From: a virus
Reading direction: 5' to 3' (one strand)
IMG/VR virus record: IMGVR_UViG_3300024520_000128
Coordinates: 1-46,044 of that record
DNA: 46,044 bases
The notes under the pieces are model-generated. The model did not search any database. It was given only the letters and a program-made list of their open reading frames with translations, and was not told the DNA's origin. The position numbers and the translations under genes are program-made. Of this stretch, positions 1-46,044 are shown in pieces (the first letter of the stretch is position 1; each line of letters starts with the position of its first letter).

Positions 1-130
1 GTTCAAAATATAAAAACAATAATTATTGCGGTTACTTTCATTAATAATCTATCCTCGGATCGTTCCCTTCATCCCATCCAAACTCTATAACCCTTTGCTG
101 CGTCCAGCCAGCCCTTGCTTTACGCCCGTC
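1..130. repeat. Left copy of the terminal direct repeat
   Basis: Bases 5-130 match 45919-46044 exactly, and bases 1-3 match 45915-45917. The only difference in the 130 is base 4 (C here, G at 45918). This is the signature of a circular or terminally redundant phage contig. Reading leftward from base 41, this copy encodes the start of the gene that is complete at 45185-45955, but the base-4 change turns a Ser codon (TCA) into a stop (TGA) after 12 codons. Confidence 0.95.
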
Positions 131-196
131 ATCTACCCCAACCTTATACTCATTGATCGGTTTCTTAATTGGTTCATCCTCTGTCCATTCATCCAT
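41..196 (-). CDS. Hypothetical 51-residue acidic protein
   Basis: Not recognised. A small acidic protein rich in Asp, Glu and Trp that starts MDEWTEDEP and ends in DPRIDY. The ATG at 196 is chosen because AAGGAG lies just upstream; a start ten codons earlier (226) is possible but would overlap the NinG-like gene more. The stop overlaps the ATG of the 256-residue gene once the molecule is closed (TAATG), so the operon runs through the contig junction. A partial second copy lies at 45955-46044. Confidence 0.6.
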   Translation of the reverse strand: MDEWTEDEPIKKPINEYKVGVDDGRKARAGWTQQRVIEFGWDEGNDPRIDY

Positions 197-608
197 CAAT
201 GACTCCTTTCTTGATTGATTCTCCAACCACCATGTCTATATAATGTTCCTCAATATTTGCTAGTTCAGCTTGTGAGAATTTTAATATTTTGTTCTTTCTA
301 GCATTAAATTCATCGAACTTATTATCGTCCCAACCAAACTTTTCTTTAAGATTGATCCACATTTTAGCTTGCTCGCCAGAATTATTATTGCATCTAGCGC
401 ATTGGAGATACACCAACTCTTCATCGAACAGAATGTTATTACATCTACCCGAAATTAAGTGTCCTGCTTGCATTTCCTTCCAATGAGTCTTTCTTTTACA
501 AGAAATACATTCTCCGATGCCGTAGCTATTAGAATCTCTAAGTCTTATATACTTCGAGAAAGCTTTCCATGCATAAAGTTTTTGAGTTTTATAGCTTCTT
601 TTTCTCAT
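189..608 (-). CDS. ninG: NinG/Rap-like recombination nuclease
   Basis: A 139-residue protein with the zinc/HNH-like layout of the lambda NinG (Rap) family: CISC at residues 34-37, AGHLIS at 48-53 and CARC at 70-73 followed by NNNSGEQ. In the family these form a metal-binding nuclease fold that acts on branched DNA intermediates during recombination. It lies downstream of ERF, exonuclease and NinB-like genes, matching the order of a lambdoid nin/recombination region. The basic N terminus (MRKRSYK) fits DNA binding. Family call from motif and context; activity not shown. Confidence 0.8.
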   Translation of the reverse strand: MRKRSYKTQKLYAWKAFSKYIRLRDSNSYGIGECISCKRKTHWKEMQAGHLISGRCNNILFDEELVYLQCARCNNNSGEQAKMWINLKEKFGWDDNKFDEFNARKNKILKFSQAELANIEEHYIDMVVGESIKKGVIDG

Positions 609-651
609 TGTTTAGAAAGCCTTTTTTGTTTATTATATATACTTTGTGCAT
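589..651 (-). CDS. Possible 20-residue basic peptide
   Basis: An ATG at 651 preceded by GAGAGGAAAG opens a 20-codon frame rich in Lys, overlapping the first codons of the NinG-like gene. It may be a real small gene or simply a coupling leader that brings ribosomes to the next start, which has a weak Shine-Dalgarno sequence of its own. It fills the gap between the zinc-ribbon gene and ninG, where nothing else is convincing. Confidence 0.25.
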   Translation of the reverse strand: MHKVYIINKKGFLNNEKKKL

Positions 652-692
652 TCTTTCCTCTCAAGGCAAAATAAGCATAACAGAATACCCGC

Positions 693-893
693 CTAAGTTG
701 AGTTAGGCTTAAATCGCTTTGCTTTCTGAGAATACATCTCATCGCATATCCGCTGTTTTCTTTCTTCATCATTGAGGACATATAGTCTACTTTTCGCATT
801 ATTCTCCTTACATTTATCACACATTATTTTTAGTTCTTTATTATTCTTTTGTAGAAATATTTTAAAACATGTATTACACTTAAGTACTAACAT
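693..893 (-). CDS. Small zinc-ribbon protein
   Basis: A 66-residue protein with two CxxC knuckles (CNTC near residue 6 and CDKC near residue 25) followed by a charged helix; likely a treble-clef or zinc-ribbon fold. The ATG at 893 is favoured because it overlaps the stop of the preceding membrane peptide (TAATG). No enzyme motif is visible. It sits in the recombination operon between the NinB-like and NinG-like genes. Role unknown. Confidence 0.6.
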   Translation of the reverse strand: MLVLKCNTCFKIFLQKNNKELKIMCDKCKENNAKSRLYVLNDEERKQRICDEMYSQKAKRFKPNST

Positions 894-1015
894 TAAAGCC
901 ACCGATCACATTGTTCTAAACACCAAACTAAATATCTGATAAAAAGTACAATTATCGGCACAAACATAACCATAAATAGTAATATAAGACCTATAGTTTC
1001 AAACACTTCTTTCAT
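893..1015 (-). CDS. Single-pass membrane peptide, 40 residues
   Basis: Frame MKEVFETIGLILLF... with one strongly hydrophobic segment (about residues 8-30) and a short tail rich in Cys and Trp. Its ATG overlaps the stop of the upstream NinB/YqaN-like gene (ATGA) and its stop overlaps the next ATG, so it is tightly packed in the operon. Function not recognisable. Confidence 0.55.
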   Translation of the reverse strand: MKEVFETIGLILLFMVMFVPIIVLFIRYLVWCLEQCDRWL

Positions 1016-1434
1016 TCTTGCACCTCCGCTTCATTCGGTAACGGTAAATATATGCCTAGCTCTAAGCTAGCCCATTCCCGTATTTCAGTTAAGTATTGTT
1101 CCATAGATGAGGTATCCAACGAGCTGGTTGATCGTGGCACAGGAATTGGTTGTTCTTTAATAACTACATGATCTAAAAGGAACAAGTATTTTAAGCATTC
1201 ATGTATTTCGTCTTTAGTGTGTCCTGTGTGATCTGATATTAAAGGCAAAATTACTCCGAAATAGTACCTATTCTGTGGATTACTTCTAGGCGGTTTCCCT
1301 GGCTTTCTAACTACGATCTCAATCTCTGTGCCGTTCTCAAACGATTCTAGGTACTCGTGGTATCTAACCATATCGTTTGGGAGGACTTGAGCGTTTTTGA
1401 TACTGCCTTTAAATATTGGATTTATTTTATTCAT
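1012..1434 (-). CDS. NinB/YqaN-like recombination protein
   Basis: A 140-residue protein with an N-terminal beta region (EIEIVVRKPGKPPRSNPQN) followed by RYYFGVILPLISDHTG and a helical C-terminal half. The S-x-x-QN-(R/A)-(Y/F) pattern is typical of phage NinB/YqaN-type recombination mediators that bind single-stranded DNA beside annealing proteins. It overlaps the YopX gene by 8 bases and sits two genes downstream of the exonuclease. Assigned on motif and neighbourhood; it could be a separate orphan family with the same motif. Confidence 0.5.
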   Translation of the reverse strand: MNKINPIFKGSIKNAQVLPNDMVRYHEYLESFENGTEIEIVVRKPGKPPRSNPQNRYYFGVILPLISDHTGHTKDEIHECLKYLFLLDHVVIKEQPIPVPRSTSSLDTSSMEQYLTEIREWASLELGIYLPLPNEAEVQE

Positions 1435-1804
1435 TTAATAATTCCTCATTTTCATATATGTTCCCAATGACGATTCCTTTGACAATAGGTGATTTAGTTA
1501 GCCTTTGCATAGAGACACCTCCACACTTTACTGATCCTAGCTCAAAGGTTATGGTCCCTATAATTTTCTGACCACACCAATTAATCGCTTCTACAATATC
1601 ATCTTCATATATTTCATTATTATTTCTATCGTTCAAGCCAACATATTGCATAAATATTAAATCCCTAAATCCAATCATTGCATCACATGGCGCAGGCTTT
1701 ATATACGCCTCTTTGTGTTTAAAATCCATATCTAGCACTTCACTCATAAACTCTTCATCAATTCCTTCGTACCAAGCTCTAAACTTATATTCTCTTAATC
1801 CCAT
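1427..1804 (-). CDS. YopX family protein
   Basis: A 125-residue protein that starts with REYKFRAWYEG and carries MQYVGLNDRNNNEIYEDDIV, the typical YopX beta-barrel pattern (R-x-K-F-R-x-W ... Q-Y-T/V-G-L-x-D ... G-x-x-I/V-Y-E-x-D-I-V). YopX proteins are common in phage early regions but their role is unknown. It overlaps both neighbours (exonuclease upstream, NinB-like downstream), so it is translated as part of the recombination operon. Confidence 0.85.
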   Translation of the reverse strand: MGLREYKFRAWYEGIDEEFMSEVLDMDFKHKEAYIKPAPCDAMIGFRDLIFMQYVGLNDRNNNEIYEDDIVEAINWCGQKIIGTITFELGSVKCGGVSMQRLTKSPIVKGIVIGNIYENEELLNE

Positions 1805-2421
1805 ATCTCCACCACCTTTGATCTGTATCTCGGATGTTTAAAGTAAAATAATCTTAATGCCGAAAGAAAGCACTCGTAATCGTAATCATTAGTGTGCTCT
1901 TTGAAGCCGTATTCGCCGTTGTGTTTAAGGTATAAAGCACCTCTTTTAGTGGCGCAAAACCCCTTATTATCTTGGTTATATGCTAAGAAGTAGCCAGCAG
2001 TCTGCAATCGAGTTCTTGGATAAACACCGCCCGTTTTCAAATCTATACACCAACGCTCACCACCTATATCCATGATCCGATCTACCGTGCCACAGTATAC
2101 ACTTTCTTGATTATCTTGGTCACAGCCAGAAAACACTTTCTCAACCAACACAGGAATAGCCTTTAAATCGCCTAGGAAGCGTCTGTAAGCTGTTAAGTAC
2201 CCTAAAACGGAGTCGTCTTCGTTGTTTTCTAAAAGCCCAGTGTCGTGCAATTCTGTGGCTTTATGGACTTTTGTGCCCAACTCCATAGCCCTCTCTAATC
2301 TTTCCTCTGGCATATGAGCCATGTCGAAGTGCCAAATGTCGCTTATGATCTCATTTACGCCAGGTGCTGGCTTGGAGTCTATGAAGTATTTATGGTTTAT
2401 TTTGTCGAAGTATATACTCAT
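1795..2421 (-). CDS. PD-(D/E)XK exonuclease, Cas4/RecB-like
   Basis: A 208-residue protein with the RecB/Cas4-type nuclease core: GTKVHKATE (motif I His region, about residue 49), GTVDRI with the catalytic Asp near 113, CIDLKTG (D-x-K) near 125, and LQTAGYFLAYN (Q-x-x-x-Y motif). Such nucleases pair with single-strand annealing proteins in phage recombination, as lambda exo pairs with Bet. The ERF gene lies two genes upstream, so it most likely resects double-strand ends for ERF. Length fits phage members of this family. Confidence 0.85.
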   Translation of the reverse strand: MSIYFDKINHKYFIDSKPAPGVNEIISDIWHFDMAHMPEERLERAMELGTKVHKATELHDTGLLENNEDDSVLGYLTAYRRFLGDLKAIPVLVEKVFSGCDQDNQESVYCGTVDRIMDIGGERWCIDLKTGGVYPRTRLQTAGYFLAYNQDNKGFCATKRGALYLKHNGEYGFKEHTNDYDYECFLSALRLFYFKHPRYRSKVVEIWD

Positions 2422-2423
2422 TT

Positions 2424-3035
2424 TTAATCTAAATACGCTTGTATGCCAGGAATACTAGTTAATTCTTTATTTGATCTGACAGTTTTCCCGATCTCTACCT
2501 CATTAATTGATAAATATTCTCTTGGGACCAATGTTGCATCTATTATTCTGAACTTCCAAGTTCTTTTAATCCCTAATCCTACGACTTTATCTATTGTTTG
2601 AACTGCTTGTTGTGAAGGAGCAACTTCTTTTATTTTCTCTTCTATCTCTTCTACAGCTTTATCGTTCTCTTCCCATTTCTTATCTTCGGCTTCTTTCTTT
2701 AATCGTTCTCTTTCTTTTTCCGCTTCTTCTTCTTGCTTTTTACGCTTTAATTCTTCCATTTTAATTTCATACTTTTTACAAGCATTTTTAACGATTTTCT
2801 CAGCTTCTTCCACTGGCTCTAATAGTTGATTTTGTCGGGATTTAGCTTCTTTGTGCGCTTCATGAGCTTTTTTTACAATTGGATTAAATATTTCCTTAAT
2901 CTTAGCTTTAATTCTCTTGATTCCTTTTAAATTATTAGCACAAGCTATATATGTTAATTGATCTACAATCTTGACCGATTGAACTTGTGTTAATATTAAC
3001 TGAGATTCTTGTTGTATTTCTTCTGAGTTTTCCAT
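2424..3035 (-). CDS. Coiled-coil protein of the recombination operon
   Basis: A 203-residue protein whose central part (about residues 40-140) is almost entirely Lys/Glu heptad-type coiled coil, followed by a compact C-terminal domain (KRTWKFRIIDATLVPREYL...). The architecture resembles DUF1351-like or Gam-like phage proteins that sit between annealing proteins and exonucleases. The ATG at 3035 is chosen because AAGGAAATCATT precedes it; a longer frame to 3071 overlaps the ERF gene. It may protect ends or bridge ERF and exonuclease, which is inference from position. Confidence 0.6.
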   Translation of the reverse strand: MENSEEIQQESQLILTQVQSVKIVDQLTYIACANNLKGIKRIKAKIKEIFNPIVKKAHEAHKEAKSRQNQLLEPVEEAEKIVKNACKKYEIKMEELKRKKQEEEAEKERERLKKEAEDKKWEENDKAVEEIEEKIKEVAPSQQAVQTIDKVVGLGIKRTWKFRIIDATLVPREYLSINEVEIGKTVRSNKELTSIPGIQAYLD

Positions 3036-3045
3036 AATGATTTCC

Positions 3046-3597
3046 TTAGGCTGTTTGTAGTTTAGATTCAATTTTTATTAGTTCAAAGTCTGTAGCTTCG
3101 CTTAGTTTCTCCGCTAAACCGTTATCTGTGCGCCACACCTTAAACTCATCTGGCGTAGGGAATTTGTCTTTAGCTAGCTTAGTTACTCTTTCAAGGTTTG
3201 ATTGAGATTTAGGTTTATCTCGTTCCATCGACTTTTCGCCATCATCATCTTCCGCGCCAAGCAAACATAGAGCTGAAAGTGAGTATCTACGGGCATAGCT
3301 TATAGCCGAACCAAGGTCTTGCATATTGTGTTTAGTGAGTTCTAGCTTCATCTTGCCTACAATAATTTCTCCTGACTCGTGCATAAGCGTTGTAACTAAA
3401 TAACTTCCGTGTTCATCCGCTTCCATTGTTTGTACTATACAAAGCCCGTTCTTAAACAAAGGTTCTTTAATTACTGCCAACACTGCGTTAAGATCAGCAT
3501 ATTTACTCTTAAAGTATGGATTATCCGAAGATTTAATCGCATTTCCCATTTCGTTTTGTGCTTTTGCTAGTGCTACTGTTATGTTTTGTATGCTCAT
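3046..3597 (-). CDS. erf: ERF family single-strand annealing protein
   Basis: A 183-residue protein with the ERF core: N-terminal LAKAQNEMGNAIKSSDNPYF, a YADLNAVLAVIKEPL helix, and the family signature GSAISYARRYSLSALCLL, followed by an acidic linker EDDDGE. ERF proteins (P22 Erf type) anneal complementary strands and circularise linear phage DNA. A C-terminal domain of about 60 residues follows the linker. With the exonuclease and NinG-like gene downstream it forms a full host-independent recombination set, which fits a phage that circularises terminally redundant DNA. Confidence 0.88.
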   Translation of the reverse strand: MSIQNITVALAKAQNEMGNAIKSSDNPYFKSKYADLNAVLAVIKEPLFKNGLCIVQTMEADEHGSYLVTTLMHESGEIIVGKMKLELTKHNMQDLGSAISYARRYSLSALCLLGAEDDDGEKSMERDKPKSQSNLERVTKLAKDKFPTPDEFKVWRTDNGLAEKLSEATDFELIKIESKLQTA

Positions 3598-3598
3598 T

Positions 3599-3802
3599 TT
3601 AGTCTCCTGTCTCGGTTAATTCTTTTATATATGAGAACAATTCATCCAAGTTCTCGAATTTCTCGCAAACAACTTCTTCAATATAAATTGACCACTCATT
3701 ATCTGTTTTGCCAGAACTATAAGCTATCCACTGTTGTTCGATTGAAATTAGCCTATCTGGATAAACTTTTTTTAGCTGGGCTATAAGTTCATCTATCTTC
3801 AT
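3599..3802 (-). CDS. Hypothetical 67-residue protein
   Basis: Not recognised. Begins MKIDELIAQLKKVYP and shows an alternating helix/strand pattern with an acidic C-terminal half (EEVVCEKFENLDELF). The start at 3802 overlaps the upstream stop (ATGA), which is the operon's usual pattern; a longer frame to 3865 lies within the upstream gene. It lies directly before erf. Confidence 0.55.
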   Translation of the reverse strand: MKIDELIAQLKKVYPDRLISIEQQWIAYSSGKTDNEWSIYIEEVVCEKFENLDELFSYIKELTETGD

Positions 3803-3924
3803 AAGATCACCGCCAATATTATGATCGTACACATTATAATTGAGCCGATTACGCAAAAGGCGCAACTTTCTAACTCTTTTGTTTTATCGTATAAGTACCA
3901 TTCTTGTTCAGGTATATTATTCAT
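3799..3924 (-). CDS. Small C-tail-anchored membrane protein
   Basis: A 41-residue protein: a polar N terminus (MNNIPEQEWYLYDKTKELE) followed by a hydrophobic C-terminal segment (about residues 21-41) that could anchor it in the membrane. GGAGG lies 7 bases before the ATG at 3924, which decides this start over a longer frame to 3984. Role unknown. Confidence 0.5.
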   Translation of the reverse strand: MNNIPEQEWYLYDKTKELESCAFCVIGSIIMCTIIILAVIL

Positions 3925-4081
3925 TATTACCTCCGTATTTAAGCTGAAGCCTAATTCTATCGTATTCTTGGATTTCGCTATCATCTAAGTGATCCCAGGG
4001 GTCAAACACTTCTCCGCCAGCACGTTCTTTGGCAATTTCTATTAGCCCGTTTAATCTAGCTTGTAGGTCGTTTTTATTCAT
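3917..4081 (-). CDS. Hypothetical 54-residue protein
   Basis: Frame MNKNDLQARLNGLIEIAKER...GGNNE, mostly helical and charged. Its ATG at 4081 overlaps the end of the upstream zinc-knuckle gene and its stop overlaps the next small gene; its last codons supply the Shine-Dalgarno sequence (GGAGG) for that gene. No family recognised. Confidence 0.5.
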   Translation of the reverse strand: MNKNDLQARLNGLIEIAKERAGGEVFDPWDHLDDSEIQEYDRIRLQLKYGGNNE

Positions 4082-4220
4082 TCTTATCACCGATTACCTC
4101 AATATGGTCTGTAATGCTAACTCCATCTGAATCACAACCAAACATTTCACCGTAATAACCTTCGTCACAGTCACCACACCACCATTCGCCAGCGGGGAAT
4201 TTGATTTCTTCGTACTCCAT
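4074..4220 (-). CDS. Zinc-knuckle protein with an unclear start
   Basis: From the ATG at 4220 this encodes 48 residues including CGDC. Immediately upstream in the same frame are codons for NCPSCHAE, which would supply the missing CxxC partner of a zinc ribbon, but no ATG, GTG or TTG precedes them before an in-frame TAG. An ACG at 4247, 7 bases after GGAAGGA, is the only initiator-like codon that would include both knuckles. So the true protein is probably about 57 residues from a rare ACG start, or is made by frameshift from the upstream gene. Confidence 0.45.
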   Translation of the reverse strand: MEYEEIKFPAGEWWCGDCDEGYYGEMFGCDSDGVSITDHIEVIGDKNE

Positions 4221-4233
4221 TTCTGCGTGGCAA

Positions 4234-4422
4234 CTAGGACAGTTCGTGGTCTAATCCTTCCGCACAATCTTCGCAATATTCTTCATTAGAGAAAACTACA
4301 CAATCTTCCAGCCATAGAGGAATCTCGCAGTATTTACAGGACGCGTCTTTAATAATTACCGGCATTTCTTGGGTGTGGTAGGCTTGAGTTGATTCTAGTT
4401 CGTTGTGGTTTATATGGTTCAT
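4234..4422 (-). CDS. Small zinc-ribbon protein
   Basis: A 62-residue protein with CKYC near residue 29 and CEDC near residue 50, a typical four-Cys zinc ribbon. It is the first gene after a consensus promoter (4445-4473) and has a strong AAGGAGG upstream, so it should be well expressed. Its end overlaps the frame of the next zinc-knuckle gene. No enzyme motif seen; possibly a small host- or DNA-interacting protein. Confidence 0.6.
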   Translation of the reverse strand: MNHINHNELESTQAYHTQEMPVIIKDASCKYCEIPLWLEDCVVFSNEEYCEDCAEGLDHELS

Positions 4423-4444
4423 AACTGCCTCCTTTGTTTCTCTA

Positions 4445-4473
4445 AGTATAGCGCTTTTTTAAATAAATGTCAA
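4445..4473 (-). promoter_or_regulatory. Consensus sigma-70 promoter for the recombination operon
   Basis: On the minus strand: TTGACA (4473-4468), a 17-base spacer, then TATACT (4450-4445). This nearly perfect sigma-70 promoter lies in the only sizeable gap between the helicase stop and the zinc-ribbon/ERF cluster, so the recombination genes and those beyond can be expressed separately from the methylase-helicase genes by host RNA polymerase. Confidence 0.85.
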
Positions 4474-4491
4474 GGCCTTTTTTAAAATAAA

Positions 4492-5385
4492 CTACTCTTG
4501 GCCCATTACGGCCTTATACTTAGTCTTTTCGTCCACGAAGTCCCTAAGCATATAATACTTTGGTTTATAGTACATTTTAACGCGACCTGTCATGCCGTCA
4601 CGGTTCTTGGCTACATTAAGAATGAATTCGTTTTCTGACTTTGAGTTGTCGTAGTGCCACGGCCAATGTAATAAAATAACTTGATCCGCGCTTTCTTCTA
4701 AGAAGCCTGTAGCTTTTAGGTGGTGTAGCTGTGGTTCTTTATCTTCACGGTCAGCCGAACTTACTCTATTTACTTGCGAACAAACAACTAAGGCATAGTT
4801 GTTACGAATAGCACTTTCTCGCATTTTAGATATGTGTTCGTCTATCATGTCCTTTTGCGACTTGCCACCGCGTATTTCTTGTATGTGGTCCAAGAATATA
4901 ATGTCCGGCTTTAAGGTTAAGTTTTCCACAACTTTATCCACAAACGCCCAGTCCTTACCAATACAGTCCGAAATTATTAGCTTAGACTTCATGTTGTTAT
5001 TGCAGAAAGTGTCGTACTTATCGCGTATTTCCTTGTCTTTATTGTAGCCATTTTTAAGGAGGTCCATATTATGCACCTTTTGGTCTAAGCAAAAGATTCT
5101 TTCTAATATGCGTTCTTTTGGCATTTCCAACGACAAAAACAGTACACGCTTGCCTTGCATGGCCAGGTCATAAGCCAAGTTAAGCACAAACATGGATTTG
5201 CCGTTTGAGGTTCTCGCCCCAACCACTAGCATTTTACGCTTATGTATGCCCCACAGCTTATAGTTAAGTCCAGGCATGGTTTCTATTGGCAGTTCAGGCT
5301 TGGAGCCACGCGCCAACAGTTCTGCAAGTAGGTCTTTAGCTACCGCTTGAAACGGCTTTAAGTCGGTTAAGCTCGGATTCTTCAT
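4492..5385 (-). CDS. DnaB-type replicative helicase
   Basis: A 297-residue protein matching the C-terminal ATPase domain of DnaB: Walker A GARTSNGKS at residues 56-64, LFLSLEMP just after it, Walker B-like IIFLDHIQEI, and SQVNR (sensor region). It lacks the usual N-terminal DnaB domain, as in several phage helicases, so loading probably depends on the initiator encoded just upstream (5547-6125). It would unwind the fork for host polymerase, since no phage polymerase is present. Confidence 0.9.
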   Translation of the reverse strand: MKNPSLTDLKPFQAVAKDLLAELLARGSKPELPIETMPGLNYKLWGIHKRKMLVVGARTSNGKSMFVLNLAYDLAMQGKRVLFLSLEMPKERILERIFCLDQKVHNMDLLKNGYNKDKEIRDKYDTFCNNNMKSKLIISDCIGKDWAFVDKVVENLTLKPDIIFLDHIQEIRGGKSQKDMIDEHISKMRESAIRNNYALVVCSQVNRVSSADREDKEPQLHHLKATGFLEESADQVILLHWPWHYDNSKSENEFILNVAKNRDGMTGRVKMYYKPKYYMLRDFVDEKTKYKAVMGQE

Positions 5386-5569
5386 TACTAAGCCTTTCTT
5401 TTAGGTTGTTAATAATGCATAAAGTGAATGAGGCGTCGCGTTCCACATGAAACAATTCTTTCGTGTATAGGTTGTTAAAGTAGTTAATTTCGGCCTTGGT
5501 TTGTGCAATATCGTCTGGTAGCGCATCAGCTAGTTCTTTGTTTAAGTTACATCCAGCGTTTGTTTTCAT
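5336..5569 (-). CDS. Hypothetical 77-residue coiled-coil protein
   Basis: Not recognised. MKTNAGCNLNKELADALPDD then a helical region with Leu/Glu periodicity. AAGGAG precedes the ATG at 5569. It lies between initiator and helicase and overlaps the 5' end of the helicase gene by 50 bases. Position would suit a helicase loader or adaptor, but there is no sequence support for that. Confidence 0.55.
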   Translation of the reverse strand: MKTNAGCNLNKELADALPDDIAQTKAEINYFNNLYTKELFHVERDASFTLCIINNLKERLSNEESELNRLKAVSSGS

Positions 5570-6125
5570 GGTTTTCTCCTTTAGTTTCCCATGTTCTTAC
5601 ACAGGCTTGCCAGTTTTTCATTTTGTTTTTACCAACCATCCAGCCTTTTGCTTCATAGAAGTCCACGAACTTGGTTGCATTTACGCCGTTGTTTCTTTCT
5701 TCGCAATAGGCCTTTACTTCGCTTTTAGTTGGTGTTTTAAACACTATATTATCTTTATTTCTATTTACATTTACATCTCTATTTACATTTACCATATGAG
5801 TTGACATATGTTTTTCATGTGTAACTACTTTGTTTTTAGATAAGCGGTTGTTACGCCTAGACTTAGCGTATTCCTTCCTTTTATTAACCTCTTCTTCAAG
5901 CCTCCGGTTGAAGTACCTTCCGCTCGTCTTACATGCCAACTTACCTAAAACTTTTTCCGAAACTTCTCCGCGCACTATAATTTCTATTTCCTCTAGCGAA
6001 AGCGAGCCTTTATCAGCTAAATGGCAAAGAATTGTTGTGTATTGGCCAACCTCTTCCATTGTCATTAGTGCTGTGCCAACTATGAAGTCGTGGTGGTAGA
6101 ATAGAAATGCGGGGTCTTTTGCCAT
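5547..6125 (-). CDS. Replication initiator/organiser, DUF1376-like
   Basis: A 192-residue protein with an N-terminal helical domain typical of phage replisome organisers (FLFYHHDFIVGTALMTMEE...YTTILCHLADKGSLSL) and a C-terminal box ending in W-x-x-C-V-x-T-W-E, the DnaD-like/DUF1376-type tail. Between them lies a low-complexity Asn/Val/Arg stretch encoded by direct DNA repeats (5761-5793). Together with the adjacent helicase, this matches lambda O/P-type initiation modules where the origin lies inside the initiator gene. Start supported by AAAAGGAATTT. Confidence 0.75.
   Translation of the reverse strand: MAKDPAFLFYHHDFIVGTALMTMEEVGQYTTILCHLADKGSLSLEEIEIIVRGEVSEKVLGKLACKTSGRYFNRRLEEEVNKRKEYAKSRRNNRLSKNKVVTHEKHMSTHMVNVNRDVNVNRNKDNIVFKTPTKSEVKAYCEERNNGVNATKFVDFYEAKGWMVGKNKMKNWQACVRTWETKGENHENKRWM
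5761..5793. repeat. Two 14-bp direct repeats, candidate origin iterons
   Basis: CTATTTACATTTAC occurs at 5761-5774 and 5779-5792 (period 18), inside the initiator gene, with partial extra units on both sides. The region is very AT-rich and includes a nearby CATATG repeat. Iterons inside the initiator gene are the lambda O/ori layout. They also encode VNVNRDVNVNRN, so the repeat may simply be a protein repeat. Confidence 0.5.
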
Positions 6126-6126
6126 T

Positions 6127-6612
6127 TTAAATTCCTTTTAAATTAATTTTGTATTTATTAAATAATTTGCTTGGCACTAATATGCCTAGTGTAAAATATT
6201 TTATAGGATATTTATGATAAGCAGAAAAACCTCGGAACGGCTGAGAAAAAGATATTTTCCTTAATTCTTCTAATGGTATGGTGTATAAATCTTTAGAAGC
6301 AAAATTTAGATAGTATATAAAGTCAATTTTACTAAACACCCATCCAGATTTTTTCCTTTCAACGCTGCATATTTCTACCATTTCAATGGCTAAGTTGCCA
6401 GTTTGGTTCATCTTTGTATCTGTTTTTACGTCGACACTTACTTCTCCTTCAGGGTTTTTTACTATTATATCAATTCCTCTTTTAAAATAATTAGAGTCCT
6501 TAGATACATCAACGGCTTGTTTTCCGCATGAAAGAAGATAATTTAAGCACAAAGTGTTTCCTTCTTGGTGTTCAGGCTTATTAACTTCTTCTTGGAAACT
6601 ATATATTGTCAA
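6127..6612 (-). CDS. PD-(D/E)XK nuclease-like protein next to the methylase
   Basis: A 161-residue protein. GIDIIV (Asp) followed by VDVKTDTK (D-x-K) fits the PD-(D/E)XK catalytic core, and the C-terminal part (FIYYLNFASKDLYTIPLEEL) resembles type II restriction-like or homing-type folds. TTG at 6612, after GGGGGGACGAAA, is chosen because it overlaps the methyltransferase stop by only 14 bases; the longest frame (to 6696) is shadowed by that gene. With the MT-A70 gene it could form a restriction-modification-like pair, or act on unmodified host DNA. Function inferred. Confidence 0.55.
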   Translation of the reverse strand: MTIYSFQEEVNKPEHQEGNTLCLNYLLSCGKQAVDVSKDSNYFKRGIDIIVKNPEGEVSVDVKTDTKMNQTGNLAIEMVEICSVERKKSGWVFSKIDFIYYLNFASKDLYTIPLEELRKISFSQPFRGFSAYHKYPIKYFTLGILVPSKLFNKYKINLKGI

Positions 6613-7420
6613 TTTCGTCCCCCCACGAAGCCCATCCTGCTCGCTTTTCACGAGCAAATAGTTCAATTTTATTTCCACTAGGATAGAGCGTTTCAATTAT
6701 TTCGTAGAATATGTCTGGCTTTTTTGAATGTATTTTATTCTTTTCAACAGAAACAACGCTATCAAACAGCTTTTTAACTTCAGGTGTAAAACTACCTTTA
6801 GTACACACAAGAAGAAACTCATGCCTAACAGAATTGTAGTGCCCCATATTATGATCAACTTTATCCCAAACGAAAGACGTTTTGTATTCAAAGCCCCAAG
6901 CAGAGATAACCTTAAAGGAGTCCTCTAATAATGGTGAGGTTGTCCACAGGAACAAAACTGTATTATCATGGAAAGATTCTTTAACTTCAAGATCACATAG
7001 TTCTTCAATGCTTAATGTTCTGTAGTGTTTAACCGCGCCACCAAGTTTTTTTGTGTCTTGTTTGTCATTATATTGCCAAGGTGGATCAGCGTATACCACA
7101 TTAAACACGCCCTCTGGCATTGTTGGAGTAATATCTATTACATTATCATGTCGATTATTCGACATGAAGATTGAATTAATCCAATTATTAGCGGTTTCTT
7201 TGGTAACTCCTATTGCTTCACAATATTTACCCCATTGGCTTCTTTTGCTTTTATCTTTTCTAAGAACTTCCCTGGCAATATAGATTTCACTGGCCATGCC
7301 AATAGTTATGTTTTTCCATTTATAAACAATGGGTTGCATTTTGTTAATAGAATCCTCGTAGTCCCAGTTTTCAGGTATTTCTGGTTTTTCTATTCCTTCA
7401 AGTTTAATCAATCCATTCAT
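6599..7420 (-). CDS. MT-A70 family adenine methyltransferase
   Basis: A 273-residue protein with the catalytic DPPW at residues 112-115 (context VVYADPPWQY), then LFLWTTSP, EYKTSFVWDK and the C-terminal LFAREKRAGWASWGDE typical of MT-A70 N6-adenine methyltransferases. An N-terminal helical extension of about 100 residues may help target recognition. Phage members usually methylate DNA and protect it from host restriction. A nuclease-like gene overlaps its 3' end. First large gene of the leftward early operon, so made early. Confidence 0.9.
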   Translation of the reverse strand: MNGLIKLEGIEKPEIPENWDYEDSINKMQPIVYKWKNITIGMASEIYIAREVLRKDKSKRSQWGKYCEAIGVTKETANNWINSIFMSNNRHDNVIDITPTMPEGVFNVVYADPPWQYNDKQDTKKLGGAVKHYRTLSIEELCDLEVKESFHDNTVLFLWTTSPLLEDSFKVISAWGFEYKTSFVWDKVDHNMGHYNSVRHEFLLVCTKGSFTPEVKKLFDSVVSVEKNKIHSKKPDIFYEIIETLYPSGNKIELFAREKRAGWASWGDEIDNI

Positions 7421-7631
7421 TTGGGTTTCTTATCCTTTCTCTTTGTCCGCCTCTTTTAGCTAAAGCACCTAATTCGCCTACCAACCAATAAATGTCTTCA
7501 TTGATTATTGAGGCTTCTAAAAGAAGTATGGTTGATAAAAATAAAGCCTCGGTGTCTCTTTTGTCGGTGTAATTGGATACAATTTTTAAGTTTTCGGTAG
7601 GGCTAATGTACTCGGTGAACTTTTCTTTCAA
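7404..7631 (-). CDS. Hypothetical 75-residue early protein
   Basis: Not recognised; helical with a Leu-rich centre and a basic C-terminal segment. TTG at 7631 is chosen because GAAGGAG lies 5 bases upstream. A longer frame (TTG at 7718) would place a perfect 8-bp inverted repeat and a hairpin inside the coding region, which looks like leader structure rather than protein. First substantial gene of the leftward operon. Confidence 0.5.
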   Translation of the reverse strand: MKEKFTEYISPTENLKIVSNYTDKRDTEALFLSTILLLEASIINEDIYWLVGELGALAKRGGQRERIRNPNEWID

Positions 7632-7655
7632 CGTAGCTCCTTCGGCTGGAAAAAC

Positions 7656-7717
7656 TGCAGGGGCCGAGAGGGTTATGAGTTCTCTCGTTGTGGAAAAGGA
7701 CGCAGCAAACCCCTGCA
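7656..7717 (-). promoter_or_regulatory. Structured leader/attenuator-like element
   Basis: TGCAGGGG (7656-7663) pairs with CCCCTGCA (7710-7717), an 8-bp GC-rich stem enclosing a 6-bp hairpin (CGAGAG 7665-7670 with CTCTCG 7682-7687). On the minus-strand transcript the long stem is followed by GTTTTT, as in an intrinsic terminator, then the SD and start of the 75-residue gene. A 13-codon leader frame (7722-7763) lies just before it. Likely controls early-operon transcription; RNA class not recognised. Confidence 0.55.
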
Positions 7718-7721
7718 ATTA

Positions 7722-7763
7722 TTATTTTGCTCTAAGTACTATCGATTTTGTTTGGTGAGTCAT
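7722..7763 (-). CDS. Candidate leader peptide, 13 residues
   Basis: ATG at 7763 preceded by AAAGGACGAG opens MTHQTKSIVLRAK then tandem stop codons TAATAA. It is the first translatable frame of the leftward transcript, about 20 bases after the expected start, and it ends 4 bases before the inverted-repeat structure at 7656-7717. This is the usual arrangement of translation-coupled attenuation leaders. Too short to judge by conservation from one sequence. Confidence 0.4.
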   Translation of the reverse strand: MTHQTKSIVLRAK

Positions 7764-7789
7764 AATTACTCGTCCTTTAAGTTCTTTCC

Positions 7790-7818
7790 AATATAACACC
7801 AATTTTTTGCAAAGTAAA
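7790..7818 (-). promoter_or_regulatory. Promoter of the leftward early operon
   Basis: Minus strand: TTTACT (7818-7813), a 17-base spacer, then TATATT (7795-7790). It is back-to-back with the rightward promoter at 7848-7876 in a very AT-rich control region, so both halves of the genome are probably started from here by host sigma-70 RNA polymerase. Confidence 0.65.
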
Positions 7819-7847
7819 TACTTTTTTTAATTATTTTTTTTTAATTG

Positions 7848-7876
7848 TTTACACGGCAACACATTAGTACTATAAT
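7848..7876 (+). promoter_or_regulatory. Promoter of the rightward operon
   Basis: TTTACA (7848-7853), 17-base spacer, perfect TATAAT (7871-7876), followed about 10 bases later by an SD (AAGGGGA) and the first rightward gene. No other strong promoter was noticed between here and the capsid genes, so this probably drives the late/structural unit. Confidence 0.8.
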
Positions 7877-7896
7877 AGAACTTGTCAAGGGGAACT

Positions 7897-8019
7897 ATGT
7901 CTATATTAAAACTATATTCCGACTCTGAAAGACTTATCGAACTCTCACCTTACCTATCCTATCTCTCGTACTACCGCTACTGCCAACAAAACGGAATATA
8001 CTCCGGAAGCCTTAATTAA
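7897..8019 (+). CDS. Hypothetical 40-residue protein
   Basis: ATG at 7897 with AAGGGGA upstream; the frame reads MSILKLYSDSERLIELSPYL... and is rich in Ser, Tyr and Leu. It is the first gene of the rightward transcript and its stop overlaps the next ATG (TAATG). Unrecognised, but position and SD make it credible. Confidence 0.5.
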   Translation: MSILKLYSDSERLIELSPYLSYLSYYRYCQQNGIYSGSLN

Positions 8020-8144
8020 TGGAACAATACCTCAAAGACATTATTGCAAGTTATCCTACAAAGCCTTATCCAAAAGAATATTGGGAAGCCAAGGAAGCCG
8101 AATTTACCAAGCTAATGGAAGCAGACGATTTATATAAACGCTAA
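8019..8144 (+). CDS. Hypothetical 41-residue protein
   Basis: MEQYLKDIIASYPTKPYPKE..., a small, probably helical protein whose ATG overlaps the preceding stop. No motif recognised. Confidence 0.5.
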   Translation: MEQYLKDIIASYPTKPYPKEYWEAKEAEFTKLMEADDLYKR

Positions 8145-8150
8145 ATCTAT

Positions 8151-8342
8151 ATGCGAATCAATCCAGACAAACAAGAACGTAACTTTCTTGAAGTACGGGG
8201 CGAGTGGGGAATTAACGGATACGAAGCGTTTGATAGACATTTAAGAAAGTTGCATGAAGCGGTACTAAGAGGGCAGGACATTCGGTTTGCGGGATTATGG
8301 TTTAGCCGATGGTCTGATGTTGTGATAAGGAAGATTAAATGA
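8151..8342 (+). CDS. Hypothetical 63-residue basic protein
   Basis: MRINPDKQERNFLEVRGEWG..., with Arg-rich helices and a Trp-rich end (GLWFSRWSDVVIRKIK). Possibly nucleic-acid binding from its charge; no family recognised. Its stop overlaps the start of the zinc-ribbon gene (ATGA). Confidence 0.55.
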   Translation: MRINPDKQERNFLEVRGEWGINGYEAFDRHLRKLHEAVLRGQDIRFAGLWFSRWSDVVIRKIK

Positions 8343-8575
8343 AACACTACACTTGTGATAAATGCGACAAGCCAATGGATAAACAAAAAACCATGCGTAT
8401 AAATTCTTGGGATTATGATATTTGCGAGGAATGTGCTAGAGCCATAAGCAAAGGGTTAGAACACAAAGGAACTCTGGTATTTTCGGAAGATAAGCAAATA
8501 TTTGATACATTAAATAAACAACCAAACAAATTCGCGGATCAACGCTCTGATTGTGTAAGCGAGAAATATATATAA
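8339..8575 (+). CDS. Small zinc-ribbon protein
   Basis: A 78-residue protein with CDKC at residues 6-9 and CEEC near residue 32, a four-Cys zinc-ribbon arrangement like the small zinc proteins of the leftward operon. Its stop overlaps the small terminase ATG (TAATG). Function unknown. Confidence 0.6.
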   Translation: MKHYTCDKCDKPMDKQKTMRINSWDYDICEECARAISKGLEHKGTLVFSEDKQIFDTLNKQPNKFADQRSDCVSEKYI

Positions 8576-9000
8576 TGCCTAGACCTACTAAATACGACAA
8601 AACATATTGCACTCGGCTAATTGAGTTTTTCTCACTCTCTCCTACCGATAATAATGGTAAAGCTAATGAGTACCCTACCTTTAGAGATTTCTCTCGCTCG
8701 ATTGGTGTAACTCATAAGACCGTAACGGGTTGGAAGAATAAGAACCCCGAGTTTCTACTAGCTTTCGAAGAATGCAAGGCATTGCAAGTCAACTTCATAC
8801 TTAAGAACGCTTTAGCTGGTCGCTTTAACTCTAGTTTTTCAGCTTTCGTTTTAAAGAACATTGCAGGTTGGCGGGATTCTAAAGACGTTAATCATTCAGG
8901 CGAGGTTACTGGAAACGAAACTAAAGTAATCATAGTACACAACAAAGAAGGACAAGATAAGTATGAAAAAGAAAGTCGAGTTGCGGAGGTAGTTAAATGA
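8575..9000 (+). CDS. terS: Terminase small subunit, P22 gp3-like
   Basis: A 141-residue protein: MPRPTKYDK, an HTH region (FSRSIGVTHKTVTGWKNKN), a helical oligomerisation core (NFILKNALAGRFNSSFSAF), then LKNIAGWRDSKD, which is characteristic of the P22 gp3-type DNA-packaging protein family. It recognises phage DNA and stimulates the large subunit. ATG at 8575 is preferred over an in-frame TTG at 8551. Unusually, it is separated from the large subunit by about 1.85 kb of accessory genes. Confidence 0.8.
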   Translation: MPRPTKYDKTYCTRLIEFFSLSPTDNNGKANEYPTFRDFSRSIGVTHKTVTGWKNKNPEFLLAFEECKALQVNFILKNALAGRFNSSFSAFVLKNIAGWRDSKDVNHSGEVTGNETKVIIVHNKEGQDKYEKESRVAEVVK

Positions 9001-9239
9001 CCTTCAATACTTCACTAGCATACGCAGTAGGTTTAATGGTTGGTATAATGATGATGAGCGGTTGTAGTACCGTAGTAACTAAGTATACATACGATGATCG
9101 CGGAAACGCTGTGCCAGTTGAAAGGATAAGGTTGCGCGGGATAGGTGAAGCTAAAGTAAGCAAAGACGAATACGAGATAAGCTCCGAGCCTTGGGTAAAA
9201 ATACCTGAGTTGCCGAAGCTTGAATTTGAGAAAGATTAA
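8997..9239 (+). CDS. Small lipoprotein
   Basis: An 80-residue protein with a hydrophobic N-terminal segment ending in MMSGC at residues 19-23, a lipobox-like cleavage site, followed by a polar domain. It should be exported and lipid-anchored. Size would suit an outer-membrane spanin or an exclusion lipoprotein. Neighbours are small membrane proteins and an exported nuclease. Start overlaps the terS stop (ATGA). Exact function unknown. Confidence 0.6.
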   Translation: MTFNTSLAYAVGLMVGIMMMSGCSTVVTKYTYDDRGNAVPVERIRLRGIGEAKVSKDEYEISSEPWVKIPELPKLEFEKD

Positions 9240-9481
9240 TGAAAGATAAAAGCCGATTAGCTGTGTATGTTCCATTATACTTAGCTGTTTTAATAGACAT
9301 TGTATTGCTTAAATACTTGGGAGTTGGCGTGTTCTCGGTTGTGTGTGTTGTGTTACTAGCTACTGGGGTATTTGTTTTAGATATAAGAGATTACATTAAG
9401 TACAGGTTGCCTAAAGAAAGGCATGTAGTTTCAGATATAGTTAATGCGGATGCAGAGAGTAATGTAAAGGCTATGACATGA
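9239..9481 (+). CDS. Two-helix membrane protein
   Basis: An 80-residue protein with two hydrophobic segments (about residues 9-27 and 30-48) and a charged C-terminal tail. Its start overlaps the lipoprotein stop (TAATG). It could be a holin-like or inner-membrane partner of the lipoprotein; no family recognised. Confidence 0.55.
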   Translation: MKDKSRLAVYVPLYLAVLIDIVLLKYLGVGVFSVVCVVLLATGVFVLDIRDYIKYRLPKERHVVSDIVNADAESNVKAMT

Positions 9482-9669
9482 GGTATGTAGGCATGATAAC
9501 GGATAGAGGTTGGTATGAAAGCGACAAGTTAGATAGGCATGGCAATATTACCTATATGACTAAAGACAGACCACGCATTTATTCAGACGAAGTACCTATG
9601 GCGGATTACAAGACATTTAAATCAATGGAAGTGCGGGAGATTGTAAGGTTCTGCGATAAGGTATTATGA
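9478..9669 (+). CDS. Hypothetical 63-residue protein
   Basis: MRYVGMITDRGWYESDKLDR..., a soluble alpha/beta-looking protein rich in Tyr, Asp and Arg. It overlaps both neighbours by four bases or fewer. Not recognised. Confidence 0.5.
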   Translation: MRYVGMITDRGWYESDKLDRHGNITYMTKDRPRIYSDEVPMADYKTFKSMEVREIVRFCDKVL

Positions 9670-9740
9670 TTAAGTTCTTTCTCATAGGTTGGGCGTTATT
9701 CTGGATTTTGATAATTGTAGCGTATAAGGTGACATTTTGA
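9666..9740 (+). CDS. 24-residue membrane peptide
   Basis: MIKFFLIGWALFWILIIVAY then KVTF: a single hydrophobic helix. Starts on ATGA overlapping the preceding stop, and its own stop overlaps the TTG start of the nuclease. Tight coupling makes it credible despite its size. Confidence 0.4.
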   Translation: MIKFFLIGWALFWILIIVAYKVTF

Positions 9741-10150
9741 AGAAACTATTAATTACATGTTTATTTATATTACTAGCAACAACGGCACAGGCTAAGACTT
9801 ATGATGCTCTTGTCGTAAGCTGCTACGACGCAGACACGTTCACGTTAGATATAGATTTAGGTTTTCATATAACAATGCGGGAAACAGTTCGCTTGAATGG
9901 AATAGATACCCCCGAACTCCGGACAAAAAATGCAAAAGAGAAACATCATGGTTACAAGGCTCGGGATTACGTACGGGGGTTAATATTAGGACAGATCGTT
10001 GAGATTGAGGTTTTTAAAGAAGATAAGTACGGTCGGTATTTAGTGGATGTGATTATGGGAGATACAACATTAACCGAGATGCTTGTGAGTAAAGGATACG
10101 GTTACCGGTATGATGGTGGGACCAAACGTAGCTGGGCAGATATACTTTAA
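9737..10150 (+). CDS. Exported thermonuclease (SNase family)
   Basis: A 137-residue protein: Sec signal peptide MKKLLITCLFILLATTAQA, then a staphylococcal-nuclease OB fold. DADT at 31-34 (metal-binding Asp), R52, GIDTPE at 55-60 (catalytic Glu) and KYGR at 97-100 (second catalytic Arg) are all present, so the enzyme should be active and periplasmic or secreted. It may cut incoming DNA of competing phages or extracellular DNA. TTG start overlapping the previous stop. The C terminus is shorter than in many SNases. Confidence 0.88.
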   Translation: MKKLLITCLFILLATTAQAKTYDALVVSCYDADTFTLDIDLGFHITMRETVRLNGIDTPELRTKNAKEKHHGYKARDYVRGLILGQIVEIEVFKEDKYGRYLVDVIMGDTTLTEMLVSKGYGYRYDGGTKRSWADIL

Positions 10151-10173
10151 CAATATGCTAAAAAGGAGCAGTT

Positions 10174-10368
10174 ATGTTAAAAAAGTTAAGAAGCACTAAG
10201 GGTGAAGTATTTACAATAGGGTTATATTTAATAGGCGTTGTGGTATTAGGCGGAATTTTTCACACCGCGACGAGTGATGCGGATCGTGTGCATGACCACA
10301 GCAAGGTGATCGGCACGTTCACAGTAGATACGGTAGAGAGTCCAGCAACTCCTGAATGGGACAGATAG
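10174..10368 (+). CDS. Small single-pass membrane protein
   Basis: A 64-residue protein with one hydrophobic segment (about residues 13-30) and a polar C-terminal region, preceded by AAAAGGAGCAG. It sits between the exported nuclease and the HNH gene. No family recognised. Confidence 0.5.
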   Translation: MLKKLRSTKGEVFTIGLYLIGVVVLGGIFHTATSDADRVHDHSKVIGTFTVDTVESPATPEWDR

Positions 10369-10372
10369 TTTA

Positions 10373-10852
10373 ATGATAAAAGAATGCTTAGTTTGTAATA
10401 AAGAGTTTAGGACCTACCCAAGTAAGATTAAGCTTGGGCGAGGCAAGTATTGTTCTAAAGAGTGTTGTGGTAAAATGACTTACATTAAGAAAGGACAGCA
10501 TTTATCTCCTGACACGCAAATTAAGCAAGGGGAGTGTTTGCCAGAGCATATCAGGGCTGGACAGCTTGGCAAGGTTCCTTGGAATGATAAGGGTTTAGTG
10601 AAGCAGAACAAGGGGTACAAGACAACGGGTTGTGGTTATTACAAGAAGAAACGTGCTCATAGGCTTGTTGTTGAGAAGGTTATTGGCAGAGAGCTACATA
10701 CATGGGAAATTGTACATCATGTTAATGAGGTTAAGATTGACAACAGAGTTGAGAACCTGTGGGTATTTGCTAATCACCAATCCCACATGAGGCATCACAA
10801 AGGGCTAGATTACCCTAAGAGTGATGTTATCTTTAAAGGTGGTGATGATTAA
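10373..10852 (+). CDS. HNH homing endonuclease
   Basis: A 159-residue protein with an N-terminal zinc knuckle (CLVCNKEF ... CSKECC) and a C-terminal HNH core: AHRLVVEKVIGREL, IVHHVNEVKIDNRVENL, then HQSHMRHHKG. Free-standing HNH endonucleases of this kind are mobile in phages. It lies immediately before the large terminase gene and overlaps its first codons, and the terminase is interrupted 110 bases further on, so the two facts may be linked. Confidence 0.88.
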   Translation: MIKECLVCNKEFRTYPSKIKLGRGKYCSKECCGKMTYIKKGQHLSPDTQIKQGECLPEHIRAGQLGKVPWNDKGLVKQNKGYKTTGCGYYKKKRAHRLVVEKVIGRELHTWEIVHHVNEVKIDNRVENLWVFANHQSHMRHHKGLDYPKSDVIFKGGDD

Positions 10853-10964
10853 CCCCACCATGCCAGTAAATGATATGCGATATGTTTTAACAGCTAAACA
10901 AACAGAAGCAAACAACTATTTAACGAATGATAGCAAGCTATCAGTACTGTTTGGTGGGGCATAA
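10845..10964 (+). pseudogene. terL: N-terminal piece of the large terminase
   Basis: From ATG 10845 (or 10860) the frame encodes LTAKQTEANNYL ... LSVLFGGA and stops at TAA 10962-10964. LFGGA is the first half of the terminase Walker A motif; the second half (KGGGKS) begins at 10970 in the -1 frame. Only 8 bases (10962-10969) separate the two halves, and removing them restores GGAKGGGKS. It is therefore the amino end of TerL, cut off by an insertion, a recoding site or an assembly error. Confidence 0.75.
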
Positions 10965-11020
10965 ATGTTAAGGGAGGAGGAAAGAGCTACTACTTATGTG
11001 TATGGGCATTCACATGGGCA

Positions 11021-12229
11021 TTGCAGTTAATAGAGTTTTTCGGGTTAAAGCCAGGTAAATTTCCCCTGCAAGTGGGTTTCATTGGTAGAAAGCGATCAGT
11101 AGATTTTACAGATACAACGCTAGAGACATTCAAGAAGGTAATCCCTTACGAGTTTTATAATATAAGAGCACAAGAGAAAGAGATCGTAATTAAAGATACG
11201 GTCAAGATAGCGTTCGGCGGATTAGATGATCAGGAAGCGGTAAATAAGTTTAATTCATTCGAATCAGCGTTCATTGGCATAGATCAGGCAGAAGAGACAA
11301 GTAGGAAGGATATTTCGGTATTACAGGGTTCTTTGAGATTAACGCATAATGGTAAAGTGCCGCCGTATAAACAGTTATTTACAGCTAATCCGGCTGAGTG
11401 TTGGTTAAAAGATCAGTTTATAATAGGTGGGGATAAGAGTAATATTTTTATTCCAGCGTTACCTGATGATAATCCTTATTTGCCTAACAACTATAAACAG
11501 ACACTTCGGGAGGCTTTTGCTTATGACCAGGCTCTGTTAAGGGCGTATTTAGAGGGCGACTGGGATGCGTTCAGCAACTTGGAAGATGCGCTTGTTTCAC
11601 CGACCGCTCTCAACAAGTGCAGGCTTAAGCCTTCTGAAGATGATGAAGAGTTTTGTACTAAAGTAATAGCGGCAGATGTAGCTACTAAACATGGAGAAGC
11701 AGAAACGGTATTGGTGTATAGATATGGGAATACGATCAAAGAAGTCCATAGATACAAAAAGATCACAACCACGCAGATTGCAGCGTATATCAAAAGGTTG
11801 TACGAAGAAAAAGGAGCCGACGTTGTTGTTGTCGATTCCGATGGCTTTGGGGAAGGAGTCGCGGATGTACTTGAAAGCCAAAGGGTTTATTGTTCCGAGT
11901 TTCACGGAGGTTATGGGTACAAACCAATCGATCAAAGACGCTATAGAAACCTTAGATCGCAATTTTACGACATAGTTGCCAAGAAGTTAGAGATACAGTT
12001 AATTAGTTTAGCTAATATGGATCAAGAAGATTTTGAGATGTTCCGCAGACAGATATGTTCAATTAAAGTCAAACAACCAGATCCAATGGCAAGAATGCAG
12101 ATTGAGAGCAAAGAAGATATGAGGTCAAGACAGATAATGAGTCCAGATGTAGCGGATGCGATAGTTTATAGTGAGTATGGTATGTATGTAGCACAACAAA
12201 GTCACATGGAGTCGTATAGTTATCGATGA
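11021..12229 (+). CDS. terL: Terminase large subunit, main part
   Basis: The frame is open from 10934, but the first usual start codon is TTG at 11021 (402 residues). Upstream in frame, codons 10970-10987 encode KGGGKS of Walker A. Within the 402 residues are Walker B FIGIDQAEE (84-92), a motor-region SLRLTHNG, and the RNaseH-like nuclease domain (IAADVATKHGEAE near 215, VVVDSDGFGEG, and DVADAIVYS near the C terminus). It packages DNA into procapsids. A protein starting at 11021 would lack the P-loop, so how full-length TerL is made is unclear. Confidence 0.85.
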   Translation: MQLIEFFGLKPGKFPLQVGFIGRKRSVDFTDTTLETFKKVIPYEFYNIRAQEKEIVIKDTVKIAFGGLDDQEAVNKFNSFESAFIGIDQAEETSRKDISVLQGSLRLTHNGKVPPYKQLFTANPAECWLKDQFIIGGDKSNIFIPALPDDNPYLPNNYKQTLREAFAYDQALLRAYLEGDWDAFSNLEDALVSPTALNKCRLKPSEDDEEFCTKVIAADVATKHGEAETVLVYRYGNTIKEVHRYKKITTTQIAAYIKRLYEEKGADVVVVDSDGFGEGVADVLESQRVYCSEFHGGYGYKPIDQRRYRNLRSQFYDIVAKKLEIQLISLANMDQEDFEMFRRQICSIKVKQPDPMARMQIESKEDMRSRQIMSPDVADAIVYSEYGMYVAQQSHMESYSYR

Positions 12230-12384
12230 CAAAAGACGAAGTATTAGTACAACTGAGCGGTGACTTGGTGGACATTTGCAGATATAGAGTGTCTGGGAGC
12301 ATTTGGGGGATGTTAATATTTTTCGGTGGGATGGTTGTTGGTGCATTAATGATGTTAATTCTTAATATTATAAAAGCTATGTAA
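12226..12384 (+). CDS. 52-residue membrane protein
   Basis: ATG overlapping the terL stop (ATGA). A polar N terminus (MTKDEVLVQLSGDLVDICRY) is followed by a hydrophobic segment of about 25 residues. Unrecognised; possibly a small holin-like protein. Confidence 0.5.
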   Translation: MTKDEVLVQLSGDLVDICRYRVSGSIWGMLIFFGGMVVGALMMLILNIIKAM

Positions 12385-12412
12385 CCAGCCAAAAGGCGGG
12401 AGTAATCAATGA

Positions 12413-12499
12413 ATGTTAAAAACTACATTTGTAGTAATTCTAGTTGCTTTTTTAGTTTCGTTAATAACGTATTTCGACAACAAGGGAGGGTTTAGCTGA
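12413..12499 (+). CDS. 28-residue membrane peptide
   Basis: MLKTTFVVILVAFLVSLITY then FDNKGGFS: a single hydrophobic helix. Its last codons (AAGGGAGGG) supply the Shine-Dalgarno for the next gene, whose ATG follows its TGA directly. Another ATG at 12409 opens a different frame but with a less membrane-like product. Confidence 0.4.
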   Translation: MLKTTFVVILVAFLVSLITYFDNKGGFS

Positions 12500-12685
12500 A
12501 TGGAGTGGGATCATTTAACAGATAGCGATACGGCTTGGTTCTTGCCAGCAGAATGCAAGAAAGATTTTACATGGAAGAAACGCGAGGAGATTCCAGAAGA
12601 GATCATTCGCTTGCTTAATGGCGGAAAGGTTAAGCTTAAAGTCGACATGTCTCAATGGCGAGGATGTTCTGGGAGTATAAGATAA
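12500..12685 (+). CDS. Hypothetical 61-residue protein
   Basis: MEWDHLTDSDTAWFLPAECK..., a small soluble protein rich in Trp and Lys, with a strong SD (AAGGGAGGG). Its stop overlaps the next ATG (TAATG). Not recognised. Confidence 0.5.
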   Translation: MEWDHLTDSDTAWFLPAECKKDFTWKKREEIPEEIIRLLNGGKVKLKVDMSQWRGCSGSIR

Positions 12686-13242
12686 TGGCAGATTTCGGAC
12701 TAGGTGCTCAATTAGGTCAACAGCAACTACAGCAAGGTTCAGAGGCTAGAGGGCTCGTTGGTCCATTAGCAGACCCTAGAGTGGCTAGTTTAGCGCAGAG
12801 TGCACAACAAGAGCGTGCTCAAACAGGTGCATCGCCATTCAATCAATCACAGGACTTTCTGCATGAGGATGCAAATAGGTTCCAGTTCGAAGGTAACCAA
12901 ATAGCTGCAATAAGCAAGTTTGCACCGATATTTCGAAATGCTGTAAATTTAGCGGAGAACGATAAGTTGGGTAAGGGTGGAGTAAGGTCTGAGCCAGTAA
13001 GTACTGCTCTTGGTGTCAAAAACATACAAGACAACTCACTTGAGAACAACTTAAGCCGGTGGATTCAGTCAGGCTCAAGTACTAAGTTCGCAGACTTTTT
13101 TGCAAGACGATGGGCACCTATTGGTGCAAAGAACGATCCAGATAATTTAAATGAAAACTTCCCAGGGAATTTAAAGTCACACTTAAAGAAACAACTTACA
13201 GAAGAGGATATAAAGTTATTAGAAGATAATAATATATTTTAA
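12685..13242 (+). CDS. Putative virion-associated protein, 185 residues
   Basis: Starts MADFGLGAQLGQQQLQQGSE and is Gln/Ala-rich at its N terminus, like phage internal or ejection proteins, then has a folded region with DPDNLNENFPGNL. The ATG at 12685 overlaps the upstream stop; an in-frame ATG at 12655 lies inside the previous gene. Position between terL and portal fits a head or internal protein, but no family is recognised with confidence. Confidence 0.5.
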   Translation: MADFGLGAQLGQQQLQQGSEARGLVGPLADPRVASLAQSAQQERAQTGASPFNQSQDFLHEDANRFQFEGNQIAAISKFAPIFRNAVNLAENDKLGKGGVRSEPVSTALGVKNIQDNSLENNLSRWIQSGSSTKFADFFARRWAPIGAKNDPDNLNENFPGNLKSHLKKQLTEEDIKLLEDNNIF

Positions 13243-13254
13243 AAAGGAGAGAGC

Positions 13255-13707
13255 ATGGCTAAAACAGTCATCCCATTTGGTGATAGGATATTATGTAAGC
13301 GGCACAAGGTAGGAGAGAAGTTAGGCACATCAGGTTTAATAGTAGCAACAGACGATACAGCAGAGAGACCTACGGATTTAGCAACAGTAGTACATGTTCC
13401 AGATTGGACCATGGCAGATAAGGTTTTGTTGAATGACGCAAAAGAGATTCTAGCAAATCTCATGGTCGGAGCGAAAGCTGGCGATCCCAGCGCATTTTCA
13501 GCAGCCCTCCAATTTGGAACCTATTTAAGGTTGAAGTCAGTAAAGGTTGGAGATGATATATTTATAAGTAAGTATGTAGGTACGGATTTTCATGACACGG
13601 AATCATCTGATTTATTAACCTTAGTAAGCTTAGACGATATTATCGGGTTAGTTAAAAGTGAAGAACCAAAGATAGTTAAGCCAATTGAAAAACTAGTAGT
13701 TGTTTAA
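13255..13707 (+). CDS. GroES-like co-chaperonin
   Basis: A 150-residue protein with the GroES fold signature: FGDRILCKR near residue 8, a mobile loop (VGEKLGTSGLIVATD, 19-33, with hydrophobic GLIV for docking GroEL), and VGDDIFISKYVGTDF near 98 with a closing LDDIIGLV. Residues 50-92 are an insertion replacing the short roof region of host GroES. T4 gp31-type proteins use host GroEL to fold the capsid protein, so it probably serves capsid folding. SD AAAAGGAGAG precedes the ATG. Confidence 0.85.
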   Translation: MAKTVIPFGDRILCKRHKVGEKLGTSGLIVATDDTAERPTDLATVVHVPDWTMADKVLLNDAKEILANLMVGAKAGDPSAFSAALQFGTYLRLKSVKVGDDIFISKYVGTDFHDTESSDLLTLVSLDDIIGLVKSEEPKIVKPIEKLVVV

Positions 13708-13731
13708 TTTTAAGAGTTTAATAAATATATT

Positions 13732-14163
13732 ATGATAGATAATATAATCAAAATTGATGAGATTGTAACAGATAGAAAGATATTGTCACAGACTTCCAAA
13801 GAAACAACTTTAGAAGAGATAGAGCAGCTAGACTTAAAGAATAGATTAATTAACTCAAGTGCTAAAGCATGGACTAAAGGCTGTGGTTTGGCGGCAATAC
13901 AGATTGGGATTCCGTTAAGGTTTGCTTGGTTCTTGTATAAAGATATTGAATATACTTTGCTTAACCCAGAAATAATTTATAGCATCGGCAAGTACACTGT
14001 TGGGAAAGAAGGGTGTTTGTCTATTCCTGACAATTGGGTTAGCATCGAAAGATTTTTTGAAATAAAGTATTTAAGCAATGGCAAAGAATATAAAGCAAAA
14101 GGTTTAAAGGCACAAATTATCCAACATGAGATAGATCATATGAATGGGATATTAAACTCATAG
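13732..14163 (+). CDS. def: Peptide deformylase
   Basis: A 143-residue protein with all three deformylase motifs: GCGLAAIQIG (50-59), EGCLSIP (93-99, metal-ligand Cys95) and HEIDH (132-136, two metal-ligand His and the catalytic Glu). It removes the formyl group from nascent proteins. The C-terminal helix of bacterial enzymes is missing, as in other phage deformylases. Found next to the chaperonin gene, so both act on newly made protein. The upstream SD is weak. Confidence 0.92.
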   Translation: MIDNIIKIDEIVTDRKILSQTSKETTLEEIEQLDLKNRLINSSAKAWTKGCGLAAIQIGIPLRFAWFLYKDIEYTLLNPEIIYSIGKYTVGKEGCLSIPDNWVSIERFFEIKYLSNGKEYKAKGLKAQIIQHEIDHMNGILNS

Positions 14164-14170
14164 GAGCATC

Positions 14171-16360
14171 ATGGCAGACAACAAAGAACCTAGCAACGAA
14201 GAGATAATCCAAGAAATAGATGCAGATAACGAGAAACAGTTCTTAGCAGGTTTAAAAAAGAAGAATAAGAAGTTCTTAATTGAGGGACTTACTGAGATTG
14301 AGAAAGAAAAGATAGCTGGTCATATAACGAAATTATACAAAGAAGTGCTTCCAAAGCATAATGATTTAGTAGATAAGATGGATGATTGGGATGAAGTGTT
14401 TAGAATGGAACGTAAAGAAGTAATTGGTGCAGATGGTGATTTTCCTAATTATCGGTCTCCGATGTCTACAGTGACCTTAGAGGTTATACATGCGCAGTTA
14501 ATGAATGTATTTTTTACGCCTAAAGATATCATGAGGGTATTACCTACTGAAGAAGGGGACGTTTCTAAAGTAAACAACATAAGTACTTTCGGGAATTGGT
14601 CCGCTACCAACGAATTAGATATATTCCATCAGGTAGATAGATTGTTCCATAACTCCTCAAAGAACGGTGAAGCTCCTTACATGGTACATTGGGTAAAAGA
14701 GTATGGAGTTGAGATTAAAAGAGAGATAGTAAGAAATCCCGCAGATCCTAGCCAACCGATGTATGATCCTGACACGAAAGAACCGATATTTCAAGAAGTA
14801 GAAGAGCAGAAGTTGACGTATAACGGACCGAAGTTAGAAGTGTTTTCTCGTAAAGACTATATACAACCGTTGAATGCTAAGATGGATCAAACCCCTGAAT
14901 GGGAGATGCGTAGAGTACGAAAGAGTTTCGATCAGTTACTTAGAATGCAATTAAAAGGAGATACTTATCCGAACGTAATAGATGAGATTATGGGTTGGGG
15001 CGAAGAAGGTGATTCTGAGCAAGAAGACTATGATGGGGATAAGATTCCTTTAGGTAAGTGGGAGAACGAGTTTATAGAGTTCTACGGAAGACTAAGGATT
15101 AAGTTAGTAAAGACAGACAAGGAAGAAGATACTGAAAAAGAAGAAGAGTTAGAAGACGAGTTTATAGGGCTTATACATATAGATTCTGGTACATTGATAC
15201 AGTTGCGTCAAAACAAGTTCCCACTTAAGATGAGACCGATTGGTATAGATTATTTTGTCCCTGATGACGAAGGACGCAGGGCTGGGTTAGGTGTTATGGA
15301 GATGATGGACAGTCAGCAAAAGAGTTACGATGTACTTTATAATCAGTTCATTTTCGGCACAATGCAATCTAACAATCCGATAGTGTTTGAGACTCCCCTA
15401 GGTAATCAACGTAAAGAACCTACTAAGTTAAGGCATGGATATGTTTTCCCTGTGAGCAATGCGGATAGTATAAAGATAATACAAATGCCTGCACCTGATG
15501 CGTCTTTGCAGGTAATGTTAGATTTGATTAGAAACTGGGCTCAGTTATTGTTTGGAATAAGCGATTTTGCCGCAGGGTTGGAGAGTGATATAGATCCTGA
15601 TGCACCAGCTAAGAAGGTCGAGATTGTGGTAGCTCAGGGTAATGTAAGAATGAATATGATCGTTAAGCGCAAGAACAGAACTCTTTCGGATATCTTTAAG
15701 AGGTGGTTCTTATTGTATAAGGCTAACATGCCACCCAACAAATTTATGCGCATTGTTGGGACTTCGGAAGAAAATCCGTGGGAGTTCAAGCCTGTGAGTT
15801 TAAGCGATTTTGCATTAAAATCTATTCCTGATTTCGAGATGGTAGGGAATATATTGAATATGAATAAGAGCTTTGAAGCAAATAAAGCTATTGCTATATA
15901 CTCACTATTAGTACAGAATCCATTCTTTATACCTCAATCACAACCAGGGTTACAAGCTTTACATTCACTAACTAAGTGGTTAATAGATAAATTAGATGAT
16001 TTAGGGTTGAGTAAGTTCTTACCTGACGCGCCTGGTGAGCAGGTACAAACACCCGAAGAAGAGAATGCAAGGTTTCTACAAGGGGACTTCGGTACACCAG
16101 CTTCAGGAGAAGATCATATTAAACATTTAAAAGTTCATCAACAGATGTTACTTGATCCAAACGTACCTGACGAAATAAAGCAAGAGTTCTTAGTACCTCA
16201 CATAAAAGATACAATTAAACAAATGCAAGAAGATAATACTCAGCAAATATTAATGCAACAAGTACAGCAACAGACAGGTGGCCAAGGCGTACCTCAAGGC
16301 GGTCAACCACAAGCACAAAACGTACAGCCTGGTGGTGGTCAAGTTCCTGCTGGTGTTTAA
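14171..16360 (+). CDS. Portal protein
   Basis: A 729-residue protein, about the length of the P22 portal (725). A long charged N-terminal region leads to a core with FPNYRSPMS, a wing/stem segment rich in Glu, and GVMEMMDSQQKSYDVLYNQF followed by LFGISDFAAG, matching podoviral portal crowns. The C terminus is a Gln/Gly-rich barrel-like tail. Located before the scaffold and capsid genes as expected. It forms the dodecameric DNA channel at one capsid vertex. Confidence 0.85.
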   Translation: MADNKEPSNEEIIQEIDADNEKQFLAGLKKKNKKFLIEGLTEIEKEKIAGHITKLYKEVLPKHNDLVDKMDDWDEVFRMERKEVIGADGDFPNYRSPMSTVTLEVIHAQLMNVFFTPKDIMRVLPTEEGDVSKVNNISTFGNWSATNELDIFHQVDRLFHNSSKNGEAPYMVHWVKEYGVEIKREIVRNPADPSQPMYDPDTKEPIFQEVEEQKLTYNGPKLEVFSRKDYIQPLNAKMDQTPEWEMRRVRKSFDQLLRMQLKGDTYPNVIDEIMGWGEEGDSEQEDYDGDKIPLGKWENEFIEFYGRLRIKLVKTDKEEDTEKEEELEDEFIGLIHIDSGTLIQLRQNKFPLKMRPIGIDYFVPDDEGRRAGLGVMEMMDSQQKSYDVLYNQFIFGTMQSNNPIVFETPLGNQRKEPTKLRHGYVFPVSNADSIKIIQMPAPDASLQVMLDLIRNWAQLLFGISDFAAGLESDIDPDAPAKKVEIVVAQGNVRMNMIVKRKNRTLSDIFKRWFLLYKANMPPNKFMRIVGTSEENPWEFKPVSLSDFALKSIPDFEMVGNILNMNKSFEANKAIAIYSLLVQNPFFIPQSQPGLQALHSLTKWLIDKLDDLGLSKFLPDAPGEQVQTPEEENARFLQGDFGTPASGEDHIKHLKVHQQMLLDPNVPDEIKQEFLVPHIKDTIKQMQEDNTQQILMQQVQQQTGGQGVPQGGQPQAQNVQPGGGQVPAGV

Positions 16361-16368
16361 GGAGATAA

Positions 16369-16569
16369 GTGGAGAGTAGAGAAGAATTATTAAAAGAATG
16401 GTTTAAAGATAATCCTAAAGAGTGGGCGTGTATAAAAGCAGAGATGTTGGAGTGCTTAATTGCGGCAAATGAAAAGGCTATAGATAAGAATTGTAAAGAC
16501 AGAGATTTTTACTCAGGCAAATGTTGTGGAATAAAGGAAGCTATGAATATAGATGTGGGGTACGAATGA
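16369..16569 (+). CDS. Hypothetical 66-residue protein
   Basis: GTG start at 16369 with AAGGAGATAA directly upstream. Helical protein with KEWFKDNPKEWACIKAEML and a Cys-containing C-terminal region. Not recognised; lies between portal and scaffold. Confidence 0.55.
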   Translation: MESREELLKEWFKDNPKEWACIKAEMLECLIAANEKAIDKNCKDRDFYSGKCCGIKEAMNIDVGYE

Positions 16570-16760
16570 ACTGGTATTTAGATTATATAAAGAAAGAATT
16601 AGATTACGCGGTAAAAGACAAGTTTAGCGGGAACTTACAGTTTAAGGTTAATTTCTTAGAAGGCGGTATTGGGCATATAAATGTATCAGTTAATCAATCG
16701 GTAAAAATGCCGAAGGAGGCAGAATGTCAGGATCAATCACAAAAGCAAAGCGTGGGTTAA
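16566..16760 (+). CDS. Hypothetical 64-residue protein
   Basis: The ATG at 16566 overlaps the upstream stop (ATGA), preferred over an in-frame TTG at 16521. MNWYLDYIKKELDYAVKDKF then a beta-type segment and a polar tail. The tail overlaps the next small gene. Not recognised. Confidence 0.5.
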   Translation: MNWYLDYIKKELDYAVKDKFSGNLQFKVNFLEGGIGHINVSVNQSVKMPKEAECQDQSQKQSVG

Positions 16761-16828
16761 GACCTAAGGTAAAGAAAGCTGTTAAGAACAAACAAATATC
16801 TTCTAGCGCAACACGGAAGTTCGGATAA
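16724..16828 (+). CDS. 34-residue strongly basic peptide
   Basis: MSGSITKAKRGLRPKVKKAV..., with about a third Lys/Arg. AAGGAGG lies at optimal distance from the ATG, a better SD than most genes here. Short basic peptides next to scaffold genes may bind DNA or acidic scaffold; that is a guess. Overlaps the upstream gene end by 37 bases. Confidence 0.45.
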   Translation: MSGSITKAKRGLRPKVKKAVKNKQISSSATRKFG

Positions 16829-16866
16829 TGGTTAAGAAGAAAAAGAAAGGTAAAAGGAGATACTAA
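16828..16866 (+). CDS. Possible 12-residue poly-Lys peptide
   Basis: MVKKKKKGKRRY, starting on TAATG of the previous stop and ending on TAATG of the next start. It contains the SD of the next gene (AAAAGGAGA), so it may be just a translational coupling leader. Confidence 0.25.
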   Translation: MVKKKKKGKRRY

Positions 16867-17093
16867 TGGCAAAAGCTAAGATTAATACAAAAGTTGCGAA
16901 AGTTATAACTGGGGCAGTTGAAGCTCCTGCTACGAAAGGTAAGCAAAAAAGGTACTTTCATGTGAGTAGAGTTGATTCAAGAAAAAATGATGGATGGAAG
17001 GTGGTTTCGGAAAAGTTAGATAAACATAACCGAGGTGCGTTAGCGACTAAAGATATGGGTACACCTAGCGACCTTGTGTTAATGGAAAAGTAA
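16866..17093 (+). CDS. Hypothetical 75-residue basic protein
   Basis: MAKAKINTKVAKVITGAVEA..., basic N-terminal half, then RYFHVSRVDSRKNDGWKVV, a compact beta-like region. AAAAGGAGA upstream. Small conserved-looking protein immediately before scaffold; may be a minor capsid or scaffold-associated protein. Confidence 0.55.
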   Translation: MAKAKINTKVAKVITGAVEAPATKGKQKRYFHVSRVDSRKNDGWKVVSEKLDKHNRGALATKDMGTPSDLVLMEK

Positions 17094-17102
17094 GGAGATA
17101 AA

Positions 17103-17987
17103 ATGACGATAGACACAAAAAATGTCTCGGAAGAGGAACAAGAAAAGTTAGATAATACAAGATGGGCAGAGTTAAGTAAGAAAGAAGATCAAACAGACGA
17201 AGAAGCCAAGGAGCTTGGAGAATTAAAAGACCGCCACGCTTCAAGGACAGAGAAGAAGATCAATCATCTTACTTGGCGGGCAAAGACAGCTGAGGAAGAA
17301 AGGGAAAAGCGTGATCAAGAGATACAGGACATGCGTTCAGAGATGGATACTTTACGCTCAAGTCAAGAGAAAGAAGCTCCTACAGTAAACGATGCTATCA
17401 CGATAGGTGGCAAGAAGTATTTCACAGATGATTCTTTAATGAGTATGGTTAAAAACGGTGAAATATCAAATGCAGACGCTTTCAAGCTTTCAAAAGAAAG
17501 GGATAAAGAGGAGATTATCCAACGTGTTCAGCAAGATAATGTAAAGAAGTCTGAAGAAGATGCTCTTTTAAAACAAAAGCAAGATGATCATGACTGGATG
17601 ACAAAGAATTATCCACAGTTTTTAAAGTCTAGTCCTAATTTTAACCCTGACGACCCTCACTATAAGCTTGCAGATGAGTTATATAGAGAGTCTTATTTTG
17701 CACATACGAATGGAATGAGTTTAGCAGTAAAAAGAGCTAAGACTATGTTAAAGATAACTAATCAAGGTCCAGATGTAAGTCATGAGTTCAGCGTTAATGA
17801 TAGCGACGCTCCTGAGAGAATGGCTCGATCGGACGAAGATGTTGCTTTAAGTCAAGAGGAAGAAGAAACAGCACTAAGGTTATGGCGTGATAAAACTAAT
17901 CCTGATACAGGCAAGGTTTATCGGGAGAGTGAAATCTTAGAAAAAGCTAAGAAATCTAAAAAAGAACGTAAAAGTAGGAGGATGTAA
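17103..17987 (+). CDS. Scaffolding protein
   Basis: A 294-residue highly charged protein. Residues 1-110 are Glu/Lys-rich with coiled-coil periodicity, the centre has YPQFLKSSPNFNPDD, and the C-terminal segment is basic (KAKKSKKERKSRRM), the usual capsid-binding end of a scaffold. It lies between portal and capsid as in P22- and T7-like phages. It would template the procapsid and leave before packaging. Call based on composition, position and architecture. Confidence 0.75.
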   Translation: MTIDTKNVSEEEQEKLDNTRWAELSKKEDQTDEEAKELGELKDRHASRTEKKINHLTWRAKTAEEEREKRDQEIQDMRSEMDTLRSSQEKEAPTVNDAITIGGKKYFTDDSLMSMVKNGEISNADAFKLSKERDKEEIIQRVQQDNVKKSEEDALLKQKQDDHDWMTKNYPQFLKSSPNFNPDDPHYKLADELYRESYFAHTNGMSLAVKRAKTMLKITNQGPDVSHEFSVNDSDAPERMARSDEDVALSQEEEETALRLWRDKTNPDTGKVYRESEILEKAKKSKKERKSRRM

Positions 17988-18550
17988 TGGTAACCCAAAA
18001 AAAGGAACCAGAAAAGGAAGACGAAGGACTTAAAGACGTGCCTAAAGAGGAAAGACCTATTGATTCGAGCAAAATAGAAGATATCCCTCAAGGAATGGAC
18101 AAGTTCAAGCCCGAGGACGATGATTCAGGGTACAATATCCAGGTAATTGCAGATAATGACGCTCATATAGACCCGTTTGTGATTAGTAAAAGAAGTCCTG
18201 AATATGAATATAGATTTTTAAAAGATGATTATAAGAATTTATCAACAAAAACGAGCAATCTGTTACTACAGAAGGGCGGGTGGCAGATATGCGGTCGGAA
18301 GCACTTAGAAGAACTAGGCATACAAGAAAGGTACTACAATAAAGACGGAATGTATAGAGTCGGTGATACAATCCTAGCTTATATGCCGAAAGAATTCTTC
18401 AAGAAGAAAGAAGAGCATAAGAAGAAACTAGCCGACGCACCAGTAAACGCAGTACAGAGGGTTTTAAATCAAGGTGACCCGAATACTGGCGGAAAAGCAA
18501 TGCATGAGTCTATGAAGGGAATACAGACTCAAGAACAATTAGGTATGTAA
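17987..18550 (+). CDS. Scaffold-associated protein, 187 residues
   Basis: Starts MVTQKKEPEKEDEGLKDVPK, acidic and probably disordered for about 70 residues, then a folded region with KTSNLLLQKGGWQICGRKHL and MYRVGDTILAYMPKEFFKKK. The start overlaps the scaffold stop. Its gene ends the first half of the head cluster, just before a strong terminator. Possibly a second scaffold or head-completion protein; no family recognised. Confidence 0.5.
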   Translation: MVTQKKEPEKEDEGLKDVPKEERPIDSSKIEDIPQGMDKFKPEDDDSGYNIQVIADNDAHIDPFVISKRSPEYEYRFLKDDYKNLSTKTSNLLLQKGGWQICGRKHLEELGIQERYYNKDGMYRVGDTILAYMPKEFFKKKEEHKKKLADAPVNAVQRVLNQGDPNTGGKAMHESMKGIQTQEQLGM

Positions 18551-18574
18551 ATTAGGTAGGTAAGTCTAACAAGG

Positions 18575-18614
18575 ACTCCTAGAACGTAAGATTAATGCGT
18601 CTAGGAGTTTTTTT
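18575..18614 (+). terminator. Intrinsic terminator between scaffold and capsid genes
   Basis: ACTCCTAGA (18575-18583) pairs with TCTAGGAGT (18600-18608), a 9-bp stem, followed by a run of seven T (18608-18614). It lies in the 80-base gap before the decoration/capsid genes, which would lower read-through from scaffold into capsid unless there is antitermination or a promoter I do not see. Confidence 0.85.
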
Positions 18615-18630
18615 ATTTAAGGAGTAAAGA

Positions 18631-19203
18631 ATGGCGAATAGAGATGCCCCTTTTGGGTTTTATCCTGTTTCCATGATGGACGGTTCTTCAATACCAGTAA
18701 GACGATACCCGCTTTTATCAACTCACATTTTAATTGCTGAGGGTGATTTAGTGGAAGCTCTTTCTGGTGGAACGGTTGACGGTAACGATGCTCCGAGTAC
18801 TCAGGTGGCACAACAGCTAGGTTCTGTCGTAGCTTTATACGATAGTAATGGAATACCAGCTGGTCATCCGAATAGCTCGGTATCGACAAAACATCTAGCA
18901 GCATCAACTGGTGGATTTGTTGACGTAGCTTTGCAAATACCAGGTGCTATTTTTAGAGCACAATCATCTGGGAGTATCGCAGCAACAGCAAGGTTCGCAT
19001 CAATAGACACGGACACTTATGCAGCGGCGAATACAACTACGTCACAGTCTAAGTTAGAACTATCAGGTTCAGCAGGAACAGGAGCAGCAAACTGGCTAAT
19101 CATTGATAAGGTCGATGACCCTAGCAATGCTTGGGGAACAAACGTGCAACTCTTGGTAGTGTCGTGTGAAAGTTTCTGGAACGCGGCATTAGCGGGTGTA
19201 TAA
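18631..19203 (+). CDS. Capsid decoration-type protein
   Basis: A 190-residue protein beginning MANRDAPFGFYPVSMMDGSS, a start typical of a family of phage structural proteins encoded directly before the major capsid protein. Mostly beta with Ala/Ser/Thr-rich loops. AAGGAG precedes the ATG. Likely binds the outer capsid surface or stabilises the shell. The assignment rests on position and the N-terminal pattern. Confidence 0.6.
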   Translation: MANRDAPFGFYPVSMMDGSSIPVRRYPLLSTHILIAEGDLVEALSGGTVDGNDAPSTQVAQQLGSVVALYDSNGIPAGHPNSSVSTKHLAASTGGFVDVALQIPGAIFRAQSSGSIAATARFASIDTDTYAAANTTTSQSKLELSGSAGTGAANWLIIDKVDDPSNAWGTNVQLLVVSCESFWNAALAGV

Positions 19204-19224
19204 GAGCATAAAGGAGAATAACTC

Positions 19225-20136
19225 ATGGCTATAAATTCAAGTACTATAGTCGATGCTCTTGACGCCAACCTTAACGAGATGTTTCAAGATGGTTTGAAAA
19301 GTTGGGGTGAAGAGTACTCGAAAATCTTTAACGTGGAATCTAGTGACAAACAATCTGAAAAAGATAGTTATGAATCTGGATTTCAAATAATGCCAGAAAA
19401 GAATGAAGGTGTTGCAGCAACATATGACACTATTCTTGCGGGTATTTCAGAAACTTATACGCATAAAACTTATGCGCAAGGTTATGAAATTACAGAAGAA
19501 GCTGTTGAGGACAACCTCAGGACTCCTGAGACCTTCGGTAAGCTTCCAATGGCATTAAACAGATCAGCTATTGAGACAGTAGAGGTTACGGCTTCTAATG
19601 TTTTCAATAACGGAAACGTAGGCGGTTCAACAAGTGGTTTTGATGGTACTACATTAATTAGTGCCTCTCACCCAGACCTTGATGGTGGAACACAGTCAAA
19701 TACACCTTCAACTGCTTCTGATCTATCTGTAACGTCTTTAACTGCTGGTTTAACTAGTATTGAGAAGTTCACAGACGAAAGAGGGCTTAAACGACCGACT
19801 AAAGCTGTTATGTTAGCAGTTCCTGTAGATTTATGGAACGTAGCAGAAGAGTTATTAGGTTCGGAGTATAAGCCGTACACAGCGAACAACGAAGTTAATG
19901 CTTTTCAGAAGAAAGACTTACGGTATTTCGTATGGCACTATCTTACGGATACTGACGCTTGGTTTTTACTTTCTGAGAAAGCTGAACATCAATTAAAGTT
20001 CTTCTGGAGAGTGCGTTTGGGTGCATTAAGGCGTGGTAACGATTTTGACACTACAAACCTTAAGCATTTGGCAAGAATGCGTTTTTCAGTTGGATATTCA
20101 CATTGGATGGGAACTTTTGGATCACCTGGTGCATAA
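19225..20136 (+). CDS. Major capsid protein, Mu gpT-like
   Basis: A 303-residue protein with features of the Mu gpT-like HK97-fold capsid family: GLKSWGEEYSKIFNVE near the N terminus, ISETYTHKTYAQGYEITEEA, an E-loop region, LISASHPDLDGG near residue 145, and a C-terminal RHLARMRF-like segment (LKHLARMRFSVGYSHW). It forms the icosahedral shell. SD AAGGAGAATAA. The chaperonin encoded upstream probably helps it fold. Confidence 0.85.
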   Translation: MAINSSTIVDALDANLNEMFQDGLKSWGEEYSKIFNVESSDKQSEKDSYESGFQIMPEKNEGVAATYDTILAGISETYTHKTYAQGYEITEEAVEDNLRTPETFGKLPMALNRSAIETVEVTASNVFNNGNVGGSTSGFDGTTLISASHPDLDGGTQSNTPSTASDLSVTSLTAGLTSIEKFTDERGLKRPTKAVMLAVPVDLWNVAEELLGSEYKPYTANNEVNAFQKKDLRYFVWHYLTDTDAWFLLSEKAEHQLKFFWRVRLGALRRGNDFDTTNLKHLARMRFSVGYSHWMGTFGSPGA

Positions 20137-20149
20137 AAGGAGGAGTAAA

Positions 20150-20506
20150 ATGTATAAGAGGGTAACTTCTGTAGTAGTAGTTTTACTGTTAGTGAGTTCC
20201 TTCTGTTATGCTCAAACTCCTAGAAATGCCTCTAATACTACAGCCCAGAGCGCATATAATTCTAAAAGCAATTTTACGAATATAAGTGTTCAAGGCTTAG
20301 ACGTTACAGGTAATCCGGGAATGATTGAAATGTTGTCTGCCGATACAGACGCAGCTGGAAACGCGGTTACTTTCAGTTGGTTTCTATGGGTAGACCAAGA
20401 TCAAAGGCTATGTATGGCATCTCAAGTTACATTAGAGACGTATGCTAGTTTTCCTGATGGCAATTTCAATGGAGTTCAGTGTGGAATAGTAGGTTCTCAG
20501 AGTTAA
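20150..20506 (+). CDS. Exported 118-residue protein after the capsid gene
   Basis: The ATG at 20150 follows AAAGGAGGAG; the longer frame to 20033 lies inside the capsid gene. MYKRVTSVVVVLLLVSSFCYA is a clear Sec signal peptide with cleavage before QTPRN. The mature part is beta-rich with two Cys (LCMASQV ... VQCGIVG). Encoded in the capsid operon just before a terminator, so one would expect a head protein, but it should be exported. First of nine such signal-peptide proteins in the structural region. Confidence 0.65.
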   Translation: MYKRVTSVVVVLLLVSSFCYAQTPRNASNTTAQSAYNSKSNFTNISVQGLDVTGNPGMIEMLSADTDAAGNAVTFSWFLWVDQDQRLCMASQVTLETYASFPDGNFNGVQCGIVGSQS

Positions 20507-20510
20507 TTGG

Positions 20511-20537
20511 AGGGGGAGAAATCCCCCTTCTTTTCTT
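20511..20537 (+). terminator. Intrinsic terminator after the capsid genes
   Basis: AGGGGGA (20511-20517), GAAA loop, TCCCCCT (20522-20528), then a T-rich tail to 20537. The stable tetraloop hairpin ends the capsid transcription unit and isolates the following membrane-protein gene. Confidence 0.88.
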
Positions 20538-20560
20538 AGGTAATTACAAGGAGTAATCCT

Positions 20561-21850
20561 ATGTTTTGGTTATTATGTTTATCGATCTTTCTCATACCGT
20601 TTTCAGGAGCGTTTAATTTCGTACCTAACGGGAATATTTGGGACACTCAGTACATAGCTTTCTTAGTACTGGCGTATTTGTTCTTATCGTTTAATATCGG
20701 TAAGTTTAATAAGTTGCTTGGTTTCTTTTCAGCGTATTGTATGTTCTCAGTAATTATAATAGCTCAACAACATCCGAGGTCGTTGTTTTGCTTAAACACT
20801 CTTTACTTCAGTATTTTAGCAATTAAGTATATTAGCACTTTAGATAGAAAGAAAATAAATATACTTCTTTGGGCTTTAGTAGGCTTGGTCGTTGCGCAAG
20901 GTGTTTTAGTGTGTTTACAGTTTATGGGTTGGGATCCGATATTTAATAAGATTGGCGCGCCTGGTTCAGATGATACTGTAGGTTTGTCAGGTAGCCATAA
21001 CCAGATAGGAACGTTTTTCGCAGTAACGGCTCCTTTAGTTTTAGTTTATTGTCCGTATCTGATTATTTTTAATATCATAGGTTTATTTGGAGCAACAACA
21101 ACAATAGCTTACTTCGCTTTTGCGGTAGGGGCTTTAGCTTTAGTTAGCCGTAAATACTCAGCTTTACTAGTACAAGCTATTCTCGTAGTAGGTCTTATTT
21201 TCTTCTTTAGGTTTGAAAGTGCTGATTTACCTAGTTCTATTCAGGAAAGGATAGAATTAACAAAGATGACGATTAATCAGGTAGAAACAGGCAACGCGGT
21301 AATGAGCAGGGATTTTGAAGAGGGAACTCAAGTAATAAATATCACATCAAATAAGTGGGTTGGTTTCGGGTTAGGTAATTTTATAAGAATATCTCCGCAT
21401 ACACAGAGATGGTATACGAAGCCAGATGCAATAGGAGCAAGAGCTTTAAAACAACACAGATATTCACACGCGCATAACGATTTCATTGAAGGGTATTTTG
21501 AGTTAGGGAGGATTGGCGCATTTCTTATTATCTTATTATTAATAGATTTCTTTTTTAAGTTTTATCGAGCAAAGAAAACAAAGTTATTAATGATTGCATT
21601 TGCGGGGGTAGTTGCTCATTTAGTATGTGCTTTAGGGGTTTTCACAATACAAACAGCAGTAACCGGAATATTGTTAATTATATTTTTAGGTATCTTTTAT
21701 AGGGAGATATATTATGGGAAGAAAAGGAAGATCAGGTGGATTGCCCGCTTGGCACAAAGGGCAACTGAGGAACGAAGCTCGTGGAGATTTTTGGTACGGC
21801 GAAAGGGAAGGGAAATTGTTTACCCAGGAAGGAAAGCTCGTAGACGCTAA
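20561..21850 (+). CDS. O-antigen ligase/polymerase-like membrane protein (Wzy/WaaL family)
   Basis: A 429-residue polytopic protein with about ten hydrophobic segments. It carries the Wzy_C/WaaL signatures: GLSGSHNQIGTFFAVTAPL (141-159), NKWVGFGLGNF (264-274) before a large periplasmic loop, and HAHNDFIEGYFELGRIGA (303-320) with the conserved His. Members join or polymerise O-antigen or other glycan units at the periplasmic face. In a phage this predicts host-surface or serotype change. The Lys/Arg-rich last 45 residues are read over the next gene's frame and are probably a late extension. SD AAGGAG; it follows a terminator. Confidence 0.85.
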   Translation: MFWLLCLSIFLIPFSGAFNFVPNGNIWDTQYIAFLVLAYLFLSFNIGKFNKLLGFFSAYCMFSVIIIAQQHPRSLFCLNTLYFSILAIKYISTLDRKKINILLWALVGLVVAQGVLVCLQFMGWDPIFNKIGAPGSDDTVGLSGSHNQIGTFFAVTAPLVLVYCPYLIIFNIIGLFGATTTIAYFAFAVGALALVSRKYSALLVQAILVVGLIFFFRFESADLPSSIQERIELTKMTINQVETGNAVMSRDFEEGTQVINITSNKWVGFGLGNFIRISPHTQRWYTKPDAIGARALKQHRYSHAHNDFIEGYFELGRIGAFLIILLLIDFFFKFYRAKKTKLLMIAFAGVVAHLVCALGVFTIQTAVTGILLIIFLGIFYREIYYGKKRKIRWIARLAQRATEERSSWRFLVRRKGREIVYPGRKARRR

Positions 21851-21905
21851 AAACCACGACTCGCTGACGGACAAGCAGCGCATAGAATCTATTAGAAAAA
21901 GGTGA
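21714..21905 (+). CDS. Hypothetical 63-residue basic protein overlapping the ligase gene
   Basis: ATG at 21714 with GGGAG upstream. MGRKGRSGGLPAWHKGQLRN... contains GDFWYGEREGKLFTQEGKLV, a balanced, folded-looking sequence. Its first 137 bases lie inside the 3' end of the membrane-protein gene in another frame. The smaller frame looks like ordinary protein while the ligase tail in the same bases is a low-complexity Arg/Lys run, so this is probably the older gene. Confidence 0.5.
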   Translation: MGRKGRSGGLPAWHKGQLRNEARGDFWYGEREGKLFTQEGKLVDAKNHDSLTDKQRIESIRKR

Positions 21906-21911
21906 TGATTT

Positions 21912-22643
21912 ATGAAAGATGGTTTATGTTTAACTTGTAAAATAATTTTTATTCAACACGATTGTTATGATAGAAAGTATTGCTCTAGGAAATGTTATTT
22001 TGCTTCTTTGAAGGAGTCCATGAAAAATAATACTCGTGGGTTTCAGAAAAATATTAAAGTTGTTCATTCGAGGGAAACAACAGAGAAAATAAGAAAAGCT
22101 AATTTTGGGAGAAAAGCATCTAAAAAAGCTAGAAAGAAATTATCTATATCACATTTAGGAATTGTTGGAGGTATGAAAGATAAAAAACATTCTGATGAAT
22201 CTAAATTAAAGATGAGTCAATCAGCTAAAAAAACATTTTCTAATGGGAGGATTTCTTGGCAGAAAGGAAAGAAGTGTCCTCAGTTGTCTGGTAAGAATAG
22301 TCATTGTTGGAAAGGTGGCATAACAGAACTATACAATATGATTAGAAATAGTTTTGAAAACAAGCAATGGCGAAATGAAATATACAGAAGAGATAATTAC
22401 ACCTGTCAAGACTGCTTTAAAAGAGGTAACAATTTAGAAGCACATCATAAGTATAGATTTTCTTATATTTTGAGAGATTTTTTAAATGAATATAATCAAT
22501 TTAGTCCTACAGAGGATAAAGAAACTTTAGTGAGATTGTCAATCACATATAAGCCATTTTGGGATATTGATAATGGCGAGACTTTATGTCAATCGTGTCA
22601 CAGAAAAACATTTAATAAGAATGAATCTATAAGGAGGAGATAG
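21912..22643 (+). CDS. HNH homing endonuclease with NUMOD3-like repeats
   Basis: A 243-residue protein: N-terminal zinc knuckle (CLTCKIIF ... CSRKCYF), two NUMOD3-like DNA-binding repeats (RETTEKIRKANFGRK; SDESKLKMSQSAKK), and a C-terminal HNH core (RRDNYTCQDC ... LEAHHKYRF ... TLCQSCHRKT). Second free-standing HNH gene of the rightward operon. Base composition is more AT-rich than its neighbours, fitting mobility. It separates the ligase-like gene from the structural genes. Confidence 0.9.
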   Translation: MKDGLCLTCKIIFIQHDCYDRKYCSRKCYFASLKESMKNNTRGFQKNIKVVHSRETTEKIRKANFGRKASKKARKKLSISHLGIVGGMKDKKHSDESKLKMSQSAKKTFSNGRISWQKGKKCPQLSGKNSHCWKGGITELYNMIRNSFENKQWRNEIYRRDNYTCQDCFKRGNNLEAHHKYRFSYILRDFLNEYNQFSPTEDKETLVRLSITYKPFWDIDNGETLCQSCHRKTFNKNESIRRR

Positions 22644-23011
22644 TGAAGAAGATATTGATGATATTAATATTAGTTTTAATGGCAACTCCAGCCTTTGCAC
22701 AAAGGCGAGGACCATTACCTAATAGTTGGGCTAGTTGGTATCAGGTAACAGCTACAACTGAGATTAAAGTAACATTACCTGAAAACTCAAGAGATGTGTA
22801 TATTCGTAACGGCGGCAGTTCTAATAGTTTGTGCGTTAGCTTAAAAGGCAACACAGTAACAGATACTTGTGATGCTTCGGGCGCGAATACTTCGATAGTG
22901 CAGATAGCCGCAGGGTCTGAGATAGATTTAAGAGATTATACTACAAAAAGTCTTTCTTTGATTGGCGTAGGAGCTACAGCTAGTCCTGTGTCGGTGGTGG
23001 TTACTTACTAA
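22643..23011 (+). CDS. Exported beta-rich protein, 122 residues
   Basis: GTG start with AAGGAGGAGA upstream. Signal peptide MKKILMILILVLMATPAFA, cleavage before QRRGP. The mature part is a small beta-sandwich-like domain (TEIKVTLPENSRDVYIRNGG ...) with two Cys that could form a disulfide. Resembles short adhesin-type domains found in phage heads and fibres. It overlaps the HNH stop by one base. Confidence 0.6.
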   Translation: MKKILMILILVLMATPAFAQRRGPLPNSWASWYQVTATTEIKVTLPENSRDVYIRNGGSSNSLCVSLKGNTVTDTCDASGANTSIVQIAAGSEIDLRDYTTKSLSLIGVGATASPVSVVVTY

Positions 23012-23244
23012 TGGCAGAAGAGCAAAGAATACACTCTAATGTATTTAAAAAGCCGCCTGAGGTTGTTTTAGATAAACGGTTTAAGGTTCATAACAACTTG
23101 CCGTTAATGTCAATAGGACAGATGGAGGTGATGTTAAAGGTTTCGAATGTTGATTTAGTAAAAGATGAAAACTTAAATGAGTCGAAAGAGTATACCTTAG
23201 AGATTACAAAAGCAGAGGTTATTGAGGTAGAGAGTAACGTATGA
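23011..23244 (+). CDS. Small beta protein, tandem family copy 1
   Basis: A 77-residue protein: MAEEQRIHSNVFKKPPEVVL then a strand pattern with LPLMSIGQMEVMLKVSNVDL and YTLEITKAEVI. The L-x-x-M/L-x-x-G-x-x-x-x-x-x-x-V rhythm is shared with the next three genes, suggesting four diverged paralogs. Unknown function; a minor virion or capsid-surface role is inferred from position. Confidence 0.55.
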   Translation: MAEEQRIHSNVFKKPPEVVLDKRFKVHNNLPLMSIGQMEVMLKVSNVDLVKDENLNESKEYTLEITKAEVIEVESNV

Positions 23245-23435
23245 CAGTATTAGAAAGAAAAAAAATACAGCCTGAATTTAAGATATTTGATATGTTTGTG
23301 CCTAACTTGTCTGAGAAAAAGCCAGGAGATGTATTTAAGGCAATCATTAATTATAAGGTAACAGATAAAACAAAGAGTTTTACAATGTTAAAAGTTACAT
23401 TTGTTCATATAACTAATACACAAAGAAAACAGTGA
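23241..23435 (+). CDS. Small beta protein, tandem family copy 2
   Basis: A 64-residue protein; KKPGDVFKAIINYKVTDKTK and FTMLKVTFVHI follow the same pattern as copy 1, with a G-D at the turn. Starts on ATGA of the previous stop. Confidence 0.55.
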   Translation: MTVLERKKIQPEFKIFDMFVPNLSEKKPGDVFKAIINYKVTDKTKSFTMLKVTFVHITNTQRKQ

Positions 23436-23442
23436 GGTATGT

Positions 23443-23682
23443 ATGCCACATCCAGATTTTGAGCCAATAGGTCCAATAAAGGGTTCTAATGAGCCTGATG
23501 CAATAGTTTCTTTAGATTTTTCACTATTTCCTTTCGCTCGAAGGCTGGAGGTTGGAGAAAAGGGGATTATGGAAGTTGATGGGATTATTGTTAGAGAAAG
23601 AGTTGACGAGGAAGATGATAGCGTAATAAAAACGGTTAAAATATCTAAGGCTAACATGAAAAAAGAAAATGCGAGGTTATAA
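23443..23682 (+). CDS. Small beta protein, tandem family copy 3
   Basis: A 79-residue protein; LEVGEKGIMEVDGIIVRERV and IKTVKISKANM repeat the same strand order. Weak SD (GAGGTATGT). It ends on the next ATG (TAATG). Confidence 0.55.
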   Translation: MPHPDFEPIGPIKGSNEPDAIVSLDFSLFPFARRLEVGEKGIMEVDGIIVRERVDEEDDSVIKTVKISKANMKKENARL

Positions 23683-23894
23683 TGTCATTAGATACAGAAA
23701 TAATTAAAAGGTCTTTTGGTTTGCCTGAGGTTGAGGTTCCTGTAGAGATGGCTCTTGACCTTGAGGAAATGTCCGTAGATGACGATGTAAGTGCTTTAGT
23801 ATCGTTTAAGGTTATCGGTAAGAGTGAGAATGAGACTAAGATTTTAGTTAAGAGCTTTATTGTTAAATCAACTAAAAGGATACAAGATGCTTAA
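23682..23894 (+). CDS. Small beta protein, tandem family copy 4
   Basis: A 70-residue protein; LDLEEMSVDDDVSALVSFKV and TKILVKSFIVK match the common pattern. It overlaps the start of the connector gene by 8 bases (ATGCTTAA). Confidence 0.55.
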   Translation: MSLDTEIIKRSFGLPEVEVPVEMALDLEEMSVDDDVSALVSFKVIGKSENETKILVKSFIVKSTKRIQDA

Positions 23895-24834
23895 TTATAC
23901 AGAGTTAAAGACACATGTTGCTACACTAGCTCAAAGATCAGGCGACACTTCGTATATTACAGACATAGGTGTTTGGATTAATTTAGCACAAGATCATTTA
24001 TTTAAGATATACGACTATTGGGATGCACTTAAAGCACAGATTGATTTCACCACAGTAGATGGTACAGCACTTTATTTCTTCCCTGCAGATTTTCATAAAC
24101 CGTTTAGAATGTATGACATTACTAATAATAGACCAATAAATATAGTTGACGAACTGCCTTACTTTGATGCGAATATAGCGAATATTGCGGATGCCGTAGA
24201 AGCTGATCCTAATACAGCGTATATAAAAGAAGTTTCGGGTGTGAAGGTTCAAGTAAGCACTTCAGGGGACACAGTACAAGCTAAAAGCTCCTCAGCAAGT
24301 GATACAAGTGTTGACGTAAGAGTAGAAGGATATTTAGATTCAGGGCTTACGATAGTGGGGTACGAGGATATTACAGTTACAGGGACGACAGCGGTGGCAG
24401 GGACTACTACTTTCTATAAGATTCTTCATGTAAGCAAAGGGGCGGATAGTGTTGGGTTTATCACGTTAGAGGATTCTTCTGCTGTAGATTTAGCTATATT
24501 AGAGTCAATACAAAGGGTTTCTAGGTACAAAGCTTTTCGGTTAGGTAAGATACCAGACGACTCTACTACCTCGATCAGAGTTCTGTATAAGAAGAAACTT
24601 AGAAAATTAGTAGACGATGACGATTATCCGTTTGTAGATGCAGACGAGTATTTAATAAATCAAGCGTATGCTTATGCTTTAAATCAAGAAAAAGAGTCCG
24701 AGTCAAGAGAGCAGTTAGTTCAACAAAGAGCTAATACAGCTCTTAGTATTTTATTATCAAGTGAACAAGATTCTTACGGACCAGACTACCAGAAGAAGTG
24801 GGTTAATTCAATGGCACAGGCACATAGAGCATAA
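23887..24834 (+). CDS. Head-to-tail connector/adaptor-like protein
   Basis: A 315-residue protein from ATG 23887 (AAGGATACAAG upstream); a longer frame to 23860 lies in the previous gene. The N terminus (YTELKTHVATLAQRSGD ... WINLAQDHLFKIYDYWDAL) and C-terminal helix set (DADEYLINQAYAYALNQEKE) are typical of podoviral adaptor or tail-completion proteins encoded just before the tail genes. A beta insertion (about 120-190, SGDTVQAKSSSASDT) resembles an added Ig-like domain. Confidence 0.6.
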   Translation: MLNYTELKTHVATLAQRSGDTSYITDIGVWINLAQDHLFKIYDYWDALKAQIDFTTVDGTALYFFPADFHKPFRMYDITNNRPINIVDELPYFDANIANIADAVEADPNTAYIKEVSGVKVQVSTSGDTVQAKSSSASDTSVDVRVEGYLDSGLTIVGYEDITVTGTTAVAGTTTFYKILHVSKGADSVGFITLEDSSAVDLAILESIQRVSRYKAFRLGKIPDDSTTSIRVLYKKKLRKLVDDDDYPFVDADEYLINQAYAYALNQEKESESREQLVQQRANTALSILLSSEQDSYGPDYQKKWVNSMAQAHRA

Positions 24835-26448
24835 ATGCGTAAATACTTATTTATATTGCTATCGTTCTTTCTCATAACACCTTGTTACGCACAACAGGGC
24901 ATGAGACAAGTTCGTATCTCTGACTTCTCAGGTGGTATGAACAGTTATAGTTTATCTGACGTATTAGAGCCTAACCAAGCGGCTAGTATGGTTAATGTGG
25001 TCATAAATAGACCAGGAAGGATTACTAAACGCAAAGGGCAGGCTTTATTCAACTTAGATGTAGGTAGCACAGCTTTTGTAGGGATAGGAAGGTTTGACCC
25101 TGACGCAACAACTTCTTATTTAGTAGCCGCCTCGGGAACGGATGTAATTCGCTCTTTGTCAAGCAGCACTTCATGGACAGTGGCTAATCCTGCGAGTCCT
25201 TTGACTACAGAAAAGAATACTGAGTTCGTACAAGCAGACGACCTTTTATTTGTTCTAAACGGCTTCGATGCAACAGCTTGGTATACAGGATCTAAATGGG
25301 AAGAGTCTTTTGTCTATCCTTCTTCTCCACCTACGGCTTCAACAGGAGCTTGGCTTAGAAACTACCTCTTTCTAGCGGGTGCAACGGACGAGAATGATTG
25401 GGTTTACTTTAGTAACAATTTAGAACCTACGGTATTTGATGCGACAGATATTATTAAAATAAATACAGGTGACGGTCAGAAGGTTCAACACATGGAACCT
25501 TACAGATTAAACGAACTTATTATTTATAAAGAACGAAGTGTATTTGTATTAGACATTTCAGGGGATTCGCCGTTTTCTTTAACTGCGCCTTGGACAGTAC
25601 AACCTATTTCCACGGTAATAGGAACAGACGCCCCGAGATCAGTAGTTAGTTTAGGTAATGACCAGTGGTTTTTAAGTAGCGAACCGATTGCGATACGATC
25701 TTTAAATAGGACTGAGTTTGATAAGATATTGGTTAATATGGTTTCTGCTCCGATACAAGATGTTTTTGACCAGACAGGGTTAGTTAAATTAAATGTAACA
25801 AAGGTAGATAAGTCGGCAGCGATACTTTTTGATAACAAGTATATAATTGCAATTCCGACAGGGACTTCTTTAGTAAACAACACGGTATTCGTACATGACT
25901 TTATTACGAGCAGTTGGTATAGGATTGATGGTTGGTTTCCTTCTGATTGGATTGAGTTTGATAATCGCCTTTTTTATATTGACGCGAATGATGGCAGGGT
26001 TATTGAATGCTTTTCAGGAACGATAGGTGATTGGGAAGAAGGACCTAACTTTATAAACTCAGGCAGTGATCCAACAGTAGGTATACAGTTTGAGTACGTT
26101 TCAAGATCAATAGATTTTGATTTACCAGAGAACTTTAAAACTCCAGAAGCTTTAGAAGTTGAGTTGGCGGCAACAGGTAATTATAATGCAGGTGTGTATA
26201 TAAACAGAGATTTAAAGGGGTGGGTTAAGGTAGGAACGGTCAACCTCGCAGGCACAGCTACGACACTCCCGACTACCTTACCTTCCCCGCTTAACGAAGA
26301 GGGATTTAGTAGAAAAACGTTTCATATTCAAGATCAAGGGGAGTTTAAGAAAATCCAAGTTAGAGTTAATCAATTAGCTTCAAATCAAAGTGTTCAGTTG
26401 AATAGAGGGACTATTTTTGCACGCCCAAAACCCTGGAGAAGGGAATGA
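24835..26448 (+). CDS. Tail protein with an added Sec signal peptide
   Basis: A 537-residue protein. MRKYLFILLSFFLITPCYA is a clear signal peptide. Directly after it comes MRQVRISDFSGGMN, which resembles the normal start of a common podoviral tail protein (VRISDFSGGMN ... PNQAASMVNVVINRPGRITKR). A signal peptide thus seems fused ahead of the ancestral Met. The rest is a beta-propeller-like body with a C-terminal beta domain. Probably a tail nozzle or stopper component. The start codon follows the previous stop with no strong SD. Confidence 0.65.
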   Translation: MRKYLFILLSFFLITPCYAQQGMRQVRISDFSGGMNSYSLSDVLEPNQAASMVNVVINRPGRITKRKGQALFNLDVGSTAFVGIGRFDPDATTSYLVAASGTDVIRSLSSSTSWTVANPASPLTTEKNTEFVQADDLLFVLNGFDATAWYTGSKWEESFVYPSSPPTASTGAWLRNYLFLAGATDENDWVYFSNNLEPTVFDATDIIKINTGDGQKVQHMEPYRLNELIIYKERSVFVLDISGDSPFSLTAPWTVQPISTVIGTDAPRSVVSLGNDQWFLSSEPIAIRSLNRTEFDKILVNMVSAPIQDVFDQTGLVKLNVTKVDKSAAILFDNKYIIAIPTGTSLVNNTVFVHDFITSSWYRIDGWFPSDWIEFDNRLFYIDANDGRVIECFSGTIGDWEEGPNFINSGSDPTVGIQFEYVSRSIDFDLPENFKTPEALEVELAATGNYNAGVYINRDLKGWVKVGTVNLAGTATTLPTTLPSPLNEEGFSRKTFHIQDQGEFKKIQVRVNQLASNQSVQLNRGTIFARPKPWRRE

Positions 26449-27746
26449 GAAAGTATTTGTTTATATTAATGTTATTCATTAGTACCTCTGTTAGTGCTGG
26501 TACGATAACTATGCCTCAGTACGGGACAGGGGACACTTTGACTGCGGATAACCTTAATACAAGGTGGAATCTTAATACAAATACTCTCAATGGGGGACTT
26601 GACAATAATAACGCCGATGTCGATGATGGCTTCAGGTTCATTGAGATAGTTTCCTCTCTACCAGCTGCGGGTACTCAAGGCAGGGTAGTATTTAATACAG
26701 ATGATAACTTACTTTACTTTGACACAGGTTCTGAGTTTGTAGTTTCTTTAGTTTACTCAGGTACGGCAGCGAATGGCGATTTAACTTATTTCAAGACGGA
26801 TACCTGGAATTTACTTACGTCTGCTGTTCAGGGTAATGTTATTTATTACGATGGCACAGATTGGGTGCATTTAACTAAGGACACATCAAGCGAAAGATAT
26901 ATTTCAAATACAGGAACAGATAATAACCCTATTTGGGATCAGGTAGATGTAGTAGGTGGTTTAAGTATAACTGGTGGGAAACAAGGCGATATTTTCTTCG
27001 CCTCTAGCCCTACGTCTGTTGCGAGGTTAGAGCCAGGAACATCAGGGCAGATACTAGTAACGGCTGGCGTGGGTGCTGATCCTGCGTGGTTGTCTAATGT
27101 GAATTATTTTGATTCCGACGAAACTACTTTTATGGCTGTCGCCAATGGTTTGACAAGTTTAGATTTATCCCCAATACATAACGCTGTTACATTAACAAGC
27201 ATGACAGTAGCTGAGTTGAAAGAAGGAAGTGACTGCAGAGGTCCAACAACTTGTCTTGATTTTGATGGTAGCGCGGATTTCTATTCTATAGCTGATAATT
27301 CTTTTTTAGATAGCTGGACAGAACTTACTTTTGAGGTTTGGATGTTTAAGGATACTACAGGAGTAGAGTCTATTTTTGATAATACAACAGGAGCGTTTCA
27401 GTTTGATTTCAGAGATTCAACGATGGATCTTCTGCTTGATTTATCGGGTACGGACGTATCTGAAGCGTTTACGCACGGTTTATCAAGTAATGGAACTGGG
27501 CAATGGGTACATATTGTATTAGTTTTTGATACACTAACTTCAGTTACATTGTATATTAACGGGTCTGTCGCAGATTCTGTTTCAGAAGGTTCAGGTACTT
27601 TAGTTGCAATGTCTGGTGGAATGAAAATAGGCGTAGATGATTCAGGATCAGGTAGTTTTTTTGAAGGGAGAATTTCGGGAGTTAGGTTTTTAAATAGAGC
27701 TTTAACGGCAACAGAAATATCGGATAGATACAATTCATTCAAATGA
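26445..27746 (+). CDS. Fibre/adhesin with signal peptide and LamG-like domain
   Basis: A 433-residue protein: signal peptide MRKYLFILMLFISTSVSA, a fibre-like N-terminal part (NLNTRWNLNTNTLNGGLD; LVYSGTAANGDLTY), and a C-terminal LamG/concanavalin-like jelly roll (about 270-433: CLDFDGSADFYSIADNS, WTELTFEVWMF, GQWVHIVLVFD, VTLYINGSV, FEGRISGVRFLNRALT). Such domains bind surface glycans. It overlaps the tail gene by 4 bases. Likely a receptor-binding virion protein, although exported. Confidence 0.7.
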   Translation: MRKYLFILMLFISTSVSAGTITMPQYGTGDTLTADNLNTRWNLNTNTLNGGLDNNNADVDDGFRFIEIVSSLPAAGTQGRVVFNTDDNLLYFDTGSEFVVSLVYSGTAANGDLTYFKTDTWNLLTSAVQGNVIYYDGTDWVHLTKDTSSERYISNTGTDNNPIWDQVDVVGGLSITGGKQGDIFFASSPTSVARLEPGTSGQILVTAGVGADPAWLSNVNYFDSDETTFMAVANGLTSLDLSPIHNAVTLTSMTVAELKEGSDCRGPTTCLDFDGSADFYSIADNSFLDSWTELTFEVWMFKDTTGVESIFDNTTGAFQFDFRDSTMDLLLDLSGTDVSEAFTHGLSSNGTGQWVHIVLVFDTLTSVTLYINGSVADSVSEGSGTLVAMSGGMKIGVDDSGSGSFFEGRISGVRFLNRALTATEISDRYNSFK

Positions 27747-28177
27747 TAGAACAAAGAAGATTAACGCCTATAGAAATAGATTACTTGCTTGAACAAGCTC
27801 CTGACAGTGAAACACGGAATCTTAAAGACTATCTAAAAGAGAACAGATTAAACGCATACGATTTCTTTGATGAAGAAGGTTGCGAGAATGACGGAATAGT
27901 GGTTGACGGTGTACCTATGTACTTAGCGGTTTTGGTTAAGAACGAAGATAGCGAATTTGAACTATGGACTGTTGCGAAGCCTATTGATAAAGCACAAGCA
28001 AGTTTATATAAGATTTCTAAACGACAACTAATGAAATGGCGAGACAAGCATGGACCAATATACGCAACAATGGAGAAATCAAGCCCTAAGAACTTATTTT
28101 GGACTCAAAAGATGGGATTCCGAACTGTATATGAAGATAACGATATAATAAAGTTCAAGTTGAACGGGAGGATATAA
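27743..28177 (+). CDS. Internal virion protein, GNAT-like (T7 gp13-like)
   Basis: A 144-residue protein; WTVAKPIDKAQASLYKISKR, then YATMEKSSPKNLFWTQKMGF and a hydrophobic last strand resemble the degenerate acetyltransferase fold of T7 gp13 (internal virion protein A). It precedes two internal-protein genes as in T7-like phages. The catalytic acetyl-CoA loop is not evident, so it is likely structural or assembly-related. Confidence 0.65.
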   Translation: MIEQRRLTPIEIDYLLEQAPDSETRNLKDYLKENRLNAYDFFDEEGCENDGIVVDGVPMYLAVLVKNEDSEFELWTVAKPIDKAQASLYKISKRQLMKWRDKHGPIYATMEKSSPKNLFWTQKMGFRTVYEDNDIIKFKLNGRI

Positions 28178-28179
28178 AA

Positions 28180-29052
28180 ATGGGATGTTTCGGAGGCGGC
28201 AAAAAGCAGGTGGCTACACAAATACCAGATGCACCTCAGTTCTTATCAGGTGAAGCAGGTACTAGACAAGGCTTTGATCTAGCAAGAGAACTTTTTCCTT
28301 TCACTCTAGGCGCAAGAGAGGGTCAAGCAGAGGCGTTTAGTACACCTGAGAGGGCAGAAGAGTTCTTTGGAGGATTTGGTCCTACGAGCGTTGAAGAGGC
28401 GGCATCTAGCGAGTTAGGTAGGCAACTAGAAAGGCAACTTCGGCAAAGACTCTCTTTGTCAGGGCTAGCTCATTCTCCTGCATTGGCTCAACTAGGTAGT
28501 CAAAAAGACATCGGATTAGCTCAAATGCTTCAACAATTAGGGCAACAACGAGCTTTTGGAGTAGCCGAAGCTAACTTAGGTATTGATCCACAGAACGTGT
28601 TGAGACCTATTACGAATGATATTTTTAGTCAAGATCAACTACAAGGGCAATCTAATTTTAATGTAGATTTATTAAGGGCGCAAGAAGCTTCTAGGGTGCA
28701 GAACTTTAACAACATACAAGCTAACAAGAAAGCTGCGGGGATTAAAACACTTTTAGGTACTGCCGCAGGTGCTTTAGGCGGAGGATTCCTATTGGCACCA
28801 GCATTGGCAAGTGCTGGAGTAGGATCAGCCGCAGCAGGTGCAGGCTTTGGATTAGGTGGCTCTGGAGGTTTTCTTGGTTTCGCGAGTCCAGGTTTATTAG
28901 GAACATTAGGAGGTGCAGCTTTAGGTGGGGGCATAGGTTCTTCGCTAGGAGGAGGCTCTCAACCCGCTCCGCTGAATTTAGGCGGGGCATTTGATATTAA
29001 TCAATTTCTTGCTGACCAAAGAAGAGGTCGCTCGCAAGAAACACTCTTTTAG
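28180..29052 (+). CDS. Internal/ejection virion protein (T7 gp14-like)
   Basis: A 290-residue protein: MGCFGGGKKQV, a Gln-rich helical centre (RQLERQLRQRLSLSGLAHSP), and a Gly/Ala hydrophobic segment (about 195-265, GTAAGALGGGFLLAPALASA) that can insert into membranes. Composition and order match podoviral ejection proteins that enter the host envelope during infection. It follows the GNAT-like gene with 2 bases between. Confidence 0.65.
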   Translation: MGCFGGGKKQVATQIPDAPQFLSGEAGTRQGFDLARELFPFTLGAREGQAEAFSTPERAEEFFGGFGPTSVEEAASSELGRQLERQLRQRLSLSGLAHSPALAQLGSQKDIGLAQMLQQLGQQRAFGVAEANLGIDPQNVLRPITNDIFSQDQLQGQSNFNVDLLRAQEASRVQNFNNIQANKKAAGIKTLLGTAAGALGGGFLLAPALASAGVGSAAAGAGFGLGGSGGFLGFASPGLLGTLGGAALGGGIGSSLGGGSQPAPLNLGGAFDINQFLADQRRGRSQETLF

Positions 29053-29063
29053 GGAGAATAATA

Positions 29064-30254
29064 ATGGCTGACGGAACAGGATTTAGTACCGCACCTTTAC
29101 AGAAGCAAGTAAGTTCTTTGATAGATTCGCTTTCTGCTAATAGAAAAAGAAAGCAAGATTTTAGCGACAAGATACAGCTGTTAATGTTAAAAGAAAAAAT
29201 AGCACAACAGTTTGAATCTCCTTCAGATAAACTAATTAGATCAGCAAAAGAAATTGAAGCTGCAGATACGGCAGGCAGACCTGACATTGCAAGAGCTATT
29301 AGAGATAGAGTTGCTAGAGGTATCGAGGTTGGAGATCAAGGGGCTAATCAAGGGGGTTTTGGGCAAATCCCTCAACAAGCTTCACAGTCTCAACCACAAG
29401 ATCAATTTGGTCAGTTAGGGTTGGCACAAGCACAGCAAGAGATTCCACAGCAATTTCCACAATCATTAGCTGGACCCCAAGACTTGATTTCTTCTGAATT
29501 TAAGCAAAATAAATTTGGTGAAATTGAACCTAGTAAAATAAAATCTGTGAGTGGTGTTAGAGCTTTAAAAGAAGCTGAAACAGCTACGAGTGAAAGTGTT
29601 AAGAAGTCGTTTAAATTAACAGATGATTTTGTTAAGGCTAATAGAAACTTTTTAAGAACCACCGCATTGTTTAGTGGAATAGTTGCTCAGTTAAAGGGAA
29701 AAAAGAAAGAACAAGGTGGTTTGGGGTTGGCTCAAGGTGCTTTTGGGGCTGGAATGTCTAAGCTTAGAGTGCCAGGGTTTGGTAGAACTGCTTCTTTTAC
29801 TGGTCAACTAGATGAAACAGCTATCGGTTTAAATAGTGTATTAACTGGTCAAAATAGGGTAATTAAATCTGTTGTAGAAATGATACGAGGAACTCTCCCG
29901 AATGAATTTGATCCAGATGATTTTGCTGCGAGTAAGATTGCTCAGAGTGTGTCAAATGCTTTTAAATTAAACAAATCTTTCGAGTTGGGTATATTGACTC
30001 CTGAAGAAATAGAGAATCTATCCAAAGGTGATGCGAATTTTGATTTAGAAAGTAGACTTAATGAGATTATAAAATTAACGCCAGAAGATAACGCTAATTT
30101 AGAAAGAATGATACAAGGCATTCTGCAAACTCCTGCTACTAAAGAAAGAAGTCTTGGCTCACCCAAGAAAGAAACTAAAGAAGAATTGAGAAAATTTGGC
30201 GGAATTAATTCTAAAGAACCTTTAAAAATATTAAGCATTGAAAGAGTTGAATAA
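29064..30254 (+). CDS. Internal virion protein, 396 residues
   Basis: Largely helical with a Gln-rich stretch (about 95-140, QQASQSQPQDQFGQLG) and charged C-terminal half. Located between two other ejection-type genes. No enzyme motif seen. Preceded by AGGGAGAATAATA and overlapping the next gene by one base. Likely part of the internal core or ejection machinery by context. Confidence 0.55.
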   Translation: MADGTGFSTAPLQKQVSSLIDSLSANRKRKQDFSDKIQLLMLKEKIAQQFESPSDKLIRSAKEIEAADTAGRPDIARAIRDRVARGIEVGDQGANQGGFGQIPQQASQSQPQDQFGQLGLAQAQQEIPQQFPQSLAGPQDLISSEFKQNKFGEIEPSKIKSVSGVRALKEAETATSESVKKSFKLTDDFVKANRNFLRTTALFSGIVAQLKGKKKEQGGLGLAQGAFGAGMSKLRVPGFGRTASFTGQLDETAIGLNSVLTGQNRVIKSVVEMIRGTLPNEFDPDDFAASKIAQSVSNAFKLNKSFELGILTPEEIENLSKGDANFDLESRLNEIIKLTPEDNANLERMIQGILQTPATKERSLGSPKKETKEELRKFGGINSKEPLKILSIERVE

Positions 30255-32020
30255 TGACAAAGCGTAAATATGTAACAAACAAAGGTACTTTTGTTATCGA
30301 TTCTAATCGTGAATTAACTCCTGACGAATTAGATAAAGAAGTAGACTTGGAGGATAACAAGTTCTTCGACAAAGAAGCTTTTGTTGGTAGCATTAGTAAG
30401 AACTTAAAACAAGCTGCAAGTGATGTTCACACCGAGGGAGTTGGTGTATTAACCTCTTTTGCAAACCAAAGACTATTAGGGTTACCGAAAGCAGGTCTAG
30501 AAAAAGTTAGTCCTGAGGCAGCTGAGTTTGTGTTCCCTGAGCCTAGAACGTTTCAAGGCAAGATAGCCAAGGGTGGCGCAGATATAACGGGATTCTTAAA
30601 AGGTGCGGGAGTTGGTGCTGGTGGGTATTTATCTAAGTTGGTAGCGGGTTCTGGCCCAGCAAGAGCAGGTATCAGGGAGGCAATTAAATTTGGGACAGCA
30701 GGAGCATTACAGACGCCTGATAATGCCGAAGGAGATCTTCTGGCTCCTAGACAAAGAGCTTTTCAAGCAGCATTTGGTGCATTCGGAGGTCCGATTGGTA
30801 CATTGACAGTCAAAGCATTAGGTCTTGGTACGAAGTTTACAGGTAAAGTTGCAAGTAGAATAAACGAAGGACTTAAGAGGCATGGTGTTTCGCTACAAGC
30901 TCCTGACTTTGTAAGACAAACACTAGCCCCTAAATTAAGTGAGGCGTTTCAAGGTGCATTACAGAAATTTGATAATAACTTTCAAAGTTTTGCTTTAAGA
31001 AAAATGAGAATACCTAAAGAGCAAATATCTCATATTTCAAAAAGAACTCCACAGGCGGTGACAGATGCACTTGCTAAATCAGGGGGGAAGGTCGATGATA
31101 TTCTTGCACAAGCAGATGATTCTATTCTTCAGCGAACACAATCAGTTGATAATTTATATGAGCAATCTTTAAATTCTGTTGAAGGAGTAGTCGTCCCTAA
31201 AAATGCTTTGAAACTAGCAAAAGATAAGTTGACAAGTGTTGGGTTTCGAGGAACTGCGGGAGATCAATTAGCACTTGCGAGAGTACAGGGAAGAAATAAG
31301 GCTTTTGCTGTTTTAGATGATTTCTTTGAACAAAACAATGTGCAAGGAAGCTTTGGAACACCAACTAGATTTACTGCTACGCCTGGGTCTATCAGCAAAG
31401 AACAATTTATCTTTTGGAGAGATGCTATAAGCAAAGCTCAAAGAGGTGCAACAGATTCAGAAAGAAGAATATTAAAGCAAATGTCCGACGCTTTACATAA
31501 AGATGCTGAGGTCGCAGGGTTTAAAGGCATAACTAAGGCTCGGGATGAGTTTGCTATTTTGCAAGATGTTATAGAGACTAGAGGTGGAGTGACAGAAAAG
31601 AACTTAGAAGGCATATTTAATCTAGATGCTAAAAAACTATCAACTATAAATAAATTAGAGCGTCAAACAGGCGTAAAAATTGCTGAATCTTCAAAAGATA
31701 TTATTTCTGGGAAAACCTTAGAACAGAAGCTTTTATCGCAAAAACTAGATGAGGCTGTTCTTGGTGAAACGGAGTTTTTTGCTAAGCAATTAGATAGCGC
31801 ATTAAATTCGGCGAAAACAACTACTATTAAAAAAGATTTAACAACGTTGCTAGGCAATGAGAAGTTGGTCGATCAAGCGATAGATGATTTGATTAGTTTT
31901 AAACAAATACAACAAGCTAAAAAAGTTGGTATAGGAGTGGGTGCTACTGTCGGAGGAGCATTGCTAGGGAGACAGTTTGGTTTATTTGGAGGAGGAGGCG
32001 GTTTTGGACAAGAACCTTAA
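30254..32020 (+). CDS. Large internal/ejection protein, 588 residues
   Basis: Starts MTKRKYVTNKGTFVIDSNRE; residues about 110-190 are Gly/Ala-rich and hydrophobic (ITGFLKGAGVGAGGYLSKL), the rest is long helices with Lys/Gln. No lytic transglycosylase motif was found, unlike T7 gp16. Its last codons (GFGGGGGF, GGAGGAGGAGG) act as the SD for the sulfotransferase start, so the two genes overlap by 17 bases. Confidence 0.6.
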   Translation: MTKRKYVTNKGTFVIDSNRELTPDELDKEVDLEDNKFFDKEAFVGSISKNLKQAASDVHTEGVGVLTSFANQRLLGLPKAGLEKVSPEAAEFVFPEPRTFQGKIAKGGADITGFLKGAGVGAGGYLSKLVAGSGPARAGIREAIKFGTAGALQTPDNAEGDLLAPRQRAFQAAFGAFGGPIGTLTVKALGLGTKFTGKVASRINEGLKRHGVSLQAPDFVRQTLAPKLSEAFQGALQKFDNNFQSFALRKMRIPKEQISHISKRTPQAVTDALAKSGGKVDDILAQADDSILQRTQSVDNLYEQSLNSVEGVVVPKNALKLAKDKLTSVGFRGTAGDQLALARVQGRNKAFAVLDDFFEQNNVQGSFGTPTRFTATPGSISKEQFIFWRDAISKAQRGATDSERRILKQMSDALHKDAEVAGFKGITKARDEFAILQDVIETRGGVTEKNLEGIFNLDAKKLSTINKLERQTGVKIAESSKDIISGKTLEQKLLSQKLDEAVLGETEFFAKQLDSALNSAKTTTIKKDLTTLLGNEKLVDQAIDDLISFKQIQQAKKVGIGVGATVGGALLGRQFGLFGGGGGFGQEP

Positions 32021-32798
32021 TAAATTTAATATAGTAACAGGATATAACCGAAGCGGCACATCAGCTTTAATGTACTGCATTAAAAGCGCAGGCATACCTA
32101 TAATCGGGTTTAAACACCCTCTTAAACTCGTAGGGGATAAACAGACTATTCAAGACTTAGGCGGATTTCATTCACTATCACCAAATACAAATAAGTTGGG
32201 ACCAACAGGTTTTTGGGAAGTGGATTCTATCTCTACCCAGATAGGTTTGCAGGAACGCCACGACGATTACGGATGTGACGGTGATGTAGTAAAGATAATG
32301 AACCAAATCATAACTAAGTCTAATAAGGATATGATTGATAAAGTGGTTGTAATTATAAGAAACCCATTAAACGTACTCTCTTCTTTGGGGAAGATTAACC
32401 GGACACTAGATAACGAGAAAGAACTAAATTATTACGCTTCGCACTTTACTTATCATTCTTTAAGTTCTTTAAAATGGATGCAGGATAACGAGATAGATTT
32501 TTTATTTGTTTTATATGAGGATTTAGTAAGCACTCCGCTTAATGTAATGAACGATGTATGTAATTTTTTAGGTAAGGGTGATTATTTAAAAGGTGCAAAG
32601 GGAATGAGATTGCATTGCAATAGAAGTAAAGAGATAGAATTAAAAAGTGAGTATATTGATAGAGCAGTAGATTGTTATGCTCATCTTGCGAGATTAGATA
32701 CTAGCATTTTATCTAAGTACGATCTTGATGAGTTAAGAGATATAAAAGATGGATTTAAGCAAATTCGGGAAGAAACTGGCGAACCAATGATAGCTTAG
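32004..32798 (+). CDS. Sulfotransferase
   Basis: A 264-residue protein from TTG 32004, chosen because GGAGGAGGAGGCGG lies just upstream; the frame is open to 31977. It has the PAPS 5'-phosphosulfate loop GYNRSGTSALM (13-23) and the 3'-phosphate motif VVVIIRNPLNVLSS (114-127), then FVLYEDLVSTP. These are the two binding sites of cytosolic and Golgi-type sulfotransferases. Likely substrate is a glycan or lipid of the host surface, or a virion part. Embedded between ejection and fibre genes. Confidence 0.88.
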   Translation: MDKNLNKFNIVTGYNRSGTSALMYCIKSAGIPIIGFKHPLKLVGDKQTIQDLGGFHSLSPNTNKLGPTGFWEVDSISTQIGLQERHDDYGCDGDVVKIMNQIITKSNKDMIDKVVVIIRNPLNVLSSLGKINRTLDNEKELNYYASHFTYHSLSSLKWMQDNEIDFLFVLYEDLVSTPLNVMNDVCNFLGKGDYLKGAKGMRLHCNRSKEIELKSEYIDRAVDCYAHLARLDTSILSKYDLDELRDIKDGFKQIREETGEPMIA

Positions 32799-32806
32799 GA
32801 GATAAG

Positions 32807-33091
32807 ATGGCATTCCAAAATGTAGGTCGTAAGCCTATTATAATTAACTACACCATATCATCAACAGGTGCATGGGAAAAGGCTGCCTCACAGCAAAGAG
32901 GTTCTAGGAAGTGGTTTATAAAAACCCGAGAGAGCACTAGCAATGCTTTTGATTTAGCGTTTGTAGCTGCACCTTCTGCTCACATGACATCTGATGGATC
33001 AGGGTTTACTTTTGATTTCTCAGCTATGCCAGATGTTTATGTAAAAACTTCAACAGCGGGGACTATCTTTGAGATCGTTTATTTTAATTAG
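32807..33091 (+). CDS. Small beta virion protein, copy 1 of a duplicated module
   Basis: A 94-residue protein with pattern SSTGAWEKAASQQRGSRKWF, AFDLAFVAAP, SDGSGFTF and AGTIFEIVYF, matching the 35731-36063 protein throughout. No signal peptide. It overlaps the following exported fibre gene by exactly 23 bases, as does its paralog. SD AGGAGATAAG. May be a fibre adaptor or small head-decoration protein. Confidence 0.6.
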   Translation: MAFQNVGRKPIIINYTISSTGAWEKAASQQRGSRKWFIKTRESTSNAFDLAFVAAPSAHMTSDGSGFTFDFSAMPDVYVKTSTAGTIFEIVYFN

Positions 33092-34217
33092 TATATTATT
33101 ATTTAGTACACAAGCATTTGCTCAAAGTGGTTTCGGTCCTATCCGAACAAATAAAGCTTCTAAGATAAAGCTAGATACCACAATGTTCTCTAAGGGCGTG
33201 CTAGGGGCTTCTGATACTACAGTTCAATTAGCACTACAAACTCTCAGTGCCTCTCCCGTTTCTATAGTCGCGTCAGGTTCAGATACAGACTCTTCAACAA
33301 CTGAAAGCGATAGTGGGTTAGAGCTTATAGACAGTTTTGTTACTTTACTAAGAGGGTGTTCTGATAACGAGATATTAAAGTGGGACGAAGCCGCAGATGA
33401 TTGGAATTGTGAAGCAGATGGTGGCGGTGGAAGTGCTACAGCGTACGACGATATTACAGATCCTGATTCAGATACTCAGATTGCTTTTGGTACGAATAAT
33501 AACGCTTGGACAAGTACGTCTACAGCTACTTTCTTTACAATAGACGGCACAGATGGGAACGTAGCGGTATCTTTAGCTGACGGCAATCTAAGTGTATCAG
33601 ATTCGATAGTAATAAGTGGAGACACAATCAGCGATTTTGCAAACCAAGCAGGACTAGCAGATGCAGACTCAAGTAATACAGATAGCGATTCAGGTTTAGA
33701 GGTTGTAAGTAATGCTCTTACTTTGTTAAGAGGTTGTTCAGATGATCAAATACTCAAATGGGACGAGACTAACGACGATTGGAACTGTGAGACAGACGGC
33801 GGTGGTGGTGGAAGCATAAGAGAGGTTGTAGTAGTTCCTTTTGACTTCGCCACAGAAACAAGTGTAGGAGATGGTGCTCACTACGTCAGTATAAGCCCAC
33901 AGCTTGCAGATACTACTTTAACGGCTATTACTGCTTGGGTAACGGCAAGTGGATTAACAGGTACATTAAATGTAGATTTAGCTAAATGTGCTTTAGTAGC
34001 AATAGGGAGTCCTTGTTCTGGTACAGTAACTGATTTACTTTCTACTAATTTAACTATAGATAGCGGGGAGTATACTTCAGCGAGTGCGGCTACTGCGGCT
34101 GTTATAGATACTGCACATCAGACAATGGAGCATGACGTAATGATTAGAGTTGATGTAGACGCAGTACATACTACAAAAGCCAAAGGTTTAATAGTAACCT
34201 TAGGATTTACTGAATAG
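33069..34217 (+). CDS. Exported fibre-like protein with internal repeats
   Basis: A 382-residue protein. TTG start with GGGGA 6 bases upstream. Signal peptide MRSFILISILLFSTQAFA, cleavage before QSGFG. Two repeats (about 80-118 and 203-241) carry SDSGLE, LLRGCSDN/DD, ILKWDE and DDWNCE followed by a Gly run. The Cys pairs suggest disulfides, consistent with export. The C terminus is a beta domain (FDFATETSVGDGAHYVSI). Fits a fibre or host-binding protein. Confidence 0.65.
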   Translation: MRSFILISILLFSTQAFAQSGFGPIRTNKASKIKLDTTMFSKGVLGASDTTVQLALQTLSASPVSIVASGSDTDSSTTESDSGLELIDSFVTLLRGCSDNEILKWDEAADDWNCEADGGGGSATAYDDITDPDSDTQIAFGTNNNAWTSTSTATFFTIDGTDGNVAVSLADGNLSVSDSIVISGDTISDFANQAGLADADSSNTDSDSGLEVVSNALTLLRGCSDDQILKWDETNDDWNCETDGGGGGSIREVVVVPFDFATETSVGDGAHYVSISPQLADTTLTAITAWVTASGLTGTLNVDLAKCALVAIGSPCSGTVTDLLSTNLTIDSGEYTSASAATAAVIDTAHQTMEHDVMIRVDVDAVHTTKAKGLIVTLGFTE

Positions 34218-35734
34218 TGGTTAAGAAATTAATATTTATAGTATCGATCCTTCTCATGACTTTTCCTGCCTTTGCAGCAACTGAAGATTTTCGTACATAC
34301 TGGGTTGACGATGATGACAATGACATGAACGTTTATCCCAAGATAATTGAAATGACGACTATGCGAAGAGACGTTGATTCTTCTGTGTTTAAAGACTATG
34401 AAGCCTCTCACTTTGGCGACTTTGTAATCAACTTTACATTTAATATAACGGCTCAAGGGGGTACGAACTCGCATGGAAATGTGATGTCTTTAACAAATAT
34501 TGCGGCTCCTTCTGTTCAGGACATTCTAGATGCAGGAGTTGGCGTAATGGTTAGGTATTTTAATAGTTCTGGATCAACGACGATATTCTTAGATCAAAGG
34601 TCAGGGACAGACGACATTGATTCTTTTGTAATAACAGTGGGAACAACTTACTATGCGACATTTACAAGAACTGCTTCTAGCACATATACCTTAGAGCTTT
34701 TCAGTGATGAGGCTAGGACTTCATCTGTAGATGTAATGACTGTTGACTACGAAGGAACAGCCTATCGTTATATTGCTTTTGTAGGTTCAAGAGAATCAGG
34801 CACAACCCCTACTTGGTCAGCTACAGTCTCAGAGGCAGAGATAATCAGCCCTGCTGCTGGTTGTTCGTTTGGGAACTTATCGTTATGTACTACAGAGGCA
34901 GCGTGTGAGGCTATTTTTGGACTGTGGGCGGAGGCTTGTTATGGTATACCAGTAAGTCCTTTATTTGAAGATCATGTAACGTTGGAGTGGACTAACGATA
35001 AAGGGACAATGCAAGGATTTTCTAATGATGGAACAGATTTCTATTGGTCAGAAGATGAAGGAGCTACAACAGCAATGTTCCAAATTGATGCTGCTGGGTC
35101 AGACGTTGCAAACTGTACTGGCATAGCAAACTCTCATGGTGGATTTAATGAATGGAATGATTCAACCAGTAAATTCTCTTTATCTACAACGCAAGGGTCA
35201 GGAGATCATGACACATGCAATTTTGCAGCCACAACTTGTACGAACTGTCAAGATTATGATATAGACACAGCGGTAGGAGCAGATACAAACCCTGTAATAA
35301 ATGGCTGGTGGTACGACGATTGGTATATTATCAGAGCGATTGATTCTGTGACAGGTACTGACTTAGTGTTTCATGAACTTGAATTGGTCGATGGAGCTTC
35401 GACAATAAACAATGGTGATGAGTATACTACGGGTGTTCAAGTATCAGCCGGTACGTTGCAGGGGTTAGACTACGCTGATGGGTATGCTTACTGGTATGGA
35501 GAGATAAATGGTGCGGCAACGTCCCCTAAGCATATTATTGAATTTGAATTAGATGACCCTAATAATACCGCAAAGATAAAGAGGGTTTGGGCGATGAATT
35601 TCTCAACAGAGGCAGAGGGTATGTGGATAGACGATACAGATGCTGATAAAGTATTCTTTGGGGATATTAGCGGAAATATGAGAAGTTTTTCAAAGAAAAA
35701 GTTTATAACAAGAACACAAAGGAATGTATATTGA
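34217..35734 (+). CDS. Exported large adhesin/tailspike-like protein
   Basis: A 505-residue protein from GTG 34217. Signal peptide MVKKLIFIVSILLMTFPAFA. Residues about 50-210 look like a jelly-roll lectin-type domain (DFVINFTFNITA ... YYATFTRTASSTYTLELF), then a Cys-rich box CSFGNLSLCTTEAACEAIFG, then a propeller-like C-terminal half (TMQGFSNDGTDFYWSEDEG; GMWIDDTDADKVFFGD). Cys pairs fit an oxidising compartment. Likely receptor-binding or surface-displayed. Confidence 0.65.
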   Translation: MVKKLIFIVSILLMTFPAFAATEDFRTYWVDDDDNDMNVYPKIIEMTTMRRDVDSSVFKDYEASHFGDFVINFTFNITAQGGTNSHGNVMSLTNIAAPSVQDILDAGVGVMVRYFNSSGSTTIFLDQRSGTDDIDSFVITVGTTYYATFTRTASSTYTLELFSDEARTSSVDVMTVDYEGTAYRYIAFVGSRESGTTPTWSATVSEAEIISPAAGCSFGNLSLCTTEAACEAIFGLWAEACYGIPVSPLFEDHVTLEWTNDKGTMQGFSNDGTDFYWSEDEGATTAMFQIDAAGSDVANCTGIANSHGGFNEWNDSTSKFSLSTTQGSGDHDTCNFAATTCTNCQDYDIDTAVGADTNPVINGWWYDDWYIIRAIDSVTGTDLVFHELELVDGASTINNGDEYTTGVQVSAGTLQGLDYADGYAYWYGEINGAATSPKHIIEFELDDPNNTAKIKRVWAMNFSTEAEGMWIDDTDADKVFFGDISGNMRSFSKKKFITRTQRNVY

Positions 35735-36063
35735 GTAAAGGTAGGTTTGATTATAGCGCAAAAGCAGGAAGAATATATGTTGTTGAATTAACTTCAGCTT
35801 CTACATGGGTGTCAGTATTAACTGCAGCTCAATCTAGGTCGATACGAGGTTTTCAGATAAAATCTAGGTTTACTTCAGGAGGTGCTGGACCGCCTGATTT
35901 TGATATAGCTTTAAAAGCTTCACCTGATTCAGGCGAATCTTCTGGTGATGGATTTTTAAGTTTTTCTGGCGGAGAAAAGTTTGATTCGTTTGGACCATCC
36001 AATGGCTTATGGTGTAGGTCTACAAAAGCAGGAGCTTTAATTGAAATTATCACTTTTGAGTAA
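35731..36063 (+). CDS. Small beta virion protein, copy 2 of the duplicated module
   Basis: A 110-residue protein with TTG start. SASTWVSVLTAAQSRSIRGF, FDIALKASPD, SSGDGFLSF and AGALIEIITF align with the 32807-33091 protein. It also overlaps its downstream fibre gene by 23 bases with a TTG start, so the pair is a duplicated two-gene unit. Confidence 0.6.
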   Translation: MSKGRFDYSAKAGRIYVVELTSASTWVSVLTAAQSRSIRGFQIKSRFTSGGAGPPDFDIALKASPDSGESSGDGFLSFSGGEKFDSFGPSNGLWCRSTKAGALIEIITFE

Positions 36064-38083
36064 AATCTTATTTTTGTTATTAATTCCTTCAGTTGCATTT
36101 GCACAACGGGCAGATATATCTAAAGATTATTATTATGATCAAGCTACTACAGAGTGGCTGCCATGGAGAGGTACTGTTTCTCAAGCATCTACATTGACAG
36201 TCTCTTCAACAACTACAGAATATACTGAAGGAGACACGGATGCATCTATTACAGCTCCAGCCACTCTTTTCGAAAGTCTTACTAATTCAAATAGATTAAC
36301 TACTCTACAGGGACATGAACTTTCTAATTCTAATGTAATTTCTGTAGAAATCATGGATGGAGATGGGACTCAAATAACTTCTTTTGGTGGAGGAACTCAG
36401 TATACGGAGAATGATGTAGATGCCTCTATTACAGGAACAGCCTTTATGTTTGAAGGATTTAGTGATGATTTAAAATCAATCTCTGAAGCAGTTCCTTTGC
36501 CGATATTTAATGCGAGTAATGTTACAGTAGATACAGCAGGAACATCAGGGCTAGAAGTAGTACAAGATACAGCCGCCGATCTTAACATGACAGAAGTTAA
36601 TTCTGGCGACATTTTGACGTCTGTTCAATTAATTGACAATATTGTTCAAGCTGAAGATGCTGTTGCAGGTTCAGGCGACGCAGGGGTGATGTCTTTAGCG
36701 GTACGAAACGATACTCTTGCACCTGCGGCAGCAGACGGAGATTACACTTCATTGCAGACAAATGCAATGGGGTCTTTATGGGTACATGAAGAAGAGAATT
36801 CTGTAGATTCTGGGAACTCAACGACATCTGTTTTGGGTAGTGGGGCAACATTCACAGGAACAGGTGTAGATGTTTTAGCGTATGAAGCAGTTACTATAAC
36901 ATTGGCATCAAGCCATGATTCTGCTACCGATGGCATGACTTTCCAATTTTCTACAGATAATTCTAATTGGGATGATGTATATACATTCACAATGGATATA
37001 TCTTCTTCGGATACAAGAAGATTCCAATTTCCCACTACAGCACAATATTTTAGAGTTGTTTATACGAATGGTGGAACGCTTCAAACTCATTTTAGAGTTC
37101 AAACGATCTTGCATCATAACAATCAATTAACATCAATACATAGACTAGCAGATAGCTCTTCCCCTGACAGATCCGCTCAAGTAGTAAAATCAGCTATTAT
37201 CGCACAGCAAGGAGGAGGGGGTCCATCAGCAGGAAATTTTATCCCTATACAAGCAACAAATGGAGGCAATCTAAGAATATCTTTACAAGAAGCGTCAGAT
37301 GGTATGGATATCGGGGCTGGTAACGCGGGATCTGAAACTTTAAGGGTTAGTATATCTACTGATGATGTGAATATGTCAGCTATTAAAACGGCGATAGAGT
37401 TAATAGACACTGTTGGTGGTGGTACAGAAGCAACAGCACAGAGAGTCACAATAGCGAGTGATTCAACGGGGCTTCTTAGTATTGACGACAATGGAGGATC
37501 TATTACAATTGATGGCACTGTTACAGAAGCTAACTCTACAGCGATCTTGGCAGACACAGCTATTATGTCAGAATGGGATAACACGGATAGCGATGGCGCG
37601 AGTGTGTCAGGGAATAAGGCTCACGATGCAGCCTGGGGTAATACTGAGCCTGTAGGTATAGGGTTAGAAGCAAGAACTACTTTAGGAACAGCTGTTGGTG
37701 ATGGAGACATGGTAAAGGCTATGGGTGACGATAATGGGCGGCAAGTTACAGTTAATAACTGTCCAAGAGATTTAGTTACTCAGAACGTAAAGGCAATATC
37801 AGACACAACAGAAGCTACTATTTTAGATGCGGCAGCTAGTACGTTTCATGATTTAACATCACTTGTTATTTCAAACACTTCATCGAATAGTACTATAGTT
37901 GATATAAGAGATGCATCCGGCGGTACGGTAGTTTTATCTGTAGGGTTATCACCTAAAGGCGGGTATGTTCTTCCGTACAATACTCCTTTTACCCAAACAA
38001 CAGTTAATAATATATGGACTGCAAGCTTAAGAACTGCAGTTACTGATGTAATTTTTACTGTACAAGCGTGTAAGAATAACTAA
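36041..38083 (+). CDS. Exported fibre-like protein, 680 residues
   Basis: TTG start after AGGAGCTTTAA. Signal peptide MKLSLLSKILFLLLIPSVAFA, cleavage before QRADI. Long beta-rich protein with Thr/Ser/Asp repeats (TEYTEGDTDASITAPATLFE and YTENDVDASITGTAFMFEG are related units), a central domain like those of phage surface proteins (MTFQFSTDNSNWDDVYTF), and a C-terminal beta domain. Probably a fibre or spike; no catalytic motif seen. Confidence 0.65.
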   Translation: MKLSLLSKILFLLLIPSVAFAQRADISKDYYYDQATTEWLPWRGTVSQASTLTVSSTTTEYTEGDTDASITAPATLFESLTNSNRLTTLQGHELSNSNVISVEIMDGDGTQITSFGGGTQYTENDVDASITGTAFMFEGFSDDLKSISEAVPLPIFNASNVTVDTAGTSGLEVVQDTAADLNMTEVNSGDILTSVQLIDNIVQAEDAVAGSGDAGVMSLAVRNDTLAPAAADGDYTSLQTNAMGSLWVHEEENSVDSGNSTTSVLGSGATFTGTGVDVLAYEAVTITLASSHDSATDGMTFQFSTDNSNWDDVYTFTMDISSSDTRRFQFPTTAQYFRVVYTNGGTLQTHFRVQTILHHNNQLTSIHRLADSSSPDRSAQVVKSAIIAQQGGGGPSAGNFIPIQATNGGNLRISLQEASDGMDIGAGNAGSETLRVSISTDDVNMSAIKTAIELIDTVGGGTEATAQRVTIASDSTGLLSIDDNGGSITIDGTVTEANSTAILADTAIMSEWDNTDSDGASVSGNKAHDAAWGNTEPVGIGLEARTTLGTAVGDGDMVKAMGDDNGRQVTVNNCPRDLVTQNVKAISDTTEATILDAAASTFHDLTSLVISNTSSNSTIVDIRDASGGTVVLSVGLSPKGGYVLPYNTPFTQTTVNNIWTASLRTAVTDVIFTVQACKNN

Positions 38084-39351
38084 TGAAAAAAATATTAATA
38101 ACTCTTTCGATCATCTTCACAATATCTTCACCCTGCCACGCTATGCGCCAGGTAATCATATCTGGGCTAAGAAACAATCTTAATAATTCAACAACAGAAT
38201 ATGTGGGGTTAGCTACAGCCAATCCTCGAAACTGGACAGCTACTAGAACGAATGTTGAACAGTTAATCTCTGCAGGTGGAACTCTAAGTAGATTGTTAGT
38301 TGAAACTGATGCTGCCCCTGGGGCAGGGGATAGTTATGTATTCACAGTTTATGTCAATGGTTCTGCTTCTTCATTAACCGCTACGGTTAGTGAAACAGGG
38401 GCACAGGGATTTGATTTTGACAATGAAGTCAGCATCTCTCCTGGCGATTTAGTTGTTATGGAAGTTGCCCCCACCGGAACACCAGCTACAACATTTTGTA
38501 GATGGGCACTAGTTTTTCAGAGCACAAATGACAGAGAGTATGCTACCATTGCAGGAAGCAATGTTACAATAATTGCAGGAAAAGCTGCTGCTGATGTTAA
38601 TTATCTTGACAGGGGAGCTACTTGGTTATTAACTACTGGTGCAGGAGTTTTTGACAGAGAAGCTCTTTTTTCTCAGAACGTGACATTGAAAGATTTATAC
38701 CTTGAACTAACTGTTGCACCAGGAGCGGGAGAGAATTACACCTTTACTGTTGGCGGCTCTAGTATCTCAGTACCTATCACGGACACTTCAACAACAGGAA
38801 ACGATACGTCTAATACTAAGAGTATCTTAGCTACAGACAACAATCATTTTATCAGCTATACATCTTCGCTTGGAGCTGCCACAAGTAGGGCTAGATGGGG
38901 TTTTGTATTTGAAACAGAAATTGAAGACGAGTACCCGATAGCCGCGGGATCTAATAATAATTTAAACGCCACGTTTACAGAGTATAATTCAATTGACGGG
39001 ACGGGAAGGGCTTGGAACGGGACATTGACAAGTAGAGAGAGCTTAATGCAGTGTTCTAGAGTTAAGAATTTTTATGTAGAATTATCCAAGCGACCAGGTG
39101 GAGCGGTAGATGATACTTTTCAGTTTACTATAATGAAGAATGGGGTAGCCACGGATCTTGACTTTACGATCACCCACCCAGCCACAACGGGAAGTGACAC
39201 TTCTAATATTGTAGAGTTTGACGATTTCGACACGATAACAATTAGATCCACTCCAGGAGGGACGCCAGTTTCAACAGTAGACGCTTCGTGGGGAATAACG
39301 GTTGAAGCTACAACACCTCACAATCTTTCAACAACAGGAGCGGGAGTATGA
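38083..39351 (+). CDS. Exported protein of three tandem beta domains
   Basis: A 422-residue protein. Signal peptide MKKILITLSIIFTISSPCHA followed directly by MRQVIISGLR, so an older start Met may lie at the cleavage site. Three related domains of about 130 residues each carry a core like LVETDAAPGAGDSYVFTVYV, LELTVAPGAGENYTFTV and VELSKRPGGAVDDTFQFTI. Likely a repeated adhesin or fibre protein. It overlaps the previous stop by one base. Confidence 0.65.
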   Translation: MKKILITLSIIFTISSPCHAMRQVIISGLRNNLNNSTTEYVGLATANPRNWTATRTNVEQLISAGGTLSRLLVETDAAPGAGDSYVFTVYVNGSASSLTATVSETGAQGFDFDNEVSISPGDLVVMEVAPTGTPATTFCRWALVFQSTNDREYATIAGSNVTIIAGKAAADVNYLDRGATWLLTTGAGVFDREALFSQNVTLKDLYLELTVAPGAGENYTFTVGGSSISVPITDTSTTGNDTSNTKSILATDNNHFISYTSSLGAATSRARWGFVFETEIEDEYPIAAGSNNNLNATFTEYNSIDGTGRAWNGTLTSRESLMQCSRVKNFYVELSKRPGGAVDDTFQFTIMKNGVATDLDFTITHPATTGSDTSNIVEFDDFDTITIRSTPGGTPVSTVDASWGITVEATTPHNLSTTGAGV

Positions 39352-39701
39352 AAAAGCTATTATTTATAGCTTTAATTCTATTTATAAGCACCACCTGCTA
39401 CGCCCAAAACAAAGTTAAGATTGCTAGTTTAGATTATAGGGCAGGGCAGTCTCTGGTAGATATTCAGCTGATTGTGATTAATAGTTTTTTAATTGGAAAG
39501 ACGTTGTTGTATTTTGAGGTAGATGACGAGTTCCTCTTAGGTGTTTATACAGACGACGCGCCTGCGGCTGGGGAGCAGAGACAGCTAGGGGTTTTAATGA
39601 ACATGACGCGAACGTCTTTAGAGACAATAATATCCAGCTTGGACTTATGTGGATTTCAGCACGTTGAAGATAAAACAGCAATCTGGTGTTACAAAATCTA
39701 G
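39348..39701 (+). CDS. Exported 117-residue protein near the lysis genes
   Basis: Signal peptide MKKLLFIALILFISTTCYA, cleavage before QNKVK. The mature alpha/beta domain has two Cys near the end (LDLCGFQHVEDKTAIWCYKI). Overlaps the upstream gene by 4 bases. Its place just before holin-like genes could mean a periplasmic lysis or regulator role, but there is no recognisable family. Confidence 0.55.
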   Translation: MKKLLFIALILFISTTCYAQNKVKIASLDYRAGQSLVDIQLIVINSFLIGKTLLYFEVDDEFLLGVYTDDAPAAGEQRQLGVLMNMTRTSLETIISSLDLCGFQHVEDKTAIWCYKI

Positions 39702-39709
39702 GAGGGATT

Positions 39710-39988
39710 ATGGCAAACGGGAATGGTTACAAATCAATAGCAATGGCGGCAGTCGGAGGTATATTTACAATAGTTGTTGTAATCGCCATTCCTTCTTTAG
39801 CTAACAACATGGTAAAGAATGACCGTAAGAGCAGCGCGGCGGATGTTGAGATACGAAAAGAGATAAGTGCCGGTGATAAGGAGAACCGTAAAGAGATTGA
39901 AATAGTTAAAGAGATTGTCACTGAAATTCGGATGGAACAGGTGAAGATGATCGAGGGGATTAAGTATATTAAAGATAATTTAAAGTGA
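39710..39988 (+). CDS. Holin-like protein: one membrane helix plus coiled coil
   Basis: A 92-residue protein from ATG 39710 (GGAGGG upstream; the longer frame to 39686 is not needed). A hydrophobic segment (about 8-31, IAMAAVGGIFTIVVVIAIPS) is followed by a Lys/Glu coiled coil. This layout is common among phage holins and holin-like proteins in lysis cassettes. Function inferred from layout and position. Confidence 0.5.
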   Translation: MANGNGYKSIAMAAVGGIFTIVVVIAIPSLANNMVKNDRKSSAADVEIRKEISAGDKENRKEIEIVKEIVTEIRMEQVKMIEGIKYIKDNLK

Positions 39989-40143
39989 AAAAAATAGCCT
40001 TCCTACACGAATTAAAAGCTATCGCAGAGATTGAAAAGTCTCTTGAACGTGATATGAAAAGGTATAATGAGATACATGAAAGATTGATTAAGCGGATAAA
40101 CACTTTGTTTGATATAGCTGCGAGGTATATTCCTGATGAGTAG
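39985..40143 (+). CDS. 52-residue helical protein
   Basis: GTG start overlapping the previous stop. MKKIAFLHELKAIAEIEKSL... is a charged amphipathic helix pair. It overlaps the next gene by 8 bases. Could be a lysis regulator; not recognised. Confidence 0.5.
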   Translation: MKKIAFLHELKAIAEIEKSLERDMKRYNEIHERLIKRINTLFDIAARYIPDE

Positions 40144-40528
40144 CTTTACAAAGCCATTAACAGTTACACAAATAGGTCACAGGAAGTGGCGATTAGAAGA
40201 AGGATTTGATTATTACGTTGGGGATAAAGATTCTGACGATATTATATCTGTGCCAGCAGGGTATGTCAGCGACGGATCTTCAGTCCCTAAAATATTCTGG
40301 TCTTTAGTGGGCAGTCCTATGGGGTCTACAGCTCAAAGCGGATTCCTTCACGATTTTTTATACGGAGAAAGAAAACGTACTCGTAAAGAATGTGACGGTA
40401 TATTCGTTCAAGCAATGTTTGTCCTCGGAGTTCCTTGGTGGAAACGCAGGGTTATGTGGGCTGCCTTACGATTGTTTGGATGGGTAGCGTGGAACAATAA
40501 AGCTACTTCAAAGTCTCCTGCATCATAA
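40136..40528 (+). CDS. DUF1353 family protein
   Basis: A 130-residue protein with the DUF1353 pattern: FDYYVG, VPAGYVSDGSSVPKIFW (41-57), GFLHDFLYG, then a Trp-rich amphipathic C terminus (VPWWKRRVMWAALRLFGWVAW). The conserved Asp/Ser/His/Asp set suggests an enzyme, and members often lie beside holin genes. No other endolysin was found in the window, so it is the best candidate for cell-wall lysis, as inference only. Last gene of the rightward unit; its end overlaps the converging gene. Confidence 0.8.
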   Translation: MSSFTKPLTVTQIGHRKWRLEEGFDYYVGDKDSDDIISVPAGYVSDGSSVPKIFWSLVGSPMGSTAQSGFLHDFLYGERKRTRKECDGIFVQAMFVLGVPWWKRRVMWAALRLFGWVAWNNKATSKSPAS

Positions 40529-40799
40529 AATCATGTAGAATGTCAGTCCTTCTTTTATAAAATTCTATAGTCTCCAACACTTCATTAACCTCTTCAACCA
40601 TAACGCGTTCAGTCTCTTGAATCTGTTCGTATGCGTTCTGTAGATCATAGACGCAAGTAAACATAATCAGTATAAACAAAGCTACGATAGCTGTCCATAC
40701 ATAGCAGAAGTTTCTGGCGAGGGTCGTGCTAGGGCGTTGGTAGGCGTTAAGGAAGTATCCGATAGCTAAGGTGAATATTATCCAAACAAAAAATCTCAT
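40503..40799 (-). CDS. Two-helix membrane protein with C-terminal coiled coil
   Basis: A 98-residue protein: hydrophobic segments at about 3-19 and 32-50, then an acidic coiled coil (NAYEQIQETERVMVEEVNEV). Layout resembles holins or inner-membrane spanins. Last gene of the leftward unit; its 3' end overlaps that of the DUF1353 gene on the other strand by 26 bases, which would make the transcripts collide or pair. Confidence 0.6.
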   Translation of the reverse strand: MRFFVWIIFTLAIGYFLNAYQRPSTTLARNFCYVWTAIVALFILIMFTCVYDLQNAYEQIQETERVMVEEVNEVLETIEFYKRRTDILHDFMMQETLK

Positions 40800-40945
40800 G
40801 GTTTATCCTTTTTCTCTGGGCGTTTCTTCTTTATGCAACGAGTGCAGAATTTCTTATTCGTAGCTCTGGAGAAATGTTCAAAGTCTTCTTTGCATCTTTC
40901 ACAATTAATGATTCTTCTTATATACGGGGTTTTGAATTTTGTCAT
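40796..40945 (-). CDS. Small basic zinc-finger protein
   Basis: A 49-residue protein, MTKFKTPYIRRIINCERCKE ... FCTRCIKKKRPEKKDKP: two CxxC knuckles about 20 residues apart and many Lys/Arg. Starts and ends with 4-base overlaps with its neighbours. Possibly nucleic-acid binding. Confidence 0.55.
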   Translation of the reverse strand: MTKFKTPYIRRIINCERCKEDFEHFSRATNKKFCTRCIKKKRPEKKDKP

Positions 40946-41130
40946 TTAACATTCTCTTTTTTAAAAAATCTAAATTCATTTCTTCTAAAATGCGACCATT
41001 CAGAAGGTTTCTTAAATTGAACAATATATTCTTTTTTTGATCCTTCTTTTCCGATAGCAATGATTTGTCCCTTTCTTCCCGCCCATCTGATTATATCTGA
41101 ATTGCTTTTTATTCGAACATTTTGATTCAT
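40942..41130 (-). CDS. Hypothetical 62-residue basic protein
   Basis: MNQNVRIKSNSDIIRWAGRK then GQIIAIGKEGSKKEYIVQFK, a small beta-barrel-like (SH3/KOW-like) pattern. GGAGGG lies before the ATG. Not recognised with confidence. Confidence 0.5.
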   Translation of the reverse strand: MNQNVRIKSNSDIIRWAGRKGQIIAIGKEGSKKEYIVQFKKPSEWSHFRRNEFRFFKKENVK

Positions 41131-41232
41131 TTAATACCCTCCATATTGCCACAACATAGTTATTATAAACCAGAGTTCAAGGTAATCTTCTGGGATTAGG
41201 TCGAAGCAGGGGCAGATTGGTGATTCAATCAT
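41131..41232 (-). CDS. 33-residue peptide
   Basis: MIESPICPCFDLIPEDYLEL ..., starting inside the last codons of the upstream gene and ending on the TAA that precedes the next ATG. Its start resembles the 11-codon frame at 41401-41436 (MITSPIC), suggesting a small duplication. Hypothetical. Confidence 0.4.
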   Translation of the reverse strand: MIESPICPCFDLIPEDYLELWFIITMLWQYGGY

Positions 41233-41404
41233 ATGGAATAGTCCAGTTTATATAAGATATAAAACATTCTTCTTCCTCAACAGGTTCAAAATCCATCCCC
41301 CAACCGTTACATATAGCTTCTAATTGCATAACAATTCCTCGCAGATCGTCAACATCTAGTTTTAGTTCTGTCTCTGCTTCCCATTTGTATAGGGTTGGTT
41401 TCAT
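41225..41404 (-). CDS. Hypothetical 59-residue acidic protein
   Basis: MKPTLYKWEAETELKLDVDD ..., with AAAGGAGAG before the ATG at 41404 and an acidic centre. Small alpha/beta protein, no family recognised. First clear gene downstream of structured element A. Confidence 0.5.
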   Translation of the reverse strand: MKPTLYKWEAETELKLDVDDLRGIVMQLEAICNGWGMDFEPVEEEECFISYINWTIPYD

Positions 41405-41436
41405 ATCTCTCCTTTGCAGATTGGGCTAGTTATCAT
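41401..41436 (-). CDS. Possible 11-residue leader peptide
   Basis: MITSPICKGEI from ATG 41436 (AAAGGA upstream), ending on the ATGA of the next gene. Similar to the start of the 41131-41232 peptide. Probably a coupling leader or a decayed copy. Confidence 0.25.
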   Translation of the reverse strand: MITSPICKGEI

Positions 41437-41454
41437 TAGATTCCTTTATTTAAA

Positions 41455-41631
41455 GAGGGCTGGCAAGGATTTGACGAGAGGTCATCTCAACCTTAACTAC
41501 TGAGTAGTTACTCGTATAGTCACCCTGCATAGTGCTTACCGAAGCCTGTGTCGTTTTGTAATATTTACACAGACCATATCTCCACACCTACAATTACACA
41601 AATAGCGTCTACCTATTCCGCCACAGTCCTC
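41455..41631 (-). ncRNA. Structured element A, tRNA-like ends
   Basis: A 177-base non-coding stretch. Its ends pair as GAGGACTG with CAGCCCTC (one mismatch), then comes TGGCGGAATAGGTAGACGC, very like the D-arm of tRNA-Leu. Inside are hairpins (CTGTGT/ACACAG; TAACTAC/GTAGTTA with a 3-base loop; AAGGTTGA/TCAA-CCTT). No complete tRNA fits: no good anticodon arm or T-arm. Its two ends are shared with element B (42059-42211) while the middle differs. RNA class unknown. Confidence 0.5.
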
Positions 41632-41842
41632 AAGATTCCCCCATGCTAGATATTAGTGCGTCAATCTTCTTGTTTAAATATATTGCACCATCAAATTGCT
41701 TCGTATCAAAGCATAGTTTTCCCACCTCTGGATACTCTGACTCAATCAATGGTCTCTCTTTCAACCCCTCCCGATATCCAGCCCTAAAAGCCTTAGTCGT
41801 TGCCATTAGGACTCCTGGTGCGAATGCTATTAGTATTCTCAT
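41630..41842 (-). CDS. 70-residue membrane-anchored protein
   Basis: ATG at 41842 overlaps the previous stop (ATGA); a TTG at 41854 is the alternative. N-terminal hydrophobic segment ILIAFAPGVLMATT, then a charged region ending KKIDALISSMGES. The DALISSM end is shared with the 42233-42577 protein, and both are followed by the structured elements, indicating a duplicated gene-plus-element unit. Confidence 0.55.
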   Translation of the reverse strand: MRILIAFAPGVLMATTKAFRAGYREGLKERPLIESEYPEVGKLCFDTKQFDGAIYLNKKIDALISSMGES

Positions 41843-42039
41843 AATGTCATCCAATTAGCTTTTCGTTTTGCTGCATTGTTGTATGCCTGTAAACAGTCGT
41901 TCATATATCCTGCCAATATAAAATCAGGAGTATCTGAACCACCCTCTAAGGAATATTCGTTAATAAGATCACTTAACTTCTTTTCAAATTCTATTGGCAA
42001 TTCTTGTTCTTCTGCTGGTGCTTCTGGTGCATCATCCAT
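41839..42039 (-). CDS. Hypothetical 66-residue acidic protein
   Basis: MDDAPEAPAEEQELPIEFEK ... with AAAGGAGACAC before ATG 42039. The longer frame to 42114 runs into structured element B and is rejected. Helical C-terminal half (FILAGYMNDCLQAYNNAAKR). Not recognised. Confidence 0.55.
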   Translation of the reverse strand: MDDAPEAPAEEQELPIEFEKKLSDLINEYSLEGGSDTPDFILAGYMNDCLQAYNNAAKRKANWMTL

Positions 42040-42058
42040 TGTGTCTCCTTTGTTTAAA

Positions 42059-42211
42059 GAGGGCTGGCAGTTGGTCTGCGACTTATTATTGGTTATCGTG
42101 CAGGACTTACGCATTTTGATACCTCAGCCTGTTCACGCCCTAAGCCTCAACACAGCACTAAGCTGTATCTATCTCAGCAGAATAAGTCAAGGCTACCACG
42201 CCACAGCCCTC
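42059..42211 (-). ncRNA. Structured element B, tRNA-like ends
   Basis: A 153-base non-coding stretch with perfect end pairing GAGGGCTG/CAGCCCTC (8 bp), a D-arm-like GGC-GTGGTA-GCC hairpin, a long-range 8-bp stem GACTTATT/AATAAGTC, an ACAGC-TTAGT-GCTGT hairpin and a last hairpin GCAG-ACCAA-CTGC. The layout (closing stem, small arm, long stem with insert, small arm) recalls tmRNA or tRNA, but there is no canonical T-loop or CCA. It shares both ends with element A. Likely a functional RNA or mobile small element. Confidence 0.55.
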
Positions 42212-42232
42212 AAGTTTCCCCCATGCTAGTTA

Positions 42233-42577
42233 TCAAAATGTTCCTCCAACGTAGGACGATTCACCGTCATCCTCCATGCTAGATATTAATGCGTCAACTC
42301 TATGATAAAATAGAGTGTACGGTAGCCTTGCATCAATCATTTCCTTTCTCAACCCCTCCAACATCTCCCTCTCTGACTGCACGATGGCTTTGGCAAGGCT
42401 AGTAGCTTGCTTATGAGCATCAAAGTCAATGCGAGTTATCTCAAACTGTTTCCAAATAAAGTGTTCTTTTATAATCCCCTCCACCTCAGATATTCTGGTC
42501 ATTCCTTCCTCCTTTAAACATTCTGTTGGGTGATGCTGGCTGTTGCACTTAGGGCATGGCAGGTCGTTGTTGCTCAT
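42233..42577 (-). CDS. Zinc-binding early protein, 114 residues
   Basis: Starts MSNNDLPCPKCNSQHHPTEC with a CxxC...C knuckle, then a long helical region (QFEITRIDFDAHKQATSLAK) and an end containing DALISSMEDDG. The end is shared with the 41630-41842 protein. Overlaps the upstream gene by 4 bases. Function unknown. Confidence 0.55.
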   Translation of the reverse strand: MSNNDLPCPKCNSQHHPTECLKEEGMTRISEVEGIIKEHFIWKQFEITRIDFDAHKQATSLAKAIVQSEREMLEGLRKEMIDARLPYTLFYHRVDALISSMEDDGESSYVGGTF

Positions 42578-42843
42578 GGCTTGGCCTCCAACTGTTTGAG
42601 TTGTTTATAATATATATTTAATCTATCCTCACATATACTACAACCACAATCATGATCTTTTACTTCCTCAATCCGTGCCTTAATCACCATAGCTTCTACG
42701 TGTTTGGCAAGAGGCATGAATGACTCTGTGTAATAACACCCTTCCACAATCTTCTCATCCCGATAGCCTTTAATATGTTTATCAATAATATCTTCAATGT
42801 CATGGAATAACTGTTCTGCTATCTTCTCAGTGCTGTCTTTCAT
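42574..42843 (-). CDS. Hypothetical 89-residue protein
   Basis: MKDSTEKIAEQLFHDIEDII ... with a Cys-rich CGCSIC near residue 67 and a helical remainder. Encoded between similar small helical genes; the repeated MVIKARIEEV-type helices recall short early phage proteins. Not recognised. Confidence 0.5.
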   Translation of the reverse strand: MKDSTEKIAEQLFHDIEDIIDKHIKGYRDEKIVEGCYYTESFMPLAKHVEAMVIKARIEEVKDHDCGCSICEDRLNIYYKQLKQLEAKP

Positions 42844-43068
42844 TTAATCTATAGCCTCGTATTTCTTTCCTTCTTTAAGTTCAGATAAATGATACCAACT
42901 CCCTTCATAGTTCTGCCTACCACCTCCTCTTGTCAGTTTCCCAATAGTGACATCATCTTCTTTAAGAAGTGTTTTAAGTTGTTTAAAGGTTGGCTTGCTT
43001 TTATAAACAGCCACTAAGTAATCACCTTCTTGTTCATACGCATTAATAGATGCAGTTATTACCCACAT
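42844..43068 (-). CDS. Hypothetical 74-residue protein
   Basis: MWVITASINAYEQEGDYLVA ..., small alpha/beta protein with a basic centre (KLTRGGGRQNYEGSWYHL). AGGAGGACAC precedes the ATG at 43068, inside the end of the HNH gene. Not recognised. Confidence 0.5.
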   Translation of the reverse strand: MWVITASINAYEQEGDYLVAVYKSKPTFKQLKTLLKEDDVTIGKLTRGGGRQNYEGSWYHLSELKEGKKYEAID

Positions 43069-43472
43069 GTGTCCTCCTTTATTCCAATAGTTGCAATGTT
43101 GGCTGTGGTGATGGCTATCCTACCTTCAATGTTTCTATGGCAATAATGACAGAGCCATCTAACGTCAAGGTGGTCACTATAGTCTTTATGGTGTGCTTCA
43201 ACTTTAACCTCTCCGCATATTTCACATAAAGTCTTTTTAATTAATCCTTTCTTCACCGCATACCTAGTTCTTACTCTACAATTAACTTTAAACTTGTTTC
43301 TTATTTGACTTGCCAACTCACATTTTCGTTTAACAGATTTACCCTTACCCTGCTGATGTTCTTTGTTTATCCGTAAAATCCTTTCACGGTTTTCTATATA
43401 ATATTTAGCAAAATACTCTGCTTGAGCTTTTTTGTCTCTACCCATTGGTTGTCCTTCGTCTTTAATGCTCAT
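43059..43472 (-). CDS. HNH endonuclease-like protein
   Basis: A 137-residue protein with a basic N-terminal half (YFAKYYIENRERILRINKEH, KSVKRKCELASQIRNKF) and a C-terminal HNH/zinc core CEICGEVKVEAHHKDYSDHL then RWLCHYCHRNIEG. This compact type is common in phage early regions and may be a free-standing homing nuclease. Third HNH gene of the genome. An internal ATG ten codons in (GAAGGACAACC upstream) is another possible start. Confidence 0.75.
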   Translation of the reverse strand: MSIKDEGQPMGRDKKAQAEYFAKYYIENRERILRINKEHQQGKGKSVKRKCELASQIRNKFKVNCRVRTRYAVKKGLIKKTLCEICGEVKVEAHHKDYSDHLDVRWLCHYCHRNIEGRIAITTANIATIGIKEDTCG

Positions 43473-43521
43473 TTGGAGTCCTCTCTTTATCCATATCTCT
43501 CCTCTCGGTTAGTGTTTTCAT
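43462..43521 (-). CDS. Possible 19-residue coupling peptide
   Basis: MKTLTERRDMDKERTPNEH, starting on TAATG of the upstream stop and ending just inside the HNH gene. No SD; may only couple translation of its neighbours. It fills the 48-base gap between those genes. Confidence 0.2.
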   Translation of the reverse strand: MKTLTERRDMDKERTPNEH

Positions 43522-43721
43522 TATGGTTTAATAGCATCCCAAACTGCATCAACACAATCACATGAATAATCTATAATATGTTGCCTAATACCATCCATTG
43601 TACTTTCGTTCATTTCTGGATAACCTTTTCTTTTTATCAGAGTATCCATTGCCATGTCTAAAACCCTTTCAACTGCTTTTGTAGCATCTTTATAATTATC
43701 ATCTTCCAGTTCTATTTTCAT
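43521..43721 (-). CDS. Hypothetical 66-residue acidic protein
   Basis: MKIELEDDNYKDATKAVERV ... with AAAGGAGAAAC before ATG 43721; the longer frame to 43760 overlaps the upstream gene. Two helices with a short Cys pair (CDC). Not recognised. Confidence 0.55.
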   Translation of the reverse strand: MKIELEDDNYKDATKAVERVLDMAMDTLIKRKGYPEMNESTMDGIRQHIIDYSCDCVDAVWDAIKP

Positions 43722-43749
43722 TGTTTCTCCTTTGTGGTTGTATGCTTCT

Positions 43750-43965
43750 TTATCCTTCATTGGGCGATACCTCAGGTTTTAATAGATCACTCTGGCAAGT
43801 GCCTTGTATTTGTGATTCAGATTCTCGCTTCATAATGTCATAAATATTTCTTATGTGTATCAATGACATTCCTATCTGCACCATGCTATGCCAAGATCTA
43901 TTATCTCTTAACATTTTAACTAACTCTCCTTGCATCACAAGTAAATCTCTTTTCTGTTGGCTCAT
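43750..43965 (-). CDS. Hypothetical 71-residue protein
   Basis: MSQQKRDLLVMQGELVKMLR ..., helical with Met-rich centre. A strong GGAGGTGGAGGG lies before the ATG. Overlaps the upstream gene by 4 bases. Not recognised. Confidence 0.5.
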   Translation of the reverse strand: MSQQKRDLLVMQGELVKMLRDNRSWHSMVQIGMSLIHIRNIYDIMKRESESQIQGTCQSDLLKPEVSPNEG

Positions 43966-44288
43966 CCCTCCACCTCCCGTATAATGTCTGATTGGGCGAT
44001 TGCTTTGGCTAAATCATTACAATTATCACAGTCTTGCTTTTGTTTATGTTCTATTGTCTCGTATCTTGCCCCATGCGACCATTTATAAATTGACTCTGCT
44101 AAACTATTCTTATCCACCTCCAACCCCTCCAAGAATGTAACGAACTGGGCGTGCATGGCGTTAGCTCCAGTAACTCTTTCTTTGTGTCTTACATATTCAT
44201 TTTCAGTTTTAATGCCAGCATTAATATCTAATACCTTGTTCTCCTCTGGCATCCCAGCTTTGGTCTTGGTCATGTCGTATAGATTCAC
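43962..44288 (-). CDS. Hypothetical 108-residue protein
   Basis: GTG at 44288 is chosen because AGGAGGGG lies just upstream; the frame continues to ATG 44324 but would then include the palindrome at 44313-44331. Helical protein with a C-terminal CDNC. Not recognised. First gene after a 150-base gap, so it may begin a sub-operon. Confidence 0.5.
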   Translation of the reverse strand: MNLYDMTKTKAGMPEENKVLDINAGIKTENEYVRHKERVTGANAMHAQFVTFLEGLEVDKNSLAESIYKWSHGARYETIEHKQKQDCDNCNDLAKAIAQSDIIREVEG

Positions 44289-44312
44289 CCCACCCCTCCT
44301 AGTGATTGGTAA

Positions 44313-44331
44313 GGGAGAAATCATTTCTCCC
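44313..44331. repeat. 8-bp palindrome upstream of a small gene
   Basis: GGGAGAAA (44313-44320), TCA, TTTCTCCC (44324-44331): a perfect inverted repeat without a T-run on either side, so more like an operator or a translation-control hairpin than a terminator. It lies just upstream of the SD of the 108-residue gene. A TATAAT on the minus strand at about 44352-44347 precedes it, but no good -35 box is seen. Confidence 0.5.
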
Positions 44332-44348
44332 CAACCAAAAATAATAAA

Positions 44349-44456
44349 TTATAAAAGACTAACTGAAAGACTTATTGCAAGACTTATTGAGTCACTAACT
44401 GGTCTTTCGGACGCTACATACCATTTAGGTATCAAGTGTGTCCTACTTGTTGACAC
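44349..44456 (-). CDS. Possible 35-residue repeat-containing peptide
   Basis: From GTG 44456: MSTSRTHLIPKWYVASERPV then SDSISLAISLSVSLL. The [V/I]-S-x-x periodicity copies the end of the previous gene (EAVSKAISQAISSPVSVNK). No SD. It may be a decayed duplicate of that gene's 3' end rather than a gene. It is the only coding-like content in the 44289-44442 gap. Confidence 0.2.
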   Translation of the reverse strand: MSTSRTHLIPKWYVASERPVSDSISLAISLSVSLL

Positions 44457-44688
44457 TTACAGGACTACTAATTGCTTGACTTATTGCTTTACTAACAGCT
44501 TCTTTAATTGAACATTCTTTCCCAAAACTATCTTTGGGAATTGTAATCTTTAGTTCATACGGCATTTTAATAATCACCTCCTTTTCAGTTATTGTCATAT
44601 GGTCAGAATCAAGTGAAAGTTTTTGGTTAAATCCAAATCGTTCCATATTATTATTAATTGATTTAATTATATTACATAAATCTTCCAC
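44443..44688 (-). CDS. Hypothetical 81-residue protein
   Basis: GTG start with GGAGGGG upstream. MEDLCNIIKSINNNMERFGF, a beta-strand centre (VIIKMPYELKITIPKDSFGK) and a Ser-rich end with [V/I]-S-x-x repeats. Unrecognised. Confidence 0.5.
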   Translation of the reverse strand: MEDLCNIIKSINNNMERFGFNQKLSLDSDHMTITEKEVIIKMPYELKITIPKDSFGKECSIKEAVSKAISQAISSPVSVNK

Positions 44689-44715
44689 AATCCCCTCCGT
44701 AGTTAGTGATTGGTT

Positions 44716-44955
44716 TCATTGCCCCTTGAGTAGCTCCCTAACAATACCAGCGATACATTTACTTGTTAATTCTATAGACATCATCACGTTGGCTTTCTTA
44801 TTTGTTTCATAAAAAGATTTTATCTTAGATTCTATCTCAGCCTCATCAATATGTTTATTCCACCAATCTCTCTCTACTTGAATCCCCTCATTGTACCCAT
44901 CAACATAAGGAAAGGATTGATTGTTTGGTGGTTCTTTCTTGGCTGGTGGTTTCAT
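44716..44955 (-). CDS. Hypothetical 79-residue protein
   Basis: MKPPAKKEPPNNQSFPYVDG ..., Pro-rich start then helices with Trp pair (ERDWWNKHIDEAEIESKIKS). Overlaps the upstream gene by 4 bases. Not recognised. Confidence 0.5.
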   Translation of the reverse strand: MKPPAKKEPPNNQSFPYVDGYNEGIQVERDWWNKHIDEAEIESKIKSFYETNKKANVMMSIELTSKCIAGIVRELLKGQ

Positions 44956-45188
44956 TCGTTATCCTCAAACAACTTTTCCATTTCATTAACATGGTGTTTA
45001 ATCTTCTTGAATAACTCTTTTGGGTCGGGTGTCTGTTCATCTGTGAGTTCTAATAATGAATCAATATTACAAGGATTTGAGTGCCATTCATCGACTTTCT
45101 TCTCTAACCACTGGCGAACTCTTTTATCAACTTCTTCAGCAGAAATGTCTCCATATCTTATCTTCTCAGTAAGTGAATGTAGTTTCAT
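44952..45188 (-). CDS. Hypothetical 78-residue protein
   Basis: MKLHSLTEKIRYGDISAEEV ..., helical and charged. Overlaps both neighbours by 4 bases (ATGA). Not recognised. Confidence 0.5.
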   Translation of the reverse strand: MKLHSLTEKIRYGDISAEEVDKRVRQWLEKKVDEWHSNPCNIDSLLELTDEQTPDPKELFKKIKHHVNEMEKLFEDNE

Positions 45189-45955
45189 AACCCCTCCTCA
45201 TACTTAACAAGCTCCCCATACCCCCAATCAAGAACCATCTCAACCCCTTGATTTGTTAGGATAGATGAACCTGCAAACAATGTCTCAATGAAGTGTTTAT
45301 CTGCCTTAACTCTCAGCTCTTTATCGCCATGCTCCTTGCTCTCATCATAAACTATCAGCCCACTGGAAAGCTCATCCATTGCCTCAATCAACTTAGTCAT
45401 TGTGAAATAAGCATCTTCTAAATCCTTCTCATTTATCTTAAGAACATCTCTAGAAGTAATCCCTTGGATACTCTTTTCGTACCCTTGAATATCAACAATT
45501 GCCCTGAACTTATTAAGCTCAGTCTTGATCTCTTTCATTCTGACTATCTGATCTTCCTTGTCTCCCCAGAAATACTCTCTAACAACATCAGGCACCTCTG
45601 TTAGTGAAGGAATGAACTCTTCAATATCTACAAAGTATTCATAGACCCATGTATTCTGAAGGACACTTGTTTCACTTACATAGATCGCCAACCCTATCCC
45701 TGCCCTTTCCGTTGGCATTATCTTATGAATACTCCAAAGAGCAGGGTCATAATGTTTCTGGTCAATTAACATCTTAATCAACTTAACTGGATCTGTTTCT
45801 GTCTGCTTTGCAAACCATTCCTTCCCGAACTCACAAGATCCGAGCTCTTCTAAAAACTCTTGATTAACTTCTTTCACAATGACCTCCTTGGCTTCTCCCC
45901 AAGTTGGTTGGATTGTTGAAAATATAAAAACAATAATTATTGCGGTTACTTTCAT
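45185..45955 (-). CDS. 256-residue early protein with optional signal peptide
   Basis: From ATG 45955 the product begins with a hydrophobic segment MKVTAIIIVFIFSTIQPTWG, a possible signal peptide. A second start, GTG 27 codons in (about 45874), follows a perfect AAGGAGGT at 5 bases and would give a cytosolic 229-residue form. The body contains CEFGKEWFAKQTETD and DPALWSIHKIM, a pattern seen in small phage C-x-x-G-x-x-W-F helical domains, then mostly helices. Function unknown. At the left contig end the same start is interrupted by a stop. Confidence 0.6.
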   Translation of the reverse strand: MKVTAIIIVFIFSTIQPTWGEAKEVIVKEVNQEFLEELGSCEFGKEWFAKQTETDPVKLIKMLIDQKHYDPALWSIHKIMPTERAGIGLAIYVSETSVLQNTWVYEYFVDIEEFIPSLTEVPDVVREYFWGDKEDQIVRMKEIKTELNKFRAIVDIQGYEKSIQGITSRDVLKINEKDLEDAYFTMTKLIEAMDELSSGLIVYDESKEHGDKELRVKADKHFIETLFAGSSILTNQGVEMVLDWGYGELVKYEEGL

Positions 45956-46044
45956 TAATAATCTATCCTCGGATCGTTCCCTTCATCCCATCCAAACTCT
46001 ATAACCCTTTGCTGCGTCCAGCCAGCCCTTGCTTTACGCCCGTC
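45915..46044. repeat. Right copy of the terminal direct repeat
   Basis: Matches 1-130 with one mismatch (45918 G versus base 4 C). Bases 45955-46044 repeat the coding sequence of the 51-residue gene at 41-196, so the circular gene order is that gene then the 256-residue gene, leftward. The reading frame of the 256-residue gene is intact in this copy. Confidence 0.95.

What the first reader, a model, noticed from the sequence alone, without database searches (positions are those of the whole stretch)
20150..39701. Nine structural-region proteins carry Sec signal peptides
Proteins starting at 20150, 22643, 24835, 26445, 33069, 34217, 36041, 38083 and 39348 begin with textbook signal peptides (Lys/Arg, hydrophobic core, then A-x-A-type site, often before Gln). 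Tailed-phage virion proteins are normally cytoplasmic. The fibre set also contains paired Cys, fitting an oxidising periplasm. Either these fibres are displayed on the host surface or assembled in the periplasm, or a decoy/adhesin system has been built from virion parts. The cores share sequence (for example TCGTTCTTTCTCAT, TCGATCCTTCTCAT, TCGATCTTTCTCAT), suggesting copying of one cassette.
Basis: partly seen in the sequence, partly recalled or inferred. Interest (0 to 1): 0.9.

Follow-up and report, generated by a model that had tools for sequence, protein, structure and literature searches.

The report
Phage tail proteins exported before assembly
In a family of uncultured short-tailed phages, the tail nozzle, the fibres and two small proteins all carry signals that send proteins out of the cytoplasm, while head proteins and the tail adaptor do not, so these viruses probably build one particle from parts made on both sides of the bacterial inner membrane, which no known tailed phage does.

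Summary
Confirmed and extended. All nine N-termini are Sec signal peptides (SPs) under a rule-based predictor that found 15/16 known E. coli exported proteins and 0/72 cytosolic ones. One carrier is a core tail part: gene 24835 is the tail nozzle (top 17 PDB fold matches are podovirus tail proteins, including P22 gp10), directly after an SU10-type adaptor.

SPs are conserved in about 20 related phages: 16/17, 14/14, 15/16 and 9/12 orthologs of genes 20150, 22643, 24835 and 26445, against none in portal, scaffold, capsid, adaptor or ejection proteins. Downstream of the capsid gene, 54/163 genes carry SPs in the clade against 4/974 in outgroups. Related phages have the same nozzle and fibre starting at the mature N-terminus, without SPs. 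SP sequences drift (31% identity) yet keep their form; neutral drift would keep about 1%. Cysteine patterns fit an oxidising compartment. A Wzy_C-family membrane protein, closest to an oligosaccharyltransferase, occurs throughout the clade and in none of nine outgroup genomes.

Best reading: nozzle, fibres and two small proteins are exported, oxidised (perhaps glycosylated) and joined to cytoplasmic heads at lysis. Export is well supported; the joining step is inferred. "Cassette copying" is not supported.

The parts
20150..20506 (+). Small exported protein after MCP; SP 20150-20212 (21 aa) then Q; 2 Cys in the mature part
   Evidence: SP in 16/17 orthologs; covarying Cys pair
20561..21850 (+). 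Multi-spanning membrane protein of the Wzy_C superfamily (O-antigen ligase / polymerase / O-oligosaccharyltransferase)
   Evidence: Wzy_C in 7/7 members scanned; best PDB profile hits 9rmk oligosaccharyltransferase 3e-14, then 7tpg ligase 3e-6; in all 11 further clade members tested and 0/9 outgroup genomes
22643..23011 (+). Small exported beta-type protein; SP 22643-22699 (19 aa) then Q
   Evidence: SP in 14/14 orthologs
23887..24834 (+). Head-to-tail adaptor, no SP
   Evidence: Pfam SU10_adaptor 6e-15; 0/14 orthologs with SP
24835..26448 (+). Tail nozzle (beta-propeller); SP 24835-24891 (19 aa) directly before the conserved xVRIxxFxGGMN start of the domain
   Evidence: AF2 pLDDT 71; top 17 PDB fold hits are podovirus tail proteins; SP in 15/16 orthologs
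26445..27746 (+). Fibre next to the nozzle with C-terminal Laminin_G_3 lectin domain; SP 26445-26498 (18 aa)
   Evidence: Pfam; SP in 9/12 orthologs; mature N-terminus homologous to SP-less fibres of related phages
33069..34217 (+). Fibre-like protein; SP 33069-33122; 6 Cys in the mature part
   Evidence: SP in 2/2 orthologs; weak tail-fibre PHROG
34217..35734 (+). Receptor-binding type protein; SP 34217-34276; 8 Cys
   Evidence: weak Phage_RBD_prop match, below the curated cut-off; SP score
36041..38083 (+). Fibre-like protein with F5/8-type C carbohydrate-binding-like stretch; SP 36041-36103
38083..39351 (+). Fibre-region protein; SP 38083-38142; 2 Cys
39348..39701 (+). Small exported protein; SP 39348-39404; 2 Cys
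14171..16360 (+). Portal, no SP (cytoplasmic side)
   Evidence: Pfam SU10_portal 3e-16; 0/12 orthologs with SP
19225..20136 (+). Major capsid protein, no SP
   Evidence: phrog_371 2e-17; 0/16 orthologs with SP
28180..32020 (+). Three genes in the position of ejection proteins, no SP
   Evidence: position; 0 orthologs with SP

Best explanation
This is a podovirus with a portal-adaptor-nozzle tail whose distal parts are made as Sec/signal-peptidase I precursors. Head, portal, scaffold, adaptor and probable ejection proteins stay in the cytoplasm. Nozzle, fibres and two small proteins are exported, lose their signal, and fold and form disulphides in the periplasm; the clade's own Wzy_C-type enzyme may add glycans there. 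Filled heads closed at the adaptor meet this pool when the inner membrane fails at lysis, and the nozzle-fibre part joins them. Shown by sequence: signals, their selection and phylogenetic extent, nozzle fold, Cys signature, gene association. Inferred: cleavage, virion incorporation, glycosylation, joining at lysis.
For: Nine SPs; ortholog table; 54/163 against 4/974; SP identity 0.31 against 0.58 for the mature part, neutral drift keeps about 1%; even Cys 42/62 against 119/314, P=2e-5; covarying Cys pair; nozzle fold; SU10-type portal and adaptor; SP-less relatives with nozzle and fibre beginning at the mature N-terminus; no SP on any SU10 structural protein checked; one nozzle gene per genome and no internal Met in 12/14; Wzy-like gene confined to the clade. 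Among proteins with assignable roles, the signals begin exactly beyond the adaptor, a coherent assembly boundary.
Against: No proteomics, no cultured member, host unknown. In P22, proteins beyond the portal help to retain packaged DNA (own knowledge; the nozzle's place in the tail is in PMC3741392), so heads would have to be stable without the nozzle until lysis. Two fibre-region beta-proteins (32807, 35731) have no SP. The nozzle model has moderate confidence (TM about 0.5). The lysis genes of this phage were not identified.
Confidence: 0.58

Rival explanations
1. The exported copies do not enter virions: they remain in the periplasm or on the surface as decoy, adhesin or superinfection-exclusion proteins, while some nozzle and fibre escapes export and is built into virions (dual localisation).
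For: Lectin, galactose-binding-like and receptor-binding-like domains; a Wzy_C envelope gene and an SP-bearing nuclease at 9737 would also fit an exclusion role.
Against: The SP sits on the only nozzle gene; no internal start in 12/14 orthologs; SPs are strong and conserved, not weak as dual targeting would suggest.
Confidence: 0.17
2. Assembly is coupled to the inner membrane: heads dock from the cytoplasmic side and the particle is completed or extruded through the envelope, loosely like filamentous phage coat proteins, rather than at lysis.
For: Many envelope-directed gene products; the exported set is exactly the part beyond the adaptor.
Against: No secretin- or pI/pIV-like gene was noticed; heads of this type are far too large for known export channels; one member has an SLT lytic transglycosylase domain that suggests lysis.
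Confidence: 0.1
3. The N-terminal hydrophobic segments are not removed; they act in the virion, for example as membrane-inserting peptides during infection.
For: Ejection proteins of other phages insert into membranes (own knowledge).
Against: The A-x-A-type site followed by Gln is kept in most nozzle orthologs; even-Cys and Cys covariation fit export; same architecture on small proteins and fibres.
Confidence: 0.08
4. Prediction artefact or wrong start codons.
For: Only a rule-based predictor was available; some nozzle starts have weak Shine-Dalgarno sequences.
Against: Calibration, conservation and outgroup contrast, drift simulation; most orthologs have no alternative Met.
Confidence: 0.03

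Closest known systems
Podovirus tails of the P22 gp4/gp10 and SU10 gp11/gp17 type
   Same: SU10-type portal and adaptor by Pfam; nozzle fold matches P22 gp10, Pa223, VP1, SU10 and T7 tails; nozzle gene follows the adaptor gene
   Different: SU10 structural proteins have no SP; here nozzle, fibres and two small proteins do
Related SP-less phages (L045, L245-L254)
   Same: Same order adaptor, nozzle, fibre; 28-31% nozzle identity to the window and homologous fibre N-terminus
   Different: Nozzle and fibre start at the mature N-terminus; 2/110 SP genes; no Wzy-like gene found in the stretches held
Filamentous phage coat proteins (pIII, pVIII), from own knowledge
   Same: Virion proteins made as Sec precursors, so virion parts sit outside the cytoplasm before assembly
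   Different: ssDNA extrusion without lysis; no icosahedral head or packaged dsDNA
Wzy_C superfamily: WaaL, Wzy, PglL-type O-oligosaccharyltransferases
   Same: Superfamily profile match and conserved H-x-H-N-D motif; best solved relative is an oligosaccharyltransferase
   Different: Phage-encoded inside the late module; substrate unknown; very divergent

Membership tests
SU10/P22-like podovirus tail | SU10-type portal and adaptor | tested here: met
   SU10_portal 3e-16, SU10_adaptor 6e-15, both above cut-off
SU10/P22-like podovirus tail | Nozzle with beta-propeller fold after the adaptor | tested here: met
   Foldseek top 17 hits are phage tail proteins, E 1.5e-19 to 3.6e-8; model pLDDT 71
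SU10/P22-like podovirus tail | Tail proteins made without export signals | tested here: not met
   SP on nozzle and fibre here; absent in SU10 and in related SP-less phages
Sec / signal peptidase I substrates | n-h-c architecture with A-x-A-type site | tested here: met
Sec / signal peptidase I substrates | Cleavage and translocation in the host | not testable with these tools
   needs fusions or proteomics
O-oligosaccharyltransferase (PglL-type) | Wzy_C superfamily membership | tested here: met
   7/7 members, best E 4e-10; the window protein itself is below the Pfam cut-off
O-oligosaccharyltransferase (PglL-type) | Transfers glycan to protein rather than to lipid A or polymer | tested here: inconclusive
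   best PDB profile hit is an oligosaccharyltransferase (3e-14) against a ligase (3e-6); sequence alone does not decide
Filamentous phage | Secretin or assembly ATPase, ssDNA replication | not tested
   no dedicated search; none seen among annotated genes, and the window has dsDNA packaging genes (terminase, portal, capsid)

The most novel reading that the evidence does not exclude
A tailed dsDNA phage lineage assembles each virion from two compartments: DNA-filled heads with adaptor in the cytoplasm, and a nozzle-fibre tail that is Sec-exported, disulphide-bonded and O-glycosylated in the periplasm by a phage-encoded oligosaccharyltransferase, the halves joining only at lysis.
Probability: 0.35. 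Interest if true: 0.95.

Novelty: new variant of a known kind. Interest (0 to 1): 0.85.

Why it matters
Tailed phages are understood to finish their virions in the cytoplasm. A clade in which the tail beyond the adaptor is exported would break that rule, give phage tails access to disulphides and periplasmic glycosylation, and show that head completion and tail completion can be separated in space. It is directly testable by N-terminal proteomics or fusions.

Tried and rejected
Cassette copying: rejected. Internal SP-less start for the nozzle: no Met in 12/14. Close relatives of the nozzle by single-protein scan: none; they were reached through MCP and alignments. Portal against INPHARED: no match. 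First nozzle model (6 sequences) was too poor, pLDDT 47. Sequence-profile search of PDB with the nozzle found nothing; only the fold search did. Host: genome scan found one close relative (L147, MCP 62%, same set of signals) in a Euryarchaeota MAG, judged likely misbinned because a clade member has an SLT (peptidoglycan) domain and the window a peptide deformylase. Literature: six targeted searches found no report of signal peptides on tailed-phage virion proteins; rumen Bacteroides phages with 1-2 SPs (PMC5723332) are not said, in the passages read, to carry them on virion proteins. Whole-length fibre profile gave no convincing homology to SP-less fibres; the N-terminal 48 residues did. Two in-clade nozzles scored SP-negative are predictor misses by eye: MKKLLIIALLLFSSKAYAQ (K in c-region) and L035, where a hydrophobic core and CFSQ site are present but the start is unclear.

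Full report
What the window is. The window is a 46 kb virus record with terminase, SU10-type portal (Pfam SU10_portal 3e-16), scaffold, capsid protein, SU10-type adaptor (SU10_adaptor 6e-15), nozzle, fibres and probable ejection proteins in podovirus order. Its portal has no relative in 50,697 annotated phage genomes.

The observation. All nine N-termini are signal peptides. I wrote a rule-based Sec/SPI predictor and calibrated it on E. coli K-12 proteins chosen by gene name: 15/16 exported detected, 0/72 cytosolic called. The nine score 5.1-7.0. SignalP itself was not available.

One carrier is the nozzle. Protein 24835 follows the adaptor. An AlphaFold2 model from 15 homologues (pLDDT 71) searched against PDB gives as its top 17 hits only podovirus tail proteins (Pa223, VP1, P22 gp10, SU10, PhiM1, E1004, phicrAss001, LME-1, T7 and others; E from 1.5e-19). 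TM-scores are at most about 0.5, so this is fold-level evidence. The SU10 structure paper describes the nozzle as a hexamer attached to the adaptor dodecamer (PMC9509320). All thirteen SU10 proteins that I checked lack an SP.

Conservation. Loci of about 20 related phages were collected. Orthologs with SP: 20150 16/17; 22643 14/14; 24835 15/16; 26445 9/12. Without SP: portal 0/12, scaffold 0/16, 17987 0/16, 18631 0/17, MCP 0/16, adaptor 0/14, 28180 0/9. The contrast in neighbourhoods is 54/163 genes (15 in-clade loci, every one with at least two) against 4/974 (95 outgroup loci), odds ratio 120; loci are related, so the P value is nominal. On a nozzle tree the SP-bearing rows form one group (SH-aLRT 99) together with two rows that are predictor misses or unclear.

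Selection. Among in-clade nozzles the SP is 31% identical and the mature part 58%. A neutral simulation that drifts the window SP to that identity leaves a predicted SP in 1-1.5% of runs. The signal function, not its sequence, is being kept.

Signals were added to ordinary virion proteins. A related group (L045, L245-L254) has the same adaptor-nozzle-fibre order with 2/110 SP genes. Its nozzles begin MPVLTxxRxKxRxxDFSGGQNS, that is, at the mature start of the SP-bearing ones (QxxLxKVRIxDFSGGMNS). A profile of the 48 mature N-terminal residues of the SP-bearing fibre, searched against 639 proteins of SP-less phages, has as its top seven hits (best E 6e-8) exactly the gene after the nozzle in that group, starting MGIVNLPAFGTDPVTVNAANLDGKVDPLANEFNGG.

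An oxidising compartment. Of mature SP-bearing proteins with cysteines, 42/62 have an even number against 119/314 of the others (P=2e-5). In 20150 orthologs two cysteines covary: both 5, one only 1 and 1, neither 12 (P=0.003, not corrected for kinship). These are signs of export that do not use the SP itself.

A linked envelope enzyme. Between the first two SP genes lies a multi-spanning Wzy_C protein, found in all 11 further clade members tested and in 0/9 outgroup genomes. A weak hit in outgroup locus L089 (E 1e-4) lies in a frame that overlaps other called genes and looks like chance. Wzy_C is matched by 7/7 members scanned. Its best solved relatives are an oligosaccharyltransferase (9rmk, 3e-14) and then a ligase (7tpg, 3e-6). 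Glycosylation of the exported tail parts is an attractive but unproved guess; modification of surface polysaccharide is the alternative.

Mechanism. Among proteins with assignable roles, the exported set is everything beyond the adaptor and the cytoplasmic set is everything up to it. There is one nozzle gene per genome and no internal start in 12/14, so virion nozzle should come from the exported precursor. The simplest model is that the tail part matures in the periplasm and meets filled heads when the inner membrane fails at lysis. Tail parts can join phage heads outside cells: P22 was completed in vitro from heads and baseplate parts (Israel 1967, seen only as a reference title in PMC3741392). 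The weak points are DNA retention without the nozzle, unknown lysis genes and unknown host.

What is not supported. Copying of one SP cassette. A pure decoy system, because the nozzle is included; for individual fibres it remains possible.

Novelty. Targeted searches of 5.4 million open papers found no report of signal peptides on tailed-phage virion proteins. Subscription papers are not covered. I rate it a new variant of the podovirus tail, with two-compartment assembly as the novel case.

Noticed in passing
window 9737-10150: Staphylococcal-nuclease-type protein (SNase 1.5e-14) with its own signal peptide; could degrade incoming DNA in the periplasm (superinfection exclusion).
   Followed up: partly
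window 31977-32798: Sulfotransferase-domain protein inside the structural module; might act on the same glycans as the Wzy_C protein.
   Followed up: no
window 32807-33091 and 35731-36063: Two related small beta-type proteins without signal peptide (30% identity), each directly before an SP-bearing fibre gene; they do not fit the rule that the fibre set is exported.
   Followed up: partly
window 23011-23894: Four tandem small SP-less genes of about 65-80 codons that look alike; similar runs stand before the adaptor in clade relatives.
   Followed up: no
window 13255-14163: GroES-like (Cpn10) protein and peptide deformylase next to each other before the portal.
   Followed up: no
L147: Clade member (MCP 62%) on a contig binned in a Euryarchaeota MAG; probably misbinned, otherwise an archaeal host.
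   Followed up: partly
L109 13308-15350: Outgroup phage (71.7 kb contig) with an SP-bearing 680-residue protein and a second SP gene soon after MCP; possible independent case.
   Followed up: partly
L124 15227-16189 and 18862-19398: Clade member with phage integrase (2e-29) and SLT transglycosylase: some members are probably temperate and have bacterial hosts.
   Followed up: yes
L128 14275-15716: Four consecutive lipoprotein-like genes (lipobox at the N-terminus) in another clade member: more envelope-directed cargo.
   Followed up: no
L045 1857-4028: SP-less nozzles of the related group carry an insertion of about 190 residues after the first 60-70 residues that looks like a concanavalin/laminin-G lectin domain.
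   Followed up: no
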